A stretch of 38,479 nt of DNA, from the NCBI GenBank assembly GCA_039182125.1, contig JBCDCH010000038.1, forward strand, positions 1-38,479, read 5' to 3'. A model generated the notes under the pieces. It was not told the DNA's origin. It saw nothing but the letters and a program-made list of their open reading frames with translations, and ran no database searches. This stretch comes from Planctomycetota bacterium (GTDB lineage Bacteria; Planctomycetota; Phycisphaerae; Tepidisphaerales; Tepidisphaeraceae). Below are positions 1-38,479 of this stretch, in pieces. The position numbers were made by a program, and so were the translations under genes. Positions within the stretch are counted from its first letter, which is position 1. The number at the start of each line of letters is the position of its first letter.

Positions 1-1640
1 ACAAGGACTACACGCCGCAGCAGCTCTCGGCGTTCGTGCTTCAGGAGCTGAAGAAGGTCGCCGAGGACTACCTCGGCGAGACCGTCGACCGCGCGGTGAT
101 CACGGTTCCCGCATACTTCAATGACAGCCAGCGACAGGCGACCAAAGACGCAGGGGAGATCGCAGGTCTCAAGGTCGAACGGATTATCAACGAGCCGACC
201 GCGGCGGCCCTTGCCTACGGCCTCGATAAAAAGACCAACGAGAAGATCGCGGTCTTTGACCTCGGCGGCGGCACGTTCGATGTATCGATCCTTGATGTCG
301 GGGATGGTGTGTTCGAGGTGCTGTCGACCAACGGCGACACGCACCTCGGCGGTGATGACTGGGACCAGCGGCTGATCGATCATCTTGCCGGCGAGTTCAA
401 GAAGCAGGAAGGCATCGACCTTCGCCAAGACCCAATGGCCCTGCAACGGCTCAAGGAGTCGGCCGAGAAGGCCAAGATCGAGCTGTCGACCAACATGGAA
501 ACGACGGTGAACCTGCCGTTCATTACCGCCGACGCCAGCGGTCCCAAGCACCTGAACCTCACCATCACGCGCTCGAAGTTCGAACAACTCGTCGACCCGC
601 TCGTGCAGCGGCTCAAGAAGCCGGTCCTCGACGCGCTCAAGGACGCGGGCAAGTCCGCCTCCGACATCGATGAGGTTCTGCTCGTCGGTGGCTCGACGCG
701 TATCCCGGCGGTCCAGGCGCTCGTGAAAGAGATCTTCGGCAAGGAACCCAACAAGTCGGTCAATCCCGACGAGGTCGTCGCGCTGGGCGCCGCGATCCAG
801 GGCGGCATCGCCAAGGGCGACGTCAAGGACATCCTCGTCCTCGACGCGACTCCGCTCTCGCTCGGCGTCGAAACCCTCGGCGGCGTGATGACCAAGCTCA
901 TCGAGCGCAACACCACCATCCCGACCGAGAAGAAGGAAACCTTCTCCACCGCCGCTGACAACCAGACGGCCGTGACGATCAACGTCCTGCAGGGCGAGCG
1001 CGAGTTCGCCAAGGACAACCGCCTGCTCGGCACGTTCAACCTGACCGACCTTCCGTCCGCCCCGCGCGGCATCCCGCAGATCGAGGTCACCTTCAAGATC
1101 GACGTCAACGGCATCCTCAAGGTCAGCGCCAAGGACCTGGGCTCCGGCAAGGAAGCCAACATCGAGGTCAAGGGCAGCGGCGGCTTGTCGGACGACGAGA
1201 TCGAGAAGATGCGCACCGAGGCCGAGAGCCACGCCGAGGAAGACAAGAAGCGGCGTGAACTCATCGAGCTCAAGAACCAAGCCGACGCGGCTGTCTACCA
1301 AGCCGAGAAGATGCTCAGCGGCGAGAACGCTGAGAAGATCCCCGGCGAAGTGCGCGGTGACATCGAGTCGGCCATCAGCGAGCTCAAGACCGCGAAGGAA
1401 GGCGACGACGCCGACGTGATTAAGAAGAAGCTCGAGCAGCTCCAGGAAGCCAGCATGAAGGCCGGCGAGGCGATGTACGCCGATGCCGGGGGCGCGGGTG
1501 TCGATCCCGCGGCCGCTGCGGCTGCGGCCGCCGCCGCGGGCGGAGCTGCCGCCGGTGACGCCCCCGAGGCCGAGTCCGACCGTGCCAAGCCGGCCGAAGA
1601 CGACGACGTCGTCGACGCCGAGTTCGAGGTCAAGGACTAA
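1..1640 (+). CDS. dnaK: Chaperone DnaK (Hsp70), 5' end missing
   Basis: This is an ATP-dependent Hsp70 chaperone that folds client proteins in the cytoplasm with DnaJ and GrpE. The frame is open from base 3 at the window edge, so roughly the first 110 residues are missing; the GTG at 36 is internal. Visible Hsp70 signatures are [45 protein letters not shown] (phosphate-binding loop) and [13 protein letters not shown]. They are followed by the substrate-binding beta domain (around [15 protein letters not shown]), a helical lid, an Ala/Gly-rich linker and the acidic tail [13 protein letters not shown]. The family is very well conserved, so the call is secure. No dnaJ or grpE follows; a strong terminator lies 28 bp after the stop. 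Confidence 0.98.
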
Positions 1641-1667
1641 CCACAAATCTCAACCGCGCCTCCAACG

Positions 1668-1705
1668 CCGCCCGCGTTCCGTTTGGAAAGCGGGCGGATT
1701 TTGTT
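1668..1705 (+). terminator. Rho-independent terminator of dnaK
   Basis: Arms CCGCCCGC (1668-1675) and GCGGGCGG (1690-1697) pair perfectly. An inner TTCC/GGAA stem closes a GTTT loop, and ATTTTGTT follows. The position just after the dnaK stop supports termination of that transcript. Confidence 0.85.
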
Positions 1706-1770
1706 CGTGCATGGATCGAACGCCCACGGCCAAGGCTTGGGGTGTTCTGTTGCAACAACGTGGTCGGGAA

Positions 1771-1789
1771 GGCATGTTTCAAACATGCC
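1771..1789. repeat. Perfect 9-bp palindrome over a start codon
   Basis: GGCATGTTT and AAACATGCC are perfect inverted repeats separated by one base. The right arm contains the ATG (1785-1787) of the next gene. It could be an operator or an mRNA hairpin hiding the start; the sequence alone does not decide. Confidence 0.6.
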
Positions 1790-2795
1790 CACTCGACGCA
1801 AATTCCTTGCCGCGACGGCGGCCGCTTTGGTGCTGCCGCGCTTCTCGTTGGCCGCCGCACCGACCGAGCAGGTCGCCGCGTTGCGCATCTTCGGGCACGC
1901 CGGCGGCAAGCCCTTGCAGGCACTGGCCGCTTCCGCCGGGGCCGGCGTTCGTGGGACCACACTGACTCTGCACTGGGACGAACTCGGTCGCAACGCCGAT
2001 GGGGGCTATGACGGTACCAACGGCATTGACGGTCTCGCGCAACTTTGCAGGAACGCCGGCATCCAGCCCGCACTCGAAATCCCCGTCATCGACGAGGCCA
2101 CCATGCGGGTCCCCGGCGAATTCGAGCAAGCGCCATTACCGCGCATGGTCGCCGAGTTCGGCAAGCTGATCGAACACCTCGCCGAGACGCTCGGCTATCA
2201 ACCGCCGGTCGTCATTCTTGGCAAAAGCGTCGATCGCTACCTCCGGGTCAACGACGAGGGTTGGCGAAACATGACCGCCTTCGTGCGTGAGGTCGCGCCG
2301 ATGATCCGCACGGCCTGGCCCGATGCAAAGGTCAGCGTCGCCGGGACGTTCGAGGGCGTGAACGGTGCGCACCGCAAGCGGTTTGCCGAGCTGTGGAAAC
2401 CGTGCGATCTCGCGTTGGTGTCGTACTTGCCGCTGTGGGACACGGCGATGATGAAGCCGGGTCGCCAGGTCGAGCGTGACCTGCGAAGAATTCCCGCACT
2501 CGCAGGCATGCCGTGCGGGATTCATGACGTCGCGTGTCCGTCCGGCACCGTTTGCGGATCGAGCGAACAAGCGCAGGCGGATTTCATCGACCTTCTCGCC
2601 AACGTTTGTCGCGGTAGCGACGCGCTGCGTTGGGTGCAGTTGGCTTGGTATCAGGACTTGCCGCCCGGGATTGCAAAGGGGTTGGCGGGCACGCTCGGCA
2701 GCGACCTCGCGGCCTTCGCCGACGCCATCGCGACGCTCGGCCTCCATCACGCCAACGGCGTCGCCAAGCCGGCGTGGGAGCGGCTGGTCGGTTAA
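1785..2795 (+). CDS. Tat-exported protein of unknown function, possibly a TIM-barrel hydrolase
   Basis: A 336-residue protein starting MPTRRKFLAATAAALVLP, a typical twin-arginine (RRKFL) signal with a hydrophobic core and an Ala-rich cleavage region. It therefore probably crosses the membrane folded. The ATG at 1785 is chosen because the signal peptide begins exactly there; the frame stays open upstream only through the dnaK terminator region. The mature part has alternating strand/helix segments (LTLHWDELGRN, PALEIPVI, VVILGKSVDRYL, LALVSYLPLWD, WVQLAWYQDLP) that resemble a glycoside-hydrolase-like TIM barrel. That is a fold impression only, and no catalytic motif was recognised. Its stop overlaps the stop of the convergent PEP-CTERM gene in the shared TTAA at 2792-2795. 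Confidence 0.75.
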   Translation: MPTRRKFLAATAAALVLPRFSLAAAPTEQVAALRIFGHAGGKPLQALAASAGAGVRGTTLTLHWDELGRNADGGYDGTNGIDGLAQLCRNAGIQPALEIPVIDEATMRVPGEFEQAPLPRMVAEFGKLIEHLAETLGYQPPVVILGKSVDRYLRVNDEGWRNMTAFVREVAPMIRTAWPDAKVSVAGTFEGVNGAHRKRFAELWKPCDLALVSYLPLWDTAMMKPGRQVERDLRRIPALAGMPCGIHDVACPSGTVCGSSEQAQADFIDLLANVCRGSDALRWVQLAWYQDLPPGIAKGLAGTLGSDLAAFADAIATLGLHHANGVAKPAWERLVG

Positions 2796-4600
2796 CGTCG
2801 CCGACGCAGCGCGAGTGCTCCAAGGCCCAGCGCACCGCTCGCGCCGATCGGTTCGGGAATCACCGTCACCTCGAAACTGACGAACCCGCCAACGCCTTCG
2901 CTGTCCCAAACAGCGACGTTGACCGTCCCGTCCTCGTCGAAGACGTAAGTCACCGTCGTGCCCAGCAGCGGCAGGCCGTCTCCCATGTCCCAAAGCGCCT
3001 GATACTCGGCATCGTCGAGGTTGAGCGAGAGCGTGACTTCCTCGCCGGCGACGACCGATTCCTGCAGGGTCACGGTCACGACCAGCGGCTGGATGCCGCC
3101 TTCCTCGACCGTCGGCTCGCCGCCGTCGATGATGTTGTCACTGAAATGAACCGCGTCGCCGGCCCAGGTATCGCCGATGGTGACGCCGAAGTCGATGACG
3201 AGGTCGGCGTCGTTGCCGTTGTTGGCGGTGATGGTGTTCTCGGCGAAGGCAATCTCATCGACGTCGGTGGGGATGCTGCCCATCGCGACGCCGAAGCCGC
3301 CGTTGCTGTTGATGACGTTGTCGATGAACGCCGCGTCGAACACGCCGTTGAGCAGGCGGACGCCGGTGCCCTCGGAGTTGGTGTCGCCGATGCCGGGGTT
3401 GAAGTTGCCGTCCTTGCTCGTGTTGCTGATCGTGTTTTGTGCGACGACGAGGCGTCGGATTTCGCCGTCGTTGTTGCCGTCGTCGCCTTGGAGCTGCATG
3501 CCATACTGCTCCGCGGCGTCGATGAAGTTCTTCGCGATCAGGATCTGGTTCTTCGGGCCTGCGTTGGAGATGGACAGGCCGACGTATTGGTTGCCACCGG
3601 CCCCGTCGGCTTGTTTGACGGTGTTGCCGACGACGAGGATATTCTGCCCCTCGCCGGCGATCTCGAGGCCGGCCAGTTGGACACGGTCGGAGCCGACGCC
3701 GTCGATGACGTTATCGCGGATGGCGATGTTGGAGCCACGGTCGACGCTGATCCACGCGTCGACGGTGTTTCCCTGCACGACGTGGTCGCGGTTCTTGCTT
3801 TCGATGGACTGATCTTCGCTGAACAGTTCGATGCCGAGCCCGTCGAGGTCGCCGGGGTTGGGGACGTTGTTGGCGATGGCGTAGTCCCGCCAGGTGCCGG
3901 TGTCGCGGATGACGTTGTCGGTGATGACCGAGCCGGCGGCTTGTTTGAGAACGATGCCGTTTCGGCCGGTGGAGGTGATCTGGTTGCCGGAGATGGTCGC
4001 GCCGGTGGACTCTTCGATACGGACGGCCGCACCGAACTCGGCATCGGTGCCGACGTTCTGGAACCGGCTGTTGGTGATGGTCAGGTCATCGACGCCGTTG
4101 GTGAAGATGCCGGCCCCGACGAACCCGCGCTCGGCGACGGTGCCGACGGGGGCGATGTCGGTGACGGCGACGTCGGTCCAGGTGTGCCCGGAGCCCGAGC
4201 CGAACGCGACGAAGCCGCTGTTGACGTCGGCGCGTCCGTCCCCGGTGAGGGTGAACCCCATGAAGGTCAGATCGGTCGAGCCGGAGAAGTCGACCAGGTC
4301 GGCGCTGTCGGCCGTGGTGCCGGTGAAGCGGATCGTGGTCTGGTCCATGCCGGCACCCATGAGCGTGACGCCGTCGCGTCCGCCCAGGTGCAGGGCCGCG
4401 CCGCCGTTGCTCGAGATGGTGTATTCACCCGCGGCGAGGACGACGGTCCCGCCCGGTCCGGCGGCATCGAAGGCGGCAAGGATCGCGGCCGTGTCGTCGC
4501 CGGCGTTGTTGGCCACGACCACAACATCCGCCGACGCATTGCCGACGACCGCCAGGCCCGTGGCGGCGAACAAGTAAACGAAAGGCGCATTCACACGCAT
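2792..4600 (-). CDS. PEP-CTERM protein with right-handed beta-helix
   Basis: A 602-residue exported protein. An N-terminal signal peptide (hydrophobic stretch VYLFAATGLAVVG) is followed by many short repeats of the NosD/pectate-lyase-like parallel beta-helix type (ITNSRFQNVG, ISGNQITSTG, ITDNVIRDTG, IRDNVIDGVG, VAQNTISNTS, FIDNVINSNG). A PKD-like beta domain follows near residues 505-580 (LWDMGDGLPLLGTTVTYVFD). The end IPEP + hydrophobic helix + RRRR is a PEP-CTERM sorting signal, processed by an exosortase in systems that have one. A GGAG Shine-Dalgarno lies 7 nt before the ATG, so this gene is not leaderless. The role is probably at the cell surface or in extracellular carbohydrate; the substrate is unknown. 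Confidence 0.9.
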   Translation of the reverse strand: MRVNAPFVYLFAATGLAVVGNASADVVVVANNAGDDTAAILAAFDAAGPGGTVVLAAGEYTISSNGGAALHLGGRDGVTLMGAGMDQTTIRFTGTTADSADLVDFSGSTDLTFMGFTLTGDGRADVNSGFVAFGSGSGHTWTDVAVTDIAPVGTVAERGFVGAGIFTNGVDDLTITNSRFQNVGTDAEFGAAVRIEESTGATISGNQITSTGRNGIVLKQAAGSVITDNVIRDTGTWRDYAIANNVPNPGDLDGLGIELFSEDQSIESKNRDHVVQGNTVDAWISVDRGSNIAIRDNVIDGVGSDRVQLAGLEIAGEGQNILVVGNTVKQADGAGGNQYVGLSISNAGPKNQILIAKNFIDAAEQYGMQLQGDDGNNDGEIRRLVVAQNTISNTSKDGNFNPGIGDTNSEGTGVRLLNGVFDAAFIDNVINSNGGFGVAMGSIPTDVDEIAFAENTITANNGNDADLVIDFGVTIGDTWAGDAVHFSDNIIDGGEPTVEEGGIQPLVVTVTLQESVVAGEEVTLSLNLDDAEYQALWDMGDGLPLLGTTVTYVFDEDGTVNVAVWDSEGVGGFVSFEVTVIPEPIGASGALGLGALALRRRR

Positions 4601-4712
4601 GGCGTTTCTCCGAGTCAGTTGTCAAATCCCCGTGACGGCAGGGGGGCGACGCCGTCGGCGGCAAGTTAGCAACCTCGTGGCGTCTTCGGTAGGGAAATAC
4701 CCGAATAATCCC

Positions 4713-4718
4713 TACGAT
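4713..4718 (+). promoter_or_regulatory. -10 box TACGAT, 7 nt before ATG 4726
   Basis: TANNNT hexamer with no Shine-Dalgarno between it and the start. It fits a leaderless transcript beginning at or near the ATG. No -35 was seen. Confidence 0.5.
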
Positions 4719-4725
4719 CGCTTCG

Positions 4726-5229
4726 ATGCAGGACAAACGGTTCTTGAACTGGTGGCTGGGGCGTGCGACGCGGTACGCCGATGTCCAGCCCGAGAAACTT
4801 GCCGCCGAACGCGAGGCGGTCGAGCGGATGGCCGCCTGCAACCAGCACTACGCCGAGTTCCTCAACGAAGCCGTCTTCCCCGAAGTCAAGAGCCTGGTCG
4901 AAGCCCTCACCCGCAGCGGCATCACGCATCGGGTCTCCACGTGGGGCAACCAACTTTCGCTGCGCATCCACCTCGCCTGGCGGTGGGGCGAGTTGGTCAT
5001 CATGCAGAGCCATGAGGATGTGGTGACCTTTGAACATCACATTGTCACCGAAGGCGAAAGCCGACGCGACGACTCCAGCGAGGATCACAGTCATGGCTAT
5101 GACCTACACGAGTCATTGCCGGCGAGCGTTGCGGCCAACGAGTTGCAGTTTTACCTTAGCCGATTGGCGATGGACCTGACCGAACCGCCGCCCGAACCGG
5201 AACTGCCGCCGGGCGAGGGCAAGGGCTGA
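4726..5229 (+). CDS. Conserved-looking hypothetical protein, 167 aa
   Basis: I do not recognise the family. The protein starts with a basic, aromatic segment (KRFLNWWLGRATRY). A charged helix carrying paired His/Asp/Glu residues follows, then a strand-rich core (THRVSTWGNQLSLRIHLAW, GELVIMQSHEDVVTFEHHIV) and a Pro/Glu-rich tail. There is no signal peptide or membrane segment, so it is probably cytoplasmic. The ATG has a TACGAT box 7 nt upstream and no ribosome-binding site. Codon use is GC3-rich like its neighbours. It is divergent from the PEP-CTERM gene, with 125 bp between starts. Confidence 0.75.
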   Translation: MQDKRFLNWWLGRATRYADVQPEKLAAEREAVERMAACNQHYAEFLNEAVFPEVKSLVEALTRSGITHRVSTWGNQLSLRIHLAWRWGELVIMQSHEDVVTFEHHIVTEGESRRDDSSEDHSHGYDLHESLPASVAANELQFYLSRLAMDLTEPPPEPELPPGEGKG

Positions 5230-5277
5230 GCGTCAAACCGCCCGGGTTGGTGGCGGAATCCGAACCATCCAACCCGT

Positions 5278-6750
5278 ATGTCGTACCTGTCGCAACGCAT
5301 GCCTGCGGAGTTCTCGATCATCAATCTGCTCGTTTGGATCGTGCCGTTGCTTTTAGCGTTGGTGCTCGGGTTGATCCTGTTGACGATCGGCATGCGCGGC
5401 CGGCGGGTCGGCGATCATCCGTACTGCCGCCAATGCGGCTACGACCTGTTCGGTAATCCCGACGCGATGACCTGCAACGAGTGTGGCCGGAGCGTGGCAT
5501 CGCCCCAGGAGCGGGTCGTCGGCATGCGGCACCGCAGGCGCGGACTTGTGTGGGGCGGGACATTGTTGTTGATTGTGTCCGTGGTGGGGCAGGGCTTGAT
5601 CGGACTGGACGCCGCGACCGATGTCGACTGGCAGGCATGGAAGCCGAACTGGTGGCTCGTCGCCGAGGCGGACCGCAACCCTGACGTTCACTTGACATTG
5701 GCGACACGATGGTTCGACGGCAAACTCACCGAAAAACACAAGTCGGAATTGGTCGCCCTCGCGTTCGCCGGTTCGGACGGGCCTTCGTGGTCGATCGGTT
5801 GGGAGCCGATCATCGAGCAAGGGTTGCGGGATGGCTTGCTCGACGATGAACAACTCGCCGTGTTGGCCGACACGATCGCGGTGTTGGGACTCGACGCACG
5901 GCCGAAGGTTCGGCGTGGGTTCGACGCGGACGTGGTCCCGTGGCCCGTCAAGGGCACCGATGTCGGTGACATCGAACTGCACGCCTCATGGACCCTGGCG
6001 GCCGCCGCCGTTGACGGAGAGCCGGTCAATCCCAATCGGTTGCGGAGTCTCGACGGGGATTTCGAGGTCAAAGCCGGCAGTTGGGGCGGCAGCGCCTCAC
6101 ACATCCCGACCGAAGCGATGACCCGCGACACCACCGTCACGGCCACGGCGCGGGTCGAGCGGACGCTCATTCTGACCGGAGGCACGTCGGTCGGACTGCC
6201 GACCAAGACGGCCGAACTTGCCGTCGATGTCGAGGTGGTCGACGACTTCACCGGCAACTACACCGCCACGCCACGGCAAGTGAGCGCGATCGACACGATC
6301 GAGGTACAGCCGGTCGCGGGTCGGCAGAAGTTGGAACTGATGGCGGTAATGCGTGGCAACGACCTGCGCCTTTGGCGCATGCTCTGCTTCCTCGTGATCG
6401 ATGGCCAAGAGATCAGGATTCCCGACACGAACGGCTCCGGGCACGGTTCGCAGTTTTCCTATGTCCGTTGGTCGCTCGAAAGGAGCAGTCGCTGGGACAA
6501 GACGCCGGAGTTGGCGTTCCCGCTCATGGCGACAGTCGTGCTGCGGACAGACATCGAGTACGTCGAGACGAACACCCGGACCGACGAGATCGCCCCGAGC
6601 GTCGAACTGCGGTTTGAGAATGTTCGCCTCGACCCCGCGTCGGCGGTCGCCGTCGAGACGTTCACGCCGTTGCCCGACGGCCAGGCCGCCGATCACATCG
6701 AATGGCTCGACCCCGCCGAAGCTTTGCGGCGAAACGAGGCGGCGGAATGA
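5278..6750 (+). CDS. Membrane protein with zinc ribbon (CxxCGYDL...CxxCG)
   Basis: A 490-residue protein of unknown function. A first transmembrane helix (about 15-39) is followed by a four-Cys zinc ribbon, CRQCGYDLFG then CNECGR (about 51-72). A basic stretch, a second membrane helix (about 90-108) and a large extracytoplasmic domain rich in beta-strand (about 110-480) come next. From memory, the CGYDL-type ribbon next to membrane helices is common in Phycisphaerae, which supports the taxonomic guess. If both helices cross the membrane, the ribbon would lie between them on the side opposite the large domain. No promoter box or Shine-Dalgarno is obvious; the ATG at 5278 could be replaced by the ATG at 5299. 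Confidence 0.8.
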   Translation: MSYLSQRMPAEFSIINLLVWIVPLLLALVLGLILLTIGMRGRRVGDHPYCRQCGYDLFGNPDAMTCNECGRSVASPQERVVGMRHRRRGLVWGGTLLLIVSVVGQGLIGLDAATDVDWQAWKPNWWLVAEADRNPDVHLTLATRWFDGKLTEKHKSELVALAFAGSDGPSWSIGWEPIIEQGLRDGLLDDEQLAVLADTIAVLGLDARPKVRRGFDADVVPWPVKGTDVGDIELHASWTLAAAAVDGEPVNPNRLRSLDGDFEVKAGSWGGSASHIPTEAMTRDTTVTATARVERTLILTGGTSVGLPTKTAELAVDVEVVDDFTGNYTATPRQVSAIDTIEVQPVAGRQKLELMAVMRGNDLRLWRMLCFLVIDGQEIRIPDTNGSGHGSQFSYVRWSLERSSRWDKTPELAFPLMATVVLRTDIEYVETNTRTDEIAPSVELRFENVRLDPASAVAVETFTPLPDGQAADHIEWLDPAEALRRNEAAE

Positions 6751-6788
6751 GGATTGTCGACACGATTGCGATGCGGCATGCTTAGTGC

Positions 6789-7748
6789 ATGCGATTGCTT
6801 TTTGTCTCTTTCTCGTTCCTCTTTGCCGTTGTGTCCGCTTCGGCCCACCCGTACGAGCCGGTATTCGAGGCCTTGGAGTCCGCGATTGTTGCCGAGGACA
6901 TGGCTGTGATCGAGGCCGATAAGCCAAACCCAGTTGCCATCGCGGAGTTGGCCGAGCGGGTTCAGCCTGTGCGTGTGGCTTTGCATGAAGCCGCCGCGAA
7001 CGACGAGATTATCTGGGTTGGCGATTACTCTGCCGGCCCCGAAACACTGTTGCCGCATTTGAGCAAAAGCCGATCGGTGCTTCGCGTCATTGGAGGAACG
7101 CTTACCCAATCGCGCACGCCGGTCGAGGATGTGATCGCTTTGCGACGCATGGCCGCTCATCTGAAAACTGAGCCCACGCTCGTGAGCCGCCTCGTGGGTA
7201 TCGGCACCGAAGCTGCGACCTACAGATATGCTGCATCGATTCTGGCCAAGCTTTCGGATGATCAACGCCAAGCCTTGCGCCAAGCACTTGGCGATCTGCC
7301 AGTTACTCCCAGTCCGGCCGACACGCTGCGTGCTGAAGGCCGCATCTTTTCCAAGTATGCCCTGACGCTCGCGCCTGCCGGGAACCCCGTGGCTCAGCAA
7401 ATCTCAGACGAAATTCTGCAAGTTACCTCTGACGCTGGCGGTGCCATGGAATTGCCCAAGCAGGAACGTGACGCTCGCTTGGAAGAAATCGAAGCATCGG
7501 CACAAGAGCTCAATCCCGCAACGCAAAAGGTGGTGCCGTCTTACGGTCGATACGCTCGCACTGTTGATCGCATCATTATCGACCGCGAACTCTTCCACCT
7601 CGCCCTCGACGGCCTCATTGCCGGCGACGTGGAAGCCCACGTCGGTGACGCGGCGAGCTACGAACCGCTCCCCGACGGCGGCTTTCGACTGTCCAAGCGG
7701 GTCGATGACGAATACATCGCCGAGATCGTTGTCGACGGCGTCAGGTGA
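6789..7748 (+). CDS. Exported hypothetical protein, 319 aa
   Basis: The start MRLLFVSFSFLFAVVSASA is a clean Sec signal peptide. The rest is mostly helical and charged, with no motif I recognise. Upstream, TTGTCG is followed after 17 bp by CATGCT, which lies 6 nt before the ATG; this could be a promoter with an imperfect -10. The middle of the gene (roughly 6850-7570) uses more A/T-ending codons than the genes on both sides, suggesting relaxed selection or a different origin. It ends 39 bp before the next gene, which has its own box. Confidence 0.7.
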   Translation: MRLLFVSFSFLFAVVSASAHPYEPVFEALESAIVAEDMAVIEADKPNPVAIAELAERVQPVRVALHEAAANDEIIWVGDYSAGPETLLPHLSKSRSVLRVIGGTLTQSRTPVEDVIALRRMAAHLKTEPTLVSRLVGIGTEAATYRYAASILAKLSDDQRQALRQALGDLPVTPSPADTLRAEGRIFSKYALTLAPAGNPVAQQISDEILQVTSDAGGAMELPKQERDARLEEIEASAQELNPATQKVVPSYGRYARTVDRIIIDRELFHLALDGLIAGDVEAHVGDAASYEPLPDGGFRLSKRVDDEYIAEIVVDGVR

Positions 7749-7776
7749 CCCTCGAAACCTCCGCCTACCCTTGGCG

Positions 7777-7782
7777 TACTAT
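7777..7782 (+). promoter_or_regulatory. -10 box TACTAT, 5 nt before ATG 7788
   Basis: TANNNT hexamer close to the TATAAT consensus, only 5 nt from the start. It is expected to drive the three-gene run 7788-9731 as a leaderless mRNA. Confidence 0.55.
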
Positions 7783-7787
7783 CTGGT

Positions 7788-8198
7788 ATGACCGAATCCA
7801 ACAGCGATCGGCGGCTGGCCAAGGCCATGCGATACGACGTCATCGAGCCCGTCGGGTGGCGGGTGGTGATTCGTAAGGACGAGAACAAACGCGAAACCAA
7901 GTCCGGCATCGTGTTGCCGGACTCGCACGCCATCCCCGTCATCACCGGCCGGGTGATCGCGATTTCCAAGGAGATCGCCTCCGACGAGGATCGGGCGATC
8001 AAACAGTACGACAAGGTGCTCTTCGACCCGCGTGAAGCGGTTCCGGTGGAACTCGAGCACGACAACCAGATGTATGTCGTTGACATCGACAAGGTGCTCG
8101 CGATCTTCCGCAAGCACACGGACGTGGCCAACGCCGAACAAGCCGGTCATGCCGCGGATGATGCGGGTGATGATGTTGAAGGGGCCGACGATGAGTGA
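7788..8198 (+). CDS. Orphan GroES-like (Cpn10 fold) protein
   Basis: A 136-residue protein whose residues about 17-108 match the co-chaperonin GroES. They show VIEPVGWRVVIRKDE (first strand), the mobile-loop-like ETKSGIVLPDS with the Ile-Val-Leu triad that contacts GroEL, GRVIAISKE, DKVLFDPREAVPVEL and the closing VVDIDKVLAIF. No groEL is adjacent. Unusual parts are an extra N-terminal segment of about 15 residues and an acidic C-terminal tail (AADDAGDDVEGADDE). It could cap GroEL in place of the main GroES, or the fold may be reused. It overlaps the next start by 8 bp, so translation is probably coupled. Confidence 0.85.
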   Translation: MTESNSDRRLAKAMRYDVIEPVGWRVVIRKDENKRETKSGIVLPDSHAIPVITGRVIAISKEIASDEDRAIKQYDKVLFDPREAVPVELEHDNQMYVVDIDKVLAIFRKHTDVANAEQAGHAADDAGDDVEGADDE

Positions 8199-8592
8199 TA
8201 TTGCGAGCAACACCGTGACAGCCAAGACCGTTGCACTCGTGGGCCATTGCGGCCCGGACAGTTCGTTCCTGCGGATGGCCGTCTCGTCGGCACTCCCGGG
8301 TGCCCAAGTGAAGATGGTCGACGACGACAACGAACTCGAGGCCACCGTGAACCAGGGTGTGGACCTGCTGTTGTTCAATCGCGTTCTGGAGTTCGGCTTC
8401 ACCAATCGGCAGGGCCAGGAACTCCTTGAACAGGTTCGGGAGAAGCACCCGGACCTGGCCGTGATGATGGTGAGCAACTTCGACGACGCCCAGCAAGCGG
8501 CCGAGGACGCCGGTGCCAAGCCCGGGTTTGGCAAGAACGAGATCGGCACGGACAAGGTCAAGGATCGCATTCGGGCCGCCGTGGGGCTCTGA
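8191..8592 (+). CDS. Pseudo-receiver domain protein
   Basis: A 133-residue protein with the length and strand/helix order of a response-regulator receiver. Key residues are changed. The acidic pair after the first strand is replaced (VALVGHCG). The phospho-acceptor Asp is Asn63 (VDLLLFN where DLVLLD is usual). The Ser after the fourth strand (VMMVSN) and the Lys (GFGKNE) remain. It should not be phosphorylated in the usual way and probably works as a protein-interaction module. There is no output domain. A GAAGGGG ribosome-binding site lies 6 nt before the ATG, and the start overlaps the GroES-like stop. Its stop forms TGATG with the next start. Confidence 0.75.
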   Translation: MSDIASNTVTAKTVALVGHCGPDSSFLRMAVSSALPGAQVKMVDDDNELEATVNQGVDLLLFNRVLEFGFTNRQGQELLEQVREKHPDLAVMMVSNFDDAQQAAEDAGAKPGFGKNEIGTDKVKDRIRAAVGL

Positions 8593-9731
8593 TGATCGTC
8601 GCGACGTTCCTGTGCATGCTGCTGTTCGCGCCGCCGGCAGCCGCGCCGACGGTCGAACCGGTGACGTCGGTGGTGCCGTTCCCGCGTGGGTTGGCGTTGC
8701 ACGACGGGACGCTGTACGTGCTGGCAAGGGGCCGAGTCCGCGGGGCGGGTGGGGTCGATGCCGGGCTCGACGACATGGCGGGCACGCTCTTCGCCGTAGA
8801 CCCGGATGGCGATGATCCGACGACCAACGGCGTTGTCGTCGCCCGCCCAACCGACCCGCCGTTCCACCTGCTCGACCGCACGATGGATCCGGTCGACGAA
8901 ACGCGCACCGACCGCCCGTACTGCACGCTCCGTTTCGACCCGGCGACGCAGTCGTTTTACCTCTGCGCGTTCAGCGGCATCGACGGCCAGGGGACGGCCT
9001 TTCGCAAGAATGCCAGTGACGCCGTCCTTCGTTACGACCTCCGCACTCGGCGGTGGTACGAAGTCGCGCGTCATGCGGGCGGTTGGGATTACGCCGAGGC
9101 GCAGCCGAAGGGGCCGAACAACTGCCTGGTCATCGGACGGTGGCTCTACGTGGTCGGCAAGGACAACCACATGCTCGTCCGGCACGACCTGACACCGCTG
9201 CGTGCCGATCCCGAAGGCGACGCCGGCCCGGCAACGTTGGTCTTCGGCGACATGCTGCGGCTTGCCGACGGGTCGACCGAAACCGTCCAAGGCCACTCCG
9301 CGCTCGCCGTTCGTGACGGTTACCTTTACGTTGGCTTCCGCACCAGCGGCCAGATCATCCGCGTCCGGCTCGACGATGATGAACCGGCCCGCCCGGTCGT
9401 CGCGGAGGTCGTCGCGCGCTTTCCCGCATGGGATCCGATCGCCGGTACCAGTGCCGACATCACCGACATCGGCTTCGACCCCGACGGGCGGTTGTACGTG
9501 ATCAACGCCCAGCCGGCCCGCATACACCGTTTTCGGCCCGACCCGACCGACGTGTACGACGGCGGCTTATCGCAGCCCTGGGTCAATCTCGCTGAAACAC
9601 TCGGCAAGCCGACGCTCAAGGCCGAAAATCTTTTGGTTGCCGACGATGGGAGCGTGTTCGTCACGACCGGCGACCCATACGGCCGGGACGACGGACTGGG
9701 CGGCGTGGTGTACCGCGTGCGCGAGGGCTAA
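8592..9731 (+). CDS. Secreted beta-propeller-like protein
   Basis: A 379-residue protein with a signal peptide (MIVATFLCMLLFAPPAAA). It has repeated blade-like units of the NHL/SMP-30 type: FPRGLALHDGTLYVL, YCTLRFDPATQSFYLC, NCLVIGRWLYVVG, SALAVRDGYLYVGF, ITDIGFDPDGRLYVIN, ENLLVADDGSVFVTTGDP. Such proteins are often extracytoplasmic enzymes or binding proteins; the substrate is not evident. The start codon shares TGATG with the preceding stop, so it is the last member of the GroES-like/pseudo-receiver run. The functional link among the three is not obvious. Confidence 0.8.
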   Translation: MIVATFLCMLLFAPPAAAPTVEPVTSVVPFPRGLALHDGTLYVLARGRVRGAGGVDAGLDDMAGTLFAVDPDGDDPTTNGVVVARPTDPPFHLLDRTMDPVDETRTDRPYCTLRFDPATQSFYLCAFSGIDGQGTAFRKNASDAVLRYDLRTRRWYEVARHAGGWDYAEAQPKGPNNCLVIGRWLYVVGKDNHMLVRHDLTPLRADPEGDAGPATLVFGDMLRLADGSTETVQGHSALAVRDGYLYVGFRTSGQIIRVRLDDDEPARPVVAEVVARFPAWDPIAGTSADITDIGFDPDGRLYVINAQPARIHRFRPDPTDVYDGGLSQPWVNLAETLGKPTLKAENLLVADDGSVFVTTGDPYGRDDGLGGVVYRVREG

Positions 9732-9745
9732 GCTAAGGGCACGTC

Positions 9746-10306
9746 ATGCCCACCGCCACGAAATCCAAACCCGCCAAGGACCAACGGCTCGCCACGCCCC
9801 CGTCGGTGCCTGGGCACGGTGATGCGATTCCGGCGACGATCCCGGCGTGTTCGATGTTCCGCCGCTACCTTCGAAGCCACGGCCAGAAGTACACCCCCGA
9901 GCGGGCCGCGATCCTTGACGCGGTGCTGCAGACCGAGGGGCTTTTCGAGGCCGAGCAACTGGCCGACGAGCTCAAGTCCAGCGGCAACCGCACGAGCCGG
10001 GCGACGGTCTACCGGACGCTCACGCATCTGACCGACGCGGGGATCGTCAAGCAGGTGTTCCTCGGCCAACGCAGCGCCCACTACGAAGTCATCGCCGGCC
10101 GGGAGACTAACGACTACATCGTGTGCGTCGAGACCGGCCAGGTCGTGGCGGTGCCGGGCGAACTGCTCAAACCCCTACGGGAAAAACTGGCTTCCGAGCA
10201 CGGCTTCTCGGCCCTAAGCCACCAATTTGTGATCTACGGGCTCGGCCCAGAGGCACGCGCATCGGCGGGCGACGATGAGCAGGGCGACAATCAGCCTGAA
10301 AGTTAA
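9746..10306 (+). CDS. Fur-family regulator without canonical metal ligands
   Basis: A 186-residue protein. Residues about 36-105 form the Fur winged helix (FRRYLRSHGQKYTPERAAIL, then TSRATVYRTLTHLTDAGIVKQV with the recognition helix ATVYRTL). The dimerisation part is short. Where classical Fur has HHDHLICLDCG this protein has TNDYIVCVETG (about 121-131), so the regulatory-site His residues and the second Cys of the structural zinc site are gone. It also has an N-terminal extension of about 35 residues. It probably binds DNA as a dimer, but how it senses iron or peroxide is unclear. TAAGCT lies 11 nt before the ATG, and AAGG may act as a weak ribosome-binding site. Confidence 0.88.
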   Translation: MPTATKSKPAKDQRLATPPSVPGHGDAIPATIPACSMFRRYLRSHGQKYTPERAAILDAVLQTEGLFEAEQLADELKSSGNRTSRATVYRTLTHLTDAGIVKQVFLGQRSAHYEVIAGRETNDYIVCVETGQVVAVPGELLKPLREKLASEHGFSALSHQFVIYGLGPEARASAGDDEQGDNQPES

Positions 10307-10706
10307 AAATCGTCACCGAGAAAGGTTGCGTCTGACCAGTTTCGGCACATATCGTGTCCGCAAAGAGGCGTAAATACGTGTTTATGCCCGGCTATCGCCG
10401 TTTGCGAAAAAGTTCCCGGAAAAACGAGGAGTCGACAAACCTGGCAAGAAGATGCGGGTCTATAAGACGCGGCCAACACGGTCGGCATCGCAATGATGCC
10501 ATTTGTGATCTGAGTTGGGCGTGATTCGCGACGATGCCGGTTGCCCGGTTTCGGGCCGCGATTCGATCCGAGCTGGTGGGGAAATCCCGTCGGTTTGGCG
10601 ACATGTGTCAGGTGTCCGGCGGAGCCGGTGTGCCTGATCGGTGTTGCCGGCATGCGGTCTGTTTTGTCCCGTAAGGGGTGGTACTCGACCGGTCGGATCA
10701 GGATGT

Positions 10707-10868
10707 TCAGCACAGGGCGGCGAAGGTGGCCAAGGTCAGCAGAGCGATGCGGACTTTGGGTGCCCAAGCCACGGCCGAGACTTCCCGGCCGGCACGGTCA
10801 GCGATGGCCGCGAGTCGGCCAAGTTCGGCGACGGCTTTGCTCTGTGCGGGGGTGTTGAGGCCAGTCAT
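10707..10868 (-). CDS. Possible small membrane protein, 53 aa
   Basis: ATG-initiated frame beginning MTGLNTPAQSKAVAELG and ending in a hydrophobic helix VRIALLTLATFAALC. Third codon positions are strongly G/C, unlike the surrounding DNA, which is the main support. A weak GAG lies about 12 nt before the ATG. An amphipathic N-terminal helix with one C-terminal membrane anchor would be plausible. I do not recognise a family, and a chance frame remains possible. Confidence 0.35.
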   Translation of the reverse strand: MTGLNTPAQSKAVAELGRLAAIADRAGREVSAVAWAPKVRIALLTLATFAALC

Positions 10869-11200
10869 GCACGACCAATCTCAACGCCCGTGCCGGAATC
10901 GCCAAACCGGCGCGAAATGGGCGACAGTTCGGTGGACAGGCTGAACGGTCATGCCCGACTATTCCCGCGTAAGTGTATGTAATCGCTTTGGTTATGTTGG
11001 ATACCGGGCTCCGTCCTGCCATGAAGTAGCGGCATGAACGGGGCATTCGTTCGGCGACCGATTCGTGTCGGTCGCACCCACCTGAACGCCGGTCTGTAAC
11101 GAATGTTGACACAAAGCGACGCCGCCCGTTGCGGCAATCCGTCCGCTCGGCCGATCCTTCGGCTCTCGTGGTCGGACCAGACCCCGCCCGGGGAGTTTTC

Positions 11201-11233
11201 ATGGCGACGTGTGCCGTGCCACGCCCCGGGTGA
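11201..11233 (+). CDS. Possible 10-aa leader peptide (MATCAVPRPG)
   Basis: GGGGAG lies 5 nt before the ATG, which is better spaced than at most genes here. The frame stops after ten codons, before the AraC-type gene. It could be an upstream ORF or chance. Confidence 0.2.
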   Translation: MATCAVPRPG

Positions 11234-11254
11234 CTAAATCATCGAAAGGGTGAA

Positions 11255-11267
11255 TCGGTTTAACCGA
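11255..11267. repeat. Palindrome TCGGTT-T-AACCGA
   Basis: A perfect 6-bp dyad with a one-base centre, 49 bp before the first possible start of the AraC-type gene. It may be an operator. Confidence 0.35.
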
Positions 11268-11316
11268 CCACCTCCCTGTCCCGCGTCATGCCGGGGCCGG
11301 CTCAACCCACTGTCCC

Positions 11317-12633
11317 ATGAACCACAATCGCTCCCCCGTCAACCGCCCCGGTCCCTCCGCGGCTGGCGACACCGACTCCACGGAGACTACCATGGAAACC
11401 GAACACCGCGCCCCGTCCGCCCGAGATCACGCGGCCGCCCACGCCGAGTTCACCAGCGACCCCGATCGCGCAAGCTCGGCTCGCAGCGGTCGCGGCAAGA
11501 CGCCCGTCCGCGATCTGCTTCAACGTATTCACCGCGAGGTGTCGTTCGCCCAGGCGGTGCTCGTCTCCACGATGCCGCGGGGCGGCGTCCAGGTCATCGG
11601 CCCGGACTATGCCGACGACGGGATCGTCCGCGGATTGAGCCGCCTCGTCGACGGACAAGACCGCGTGACCTGGTCGGCATTGCTCACCGGTAAGCCGGCG
11701 GTGTCGGCCGAGCTTTGGCCTTCGCGTGAGTTGACCGGCTCGGAGTTCGAGAGTGCGGTGCTGCGTCCTTCAGGCCTCGGCGATCAACTCGCCGTGCCGA
11801 TGGCCGACGTCCTGCTGCCCGGATACCAGGGAGCGTTGGTGCTGTTCCGCGAAGCATCGGCGCAGCCGTTCACCGCCGCTGACGGCGAGCGCGTCGCCGC
11901 TCTCGGCAAGGACATCGAAAAGCAGCTGCACCGCAGCCCGGCACCGTCGGGACCGATGCCGCACGAACTCGCCACGCCGATGATCGCTTTCGGACCCGGC
12001 GGACAGGTCTTGTACCCGGCCGATGGCGAGCAGGCCCTGGCCGGCCTGAGTGGCCGTCTCCGCAGCCAGCTCGAGCAGGTCGTGCGCAAGGCCCTCGACA
12101 AGCGCGGCACTGACGCCGGCGGCAAGCGCGTGGTCATCCCGGATGATCGCGGCGACCTATGGGCGTTCCGCGTGCGGCGTGTCGAGTCGTACCCCGCACT
12201 GACCGGCCCGGCCGGGCTGTCCGCTGACATGCCCGTGGTGTTCGTCACGCACCAGCCGGCGCCCGCGGATTTCGCGGCCGTCACCGCGGAAGACGTCGCC
12301 GCTGACGATGAGGTCGCCCGCCTCGTGCCGGCCGTGCGGTTCATGTACGACGAGCACCGCAACGGCCCGACGCTCGAGGTCATCGCCAAGCACGTCCACC
12401 TGAGCCCGTTCCACTTTCACCGCCGCTTTACCGAACTGCTGGGTCTCACGCCCAAGCATTACCTGTTCGATTGTCAGATCGACACGGCCAAGCGGCAGTT
12501 GGTCGCCGGCATCGAACTGGCGGAAATCGCTCGGCATTGTGGGTTCGCCCACCAGTCGCACTTCACCAGTCGCTTCAAGCAGGCGACCGGCCTGACGCCG
12601 ACGCGTTGGCGGAAGCTCGCGCAGGCGAAGTAA
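11317..12633 (+). CDS. AraC/XylS-family regulator with GAF/PAS-like N-terminal region
   Basis: The C-terminal 110 residues are an AraC-type double helix-turn-helix: LEVIAKHVHLSPFHFHRRF, LGLTPKHYLFDCQID, LAEIARHCGFAHQSHFTSRF and TGLTPTRWRK, with the conserved second-helix GFAHQSHF. The N-terminal 290 residues look like a GAF-like sensor (LLQRIHREVSFAQAVLVSTM, LAVPMADVLLPGYQGALVLF) followed by a possible PAS-like part (MIAFGPGGQVLYPADG, GDLWAFRVRRVE). The ligand is unknown. The ATG at 11317 has no ribosome-binding site; the ATG at 11392 has GGAG 6 nt upstream and is probably the true start, giving 413 residues. A strong terminator follows. Confidence 0.88.
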   Translation: MNHNRSPVNRPGPSAAGDTDSTETTMETEHRAPSARDHAAAHAEFTSDPDRASSARSGRGKTPVRDLLQRIHREVSFAQAVLVSTMPRGGVQVIGPDYADDGIVRGLSRLVDGQDRVTWSALLTGKPAVSAELWPSRELTGSEFESAVLRPSGLGDQLAVPMADVLLPGYQGALVLFREASAQPFTAADGERVAALGKDIEKQLHRSPAPSGPMPHELATPMIAFGPGGQVLYPADGEQALAGLSGRLRSQLEQVVRKALDKRGTDAGGKRVVIPDDRGDLWAFRVRRVESYPALTGPAGLSADMPVVFVTHQPAPADFAAVTAEDVAADDEVARLVPAVRFMYDEHRNGPTLEVIAKHVHLSPFHFHRRFTELLGLTPKHYLFDCQIDTAKRQLVAGIELAEIARHCGFAHQSHFTSRFKQATGLTPTRWRKLAQAK

Positions 12634-12658
12634 GCGCGGAACCGATTCCCCCTTCCCC

Positions 12659-12695
12659 ACGGGTGGTCGCCGGCAACGGTGGCCGCCCGTTTTGT
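12659..12695 (+). terminator. Rho-independent terminator with GCAA tetraloop
   Basis: Arms 12659-12672 and 12677-12690 pair over 14 positions, three of them G-U. The loop is a GNRA-type GCAA, and TTTGT follows. It ends the AraC-type transcript. Confidence 0.85.
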
Positions 12696-12751
12696 ATGTG
12701 CGGCGTCTGTTACGTTGTGTCGGCCGTTGCCCGGTGGTTTGATGCGCTGCG

Positions 12752-13594
12752 GTGACGGCCCACGCCAAGCAATCCGACGTGCCGACCGCCTTCGCGCAAT
12801 CGTTCAGCCATTGGCCGAGTTGGCCGGTGCCGCACGGGATTTCGCTGCCGGTGCTCTCGCCGCACGAGTGTCCGTACCTGCCGGGCCGGGAGGCGCGTAG
12901 CCGGGCGTTCATGATCGAGAATCTGCCGGCGACGGTGTACGACGAACTGATGGACGCGGGCTTCCGACGCAGCGGCAAACTGGTGTACCAACCGGCGTGC
13001 GAGGGCTGTCGTGAATGCCGGCCGATCCGTGTGGTCACCGAGGCGTTCAAGCCCAGCAAGAGCCAGCGGAAAGCCCTCAACCGCAACGCAGACCTGACCG
13101 TGACGCCCGAGGCCAATCGGCTCACCGACGAGAAGTTCGAGCTCTATCGCCGCTACTACGCCCAATGGCACGGCCGCGACGATCACAGCCGTGAGGATTT
13201 GGAGCGTTTCCTGTACGATTCGCCGGTACACACGATCGACATGCTCTACCGCGATGGCACGGGCAAGTTGCTGGGCGTGGGCGTGTGTGACGTGTCGCCG
13301 TTGACGTTCAGCAGCGTGTACTTCTACTTCGACCCGGCCGAGAAACGGCGCTCGCTCGGCACCTTCGGCGCGATCACCGAGATCCGCCGTGCCGCCCAGT
13401 TGCACCTGCGGCACTACTACCTCGGGTACTGGATCCCGGGCTGCGGACAGATGGCGTACAAGAACCGTTTCAAGCCGTACGAAATCCTTCACACCGATGG
13501 CATCTGGCGTAGCAGCGGCGATGATGAACGCCATGTCGAGTTCAACGCCGCGAACGGACAAAGTCCTGGCGTACCTCACGCGCGAACGCGGTGA
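12752..13594 (+). CDS. bpt: Leucyl/arginyl-tRNA-protein transferase (Bpt/Ate family)
   Basis: A 280-residue enzyme that moves an amino acid from aminoacyl-tRNA to the N-terminus of a protein. In bacterial Bpt this is leucine onto N-terminal Asp or Glu, feeding the ClpS/ClpAP N-degron pathway. The ATE N-terminal motif CPYLPGREARSRAF (40-53), the cysteine cluster CEGCREC (83-89), and the C-terminal GNAT-like part with SSVYFYFDP, LGYWIPGCGQMAYKNRFKP and Y/H residues are all present. Length is normal. The GTG start is preceded by TTGTGT, 17 bp, then TTTGAT 8 nt before it. The last 74 bp overlap the NUDIX-GNAT gene in another frame, so the two are probably co-translated. Confidence 0.9.
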   Translation: MTAHAKQSDVPTAFAQSFSHWPSWPVPHGISLPVLSPHECPYLPGREARSRAFMIENLPATVYDELMDAGFRRSGKLVYQPACEGCRECRPIRVVTEAFKPSKSQRKALNRNADLTVTPEANRLTDEKFELYRRYYAQWHGRDDHSREDLERFLYDSPVHTIDMLYRDGTGKLLGVGVCDVSPLTFSSVYFYFDPAEKRRSLGTFGAITEIRRAAQLHLRHYYLGYWIPGCGQMAYKNRFKPYEILHTDGIWRSSGDDERHVEFNAANGQSPGVPHARTR

Positions 13595-14531
13595 CGACCT
13601 GGAACTGCTGGCGTTTGTCAATCGCGACGCCGACGGCCCGACCGGTTGGGAAGTCCCCGGCGGGGGCGTCGACGAGGGCGAATCGCCCGAGGACGCCGTC
13701 GTTCGCGAGGTCCACGAGGAAGCCGGCCTCGACGACGCGCGGGTTGTGCGGAAGCTCACGACCACGCCGTGGTGGAACAGCTACCGCGACTTCGTTCAGA
13801 CTCGGCACGTTTACGAGCTGGCCGTCGACCGTGATCTTCCCAACGCGTGGCAGCACACGGTCCATGGCGACGGCGGTGATAATGGCAAACGCTTCGCGTA
13901 CCGCTGGCTGCCGGTGCGGTATGCCGGGGCGCTGGCGTGGGGGATGGGGGAGTATGCGGACTTGCTTCTCGACAACCGCCGGAAGCCGACGACTCGCGGC
14001 CCCGAGTCCGCTTCGCATCGCCCGGTCGAACTACCCGGAGACGTCAAAATCCGTCCCGCGACCGCGTCCGACCTCGGTGCGATCACCGAGCTGCGCAATC
14101 ACTACATCCGCACCACCACGGCGATCTACACCGACAAGCCCGCGGAGGAAATGGACCTTTGGCAACGGCTCAAGACCGCCAACGCCGATCGACATCCGCT
14201 GATCGTCGCGGTCGATCACGGCAAGGTGCTCGGGTACGCGTCGTTGAGCCCGTTCGATCCCAAGCCCGGCTTCGCGACGACCGTCGAGGATTCGATCTAC
14301 GTCGCCCCGACACACGCCGGTCAGGGGCTCGGCTCGGCGCTCATGGCCGACCTTATCCGGCGGGCCGAGAAGGCTGGGCACCACATGGTTTACGCGCAGA
14401 TCGACAGCCAGATGCACGCCAGCCGCCGGCTCCACGAGCGGTTCGGTTTCGAGCAGGTCGGCGTGCTCAAGGAAGTCGGTCGCAAGTTCGGCAAGTGGTG
14501 CGATTGTGAGCTGTGGGCGAAGCACCTATGA
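13521..14531 (+). CDS. NUDIX hydrolase-GNAT acetyltransferase fusion
   Basis: A 336-residue two-domain protein. The NUDIX domain occupies about 10-150, with a complete NUDIX box at about 47-69 (GGGVDEGE ... REVHEEAGL) that binds the metal for pyrophosphate hydrolysis. The GNAT domain occupies about 175-336 and resembles phosphinothricin/methionine-sulfoximine acetyltransferases (IRPATASDLGAITELRNHY, IYVAPTHAGQGLGSALM with the QGLGSA acetyl-CoA loop, GFEQVGVLKEVGRKFGKW). The pair is one uninterrupted frame. Starts at 13521, 13524 or 13533 are all possible; all lie inside the end of the Bpt gene. The substrates of either half are unknown; the NUDIX part could clean up a nucleotide or CoA derivative. 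Confidence 0.88.
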   Translation: MMNAMSSSTPRTDKVLAYLTRERGDDLELLAFVNRDADGPTGWEVPGGGVDEGESPEDAVVREVHEEAGLDDARVVRKLTTTPWWNSYRDFVQTRHVYELAVDRDLPNAWQHTVHGDGGDNGKRFAYRWLPVRYAGALAWGMGEYADLLLDNRRKPTTRGPESASHRPVELPGDVKIRPATASDLGAITELRNHYIRTTTAIYTDKPAEEMDLWQRLKTANADRHPLIVAVDHGKVLGYASLSPFDPKPGFATTVEDSIYVAPTHAGQGLGSALMADLIRRAEKAGHHMVYAQIDSQMHASRRLHERFGFEQVGVLKEVGRKFGKWCDCELWAKHL

Positions 14532-14592
14532 CAAATCCTTCTCGCATTTGCAAGCGCTTCTGATAAGGTCGTCGCACCGACGAGGAGGTCGC

Positions 14593-17163
14593 GTGTTGAA
14601 GCAAATGAGTTTGGTCGGCGCCGTTGTTGTGGCGTGTGCTTCGGTCGTGGTGCCGAGCTTTGCCGAGCCGGAGGTGATGCGGAAATCGGAGACGGCGACG
14701 GTGCCGTTCGTGATGCCGCTGGACGACGTGGCCGAGACGCCGACGTCGCTGACGTTCCTCAACGACGGCCCGGCCAATGCGCGCGTGGTGGTCGACGGTG
14801 ACCGATTACTGGCCGATGGTGAGGAGATCGTTTTCTGGGGCGTGAACATCTGCGGTTCGGCCGCCTTCCCGCCCAAGGACAAAGCCGACGCTTACGCCGC
14901 CCGCCTTGCCAAAACCGGCGTCAACTGTGTCCGCCTGCACCACATCGACAACAACTGGCAGGCCGAGAACATCTTCGGTGAGCTTCCCAACGACACGACC
15001 CGGCAGCTCGCCGACGATCAGATCGACCGCATGAACTTCTTCGTCAGCCGGCTCATCGAGCACGGCATCTACGTCAACCTCAACGTGTTGTGCAGCCGAA
15101 AGTTCGTCGAAGGCGACGGGCTACCGCAGGACGTGCTCGACACCGAGTGGAAGCTCTCCCACACGCTCGGGTTCGTCGACCCTCAAATCCTCGAGCTCAA
15201 GAAGGAAACCGCCCGCCAACTGCTCGCGACGGTCAACCCCTACACCGGCAAGACCTATGCCGAAGACCCCGGCGTCGCGATCATCGAGATCACCAACGAG
15301 AACGGCCTGATCCAGCCGTTCCTGGAGAACAAGATCTACGCCTTCCCGCCGCGTCATCAGGAGATGCTGCGTGTGAAGTGGAACGACTGGCTCGCCGGCA
15401 AGTACGGCGATGCCGACGCGCTGCGGGCCGCTTGGGGGGAGCGGTCCGAGCCGCTCGGGCAAGCCATGAACCCACCGGTCGCCGCCGCAGGGGGTGCGGC
15501 GACCGGTTCCTGGAAACACCTCACCCAGGCCGGCAGCGAAGCGACGCTCACCGGGGACGGCGACGCGGTCCGCCTCGATATCACCCAGTCCGGTGCCGGC
15601 TGGACCGTCGAGTTCGTTTACGGCGGCGTCGAGATCGAAAAGGGCAAGCTCTACACGCTCAGCTTCGACGCCAAAAGTGAGAGTCATGAACACCTCCGAG
15701 CCAAGGTCGGCAAGAACGGCGTGCCCTGGACCCCGCTGGGGTTGAACCGTGGCGTCGGTCTTACGCCAGCTTGGAAAAGTTACTCGTACTCGTTCGTCGG
15801 TGCCGCAGGTGAGACGAACGCCCGGATTCTCTTCAGCGATCTGGGTTCGCGGGTCGGATCGGTCGACTTCCGAAACGTCGAGCTGTGTCCCGGCGGTGAG
15901 TTGAGGTTGCCCGATGCGTTGCCGTTGACGCCGCCGGACATCCCGCTGGTCGGCTTCGACGCACTTTCGGATCCGACGCCACAGGCCAAGGCCGACTACA
16001 TGGCGTTCCTCGCTGACACCGAGCAAGTGTATTGGTCACACATGGCCGACTACTTTCGTGACGAGCTCGGCGTCCAAGGGCTGATCGTTCCGACCATCGT
16101 CGGATACACCGCGCCGCACGTCATGGCACCGTACGACGCCATCGACACTCACGAGTACTGGACCATCCCGATCATGGGCGGCGGCGCTTGGGCGACGGAT
16201 TGGACCGTGCAGCCCGAGTCGATGCTCAAGAGCCCGTTCGCCGTGAGTGTTTCGGCCCCGGCGACCAAGCGGGTCGTCGGCAAGCCGTTCTTTCTCAGCG
16301 AGTTCAACCACTGCATCCCCAACCCCCATGCCGCCGAAGGGCCGCTCATGCTCGGCGGTTATGCGTCGCTCCAAGGCTGGAATGGCATGTGGTACTTCGC
16401 CTACCTCGGCGAGATCGAGGGTTGGGCGTCGGGCGCGATGGACAACATGTTCAACGTCGCCAACCACCCCGGTGTGCAGGTCAACAGCATCGTCAGCGCG
16501 TTGATGTACCGCCGTGGCGATGTTGATGCCGCCGAGGGCTGGGTGACGGCGACAATGACCGAGCGTGAGCAGGCCGAGCTGCTCGCCGGCGTCGGCCAGC
16601 CTTGGACCAACGTCAACGCCACCCACGTCGGCGTCACCCAGGAAACGGCCTTGCGTCATCGCATCGGTCTCCGGCTCGACGAAGACCAGACCGCTCCCAC
16701 GCCGCAAGGGCAAAACGTCGAACCGGGCACCGACACCATCACCGCGGACACGGGCCAACTCGCCTGGGACGTCGACGACCGTTACACGATCGACGCTCCG
16801 AAAGTAAAGGCGATGGTCGGCAGCGGCGCTGTCACGTTCGGCGACATTCGCTGGACGCCGGCCGACGATCGTTGGCACACGTTCGCTCTCATTGCCCTCG
16901 ATGATGCTCCGATCGGCGAGGCCGACCGCTTGCTTCTTGCCGTCACCGGCGAGGTCGTGAACACTGGCATGAAGTACACGCCCAACCGCGACAGCGTCCG
17001 TGACCAGTGGGGCAATGCGCCGACGTTGATCGACCCCGTCCACGGCACCCTCGACCTGCCCGGATACACGGTTACGCCCCTCGACGGCACCGGCGCACCC
17101 ATGGGCGCAGCCGTCGAGGCGATCAACGCCGACACGCTCTGGTATCTGCTCGAGAAACGGTGA
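14593..17163 (+). CDS. Exported glycoside hydrolase-like protein with internal CBM-like domain
   Basis: An 856-residue exported protein. After the signal peptide (LVGAVVVACASVVVPSFA) comes a clan-A type (beta/alpha)8 barrel: VNICGSAAFPPKD, GVNCVRLHHID, then ITNENG with Asn235-Glu236 as candidate acid/base, and later LSEFNH with Glu570 as candidate nucleophile. Between them, about residues 306-436, sits a beta-sandwich resembling carbohydrate-binding modules of the CBM4/9 type (WTVEFVYGGVEIEKGKLYTLSFDAK cut across 15600-15675, then SYSFVGAAG and VDFRNVEL). A C-terminal beta domain closes the protein. The substrate is unknown; plant or algal polysaccharide is likely. GAGGAGG at 14582-14588 marks the start; GTG 14593 or TTG 14596 would serve. 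TAAGGT at 14564-14569 may be the -10. Confidence 0.85.
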   Translation: MLKQMSLVGAVVVACASVVVPSFAEPEVMRKSETATVPFVMPLDDVAETPTSLTFLNDGPANARVVVDGDRLLADGEEIVFWGVNICGSAAFPPKDKADAYAARLAKTGVNCVRLHHIDNNWQAENIFGELPNDTTRQLADDQIDRMNFFVSRLIEHGIYVNLNVLCSRKFVEGDGLPQDVLDTEWKLSHTLGFVDPQILELKKETARQLLATVNPYTGKTYAEDPGVAIIEITNENGLIQPFLENKIYAFPPRHQEMLRVKWNDWLAGKYGDADALRAAWGERSEPLGQAMNPPVAAAGGAATGSWKHLTQAGSEATLTGDGDAVRLDITQSGAGWTVEFVYGGVEIEKGKLYTLSFDAKSESHEHLRAKVGKNGVPWTPLGLNRGVGLTPAWKSYSYSFVGAAGETNARILFSDLGSRVGSVDFRNVELCPGGELRLPDALPLTPPDIPLVGFDALSDPTPQAKADYMAFLADTEQVYWSHMADYFRDELGVQGLIVPTIVGYTAPHVMAPYDAIDTHEYWTIPIMGGGAWATDWTVQPESMLKSPFAVSVSAPATKRVVGKPFFLSEFNHCIPNPHAAEGPLMLGGYASLQGWNGMWYFAYLGEIEGWASGAMDNMFNVANHPGVQVNSIVSALMYRRGDVDAAEGWVTATMTEREQAELLAGVGQPWTNVNATHVGVTQETALRHRIGLRLDEDQTAPTPQGQNVEPGTDTITADTGQLAWDVDDRYTIDAPKVKAMVGSGAVTFGDIRWTPADDRWHTFALIALDDAPIGEADRLLLAVTGEVVNTGMKYTPNRDSVRDQWGNAPTLIDPVHGTLDLPGYTVTPLDGTGAPMGAAVEAINADTLWYLLEKR

Positions 17164-17201
17164 TGTTGAGCGGCTCCTGCTGCACGGGTCGCACGCGACG
17201 C

Positions 17202-17229
17202 TTGACGCGCTCGGCCCGATCTGCAACAT
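17202..17229 (+). promoter_or_regulatory. guaB promoter TTGACG-16-CAACAT
   Basis: A good -35 is followed after 16 bp by CAACAT, 6 nt before the guaB ATG. The first base of the -10 departs from TANNNT, but the spacing is that of the leaderless starts elsewhere in the window. Confidence 0.45.
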
Positions 17230-17235
17230 CCGCAC

Positions 17236-18762
17236 ATGGAACACTCACCGGGTGACGCCCCCTCCGGCCGGGAGCTTTTTGAGCAGAAGGTCGCTTACGA
17301 CGCGATCACCTTCGACGACATTCTTCTGGTCCCCCAGCGCAGCGGCTTCGTCCCCGCCGAGGCCGACACACGCACGCGCCTCACCCGTCGCATCACGCTC
17401 AACATCCCGCTCGTCTCGGCCCCGATGGACACCGTCACCGAGGCCGCCCTCGCCATCGGTCTCGCCCAGGAGGGCGGCATCGGGATCATCCACAAGAACC
17501 TCTCCGCCGCCGACCAGGCTCGCGAGGTTGAGAAGGTCAAACGCTCCGAGAACGGCATCATCACCGACCCCGTTACGCTCTCGCCCGGTGACACCATCGG
17601 CGACGCACGCCGGGTGATGAGCACCTTCAACATCAACGGCATCCCCATCAACGACCGCGCCCCCGGCGAGCAGCGTGCCCAGGCCGCCCCGGCGAAGGTC
17701 GTGGGCATCCTCACCCGCCGCGACCTGAAGTTCGAGGACGACGACACCCGCAAGATCGCCGACGTGATGACCACCGAACTGGTCACCGCGCCCGCCGACA
17801 CGAGCCTCGAAGACGCCGAGCGGATCCTGTTCAAGGAGAAGGTCGAGAAGCTGTTGCTCGTCAACGGCGGCGGCCAGCTCGCGGGGCTGATCACGATGCG
17901 TGACCTCGACAAGCTCCGACAGTTCCCCGACGCCTGCAAGGACGAGCGCGGCCGACTGCGGGTCGGGGCGGCGGTGGGGGTGTTGCAGTTCGACCGCATT
18001 GACCAGCTCATCGACGCCGGCGTGGACGTCGTCGTCGTCGACACCGCGCACGGCCACAGCGAGAACGTGATCGACACCGTCAAACAGGTCAAAGCCACCC
18101 ACGACATCGACGTGATCGCCGGCAACGTCGCGACGGCGTCGGGCGCGCGCGACCTCATCGACGCCGGCGTCGACGCGGTGAAGGTCGGCATCGGGCCCGG
18201 CGCGATCTGCACCACCCGTGTCGTCTCCGGCGTCGGTGTGCCACAGGTCTCGGCGATCTTCGACGCGGTCTCCGTCGGGCGAACCCGCGACGTCCCCATC
18301 ATCGCCGACGGCGGCATCCGCCAGTCCGGCGACATCGCCAAGGCCATCGCCGCCGGCGCGAGCGTCTGCATGATGGGCAGCCTCTTCGCCGGCCTCGACG
18401 AGTCGCCCGGCGAGCTCGTCATCCACCAGGGTCGCCGCTACAAAACCTACCGCGGCATGGGCAGCCTCGGCGCGATGGTCAAAGGCTCGGCCGATCGCTA
18501 CGGCCAGAAGCACGCGAAAAAACTCGTCCCCGAGGGCGTCGAGGGCCGCGTCCCGTACCGCGGCTCGCTCGGCGACTTCGTCTACCAACTTGTCGGGGGT
18601 CTCCGCGCCGGTATGGGCTACTGCGGCTGCCGCACCATCACCGAACTCCAAGACAAAGCCCGCTTCGTCCGCGTCAGCCACGCCTCCGTCGCCGAGAACC
18701 ACCCCCACGACATCACGATCACCAAGGAAGCGCCCAACTACAACGAAAGCATGGGGCGCTGA
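17236..18762 (+). CDS. guaB: IMP dehydrogenase
   Basis: A 508-residue enzyme oxidising IMP to XMP with NAD, the committed step of GMP synthesis, in the cytoplasm. [11 protein letters not shown] and [11 protein letters not shown] start the barrel. A CBS pair spans about 110-235 ([20 protein letters not shown]). The NAD site has DTAHGHS, and [12 protein letters not shown] follows. The catalytic loop [13 protein letters not shown] has Cys325, and the flap [10 protein letters not shown] and [10 protein letters not shown] follow. Most IMPDHs have Ser where Ala323 stands in the loop (GPGSICTTR). The stop overlaps the next ATG (TGATG). Confidence 0.98.
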
Positions 18763-19693
18763 TGCTCGACGATACGATCGAACAACTCGGCCTCATCGAG
18801 CACGCTGAACTGTTGCGGCGCTGGATCCGCCCGACAGCGACGTTCAAGTACGGCGACCGGGGTGCCACGATGCCCGTTGGTGCGAGTCGTCTCGGTGGGG
18901 TGCCGGACTTGCCGGACTCGGTCGAGTGGCCGACTGACACGACGTTTTTCGCACAGTTCGACTTTGCCGCCTTGCTCAACGCGGCGGCGATGGGCATGCC
19001 GGCCGCAGGCCATCTGTGGCTCTTCATGGGGCTCGAAGCGGAGTACGACATGCCGGTGCCGGCGTTGTACCGTGAGCCTGGCGAGCCGCTGGCTCCGCGT
19101 GTGGTTCCGGAACCGGAGCCGCGGACGGCGTGGAGCCACCTGCGGCGTGGAGCCACCTGCGGCCGGTGCCTCTCACGTTCAGCCCAATGCTCAGCCTGCC
19201 GTGGTCACGCAAGTGCTTCGCACGTGACGCCAAGCAGGCCGGCCTGCCCGAAGACGTGCTCGACCAAATCGATAAAGCGTTGCTCGGCAAGCTGACGACT
19301 CACGCCGCCGACGGCAAACTTGGCGGTCACTCCATGCAGGACGAGTACGACCTTCACCGCGAAATTGCTTACGAAAAGCTCGGCAAGCCCGATGTGGACG
19401 CGTCGTCGGACGTGATCACGCTGGCCGAGCTTGACCGGGCGATAGCGCGTGAGGACGGCAGCGGCTGGGCCGAAGAGTATGAGGCCGATCGGCCAGATGT
19501 GCAGTGGATGGAGGCGAACGCCGACCGGATCAGCGCCGAGGCCGACCGGGCGCGCCTGCTCTGCTCGTTCGACGCTAGCCTCGGGGTCTTGGACCTGGGG
19601 GACGGGATGCACTTGGACTTCTTCATCGATGCCGACGATCTGCACAATAAGAACTTCGACATCGTTCGTGCCCGCCTACCGATGTTGCTCTGA
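18762..19693 (+). pseudogene. DUF1963 (YwqG-like) gene broken by a 17-bp duplication
   Basis: Two frames together make one DUF1963 protein. The first, from ATG 18762, carries TFFAQFDFAALLNAAAMG and GHLWLFMG, as in the N-terminal half of YwqG. The second, ending at 19693, carries the other half, finishing LHLDFFIDADDL-like (MHLDFFIDADDLHNKNFD). The break falls exactly at a 17-bp tandem duplication (19126-19163). Removing one copy restores a continuous frame, joining AWSHLR to PVPLTFSPMLSLPWSR, about 305 residues. As read, translation from 18762 runs into 45-50 foreign residues and stops at 19295. The function of the family is unknown. A sequencing or assembly error cannot be excluded. Confidence 0.85.
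19126..19163. repeat. 17-bp tandem duplication (2.2 copies)
   Basis: The unit CGGCGTGGAGCCACCTG occurs at 19126-19142 and 19143-19159, with four more matching bases. Seventeen is not a multiple of three, so it shifts the frame of the DUF1963 gene. Confidence 0.95.
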
Positions 19694-19712
19694 CAGCCGG
19701 AGGAAGATCCGA

Positions 19713-19718
19713 TAAACT
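19713..19718 (+). promoter_or_regulatory. -10 box TAAACT, 6 nt before ATG 19725
   Basis: The hexamer is 3 nt from the first ATG (19722) and 6 nt from the second (19725). The spacing seen at other genes favours 19725. Confidence 0.45.
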
Positions 19719-19724
19719 GCGATG

Positions 19725-19973
19725 ATGCCTCGATTGCTTCTCGTCTGCATTCTGATCGCCGGTTGTGCCGATGTGGGTGAAACACTCGACGGTCCGCAGC
19801 GTCAATCGGGTGATGCGGCGTTGGCCGACCCGTTCGGTTACGGGCCGGACATCGAACAGCTCGCGGCCGAACATTCGGCCAAAGCCGAGAGCGGGGCGGA
19901 AGCGCCGCTGATCGAGAAAGACCCCAGCGAGCGCACCCTGGCCGAGGAATGGCGTCTTTTTTTGAACCCGTGA
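19725..19973 (+). CDS. Small lipoprotein, 82 aa
   Basis: MPRLLLVCILIAGCAD is a short lipoprotein signal with lipobox LIAGC, so the protein is probably lipid-anchored outside the inner membrane. The remaining 70 residues are acidic and polar with no recognised motif. The ATG at 19722 would add one Met. It lies 31 bp after the DUF1963 frame and 38 bp before another lipoprotein. Confidence 0.7.
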   Translation: MPRLLLVCILIAGCADVGETLDGPQRQSGDAALADPFGYGPDIEQLAAEHSAKAESGAEAPLIEKDPSERTLAEEWRLFLNP

Positions 19974-20011
19974 CTTTTGTGCCCGACCGTTGTTCCTACT
20001 TGAAACCTGAC

Positions 20012-20725
20012 ATGACCAAGCCTGCCCACACGCCCGTCGTTTTTGCCGCTCTGACCGTTGCCGCGCTCGCGGTGTCGGGCTGCCGGACGCAGGACCGTTA
20101 CGTCGATGTCGGCGTGGTGCCCGACCCGGGCGTGGACGAGGCGATCGTCCTGCGTGACTGGCCGCAAACGCGGGCGGAGTACGCCTCGGGGGACGTGATC
20201 GCCGGGAACCTCGGTTTCCAGTGGGAAGTCAACGAAGACCTGGAAGAGCCGGGCAACGCTGTGGTTCAGGTGCCCACGTTCATCGGCAATCTGATTGTCT
20301 TGCCGGTGACTTACTTCACGCAAGACCCGACCGAGAAGGTGGTTTACGTGGGCGAGGAGCTTCCCGCGAGCTTCACCGCCAATCCGCCGTTGCCGAAACG
20401 CGCGACCCTCCCGCCGTCCGCGGTCGAGGCCCCGACGACGTTGCCGGCTACTGCACCGACCACCGCACCAGGGACTCAGCCCGCAACCCGGCCCACGACA
20501 CAACCCACCACGGCCCCCGCCACGCTTCCCGATGTCGACACGGACGTGCCGGACCCGGTGCCCGCCGCCGAGGTCGAAGCGATTCCTTCCGAGCCACGCC
20601 GCGAGACGACGCCGGTCGCTCCCATGACCCCGTCGGCGGCGGAGCCCGCCACCCGGCCGACCACCGTGCCGACGACCCGACCGTCAACCACGCCGGCGAC
20701 CCAGCCGGCCGACTTCCAGAAGTAG
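20012..20725 (+). CDS. Lipoprotein with Thr/Pro-rich tail
   Basis: A 237-residue protein. The start MTKPAHTPVVFAALTVAALAVSGC is a lipoprotein signal ending in the lipobox AVSGC; the earlier in-frame ATG at 19949 would put residues in front of it and is not used here. A globular part of about 110 residues (DRYVDVGVVPDPG, VVQVPTFIGNLIVLPVTYF) is followed by about 100 residues dominated by PTT, ATRP and TTAP repeats, probably an extended wall-spanning or glycosylated linker. No family was recognised. Confidence 0.75.
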   Translation: MTKPAHTPVVFAALTVAALAVSGCRTQDRYVDVGVVPDPGVDEAIVLRDWPQTRAEYASGDVIAGNLGFQWEVNEDLEEPGNAVVQVPTFIGNLIVLPVTYFTQDPTEKVVYVGEELPASFTANPPLPKRATLPPSAVEAPTTLPATAPTTAPGTQPATRPTTQPTTAPATLPDVDTDVPDPVPAAEVEAIPSEPRRETTPVAPMTPSAAEPATRPTTVPTTRPSTTPATQPADFQK

Positions 20726-20790
20726 CGGGCCGGTTCTCTACACGTCCTGCCGCCGTTGCGGGGACGATGCGTCCGTGCTACACCGCACGC

Positions 20791-21900
20791 ATGTCGAGTC
20801 ACCGCGCCGCGATCGGAAAATCTGCCGCCGAAAAGCTTCGTGCCGCCGACGTCGGTGCGGTGCCGGCGGTGCTCGGGCTGGACGGGTTTGTGGACGAGAT
20901 CATCGCGGTGGTCGACAAGCGGACGGCCGACGGGTACGAGCCGGTACCGACGATCAAGCGTTTGTCGGAAAAGATGGCCGCGGCCGCGGGTCACTCGGCC
21001 AACTACGAGCTGGTCGTCAAACGCCGCAAGCTCGGCGGTAACGGCCCGATCATGGCCAACGCCATCGCCTCGCTCGGTGCGTCCACCACCTACATCGGCA
21101 ACCTCGGCGTCCCCGAGGTCGATCCGGTCTTCACCCCGCTGCTCGAACGCGCCAACGTCATCTCCATCGGCCAGCCCGGCCACACCGACGCCCTGGAGTT
21201 CGGCGACGGCAAGCTCATGCTCGGCAAGCACGAATCCCTCGGCGAGGTTAATTGGAACAACCTCATCGACCGCGTCGGCCGGGACAAACTCAAGGCTCTG
21301 CTTTCGGACGCCCGACTCATCGGCATGGTCAACTGGACCATGCTTCCGCACATGACCGACATCTGGGAGCACCTGCTCGACGAGGTCGTGCCCAACCTTG
21401 AGCAGCACGATCGCAAGCTCTTCATCGACTTGGCCGATCCGGAGAAACGCACCGCCCACGACATCAAGATGGCCCTGCAGACGCTCGCGCGGTTCCAGAA
21501 ACAGATCGACGTGGTGCTCGGGCTGAACCAGAAAGAGGCCGAGCAGGTCGGCGAGCTTCTCGGTGTGAAGTCGGACGACCCGTTGACGCTGGCGGACGGG
21601 ATTCGGAAGGACCTGCACATCGCGTGTTGCGTGGTTCACCCGCGTCACGGCGCGGCTGCGGCGATCGAGGGCGAGTCGGCGTGGTTCGACGGGCCGTTCG
21701 TGGAGGAACCGAAGATCAGCACCGGGGCCGGCGACCACTTCAACGCCGGGTTCAGCCTCGGCCGCGTGCTGGGGCTGAGCCTGGAGGAAAGCCTCTGCAC
21801 CGGTGTCGGCACCAGCGGTTACTACGTCCGCACCGCCGAATCGCCGACTGCCGCCCAACTCGCCGACTTCGTCGAGGACCTGCCCCCGGGCAGGTCGTGA
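20791..21900 (+). CDS. PfkB-family sugar or nucleoside kinase
   Basis: A 369-residue ribokinase-fold enzyme that would phosphorylate a sugar or nucleoside with ATP. It shows GLDGFVDEI (substrate strand), KLGGNGPIMANAIASLGAST (N-terminal PfkB signature) and the C-terminal signature STGAGDHFNAGFSLG with catalytic Asp315 in GAGD. The exact substrate cannot be read from the sequence. There is no obvious promoter box or ribosome-binding site, and an in-frame ATG at 20767 exists. The neighbours, a lipoprotein and a nuclease-like lipoprotein, do not suggest a pathway. Confidence 0.88.
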   Translation: MSSHRAAIGKSAAEKLRAADVGAVPAVLGLDGFVDEIIAVVDKRTADGYEPVPTIKRLSEKMAAAAGHSANYELVVKRRKLGGNGPIMANAIASLGASTTYIGNLGVPEVDPVFTPLLERANVISIGQPGHTDALEFGDGKLMLGKHESLGEVNWNNLIDRVGRDKLKALLSDARLIGMVNWTMLPHMTDIWEHLLDEVVPNLEQHDRKLFIDLADPEKRTAHDIKMALQTLARFQKQIDVVLGLNQKEAEQVGELLGVKSDDPLTLADGIRKDLHIACCVVHPRHGAAAAIEGESAWFDGPFVEEPKISTGAGDHFNAGFSLGRVLGLSLEESLCTGVGTSGYYVRTAESPTAAQLADFVEDLPPGRS

Positions 21901-21962
21901 GACGGCGAGCGGCGACGGAGAAGGGGCTATGCGGAAGCCTCCCTTCGGACTTCACACGACGT

Positions 21963-21968
21963 TAGGAT
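21963..21968 (+). promoter_or_regulatory. -10 box TAGGAT, 6 nt before ATG 21975
   Basis: TANNNT hexamer without a Shine-Dalgarno; leaderless layout. Confidence 0.5.
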
Positions 21969-21974
21969 CCGCGC

Positions 21975-23210
21975 ATGCGTTACCTCGCTTTGCTCGTTCT
22001 CATCGCCGTCGGTTGCTCCGCGAAGCCCGTCCGCTTCGCCCAGTACAACGCGTCGCTCTACCGCTCGGCTCAGGGCGAGCTGATCGAAGACCTCTCGACG
22101 CCCGACGACGAGCAGGCGCAAGCCGTCGCTGCGGTAATCCAGGAAATCCGCCCGGACGTGCTGCTCGTGAACGAGTTCGATTGGGACGCGGACGGTCGCG
22201 CGGCGGACCTGTTCCGCGAGAACTACCTGCAGGTGAGCCAGGGCGGCCGGGAGCCGATCGAGTACCCGTACGTCTATGTCGCCGAAAGCAACACCGGCAT
22301 CCCCAGCGGCCACGACCTCAACAACGACGGCACCACCGGCGGCGAACTCGGCACCCGCGCCTACGGCAACGACGCCCTCGGCTACGGCACCTTCCCCGGC
22401 CAGTACAGCTTCATCCTCCTGAGCAAACACCGGCTCATGATCGGCGGCGAGCGAACCTTCGCAGAGGTTCGGTGGAAAGAAGTCGAGGTGGCGGGCGAAC
22501 GCAAAGGCCGCTCAATCACGTTCGTCGGCCCGCCAGAGTCATTTTACGAATCCGCCGAACTCAAGGATTTTCGCTTAAGCAGTAAGAATCACGTCGATCT
22601 GCCCATTCTCATCAACAATCGGTGGGTCCGCACTTTGCTCAGCCACCCGACGCCGCCCGGTTTCGATGGTGACGAGGATCGGAATGGGCGACGGAACCAC
22701 GATGAGATCGCGTTCTGGTCAGCCTATGTGCCGGCCAATGCTCGGGAGCTTCGTGAAAACGATGCATTGGGATTGCCAGCGATGCCGTTGGAGCGGTTCT
22801 ACGACCATCCGATCGCTCCGTTCGAAATGGCAGATCAGCGGATGGCTCCGTTCATCGTTATGGGAGATCTGAATGCTGATCCGGTCGATGGTGGCTCGAT
22901 CCCCGGGGCGATTGACCAACTGCTCGACCACCCGCGCGTGCAAGACCCACGGCCGCGCTCGGAGGGTGGGGCCGCGGCGGCGGTGCGGCAGGGCGGGGTC
23001 AATGCCGATCATCGCGGCGACCCGGCCCTCGATACGGGGGACTTCTCCGACAATCGCGTCGGCAACCTGCGGGTCGACTACGTGCTGCCGAGCGTTGATC
23101 TGGAGGTGGTCGACAGCGGCGTGTACTGGCCAGCCGACGGGCAAGGTTTGGAACTTGTTGAGAAAGCGAGCGACCATCGGCTCGTGTGGGTGGATGTGAT
23201 CGTGAAGTAA
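21975..23210 (+). CDS. Endonuclease/exonuclease/phosphatase-fold lipoprotein
   Basis: A 411-residue lipoprotein (MRYLALLVLIAVGCSAK, lipobox AVGC). It has the metal-dependent EEP phosphodiesterase fold of DNase I and sphingomyelinase: RFAQYNASLY (Asn25), LVNEFDWD (metal ligand Glu67), FIVMGDLNADP (Asp/Asn pair), DYVLPSVD, and the terminal SDHRLVWVDV (Asp400-His401). All main catalytic positions are kept, so it is probably active outside the cytoplasm on a phosphodiester such as DNA, a lipid head group or an inositol phosphate. The stop is 4 bp before the paired hairpin element at 23215. Confidence 0.85.
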   Translation: MRYLALLVLIAVGCSAKPVRFAQYNASLYRSAQGELIEDLSTPDDEQAQAVAAVIQEIRPDVLLVNEFDWDADGRAADLFRENYLQVSQGGREPIEYPYVYVAESNTGIPSGHDLNNDGTTGGELGTRAYGNDALGYGTFPGQYSFILLSKHRLMIGGERTFAEVRWKEVEVAGERKGRSITFVGPPESFYESAELKDFRLSSKNHVDLPILINNRWVRTLLSHPTPPGFDGDEDRNGRRNHDEIAFWSAYVPANARELRENDALGLPAMPLERFYDHPIAPFEMADQRMAPFIVMGDLNADPVDGGSIPGAIDQLLDHPRVQDPRPRSEGGAAAAVRQGGVNADHRGDPALDTGDFSDNRVGNLRVDYVLPSVDLEVVDSGVYWPADGQGLELVEKASDHRLVWVDVIVK

Positions 23211-23214
23211 CCCC

Positions 23215-23276
23215 GTTTAGCGGGAGCACCAAAGGTGCCCCTGTCGACGCGGGCACCTTCGGTGCTGCCGCTAAAC
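23215..23276. repeat. Paired REP-like inverted repeat (26-nt arms)
   Basis: Left arm 23215-23240 and right arm 23251-23276 match over 24 of 26 positions as inverted repeats. The 10-nt spacer contains GTCGAC. Each arm is itself a small hairpin (GCACC-AAA-GGTGC, GCACC-TTC-GGTGC) with TAGCGG at the outer end. It fills the gap between two genes, and its last bases are the first five of the TAAACT box before rarA. Confidence 0.8.
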
Positions 23277-23277
23277 T
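23272..23277 (+). promoter_or_regulatory. -10 box TAAACT, 6 nt before rarA ATG
   Basis: Formed by the end of the inverted repeat plus one base. It decides the start at ATG 23284 rather than GTG 23278. Confidence 0.45.
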
Positions 23278-23283
23278 GTGGGG

Positions 23284-24630
23284 ATGGACCTCTTCGCCGA
23301 TCAACGGGAAGCGAACATTCGGCGGGCGCAGCCCCTGGCCGTCCGCATGCGGCCGCGCTCGCTCGACGAAGTCGTTGGCCAACAACACTTCCTCGGCAAG
23401 GGCAAACTCCTACGCCGCATGATCGACGCGGACCGGCTCACGTCCGCCGTTTTCTACGGCCCGCCCGGCACCGGCAAGACCACGCTCGCCGCCGTCATTG
23501 CCAATCACACCAAGTCGCACTTCGCGATGCTCAACGCCGTCAACAGCGGCGTGAAGGAAGTCCGCGCCGTCCTCGACGCCGCCCGTGAACGCCTGGGCCA
23601 CGGCGGCTCGCGCACGCTGCTCTTCCTCGACGAGCTCCACCGCTTCAACAAAGCCCAGCAGGACATCCTCCTTGGCGACGTCGAGACCGGCACCATTCTG
23701 CTCATCGGTGCGACGACGGAAAACCCGTTCTTCGCGATCAACTCCGCACTCGTCTCACGCAGCCAGATCTTCCAGTTCCAACCGCTCAGCGAAGACGAAG
23801 TCAAAGCGTTGCTTCGCACCGCGATGACCGACGACGAGCGTGGCTTCGGCAAGCTCGACCTCACCGTCGACGACGACGCGCTCGGCCTGTTCGCCACGCT
23901 TAGCGATGGCGACGCGCGTCGCGCCCTCAGCGGCCTCGAAGTCGCGGTGCTCAGCCAGCTCGCCGAGACCGAACACGACGACCTCGACGCGGCCATGGGC
24001 CAAGAGGAGCAAGCCGATGCCGTCCACGTCACGCTCGACATCGCCGAGCAATCGACCCAGCGCAAGGCCATCGTCTACGACCGTCTCGGCGACGCCCACT
24101 ACGACGCGGCCAGTGCGTTCATCAAGAGCATGCGCGGCGGCGATCCCGACAGCGCGCTCTACTGGCTCGCGACCATGCTCGAAGCCGGCGAGGACCCACG
24201 GTTCATCGCGCGCCGCATCGCGATCTTTGCCTCCGAGGACATCGGCATGGCCGACCCGATGGCGATCAGCGTCGCGGCGTCGGCGTTTGAGATTGTCACA
24301 CGCATCGGCATGCCCGAGGGCAAACTGACGCTCGCCCATGCCGTGGTCCACATGGCCACCGCGCCCAAGAGTCGCAGCGCGACGAACGCGATCAGTCTTG
24401 CGGCCAAGGACGTTGCCGAGGCCCGGACCGTGCCGGTTCCTCGGCACCTGCGTGATTCGCATTACAGTGGCGCCGAATTACTCGGCCACGGTCGGGCTGC
24501 GGCGAAACCGGATGCTGATGCGTCTGACTACTTTGGTGTTGACGCCGCCTACTACGAGCCGACCGATCGCGGTTTCGAGGCGACGATTCGCGCCCGTTTT
24601 GAAAGCGACCCGAATCGGTCAAACGGCTAG
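23284..24630 (+). CDS. rarA: Replication-associated recombination ATPase RarA (MgsA)
   Basis: A 448-residue AAA+ ATPase that acts at stalled forks and single-strand gaps, related to clamp loaders and RuvB. It has PLAVRMRPRSLDEVVGQQHFLG, Walker A GPPGTGKTT (59-67), Walker B LLFLDELHRFNKAQQD (112-127), sensor 1 IGATTENPFFAIN and sensor 2 DGDARRALSGLE. The RarA C-terminal domain follows (RKAIVYDRLGDAHYDAASAFIKS cut across 24061-24129, GGDPDSALYWLATMLEAGED, IFASEDIGMADP). Length is typical. The start is discussed with the TAAACT box. Confidence 0.96.
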   Translation: MDLFADQREANIRRAQPLAVRMRPRSLDEVVGQQHFLGKGKLLRRMIDADRLTSAVFYGPPGTGKTTLAAVIANHTKSHFAMLNAVNSGVKEVRAVLDAARERLGHGGSRTLLFLDELHRFNKAQQDILLGDVETGTILLIGATTENPFFAINSALVSRSQIFQFQPLSEDEVKALLRTAMTDDERGFGKLDLTVDDDALGLFATLSDGDARRALSGLEVAVLSQLAETEHDDLDAAMGQEEQADAVHVTLDIAEQSTQRKAIVYDRLGDAHYDAASAFIKSMRGGDPDSALYWLATMLEAGEDPRFIARRIAIFASEDIGMADPMAISVAASAFEIVTRIGMPEGKLTLAHAVVHMATAPKSRSATNAISLAAKDVAEARTVPVPRHLRDSHYSGAELLGHGRAAAKPDADASDYFGVDAAYYEPTDRGFEATIRARFESDPNRSNG

Positions 24631-24692
24631 TTTTGATGAACCACAAGTCGTTCGTAGGTGTCTGACGGGGAGAACTTTTTCGAGGAGCACGA

Positions 24693-25307
24693 ATGGCTCG
24701 GTTGTTACAGGACAAGGCAACGATTCGCCGCGAACTGCGGTCGGCGGTATCGGCGTTGGACGAGCAGCACCGACACGAAGCGTCGGCGGAGATCGCCGCG
24801 CAAATCGTCGCCTTGCGTGAGTGGCAACGGGCGCGGGTCGTGATGCTCTACATGGCACTGCCGACGGAGGTGCAGACGGCCGCGCTGGCACTGCGTGCCT
24901 GGCAAGACGGCAAGACCGTGTGTCTGCCGCGGGTTGATTTCGATCAGCGCAAGATGGCCGCGATCACCGTGGCCAGCTTCTCTGATGACATGGACACCGT
25001 GCCGGGGACGAGCGGTGAGGGTAAGTACCTCTTGCAACCGACTGCCGGGCGACCGATGCCGGTCCGGGAGATTGATCTGCTTATCGTTCCAGGCCTCGGG
25101 TTCACACCTTGCGGCAAGCGCATCGGTCGTGGCGGCGGTTTTTATGATCGCTTCCTCACGCCCGACACCTTCTTCGGTACCAAGCTCGGCGTCTGCTTCG
25201 ATTGCCAACTTGTTGAAGCGTTGCCGACGCAATCACATGACATCACGCTCGATCTCGTCGCAACGCCGGGCACCGTGCATCGCAACTGCGGTGAGCTACT
25301 GGATTGA
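24693..25307 (+). CDS. 5-formyltetrahydrofolate cyclo-ligase
   Basis: A 204-residue enzyme that converts 5-formyl-THF to 5,10-methenyl-THF with ATP, keeping folate available for one-carbon metabolism. It shows the family pattern: KATIRRELRSAVSAL, VMLYMALPTEVQT (substrate strand), KTVCLPRVD, DLLIVPGLGFTPCGKRIGRG and GGGFYDRFL (about 147-155, ATP/phosphate binding). A GAGGAG Shine-Dalgarno lies 5 nt before the ATG. It follows rarA by 62 bp. Its stop is 3 bp from the stop of the convergent gene at 25311. Confidence 0.93.
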   Translation: MARLLQDKATIRRELRSAVSALDEQHRHEASAEIAAQIVALREWQRARVVMLYMALPTEVQTAALALRAWQDGKTVCLPRVDFDQRKMAAITVASFSDDMDTVPGTSGEGKYLLQPTAGRPMPVREIDLLIVPGLGFTPCGKRIGRGGGFYDRFLTPDTFFGTKLGVCFDCQLVEALPTQSHDITLDLVATPGTVHRNCGELLD

Positions 25308-25310
25308 GCG

Positions 25311-26051
25311 TCACCGCCCCGCGCCGCGGAGTCGGTTGCCGCGGTGTTGCACGGCCAGTGCGTCGTCAAGCGTCGTGACGTGGGCCGGCTCTAGGCCGAA
25401 CTTTTCCTCGCACTGTTCGACCTCGCCGCGGTGGGTGAGAAGCAGATCCTCAAGCGTCGCGTCGGGGGGTAGGCGGTTCAGTCGAACGCCGGCCGCGCCG
25501 CCTTCGTCGAGCCCGTCGGTGTTGCTCGTGCTGACGAGCAGGTATTGTGAGTCGTCGCCGTCCGCGGTGAGTTCGGTTTCCAGATCGACAATGCGCAGGT
25601 CCTTGTCGCGCAGCCGCTTGAATCCGCCGGGCACGTGTTGGGCCAGCGCGGCGAGCGTGCCCTTGTCGTCCGACAAAAGGCGGAGGATCACGCGGTTGCC
25701 GGTGACGTCTTCGACGTCGAGATCCTCGACATCGCCGAGGTGTCGAAAGCCTTCCCGTTCGAGGTCGCGCTGAAGGTTGTCGTACCACGCCCGGTCGAAG
25801 CCGGTCAGGTCGGTGACTTCGCGGAACTCGTGATCGCGCATGTAGAGCCGGCCGCGACGATGGCCGGCCGGGTGGCGGCCGGTACCACGCATGTTGGAGA
25901 GAATGAACGACACCACACCGAGCGTGCCGAAGAGCAGCATGAACCCGCCCGCGACCTGGTAGCCCGTCGAGGTGGCCTGCACGATGCGGAAGAGCCCGAA
26001 GGTGCAGAAGCCCAGATGGACCGGCAGCATGTACCAACGCTGTCTGAGCAT
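25311..26051 (-). CDS. Membrane protein of unknown family, paralog of the gene at 28422
   Basis: A 246-residue protein with two N-terminal membrane helices (LPVHLGFCTFGLFRIV; VAGGFMLLFGTLGVVSFIL) and a cytoplasmic or periplasmic domain of about 170 residues. That domain shares an ordered set of motifs with the 28422 protein: GFDRAW / GVDIRW, GFRHLGDVEDL / GFRRLGHLESL, RVILRLL / RSIVRVLV, KGTLAA / DGTSAA, RIVDLETEL / RTVEIETEF, LLLTHRGEV / LLVDHDERL, VTTLDDAL / VRTMRDGI. I know of no function. The start at 26051 is preferred over 26090 because TACGCT lies 7 nt upstream and the protein then begins at its first helix. Confidence 0.75.
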   Translation of the reverse strand: MLRQRWYMLPVHLGFCTFGLFRIVQATSTGYQVAGGFMLLFGTLGVVSFILSNMRGTGRHPAGHRRGRLYMRDHEFREVTDLTGFDRAWYDNLQRDLEREGFRHLGDVEDLDVEDVTGNRVILRLLSDDKGTLAALAQHVPGGFKRLRDKDLRIVDLETELTADGDDSQYLLVSTSNTDGLDEGGAAGVRLNRLPPDATLEDLLLTHRGEVEQCEEKFGLEPAHVTTLDDALAVQHRGNRLRGAGR

Positions 26052-26058
26052 GGCCAGA

Positions 26059-26064
26059 AGCGTA
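26059..26064 (-). promoter_or_regulatory. -10 box TACGCT, 7 nt before minus-strand ATG 26051
   Basis: Lies between the stop of the 8-TM gene (26071) and this start. The downstream gene therefore probably has its own leaderless transcript. Confidence 0.5.
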
Positions 26065-26070
26065 GGGGTG

Positions 26071-27069
26071 TCAGTCGATGGGGCCGGCAACGTGCGGCCG
26101 TGCCCAGAGCAGACCGATGATGATCAGGCCGATTTGCACAATGCCGCCGATGACGATCGGCCACGATGGAAAGTCGTCGAGCATCGCTCCGAACTGCTGC
26201 ACCTGTTGGTCCGAGAGTGCGGCGAACATGTTGTCCTCGGCAAACAACGGCGTGACTGTGATCGACAACGCCCAGAGAAGCAGCACGACCGCCGCGATGA
26301 TCCAGCCGGCGAAGTTACGTTGCCAGACCAGCCACGCCGCAAGCAAGAGCAGCGCGGCCCCGAGCGCCAAACCGATCATGGCCGGAGCTCCGGTTAGATA
26401 TGTCGCGAACGCCGGCAGGATCGGGTTGACGATGCTCGTCAAGCCGAACAAAGCGGCGAGCGCGAGCCACACCGCCAACGCCAACGCCGGGATCGGCAAG
26501 TGCGCGCCGAAGTACCCGCGTGGGTCGCAGCGTTCCAACGCGTCGGCGACATCCTGACGGCGGAAATACAACGCATACATCAACGGCAACCCGACGCCGA
26601 ACAGCAACGTGAAGACGCCCCCGACGATCATGCCGACCATCATCGCCTGATCCTGGCTGAACGGCGTGTTGGGATTTGTGCCGACGTCGGTCGAGGCGGT
26701 GGCCGGGATGGACCATGTCGATACCACGCCGATCACCCTGGCGAGGCCGAAGCCGACCGCCGGGACCGAGATCGCCAGCGTGTACGGCCGAACCCAGCGT
26801 TGCCCACGCACCATGCCGATGCCGCCGGCGGTCAACACAATGGCCGCGACGAGGTAAATGGCCATGGCCGCGATGATCTGGCCGATCATTACGGTGTCGA
26901 CGCCCGGCGAACCGGTCTGCTGCGCTGCCGCGTACAAGCCGATCGGCGAGGCAATCGTGATGCAACCCGATAGCGCGGCGAGGATCAACGTGATGACGCC
27001 GTACGCGATCATCGCACCCGGCGGGCCGGGCTTGACGTTGGCACTGCGGTACTCAAGCGGTTCGGTCAT
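26071..27069 (-). CDS. Polytopic membrane protein, about 8 helices
   Basis: A 332-residue protein with about eight hydrophobic helices (for example MIAYGVITLILAALSGCITI, MVGMIVGGVFTLLFGVGL, AMIGLALGAALLLLAAWLV, WPIVIGGIVQIGLIIIGLLW). A conserved-looking loop, YFRRQDVADALERCDPRGYF, lies between helices 4 and 5. No transporter family was recognised. ATG 27069 is chosen from the TACGCT box 6 nt upstream and its ATGA overlap with the stop of the TAXI gene; the longer frame to 27285 would antisense-copy nothing useful and adds an Arg-rich stretch. The tight packing suggests work with the TAXI protein. Confidence 0.8.
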   Translation of the reverse strand: MTEPLEYRSANVKPGPPGAMIAYGVITLILAALSGCITIASPIGLYAAAQQTGSPGVDTVMIGQIIAAMAIYLVAAIVLTAGGIGMVRGQRWVRPYTLAISVPAVGFGLARVIGVVSTWSIPATASTDVGTNPNTPFSQDQAMMVGMIVGGVFTLLFGVGLPLMYALYFRRQDVADALERCDPRGYFGAHLPIPALALAVWLALAALFGLTSIVNPILPAFATYLTGAPAMIGLALGAALLLLAAWLVWQRNFAGWIIAAVVLLLWALSITVTPLFAEDNMFAALSDQQVQQFGAMLDDFPSWPIVIGGIVQIGLIIIGLLWARPHVAGPID

Positions 27070-28394
27070 GCCGGTAGCGTACCGGATGGGTCCCGCGCCG
27101 CCTTCTCCAGCCGACGTTCGAGGAACTGAACGTGTAGCCGAAGGTCGTATAGCTCGTCCATGTAGCTCAGCGGAACGTTGACCCGGGCGATCTCGCGGTC
27201 GAGCTCGGCGACATCCGCGCGAAGCTTGTCGAGGTCGGCATCGTGTCGCAATTGCTGGCTGATGTCGTTGAGCCGTTTGTACCAACGGTAAATACGCCGC
27301 CGAACTCGCCAGCGATACGTCGGCGGCGCGATGCGCAACAGCGGAATCAACAGTCCGAGCAACGGGAGCATCAGGATGAGCAGTCGATCGATCAGCGACG
27401 CCGCCCAGAACGGCAGTCGGCGGTGCAGGAAGTTGGGGCCGTTGCGTAGGGCGTAGTCGGCGGCGTCGGACATGGCGACATCGCCGACGCTGCGACGGGG
27501 ATAGGTGCCGGGCGGATCGAGCGCGTCGCCCTTGCCGTGGATGCTGGTGGCGGCGTAAATGCCGAGCGTGGCGATGCCCGAGTGCGTGTCGGCGCTGGCC
27601 ATGAGCACGGCGGCGGGCGCGACCAGCCGGGTGTCGCGGCGGGGCAGGTCGGCCGCGAGATCGACCGCCCCCTCGTGAAGCGTGATCGGCCGCAGGAAGC
27701 GGAACCTGCCCGCAAGTGCTTCGGCCCGCCGAAAGTCCGCCAGCTCGATGCCCGGACTCGAAAGCAATTTGGAGACCGTCGGCCCGTCGGGGCTGAGCAC
27801 GAAGAACGCCGCGTCGAGTTCGCCGTCGATCAATGCCTGGGTCGCGTCACTGCTACCGAGATCGACGCGCTCGGCGTTGACGCCAACGGCATCGAGCAGC
27901 GCCGTCGCGATCGGCCGGGTTCCGCTGCCGGGCATGCCCACCGCGACTCGTCGGCCTTCGAGCCGGGACAACTCGAAGTCGGCCGCCGGGATGCCCCGCA
28001 AAAACAGCATCACCGGCTCGGCGTACACGTCGGCCAGCGCGACGAGTTGCTCACGGTGTTCGGCGCGGACGGTCCCGCCCTGCACAAAGGCAAGGTCCGC
28101 CTCACCGGCGAGAAGTTTTTCGATGTTCTCGACGCTGCCGGCCGTCTCCAGCAAGGTGACGCCCACGCCCCGGTCGGCGAACTCAGTGGCGTATTGCTCG
28201 GCAAACGCGTGATACGCACCGCCTGGCGCGCCGGACGCGAACGTGATCGCGCCCGGCGGCGCCGGCTCGACGAACCACCACGCCAACGCAAACCCAAGCA
28301 GCGACAGGAGCACGGTCGGGCCCCAGATCGTCAACCAGCTCCAACGCGATTCCAGCTTTGCCGACACGCACGCATTATCCCGGTTTATTATCAT
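27066..28394 (-). CDS. Membrane-tethered TAXI-type binding protein
   Basis: A 442-residue protein. A membrane helix (about 22-42, TIWGPTVLLSLLGFALAWWF) is followed by a TAXI/NMT1-like periplasmic binding domain (about 50-330: ITFASGAPGGAYHAFAEQYA, ADLAFVQGGT, GRRVAVGMPGSGTR, LIDGELDAAFFVL). A second membrane helix (about 345-367, LLILMLPLLGLLIPLL) and a charged cytoplasmic helix of about 70 residues come last (LDKLRADVAELDREIARVN). Classical TAXI proteins are soluble partners of TRAP permeases; none is near. It may transmit ligand binding across the membrane or deliver ligand to the 8-TM neighbour. The start could instead be GTG 28367, 6 nt after GATAAT. Confidence 0.85.
   Translation of the reverse strand: MIINRDNACVSAKLESRWSWLTIWGPTVLLSLLGFALAWWFVEPAPPGAITFASGAPGGAYHAFAEQYATEFADRGVGVTLLETAGSVENIEKLLAGEADLAFVQGGTVRAEHREQLVALADVYAEPVMLFLRGIPAADFELSRLEGRRVAVGMPGSGTRPIATALLDAVGVNAERVDLGSSDATQALIDGELDAAFFVLSPDGPTVSKLLSSPGIELADFRRAEALAGRFRFLRPITLHEGAVDLAADLPRRDTRLVAPAAVLMASADTHSGIATLGIYAATSIHGKGDALDPPGTYPRRSVGDVAMSDAADYALRNGPNFLHRRLPFWAASLIDRLLILMLPLLGLLIPLLRIAPPTYRWRVRRRIYRWYKRLNDISQQLRHDADLDKLRADVAELDREIARVNVPLSYMDELYDLRLHVQFLERRLEKAARDPSGTLPA
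27076..27081 (-). promoter_or_regulatory. -10 box TACGCT, 6 nt before minus-strand ATG 27069
   Basis: Sits inside the last codons of the TAXI gene. Confidence 0.45.
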
Positions 28395-28406
28395 TCCGCC
28401 ATGTAG
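28389..28406 (+). promoter_or_regulatory. TATCAT box followed by ATG-TAG
   Basis: TATCAT (28389-28394) lies 6 nt before an ATG (28401) that is immediately followed by TAG. It is the normal leaderless spacing with a start-stop codon pair in place of a gene. The real gene starts 21 nt later. Confidence 0.4.
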
Positions 28407-28421
28407 CTTCTGTTTTGGTTC

Positions 28422-29282
28422 GTGGTTCTGGGGGGTTCAGTCGTGATGCTCTGGCGATTTGATGGGGCGTGGCCGATGTTCGCGTACGTCGGCATTGTGC
28501 TCGGCGGATTGGGCGTGGCTCAGCAGATCGTCGCGATCATGCTGCGACGCATCGCGGCCGACGGGCACGACACCGGCGACGGCTACGCCAACATCGCTCA
28601 AGCGAGCAAGCTGCTGGAGAATGAGCAGCTCGAGTGGGTGGAGCGGAAAGAGCACGAGATGGTCGCGTTGCCAGGGGTCGATATTCGGTGGTGCAACGCA
28701 CGTGAGGCCGAGTTGGTCGAAGCGGGTTTTCGACGGCTCGGTCATCTCGAAAGCCTCGCCGCAACACGCCAGTGGCCGAGCATGCGCTCGATCGTCCGTG
28801 TACTCGTTCGGCCTGACGGAACCAGTGCCGCCATCTATGACGTGAAGGTCCGCGGACTTATGCGGGTGTTCGTGCTGCTACGTGCGATCCCCAATCACAT
28901 CCGCACCGTCGAGATCGAGACCGAGTTTGACGATGGCACCTTCCTCCTGACCAACAACTGCGCGAAAGTCAATCTCATGGACGCACCGTCGGTGATCCAT
29001 CGTAAACAGCACCCGACTGATAAGCCCGTCGGCGAATTGCTTGTGGATCACGACGAGCGACTCGCCGAGCGGTTGAACCAAGCCGGCGTGGCGATCCGGC
29101 CCGTGCGGACGATGCGTGACGGGATCGGTTCGCAGATGCGGATGGACGCCTTGAAGTCGAAGTTTCGCAAGCAGGTCGGCCCGCTCACCGACACCGAAGC
29201 CGAGCGGTTTGTCGAGCCGTACCAGGACGAATCGGCGGAAGAGCTGCAGGAGAAGCTACGCGCCGCCGCGGACAAACGTTGA
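28422..29282 (+). CDS. Membrane protein of unknown family, paralog of the gene at 25311
   Basis: A 286-residue protein with two hydrophobic N-terminal segments (about 1-10 and 18-40) and the same C-terminal domain as the 25311 protein (shared motifs are listed there). It adds a charged C-terminal helix (TDTEAERFVEPYQDESAEEL). It is divergent from the TAXI gene and about 4 bp from the MATE start region. GTG 28422 is the outermost start. GTG 28443 and ATG 28446 are alternatives, the latter 10-15 nt after a G-run. TAGCTT lies 12 nt before 28422. Confidence 0.72.
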   Translation: MVLGGSVVMLWRFDGAWPMFAYVGIVLGGLGVAQQIVAIMLRRIAADGHDTGDGYANIAQASKLLENEQLEWVERKEHEMVALPGVDIRWCNAREAELVEAGFRRLGHLESLAATRQWPSMRSIVRVLVRPDGTSAAIYDVKVRGLMRVFVLLRAIPNHIRTVEIETEFDDGTFLLTNNCAKVNLMDAPSVIHRKQHPTDKPVGELLVDHDERLAERLNQAGVAIRPVRTMRDGIGSQMRMDALKSKFRKQVGPLTDTEAERFVEPYQDESAEELQEKLRAAADKR

Positions 29283-29294
29283 CCCGACGGGCGC

Positions 29295-29300
29295 TACCAT
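29295..29300 (+). promoter_or_regulatory. -10 box TACCAT, 5 nt before GTG 29306
   Basis: Decides the MATE start at GTG 29306 over the upstream TTG at 29279. Confidence 0.5.
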
Positions 29301-29305
29301 CGTCC

Positions 29306-30682
29306 GTGCTTCAGCCGGGTTCGACATCCGTTTCCAACCCGGCGTTGCTGCGACGACTGCTTTGGCTTAGCGGCCCGATCCTGCTCGAACACTTCTTGCA
29401 CATCGCCGTCGGGCTCACCGACACCTACTTGGCCAACAACCTCGTGCCGGGCAACGAGCAGGCGAACGCCACCGCTGCCGCGGCGATCGGGTCGGTGACG
29501 TACATCGGCTGGTTGCTCGGCCTGTTCGCCGGTGCGTTCGGCACCGGGGCGACGGCGATCATCGCGCGGGCGATCGGGGCCAAGCACAAACGCATCGCCA
29601 ATGCCGGTTGCGGTCAAGCGTTGCTGCTGGGCATGACCGCCGGCGTCGTCGTGGGCATCCCGGCATCGATCTTCTCGGGCACCGTGGCGACGTGGTTCAA
29701 CCTCGGCCCCGACGCGACGGTGCAGGCGGGCATCTACATCCGCTGGCTCGGGCTGGCGGTGCCGTTCATGGTCACGCTCTTCGTCGCCAACGCCTGCCTG
29801 CGCGGCGCGGGCGACACGCTTCGGCCGGCGCTGCTCATGGGCTTGGTCGACGGGCTCAACGTGCTGCTTAGTTTCGCGCTGGTGCGTGGCTGGTTCGGGT
29901 TACCGCAGCTGGGTTTCGCGGGCGTGGCGATCGGGACGGCGTTGTCGTACAGCCTCGGCGGAACCCTTGCATTGGCATTGCTGTTCACCGGCCGCAGCAA
30001 GCTACGCCTGACCGTGCGTCGGCTCGCGCCCAACGTGGCGATGGCCCGTCGGATCCTGCGCATCGGCGTGCCGAGTATGTTCGAGGGCGCGTTGCACTGG
30101 GGCGCGAACTTCATCGTGCTGCTCATGGTCAACGGCCTGGGCACGGTCTCGGCCGCGGCACACAACGTTACGATTCGGCTCGAGAGCTTTTCGTACATGT
30201 CGGGCTTCGCGGTTGCGACGGCGGTCGCCACGATGGTCGGCCAGGCGCTGGGCCGGCAAGACCCAGGTGAGGCACGCCGGGCGGCGCTGATCGGCTTCGC
30301 GGTCGGCGGCGGGGGGATGGCTTTGCTCGGCGTTTCGTTCCTGTTGCTCAGCGGTGCGTGGGCGGGCTGGCTCGCGGAGAACCCGAGCATCACCGCGCTC
30401 TCGGCCGACACGCTCTGGATCGCCGGCTTCGCCCAGGTCGGTTTCGCGGCGTACCTGATCTTCGCCGGCGGACTCCGTGGGGCGGGCGATACCACCTGGG
30501 TGATGATCCTCAACATCGTCAGTACGGTCGCGGTCCGGCTCGTCGGCGTGTTGATCGTGGTCCAATATTTCGACCTGGGCCTGCGGGCGGTTTGGTGGGT
30601 GCTCAGCGCGGAACTTTGCGTGCGGGGCGTGCTGATGTTCTCCCGGTTCGCGAGTGGCCGATGGGCGCTGGTGAAGGTCTGA
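29306..30682 (+). CDS. MATE-family multidrug/Na+ exporter
   Basis: A 458-residue, 12-helix MATE transporter expelling drugs or metabolites against Na+ or H+. The two homologous halves are visible through the repeated cues LLWLSGPILLEHFLHIAVGLTD / RILRIGVPSMFEGALHWGANF and NACLRGAGDTLRPALLMGLV / GGLRGAGDTTWVMILNIVST. Length and order are typical. It lies directly downstream of the 28422 gene but appears to have its own box; read-through could link them. The substrate is unknown. Confidence 0.93.
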   Translation: MLQPGSTSVSNPALLRRLLWLSGPILLEHFLHIAVGLTDTYLANNLVPGNEQANATAAAAIGSVTYIGWLLGLFAGAFGTGATAIIARAIGAKHKRIANAGCGQALLLGMTAGVVVGIPASIFSGTVATWFNLGPDATVQAGIYIRWLGLAVPFMVTLFVANACLRGAGDTLRPALLMGLVDGLNVLLSFALVRGWFGLPQLGFAGVAIGTALSYSLGGTLALALLFTGRSKLRLTVRRLAPNVAMARRILRIGVPSMFEGALHWGANFIVLLMVNGLGTVSAAAHNVTIRLESFSYMSGFAVATAVATMVGQALGRQDPGEARRAALIGFAVGGGGMALLGVSFLLLSGAWAGWLAENPSITALSADTLWIAGFAQVGFAAYLIFAGGLRGAGDTTWVMILNIVSTVAVRLVGVLIVVQYFDLGLRAVWWVLSAELCVRGVLMFSRFASGRWALVKV

Positions 30683-30715
30683 AAACCGCGTTCAGCGCCC
30701 GAACGTACGGCCCGA

Positions 30716-30721
30716 TATGAT
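30716..30721 (+). promoter_or_regulatory. -10 box TATGAT, 4 nt before ATG 30726
   Basis: The spacing is at the short end. It overlaps the two upstream ATGs (30717, 30720), arguing for the third. Confidence 0.35.
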
Positions 30722-30725
30722 GACC

Positions 30726-32456
30726 ATGCGCACGAAGTTGCCCTGGCTGTTGGTCGTGGTGGTTCTCTTCACCGGCGTGGCGTTCTCCGCGGCGGCGGTG
30801 TGGCTGGGGAAGATGGAGAGCAGCGCCCTCGCCGAGCGCGAGAGCCGGCCGACGGTGACCGGCTCGCGGCCGGCCGATGGCGAGTCGGCGTTCAACCCGC
30901 TCGACGGACTTGCGGCCGACGTGCGGTTGCCGACGGCCGGGGCCGGGGTCGATCCGGAGACGCTCGAAGCGGCGGTGACGCTCGTCGACCTCGAAACCGG
31001 CGAACCGGTCAAAGTCCTACGCAACACCACCGGTTCCGGCGACGCGATCATTGTTCAGCCGATCAATCCGCTCGAACAGGGCCGGCGTTACAAGTTCGAA
31101 ATCACCGACGCGCTCAAGGACCGGTCCGGCGCGGCTTTCACGCCGTACGCCGCCGAGTTCACGACCGCGACGGGGATCAAGCTCGAGACGATCGACGTCG
31201 CGTTCGAGAAGGTCGACCTCGACACGGAGTTGGAGCGTGACGCGTTCACTTGCCTGGCGCTCGGGCCGGACGGCCGGCTTTATGCCGGGACATTCGCGGG
31301 CGTGCTCCACCGTTGGGACATCGCCGAGAACGGCACGCTCGTCAACGGCGAGCAGTTCATGTCCGTCCTCGCCGCCAACGGTGGCCCGCGCATGATCATG
31401 GGCTTTGCGTTCTCGCCGGACGGGCGGACGCTTTGGGTCAGCCACGGCCAGATGGTTCCGCCCAACGAAACCGGCACCATCGCCGGCGCGGACGACTTCA
31501 CCGGCAAGATCAGCACGCTCGATGTGGCCGACCTGAGCAACTACACCGACGTCATCGTCGGCTTGCCGCGCGGGTTCAAGGATCACCTCAACTTTCAGCC
31601 CGCCTTTGGGCCGGACGGTCGGCTGTACTTCAACCAGGGCTCGCACACTTCCACCGGCTCGCCGGACAACAAGTGGGGCCTGCGTGAAGAGCGGCTGCTC
31701 ACGGCTGCGGTGCTCGCGCTCGATCCCGAGGCATTGCCGGCAACGCTGCCGCTCGATGTCACGACGGAGGCCGGCGGTGGCGACTACGACCCGTTCGCCG
31801 AGGACGCGGCGCTTCGCATCCACGCCACGGGTATTCGCAGCGGTTACGACATGCTCTGGCACTCCAACGGCAAGCTCTATAGCGGCATCAACGGCGCGGC
31901 CGCGGGCGGAAAGTCGCCCGGCGGTGACGGCGTTCCCGCGATCGACAACGTCAAACTCACCACCGACGATCTCCTGCTCGCGATCGAGGCCGGCGGTTAC
32001 TACGGCCACCCGAATCCCGTCCGCGGCGAGTTCGTCCTCAACGGCGGCAACCCGACCGCCGGCGTCGATCCGCAGGAGATTCAGCAGTACCCGGTCGGCA
32101 CGCAGCCGCTGGGCAACTGGCGCGAGCCGGCGTTTGTCTTCGGCAAGAACCTCTCGCCCAACGGGCTGGTCGAGTGGACCAGCGGCGTGTTCGGCGACGA
32201 GCTCGGTGGGGCGATCCTCGTGACCCGCTACAGCGCCGGCGACGATGTGGCCGTGCTCATCCCCGGGCCCGACGGTCGCATCACCGAAACGCTGCAAGGC
32301 GTCAACGGCCTGACGCAGTTCACCGATCCGCTCGACCTCGTGCTCGACGAGCAGCGCGGTCATCTCTACATCGCCGAGTACGGCGGCCGCCGCATCACAC
32401 TCGTCCGTCCGACTGATGGCAAGAGTGAAAAAGTCTACCGCCGTGTGGTGGAGTGA
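30726..32456 (+). CDS. Membrane-anchored or secreted protein, Ig-like domain plus beta-propeller
   Basis: A 576-residue exported protein. An N-terminal signal anchor (PWLLVVVVLFTGVAFSAAAV) is followed by a Big_5/SbsA-like Ig domain (about 40-150: RPADGESAFNPLDGLAADVRL, RYKFEITDALKDRSGAAF). A propeller resembling sorbosone/glucose dehydrogenases comes next (LALGPDGRLYAGTFAGVLHRW, FAFSPDGRTLWVSHG, FGPDGRLYFNQGS, SGYDMLWHSNGKLYSG, DLVLDEQRGHLYIAEYGGRR). It may be a PQQ-type sugar dehydrogenase or a structural surface protein. The last 22 bp overlap the end of the convergent gene. Confidence 0.82.
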   Translation: MRTKLPWLLVVVVLFTGVAFSAAAVWLGKMESSALAERESRPTVTGSRPADGESAFNPLDGLAADVRLPTAGAGVDPETLEAAVTLVDLETGEPVKVLRNTTGSGDAIIVQPINPLEQGRRYKFEITDALKDRSGAAFTPYAAEFTTATGIKLETIDVAFEKVDLDTELERDAFTCLALGPDGRLYAGTFAGVLHRWDIAENGTLVNGEQFMSVLAANGGPRMIMGFAFSPDGRTLWVSHGQMVPPNETGTIAGADDFTGKISTLDVADLSNYTDVIVGLPRGFKDHLNFQPAFGPDGRLYFNQGSHTSTGSPDNKWGLREERLLTAAVLALDPEALPATLPLDVTTEAGGGDYDPFAEDAALRIHATGIRSGYDMLWHSNGKLYSGINGAAAGGKSPGGDGVPAIDNVKLTTDDLLLAIEAGGYYGHPNPVRGEFVLNGGNPTAGVDPQEIQQYPVGTQPLGNWREPAFVFGKNLSPNGLVEWTSGVFGDELGGAILVTRYSAGDDVAVLIPGPDGRITETLQGVNGLTQFTDPLDLVLDEQRGHLYIAEYGGRRITLVRPTDGKSEKVYRRVVE

Positions 32457-32950
32457 TCGGAACGCGGTTCGTTGGTCGTGATCCACAACTGCCCGTGATG
32501 GTGCAGCATCGCGGTGGCCGGGGTTGCCGCGTCGGGAAACGTCGCGTGCCAGTCGCTCTCGACGAACAGCACCGTGAGCACTGGGCGAAACGTGTCGGCA
32601 TCATCGAACTCGACGGCGTGGGCGAGGTTGTCCGGCAGGCCGAGCGTCAGCCCGGCGGCGTCGAGGACGGCTTGCCCGTTGCCGCCGTGGTGGAGTTCGT
32701 GAGCCCAGTGATGTGCGGGTGTCAGCCAGAGCCGACCGCCGACACGTTGCCAGAGGTCGAGCAAACGTCCGGTCAGATCGTGGGTTCTGCGCACGTCGAG
32801 GCCCGGCCGGATGCTTGCGTCCTCGCCGTTGATGTAACCGACGATCCGTCCGTTTGGCACATGAAACGCGCCGCCGTTCGGATACGCCGGTTCCAGTCCC
32901 TGTGTCGCCAGCGTTTCAAGCACCTGCTCGTATTCCACGATCTGCGGCAT
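32435..32950 (-). CDS. Hypothetical protein, 171 aa
   Basis: I do not recognise the family. Cytoplasmic, with no signal or membrane segment. It shows short strands and many His/Trp residues: FHVPNGRIVGYINGED, RLWLTPAHHWAHELHHGG, PVLTVLFVESDWHATFPD, MLHHHGQLWITTNEP. The ATG at 32950 is chosen from TAGGGT 5 nt upstream; an extension to 32986 would overlap the divergent DinB-like gene. Its start is 20 bp from that gene's start, so the two are probably co-regulated. Confidence 0.7.
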   Translation of the reverse strand: MPQIVEYEQVLETLATQGLEPAYPNGGAFHVPNGRIVGYINGEDASIRPGLDVRRTHDLTGRLLDLWQRVGGRLWLTPAHHWAHELHHGGNGQAVLDAAGLTLGLPDNLAHAVEFDDADTFRPVLTVLFVESDWHATFPDAATPATAMLHHHGQLWITTNEPRSDHSTTRR

Positions 32951-32955
32951 CGCCA

Positions 32956-32965
32956 ACCCTACGCT
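32956..32965. promoter_or_regulatory. Overlapping divergent -10 boxes
   Basis: Minus-strand TAGGGT occupies 32956-32961 and plus-strand TACGCT occupies 32960-32965; they share two base pairs. Each is 5 nt from its start codon (32950 minus, 32971 plus). Confidence 0.6.
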
Positions 32966-32970
32966 TATCC

Positions 32971-33465
32971 ATGAGCGCCAACGCACAAACCGCCATCGCC
33001 CACGGGATCGCAGGCAGCAAGTGGATGATCGAGAGATTCTGCCATGACCTCACCGTCGAGGAGTGGCACCACCGCCCGTGTACCGGGGCCAACCCCGCGG
33101 CCTGGATCCTCGGGCACCTGATCCTGACGCAACGCCAATTCCTTGGCATGGTCGGTTCGGACAAGCTCCCGGACTTGCCCGAGGGCTTCGAGGGCAAGTT
33201 CCCGCGTGACAAGACGGCCGCCGATGCCGCGACCGACTTCGGCGACGTGGCACAGTTGCTGCCGATCTTCGCCGAGCATTGCGATCTGCTCGCCGCGGCG
33301 GTGATGGCCGCTTCCGACGAGGCGCTCGGCAGCGACTTGGAAAATGCGTTCGGTCCGAACAAGACCGTCAGCGACGCGTTGATCTTCGCCGGGTTGCATG
33401 TCGCGAGTCACGCCGGTCACATCAGCACGATCCGCCGCAGCCTCGGCAAGCCGCCTGTGGTGTGA
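32971..33465 (+). CDS. DinB-family protein
   Basis: A 164-residue four-helix DinB/YfiT-like protein. His residues sit at the expected metal positions in the helices: WILGHLILTQRQF and LHVASHAGHISTIRRSLGKPP. Family members are metal-dependent thiol transferases or have unknown roles. The start at 32971 follows TACGCT by 5 nt. It is followed by a gene with a Shine-Dalgarno and a TACGCT box at 33466-33471. Confidence 0.82.
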   Translation: MSANAQTAIAHGIAGSKWMIERFCHDLTVEEWHHRPCTGANPAAWILGHLILTQRQFLGMVGSDKLPDLPEGFEGKFPRDKTAADAATDFGDVAQLLPIFAEHCDLLAAAVMAASDEALGSDLENAFGPNKTVSDALIFAGLHVASHAGHISTIRRSLGKPPVV

Positions 33466-33489
33466 TACGCTGGCATCCATCCGACGGAG
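33466..33489 (+). promoter_or_regulatory. TACGCT box and GGAG Shine-Dalgarno before ATG 33497
   Basis: Box at 33466-33471, immediately after the DinB stop. GGAG at 33486-33489 is 7 nt from the start. This is a leadered example to contrast with the others. Confidence 0.45.
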
Positions 33490-33496
33490 CACCACC

Positions 33497-33826
33497 ATGG
33501 ACATCGACTACGCGCCCGGCGACCTGAAAACCTCACCCCCACGCACGGTCTTGCGCATGGCCGGCGGCATGGGACGTTGGTGCATGGTGCGGGTGGGGTG
33601 GCCGGTCGTCGTCTGGACGCTGCGGGTCGTTTGCTACCTCGTCGGGGCGATGTCCTTGGTCATTGCCTGGCTCGCCCTGCGCGTTGCGCGTTTGCGTTGG
33701 CACCATGTCCGTTCGGCCGCATGGTCGCTCAGGCTGCGGTTCATTCGGACACGCAATCGGCTGCTGGACTTGAACCCATGGCGTGAGGTCGTGCCGACGG
33801 CGTCTCTGGTTCAAGCGAGTCCATGA
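33497..33826 (+). CDS. Small membrane protein, 109 aa
   Basis: A hydrophobic central part (about 30-60, VGWPVVVWTLRVVCYLVGAM and SLVIAWLALRV) makes one or two membrane helices. The rest is basic (HHVRSAAWSLRLRFIRTRN). No family was recognised. Its last codons overlap the next gene (ATGA), so it is co-translated with the P-loop kinase. Confidence 0.7.
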   Translation: MDIDYAPGDLKTSPPRTVLRMAGGMGRWCMVRVGWPVVVWTLRVVCYLVGAMSLVIAWLALRVARLRWHHVRSAAWSLRLRFIRTRNRLLDLNPWREVVPTASLVQASP

Positions 33827-34371
33827 AGATCGTGCTCACAGGCGCGCCGGGCAGCGGCAAGACGACGATCGGTGCGCGGATCGCCGCGACCCGGCCCACA
33901 CTGACGCACATCGCCGAGGCGGCGACGCATGTCTACACCGAACGCGGCCAGCGTTGGGATCGCGTCGATGTCGAGACCAGGCGTGACATCCAACGCGAAA
34001 TCTATCGGCATCAGGTGGCGGCGGAAGCAGCGGTTGATGGGCCGGTGCTGTTGGACCGCGGCACGGTCGACGGGGCGGCGTACTGGCCCGACGGACCGGC
34101 CGCGTACTGGGACGACCTCGGCACGACCCACGAAGCGGAGCTTGCCCGGTACGACGCGGTGTTATTGCTGGAACCTTCGGTGGTGGTGGGCGTCTACGAC
34201 GGCGCGTCGAGCAATGCGGTGCGGTTCGAGGATGAGGAGGGTGCGCTGGCCAACGCGACGTTCCTCGCCGAGTTGTGGCGACCGCACGCGAACCTGCTCG
34301 AGATCAAGGCGACCGAGTCGTTCGACGAAAAGGTCGCGGCCGTGAACGCGGTTCTCGACCGACTGCTCTGA
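33823..34371 (+). CDS. P-loop kinase/ATPase (NadR/AAA_28-like)
   Basis: A 182-residue cytoplasmic protein. Walker A is GAPGSGKTT (7-15). LLDRGTVDGAAYWPDG carries the Asp-Arg-Gly motif seen in NadR-like nucleotide kinases and AAA_28 ATPases, followed by DAVLLLEPS and a lid-like stretch. The substrate is unknown. It starts inside the stop of the membrane protein and ends 18 bp before the next gene, which has its own box. Confidence 0.8.
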   Translation: MKIVLTGAPGSGKTTIGARIAATRPTLTHIAEAATHVYTERGQRWDRVDVETRRDIQREIYRHQVAAEAAVDGPVLLDRGTVDGAAYWPDGPAAYWDDLGTTHEAELARYDAVLLLEPSVVVGVYDGASSNAVRFEDEEGALANATFLAELWRPHANLLEIKATESFDEKVAAVNAVLDRLL

Positions 34372-34378
34372 CCCGGGC

Positions 34379-34384
34379 TACGGT
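34379..34384 (+). promoter_or_regulatory. -10 box TACGGT, 5 nt before ATG 34390
   Basis: A weak TCGACC at 34355-34360 would be an 18-bp-spaced -35. No Shine-Dalgarno. Confidence 0.5.
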
Positions 34385-34389
34385 GAGTC

Positions 34390-35250
34390 ATGCGCTATCT
34401 GACCGACGGTTCCAACGACGCCCCGAAGTTCGCCCCGTTCTTTCACACCGGCACGCTCGACAGCCTGCCGGCCAACTCGACTTTCCCAGGTGTCGAGGGC
34501 GCGGAACTGGCGGCGTTGCTGAAGGAACATGGCTACGTCGGTGTTCAGGGCTTCGACGATTCGTTCCGTGCGGACGCTCAGGCGGGTGGCTTGCGAACCG
34601 CGGGCGGCATGGGACGGCAGTCTGATCCGGCCGCTTATGACGATCTCACACGCGAAGCCAAGGACAGCGGCCACGTCTGTGCGACGCTCCACGTCGGCAA
34701 CGGCCTCGAATCCGACGCCGAGGCCGATCGGCTTCTCGGGGCCGTCGTCGAGGCGTCGGCGAAGTACGAATTTCCGTTGTACGTCGAGACGCACCGTGCC
34801 ACGGTGACCCAAGATGTCTGGCGCACCGTCGAACTGGTGAAGCGTCATCCCGACCTGTGCATCAACGGCGACTTCAGCCATTGGTACACCGGGCTCGAAA
34901 TGCCGTATGCCGGCGTCGATGCGAACATGGATTACGCCCAGCCGGTCCTGGATCGCGTCGGGTACATGCACGGTCGCATCGGCAACAGTGGTTCAATGCA
35001 GGTCGACATCGGTGACGGCACCAGCGCCGCCGGCCAGCACGTCGCGGACTTCGAGAATATCTGGGGTCGGTGCTTCGCGGCGTTCAAGCGCAACGCACCG
35101 GCGGGGGCGTACCTGCCGCTGGCCCCGGAGCTTCTGCGCGGCGGCGACATCAACTACGCCCGTGTTTTCGACGGTCGTGAGGAGACCGACCGTTGGCAGC
35201 AGGCCGGCGTGATGATCCGGATGGCGCAGCGGTTGTTCGAGGCAGCTTGA
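34390..35250 (+). CDS. Xylose isomerase-like TIM-barrel protein (sugar isomerase/epimerase family)
   Basis: A 286-residue protein resembling the AP-endonuclease-2/sugar-phosphate isomerase barrel. It shows EHGYVGVQGFDDSF, CATLHVGNG, LYVETHRATVTQDVW (metal-ligand Glu), HPDLCINGDFSHWY (Asp, His ligands), YMHGRIGNSG and YLPLAPELLRGGDINY. Substrate preference is unknown. Its stop lies inside the tandem repeat that precedes the leuB-like gene. Confidence 0.78.
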   Translation: MRYLTDGSNDAPKFAPFFHTGTLDSLPANSTFPGVEGAELAALLKEHGYVGVQGFDDSFRADAQAGGLRTAGGMGRQSDPAAYDDLTREAKDSGHVCATLHVGNGLESDAEADRLLGAVVEASAKYEFPLYVETHRATVTQDVWRTVELVKRHPDLCINGDFSHWYTGLEMPYAGVDANMDYAQPVLDRVGYMHGRIGNSGSMQVDIGDGTSAAGQHVADFENIWGRCFAAFKRNAPAGAYLPLAPELLRGGDINYARVFDGREETDRWQQAGVMIRMAQRLFEAA

Positions 35251-35276
35251 CACGGTGTGTCTTGACGCGATGTGTC
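35247..35276. repeat. Two tandem 15-bp repeats before the leuB-like gene
   Basis: TTGACACGGTGTGTC (35247-35261) and TTGACGCGATGTGTC (35262-35276) differ at two positions. The first contains the dyad GACAC-GGT-GTGTC. They end 1 bp before the TAACCT box, the position of an operator. Confidence 0.6.
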
Positions 35277-35277
35277 C

Positions 35278-35283
35278 TAACCT
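35278..35283 (+). promoter_or_regulatory. -10 box TAACCT, 8 nt before ATG 35292
   Basis: Lies just after the tandem repeats. The TTGACG there is only 10 bp away, too close for a normal -35. Confidence 0.45.
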
Positions 35284-35291
35284 GTCGGCTC

Positions 35292-36365
35292 ATGTCGAAC
35301 GAACTGAACATTGCGGTGATGCCCGGCGACGGGGTCGGGCCGGAGGTCGTGGCCGAGGGTGTGAAGCTGATGCGGGCCGCCGGTGAGCGGTTCGGTTTCT
35401 CGGTGAAAACCTCCGACCATCCCTGGGGTGCCGAGCACTACCTCAAGACCGGCGAGACGCTCCCCGACAAGGCACTCGCCGAGCTTGCGCAGCATGACGC
35501 GATCTTCTTCGGCGCCGTGGGCGTCGACCCGGCTGGCATGAAGCAAATCCCGCAAGGCCTGCTCGAAACCGACATCCTTCTCAAGCTGCGTTTTCAGTTG
35601 GACCAGTACGTGAACCTCCGGCCGTGCAAACTGCTCGCCGGTGTGAAGACCCCGTTGGCGAACGTCGGGCCCGACGACATGGACATGGTCATCGTCCGCG
35701 AGAACACCGAGGGTTTGTACTGCGGGCAGGGTGGCTTCCTCTATAAGGACACGCCCCACGAAGTCGCCAACCAGATCGAGGTCACGACGCGCCACGGCGT
35801 CGAGCGGGTGATCCGCTACGCCTTCGAGTACGCCAAGACCCACGGCCGCAAGAAGGTCACGCTCGTGGCCAAGACCAACGTGCTGCGCTTCGCGCACAGT
35901 CTGTGGAAGCGGGCGTATGACGCGGTCGCCGCCGAGTACCCGGGCATCGAGCAGGAGTACCACCACGTCGACGCGTGCTGCATGTACATGGTCACCCGGC
36001 CCGGCGATTACGACGTGATCGTCACGACCAACATGTTCGGCGACATCATCACCGATCTCGCCGCGGCGATCCAGGGGGGCATGGGCATGGCCGCCAGCGG
36101 CAACCTCGACCCGACCAAGACCAACGCCAGCATGTTCGAGCCCGTCCACGGCAGTGCCCCCGACATCGCCGGCCAGGGCAAAGCCAACCCGCTTGCCAGC
36201 TGCATGTGCGCCGGGATGATGCTGGAGTTCCTCGGCCAGCCTGAGGCTGCGAACGCGGTGAATACCGCGATTGCCAAGGTCGTCGAGTCGGGCCCGACGA
36301 CGGCCGACCTCGGCGGAAGTGCGAGCACGGCGGAAGTTGGCGACGCACTGGTTGCGGCACTCTGA
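35292..36365 (+). CDS. leuB: 3-Isopropylmalate dehydrogenase-like (LeuB type)
   Basis: A 357-residue NAD-dependent beta-decarboxylating dehydrogenase, oxidising 3-isopropylmalate in leucine synthesis if truly LeuB. Motifs include AVMPGDGVGPEVVAEG (N-terminus), LLKLRFQLDQYVNLRPCKL, VIVRENTEGLYCGQGG (substrate Arg/Glu), KVTLVAKTNVLRF, DACCMYMVTRPGDYDVIVTT, NMFGDIITDLAAAIQGGMG (catalytic Asp) and MFEPVHGSAPDIAGQGKANP (NAD site). The pattern is closest to the actinobacterial-type LeuB; isocitrate or tartrate activity cannot be excluded. The stop overlaps the next ATG. Confidence 0.8.
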   Translation: MSNELNIAVMPGDGVGPEVVAEGVKLMRAAGERFGFSVKTSDHPWGAEHYLKTGETLPDKALAELAQHDAIFFGAVGVDPAGMKQIPQGLLETDILLKLRFQLDQYVNLRPCKLLAGVKTPLANVGPDDMDMVIVRENTEGLYCGQGGFLYKDTPHEVANQIEVTTRHGVERVIRYAFEYAKTHGRKKVTLVAKTNVLRFAHSLWKRAYDAVAAEYPGIEQEYHHVDACCMYMVTRPGDYDVIVTTNMFGDIITDLAAAIQGGMGMAASGNLDPTKTNASMFEPVHGSAPDIAGQGKANPLASCMCAGMMLEFLGQPEAANAVNTAIAKVVESGPTTADLGGSASTAEVGDALVAAL

Positions 36366-36826
36366 TGCCTGTTTCCGATTACATCGCCAACCTCCGCACC
36401 CGCATCGGGCATGGCCTGCTCATGCTCCCCGGCGTCTGCGCGATCATCGTGCGGGACGGCCGAGTCCTGCTTCAGCGCCGGGCCGACACGGGCGAGTGGG
36501 GGACCGTCGGCGGGGCGGTCGATCCCGGCGAGACGCCGGCGGTCGCGGTGCTGCGTGAGGCCAAGGAAGAGACCGGCCTCGCCATCGCCATCGACCGTGT
36601 GGCCGGCGTGTACAGCTCGCCGGAGATCGTGTACCCCAACCGCGACCGCTGCATCTACGTGACGACGAGCTTCCGTTGCCGCGTGGTCGGCGGGACGCTG
36701 GAAGCGGTTGACGGTGAGTCGGCGGAACTGCGTTGGTTCGACCCGGCGGATTTGCCGCCGCTGCACGGTGATGCGAACGTGCGCGTCCACGACGCGCTGC
36801 CCGAACACGGCGAAGCGAAGTGGTGA
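36365..36826 (+). CDS. NUDIX hydrolase
   Basis: A 153-residue pyrophosphohydrolase. The NUDIX box GGAVDPGE...REAKEETGL (about 50-73) is complete. The substrate is probably a nucleoside diphosphate derivative or damaged nucleotide. TGATG couples it to the leuB-like gene. Confidence 0.92.
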   Translation: MPVSDYIANLRTRIGHGLLMLPGVCAIIVRDGRVLLQRRADTGEWGTVGGAVDPGETPAVAVLREAKEETGLAIAIDRVAGVYSSPEIVYPNRDRCIYVTTSFRCRVVGGTLEAVDGESAELRWFDPADLPPLHGDANVRVHDALPEHGEAKW

Positions 36827-36834
36827 ATGCTGAC

Positions 36835-36914
36835 AACCGCGTTGCGGAGCAACGCAGCTACGTCTTCGACAACGACAACGACAACGCATAGCTGCGTTGC
36901 CCCGCAACGCGGTT
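36835..36914. repeat. Paired REP-like inverted repeat (26-nt arms)
   Basis: Arms 36835-36860 and 36889-36914 match at 25 of 26 positions. Each is a hairpin (GCGTTGC-NNN-GCAACGC) with TAGCTGC at its inner end. The 28-nt spacer holds three CGACAA units. It lies between two convergent genes, so it could terminate both. Confidence 0.85.
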
Positions 36915-36917
36915 AGA

Positions 36918-37424
36918 TCAGATCCCGCGGATCCGCGCCATCATCAACGCGTCGACATACTTGCCTTCTCGGAACCCGTGCGCCCGCTGCACGCCTTCGT
37001 CCTCGAAGCCGAACTTGCGGTACAGTGCGATGCCCGGCTCGTTGTCGACGAACACGCACAGTTCCAGGCGTTTGAGGTCGAGCCAGTTGTCGGCGTGATT
37101 GACGATCGCGTGCATGAGCGCCGTCCCGACGCCGCGGCCGTGGTGGTCGTCGTGGACACCCATGCCGATGTCGCCGATGTGTTGGCGGCGCGGGCGTTGG
37201 TCGTGCTTGAGCGAGCCGCTGCCAACGACGGTCCCGTTGACTTCGGCGACGAAGCTGTAGAGACCGGGCGGACGGTTGTTGAGCCGCTCCTCCCATTCGG
37301 TCACCGTCGGCAGCGGCATCTGCAGCGTGTGCGCTTGGGCCAACGGCTGCGAGAAGACCGCGTGCAGGGCCGCCGCGTCGCTCGGTTCGGAGCGTCGAAC
37401 GGTGATGTCGGCGTGCGATTCCAT
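36918..37424 (-). CDS. GNAT-family acetyltransferase
   Basis: A 168-residue acetyl-CoA-dependent N-acetyltransferase: ITVRRSEPSDAAALHAVF, FVAEVNGTVVGSGSL, DIGMGVHDDHHGRGVGTALM (acetyl-CoA loop GRGVGT), LELCVFVDNEPGIALYRKFGF. It is close to YhhY/RimI-like proteins; the substrate is unknown. The ATG at 37424 is preferred because TACACT lies 7 nt upstream; 37445 is the alternative. Confidence 0.88.
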   Translation of the reverse strand: MESHADITVRRSEPSDAAALHAVFSQPLAQAHTLQMPLPTVTEWEERLNNRPPGLYSFVAEVNGTVVGSGSLKHDQRPRRQHIGDIGMGVHDDHHGRGVGTALMHAIVNHADNWLDLKRLELCVFVDNEPGIALYRKFGFEDEGVQRAHGFREGKYVDALMMARIRGI

Positions 37425-37431
37425 GGCCGGC

Positions 37432-37437
37432 AGTGTA
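37432..37437 (-). promoter_or_regulatory. -10 box TACACT, 7 nt before minus-strand ATG 37424
   Basis: The box lies between the divergent GNAT and glycosyltransferase starts. Confidence 0.5.
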
Positions 37438-37450
37438 TCAACCATGTCCC

Positions 37451-38479
37451 GTGTACTTCTGGCTTCACATCGTGCTCGGTCCGTTGCCGTGGTTGCTGCT
37501 GCTGATCGGCATGAACTCCGGCCGGGCGAAGATGGCCCGACTGCAACGCGCCGGGCCGCAGCCGATGCCGGCCGAGCCGCCGAGCGTCACCGTGGTGGTG
37601 CCCGGCAAGGACGAGGAAGGGCACATGGCCGCGACGTTGGCGTCGGTGCTCGCGCTGGACTGGCCGGACCTGCGGGTGATCGCAGTGGACGATCGCTCGA
37701 CCGATCGAACGCCGACGATTATCGACGAACTCGCGGCGAACGAGCCGAAGCTGTCGGCGGTCCACATCGAATCGCTGCCCAACGGCTGGCTCGGCAAGTG
37801 CCACGCGCTTTGGTCGGCGACGCGATCGGTGGACACCGACTGGCTGCTGTTCATCGACAGCGACGTGCTCGTCGAGCCGGGGGCTTTGCGGGACACGTTG
37901 AGCTTGGCGTTGCAGCGGAATTTTCAGGCGGTGAGTTTGCTCAGTCGGATTCGGCCGCAGAACTTCCTAGAGCGTTGGCTGGTGCCGGTGTGTGCCGCGA
38001 CGTGGGCGACGATGTTCGCGATCAGCCAGACCAACGAGCCGACCCGAAAGGGGGCTGCGGCCAATGGGCAGTTCTTCCTGGTCCGCCGCGACGTTTACGA
38101 AGAAGTCGGCGGCCACGAAGCGGTGCGGGCGAAGATCACCGAGGACGTCGCGCTCATGCGCAACCTCAAGAACGCCGGCCACCGCACTCGGCTCTTCTCG
38201 GCACCGCACCTGGTCGCCACGCAGATGCACGCGACTTGGGAACAAATCCGCAACGGCTGGGCGCGCATCTACACCGGCACGTCGGACGGCGGCCGGGGGC
38301 GGATCGCGTTCGGGCTGTTGCTCGTGCTGGGGGTGTTGGTGTCGCTGGCGTTGTTGCCGTGGTCGCCGCTGGCGTCGGCGTTGCACTTGGGGCTCGCGGC
38401 GGTTTGGCTTTTGGCGGTGTACGCGATGGCGGGGGTGGGGGTCTGGCCGGTGGTGCTGCTGCCGGCAACGTTCGCGGCG
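37451..38479 (+). CDS. Family 2 glycosyltransferase, HpnB-like, 3' end missing
   Basis: The frame is open to the window edge (343 codons). An N-terminal membrane helix (LHIVLGPLPWLLLLIGM) is followed by the GT-A domain: SVTVVVPGKDEEGHMAATL, VIAVDDRSTDRTP, WLGKCHALWSATR, LLFIDSDVLVEPGAL (metal-binding DxD-like DSD), AANGQFFLVRRDVYEEVGG, KITEDVALMRNL (ED base motif) and RNGWARIYTG. C-terminal membrane helices begin near 38304. Similar proteins sit with hopanoid or glycolipid genes, hence HpnB-like. GTG 37451 gives a protein beginning at the helix; GTG 37433 is an alternative. Confidence 0.85.
   Translation, partial: MYFWLHIVLGPLPWLLLLIGMNSGRAKMARLQRAGPQPMPAEPPSVTVVVPGKDEEGHMAATLASVLALDWPDLRVIAVDDRSTDRTPTIIDELAANEPKLSAVHIESLPNGWLGKCHALWSATRSVDTDWLLFIDSDVLVEPGALRDTLSLALQRNFQAVSLLSRIRPQNFLERWLVPVCAATWATMFAISQTNEPTRKGAAANGQFFLVRRDVYEEVGGHEAVRAKITEDVALMRNLKNAGHRTRLFSAPHLVATQMHATWEQIRNGWARIYTGTSDGGRGRIAFGLLLVLGVLVSLALLPWSPLASALHLGLAAVWLLAVYAMAGVGVWPVVLLPATFAA

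Follow-up and report, generated by a model that had tools for sequence, protein, structure and literature searches.

In the survey of Zheng et al. 2011 (PMC3160421), TANNNT located about 12 bp before the start codon, with middle positions that are uninformative in high-GC genomes, was read as the mark of leaderless genes. Planctomycetes are not among the groups listed there with leaderless genes, the main text contains neither Rhodopirellula nor Pirellula nor any word beginning with Planctomyc, and its row 'Other Bacteria' (8 of 20 genomes) has no breakdown in the main text. For Deinococcus-Thermus, PMC12340547 describes a -10 motif adjacent to ORFs, whose -10 activity was shown by mutation and which concerns about one third of the D. 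radiodurans genes; a domain-wide figure of the same paper (S7) may include Planctomycetota. A third related case is that of bidirectional promoters whose -10 element is symmetric (Warman, Grainger et al.; PMC12825309): divergent transcription starts separated by 18 or 23 bp use one -10 element in common. On leaderless genes in Planctomycetota we found little in print.

The window, i.e. the whole stretch of 38,479 nucleotides analysed here, belongs to a genome placed in the Tepidisphaeraceae (Phycisphaerae, Planctomycetota). A preliminary description had listed fourteen start codons preceded by a TANNNT hexamer (the box) and had interpreted them as leaderless starts. Our results support this interpretation, with the 5' ends predicted from sequence: the box is found in 118 of the 607 genes examined in the genome (about one fifth), and, lying ~6 nt before the start codon, it very probably marks leaderless mRNAs in roughly that share of the genes. 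All fourteen boxes are where they had been reported, with the first T at -10 to -14 and a gap of 4-8 nt to the start codon. In the list below, "called blind" refers to a gene finder that was blind to the upstream sequence: it used coding statistics only, and its training set was the window plus 20 other stretches.

4713..4718 (+): TACGAT box of start 4726; 167-aa protein, no Pfam match; start called blind
7777..7782 (+): TACTAT box of start 7788; GroES-like, Pfam Cpn10; start called blind
19713..19718 (+): TAAACT box of start 19725; 82-aa ORF, no Pfam match; weak instance
21963..21968 (+): TAGGAT box of start 21975; Exo_endo_phos; start called blind
23272..23277 (+): TAAACT box of start 23284; AAA ATPase with MgsA_C domain; start called blind
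26059..26064 (-): TACGCT box of start 26051; no Pfam match; start called blind
27076..27081 (-): TACGCT box of start 27069; start called blind; doubtful, weak instance
29295..29300 (+): TACCAT box of GTG start 29306; MatE; start called blind
30716..30721 (+): TATGAT box of start 30726; Big_5; weak instance
32956..32961 (-): TAGGGT box of start 32950; start called blind; its TA (32960-32961) is common to the box of 32971
32960..32965 (+): TACGCT box of start 32971; DinB_2; start called blind
34379..34384 (+): TACGGT box of start 34390; no Pfam match; start called blind
35278..35283 (+): TAACCT box of start 35292; Iso_dh from residue 6
37432..37437 (-): TACACT box of start 37424; GNAT acetyltransferase; rival start 37445; weak instance
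32951..32970: 20-bp intergenic region between the divergent start codons 32950 and 32971, holding the symmetric ANNNTANNNT (32956-32965), which is predicted to serve two leaderless mRNAs as a common -10

The blind gene finder chose exactly the boxed start in ten of the fourteen cases, and all ten of these boxes fall within -14..-10. In the remaining four (19725, 30726, 35292 and 37424) the boxed start was an in-frame candidate 6-27 nt from the blind one. The ORF of 19725 has a low coding score and a blind start at 19734 (TTG), and the box of 30726 overlaps with two further in-frame ATGs, 30717 and 30720. Start 27069(-) has 4 nt (ATGA) in common with the stop of the gene upstream, which was called to 27066; the box therefore lies inside that gene, and the instance is doubtful. 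Judged from the domain match, the boxed start 35292 is better than the blind one, because Iso_dh begins at residue 6 counted from it and the blind start would only come at residue 10. Neither Rfam nor tRNA scans gave a match in the window.

The assumption that T and A each make up about a sixth of the bases was correct (A 0.178, T 0.171), as was the estimate of a few percent for a chance match (2.6% for one start and five positions). That fourteen boxes are far too many for chance was borne out by the blind starts, which were boxed in 10 of the 33 scored window genes (P = 8e-9). Under a looser rule, accepting a box at some candidate start, 14 of the 33 genes were boxed, compared with 2-5 in the matched control, in which the boxes were displaced upstream (mean 57.3 of 600 genes in 40 other stretches; P = 7e-7). 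The reported lack of a Shine-Dalgarno (SD) sequence also held: the sole SD-like match among the ten blind boxed starts, at 21975, is an AGGA within TAGGAT, and inspection by eye of the other four boxed starts found no SD at -16..-7.

The preliminary description had named the lack of a genome-wide TANNNT peak at -5 to -13 as refuting its claim; the peak was apparent in three ways: at blind starts outside the training set, in the spacing of ATGs anchored on the box, and in whole-genome counts at gap 6 relative to gap 15. Before counting, we set aside genes that seemed truncated and those whose start was no more than 40, 60, 100 or 250 nt from the end of a stretch; duplicate places were dropped by the sequence surrounding the start. 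In the window and the 20 other stretches 68 of 331 genes were boxed at -14..-10, over a background of 1.12 per position; monoshuffle controls for the same 331 genes gave a mean of 11.3 and a maximum of 19, and only 3 of 1932 in-frame internal ATGs had a box. Twenty stretches outside the training set gave 54 boxed genes out of 309 at the same positions, where ~6.7 were expected (background 1.33 per position). When 256 gapped hexamers were compared at 19 positions over the 607 genes, TANNNT at -12 ranked first (55 vs 2.4). Counting from the box and using no start calls, we found ATG at gap 6 after TANNNT 98 times, compared with a mean of 26.8 (sd 4.9). Over the whole genome and without gene calls, TANNNT-N6-ATG occurred 486 times vs 135 times at N15 (P = 1e-47); here the same motif at gap 15 served as background in place of a reversed-pattern control, since in this genome ATNNNT outnumbers TANNNT about fourfold.

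At annotated E. coli starts, used as a control, 2 of 43 were boxed vs 2.8 expected. The D. radiodurans MP1 plasmid stretch, intended as a positive control, gave a weak result (4 of 42 annotated starts vs 0.7 expected; 3 of 32 called genes vs 0.6), and its box-anchored count had no signal (17 vs 19). This plasmid is small and carries several transposase genes; it was rejected as a positive control.

Boxes and SD motifs are nearly exclusive. SD-like 4-mers occurred at 1 of 111 boxed starts and at 115 of 458 unboxed starts, the control window giving 35 of 458; a further 38 genes of the 607 have their box at another place within -20..-9 and belong to neither class. The 16S tail ACCUCCUUU is intact and the anti-SD is kept, which together with the near-exclusivity suggests that two initiation modes coexist. 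A lost anti-SD, for which an altered tail lacking CCUCC would be expected, does not explain translation without an SD here, since the tail CACCTCCTTT is intact.

The gene context of the boxes fits a promoter. Boxes were found in 47 of 170 divergent genes. Among co-directional genes, the share was 18 of 127 for spacers shorter than 20 nt and just 2 of 85 for spacers shorter than 6 nt. It counts against this picture that only 29 of 219 co-directional genes with at least 50 nt upstream, many of which are expected to be first in their unit, were boxed. No -35 signal is visible upstream of the aligned boxes, so that the promoter is half-seen. The box is not the upstream stop codon: the third base is C or T in 76 of 111 boxes, and among 64 boxed co-directional genes there are 5 in which the TA belongs to the upstream stop. 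C at -1 was rejected as a transcription-start mark (0.70 in boxed vs 0.60 in SD genes, Fisher P = 0.13).

Could the box be a translation signal, an AT-rich, unstructured or S1-binding stretch in mRNAs with ordinary leaders? An AT-rich bias at -20 to -10 has been discussed as a sign of leaderless and/or S1-dependent initiation (Nakagawa 2017). However, the box consists of three fixed letters at fixed spacing in GC-rich surroundings, with mostly G/C at the flanking and middle positions, and it is commonest in divergent genes and rare where a co-directional upstream gene ends within 6 nt, whereas a translation signal should be independent of the transcription context. We regard this explanation as improbable. 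It is hardly credible that the excess is an artefact of start choice, stop codons or composition. The boxes were in sight when the starts of the preliminary description were chosen, free choice among candidates yields displaced boxes as well (the mean of 57.3 given above), and ATNNNT is slightly raised at gap 6 (127 vs 102.6), though not over gaps 4-8 (485 ATGs vs 513 expected), but the blind starts outside the training set, the gene-free counts and the E. coli control all contradict it. More weight, while still on the unlikely side, can be given to the possibility that the boxes are -10 elements of mRNAs with short leaders of 3-10 nt, which are not strictly leaderless. The first T is at -15 in 17 cases and at -14 in 13, and reaches -16 in family orthologs of the 7788 gene. 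The mode, with 55 cases, is nevertheless -12, the canonical distance of the first T that places +1 on the start codon; from this peak, +1 is predicted on the start codon.

We thus prefer the leaderless reading, and infer the transcription start sites and the translation mode of the boxed genes from sequence. TANNNT would be the -10 element of a housekeeping-type promoter, and with this element ~6 nt upstream of the start codon RNA polymerase would initiate on its first base or within ~3 nt of it. The resulting mRNAs would be leaderless and translated without an SD interaction, presumably by binding of a 70S ribosome or an initiator-tRNA-loaded 30S subunit to the 5'-terminal start codon. The other set of genes would retain the classical SD, read by the intact anti-SD.

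The suggestion that the box can be used to correct start calls proved useful, but such corrections are not free of error. With candidates taken from -120 to +60 nt and the first T at -14..-11, 166 of 600 genes had a boxed candidate start vs 31.6 with displaced boxes, and the looser window rule gave 208 boxed vs 57.3 displaced in 600 genes; from these counts, chance would account for about one correction in five to one in four. With this error rate, the box offers a practical rule for start-codon correction in such genomes.

All 17 orthologs of the GroES-like gene (7788) found in the Tepidisphaeraceae are boxed, with the first T at -12 to -16; their start is shifted by 0-27 nt relative to the aligned query start, and the box accompanies it. 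Orthologs of the 4726 gene are boxed at 4 of 5 family loci. For the other boxed genes of this genome, just 3 of 14 placements of family orthologs have a box, and the pooled box-anchored count rises very little among the remaining family members (699 vs 654) and in other Phycisphaerae (718 vs 670); both results count against the leaderless reading. The TANNNT-N6-ATG signal is significant in 73 of 257 Planctomycetota genomes of many lineages. Of the 118 genomes searched for the phylum set, 11 belonged to the same class or were the own genome; these entered only the class set, and the phylum set had 107. Of 57 named loci (L123-L179), 41 were grouped as other Phycisphaerae (27) or Pirellulales-type (14), and 16 were left out of this grouping. 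With these results a large, little-studied phylum would join the groups rich in leaderless genes. The contrasts are sharp from family to family and even inside a single family, which allows gains and losses of leaderless initiation to be tested by comparison.

Divergent neighbours with 17-23 nt between them, such as 32950(-)/32971(+), seem to share one symmetric -10 element. The genome has ~8-12 such candidate pairs including this one, 8 by called starts and 12 by coding score. Both starts were called at 6 of 10 ANNNTANNNT sites and at 2 of 9 TANNNTA sites, and both sides scored as coding at 8 and 4 of them, respectively; transcription from these sites is a prediction. In the class survey many genomes exceed this one in the divergent pattern (up to 162 vs 10), some with a higher ratio to the reversed-pattern control, which was the one control for this pattern. 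The raw count therefore carries little weight, and it is the gene calls that support the case. It is quite conceivable, if somewhat short of an even bet, that these pairs represent a minimal divergent module combining -10 symmetry with leaderlessness, in which two start codons separated by 17-23 nt double as transcription starts, one overlapping -10 element serves both, and any further promoter contacts lie inside the partner's coding sequence. They are candidate promoters of ~20 bp serving two genes at once.

It is instructive to compare these genes with the systems described before. The likeness to the leaderless layout of Deinococcus and Actinobacteria, drawn in the preliminary description, is apt, and the host belongs to neither group. 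As in Deinococcus-Thermus (PMC12340547, in its account of the motif), the same motif occurs alongside an RBS (GGAG) class; here, however, the phylum is different, the share of genes is smaller and the evidence comes from sequence. The 18 and 23 bp distances given for bidirectional promoters in PMC12825309 match our predictions for TANNNTA and ANNNTANNNT; unlike the promoters described there, both predicted transcription starts would be start codons here, and the 17-23 bp spacer would make up the whole intergenic region. The distance of TANNNT from the start and its uninformative middle positions are those of the TA-like signal of Zheng et al. 2011 (PMC3160421). What is added to the groups listed in that survey is a Tepidisphaeraceae genome, with the signal at 118 of 607 genes, and other lineages of the Planctomycetota.

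The preliminary description had proposed that TANNNT boxes mark leaderless starts in this contig, which belongs to a draft assembly of 4.13 Mb. All 14 of its hexamers were present in front of the proposed starts, and their first T lay 10 to 14 nt before the start codon. Because starts should not be picked by the box, the gene finder was kept ignorant of upstream sequence: its input was coding statistics and start-codon type only, and its training set comprised the window together with 20 stretches from elsewhere in the genome. In the window its blind starts agreed exactly with the proposed ones in 10 of 14 cases, the other four being in-frame alternatives 6-27 nt off the blind start. The claimed excess over chance also stood, 14 of the 33 genes being boxed as against 2-5 of 33 with boxes displaced upstream, any candidate start allowed (P = 7e-7). 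About 1.1 kb of the window (10307-11391), ahead of the gene called at 11392, has no called gene, and an Rfam search of this interval gave no match.

Scoring TANNNT against shuffled controls, the check suggested for the whole genome, bore out the enrichment. The window and 20 stretches of 20 kb taken from other contigs gave 331 genes, 68 of them boxed at -14 to -10 (background 1.12 per position); the shuffles gave a mean of 11.3 and a maximum of 19, and 3 of 1932 internal ATGs had a box. In 20 further stretches of the same contigs, outside the training set, the count was 54 of 309 (background 1.33 per position). When 256 three-letter gapped hexamers were scored at 19 positions over 40 stretches (800 kb of the 4.13 Mb), TANNNT at -12 was the strongest (55 vs 2.4). 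A count free of gene calls found 98 cases of TANNNT followed by ATG at a gap of 6 nt (mean 26.8, sd 4.9); the ATNNNT control had 127 vs 102.6 ATG at gap 6 and was not raised across gaps 4-8 as a whole (485 vs 513). The whole genome contains 486 TANNNT-N6-ATG and 135 TANNNT-N15-ATG sites, N15 being a spacing that keeps the frame of N6. Boxes were found at 2 of 43 E. coli starts (2.8 expected), and the D. radiodurans plasmid control was weak (4/42 vs 0.7). A box lay at -14 to -11 of the blind start in 118 of 607 genes (9.3 expected), and a boxed candidate was available to 166 of 600 genes when the start could shift by -120 to +60 nt (displaced-control mean 31.6), thus the net share of boxed genes is about 18-22%.

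A -10 hexamer normally occupies -12 to -7 relative to +1, therefore the mode of the box at -12 would place +1 on the start codon. As a -10 element at this position, TANNNT would make RNA polymerase begin on the start codon and produce a leaderless mRNA. A passage in PMC12825309 gives 7 bp as the optimal distance between the -10 element and the transcription start. A Shine-Dalgarno (SD) sequence preceded 1 of 111 boxed and 115 of 458 unboxed starts (control window, 35/458), and the 16S tail retains an intact anti-SD. An assembly break probably explains why two contig ends (G000 C31 and C40) each carry part of the 16S rRNA gene. Stop codons of upstream genes do not account for the boxes, since the third base is C or T in 76 of 111 and, of 64 co-directional boxed genes, 5 have a TA that belongs to the preceding stop codon. 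The box signal is confirmed and, as far as sequence can tell, well explained.

Among named records, those nearest to the GroES-like gene at 7788 are titled Tepidisphaeraceae and Phycisphaerae/Phycisphaerales. A close ortholog was found in 17 of 24 other genomes searched in family f1, taken as Tepidisphaeraceae, and in each of the 17 a TANNNT begins 12 to 16 nt before an ATG, the boxes being kept although the starts vary by 0-27 nt from the aligned query start. Ten further named GroES-like loci (56-73% identity, family membership unconfirmed) had no box (0/10), and in eight of them GGAG precedes the start instead. These GGAG-bearing near relatives are L108, L111, L113, L116, L117, L119, L120 and L122. 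Among near relatives of this gene, initiation seems to have switched between an SD-led and a leaderless mode. For the gene at 4726, which encodes a 167-aa protein, four of five orthologs in the family carry a box. Altogether 24 of 46 family placements were boxed for orthologs of boxed genes (displaced control 7.5) and 4 of 48 for those of unboxed genes (2.8). Without 7788 and 4726 the former falls to 3 of 14, thus box conservation in the family beyond these two genes rests thinly. Outside the family the values were 22/63 (control 10.5) and 3/44 (2.0), the GroES-like gene accounting for 55 of these 107 placements.

The comparison of gap-6 with gap-15 counts took in 257 genomes (150 from the class Phycisphaerae, own genome included, and 107 from elsewhere in the phylum) and used binomial tests treating sites as independent. 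The gap-6 excess was significant after Bonferroni correction in 33 of the 150 and 40 of the 107, and the ratio was at least 2 in 19 and 25 genomes, respectively. Families (f numbers) differed as follows.

Genomes with gap-6 excess in positive and flat families
f69, positive: 6/6
f2, positive: 7/8
f4, positive: 3/3
f43, positive: 5/5
f28, positive: 5/5
f26, positive: 3/3
f20, positive: 3/3
f24, flat: 0/7
f36, flat: 0/7
f7, flat: 0/10
f68, flat: 0/6
f70, flat: 0/4

In f1 the excess was significant in 5 of 18 genomes; only G129 (285 vs 71) came near the own genome (486 vs 135), the other 16 having ratios of 0.96-1.43. Of the f1 genomes, G129 also matched best in DnaK, but its lead over the others is not large enough to establish kinship. 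Small gene-call samples gave 61/732 boxed genes (2.5-fold) for the rest of the family, eleven named loci of unconfirmed family included, and, sorted by record title, 27/345 (3.0-fold) for other Phycisphaerae and 8/145 (1.1-fold) for Pirellulales-type records. A box-anchored count pooled outside the own genome showed no clear excess. One genome of the 257, G060 (f42), had a ratio below 0.8, TANNNT being depleted at gap 6 (234 vs 327 at gap 15). The top excess was that of G252 (f5; 321 vs 14), and G260, G200, G215 (f69), G105 (f43) and G110 (f28) were also extreme. As candidates for leaderless-mRNA mapping in the phylum, these six are preferable to the own genome.

The divergent genes 32950(-) and 32971(+) have 20 nt between their start codons, and their boxes overlap in ACCCTACGCT with the TA common to both. 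The arrangement CAT-N4..7-ANNNTANNNT-N4..7-ATG occurs at 10 genome sites (reversed control 2); both ATGs are called starts of two genes at six, and both sides score as coding at eight. For CAT-N3..7-TANNNTA-N3..7-ATG there were nine sites (control 5), with two and four, respectively. Among 88 divergent pairs 33 were less than 120 nt apart; both genes were boxed in nine of these, a single gene in 18 and neither in six. In the window plus 40 stretches all six pairs with 10-30 nt spacers were boxed on at least one side, three on both. Spacers of this length preceded 5 of 85 divergent plus-strand genes in the 40 stretches of the own genome and 1 of 52 in other Phycisphaerae; the 113 such genes of the family sample and the 15 of Pirellulales-type records had none. 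Divergent leaderless pairs on a shared -10 element are an attractive, though unproven, predicted variant; it must be noted, however, that the shared-box pattern is common in many other genomes of the class survey irrespective of genes. Titles and abstract openings of the matching open-access papers yielded nothing combining leaderless, divergent and bidirectional promoter. For E. coli, PMC12825309 describes, in the part available, a common -10 element from which transcription starts in both directions, the two starts being separated by 18 or 23 bp.

In open-access listings, with some passages, on Planctomycetes, Phycisphaer- or Rhodopirellula we found no report of TANNNT-led leaderless genes, and the word Planctomycetota was in none of the matches listed for any two of leaderless, transcription start site and Planctomycetota (open access). 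The idea of leaderlessness in the phylum is not wholly new, because Nakagawa 2017, in the portion available, included one planctomycete and took base biases to suggest initiation that is leaderless and/or by S1. The box is a known kind of signal, in a phylum for which little on it was found in print.
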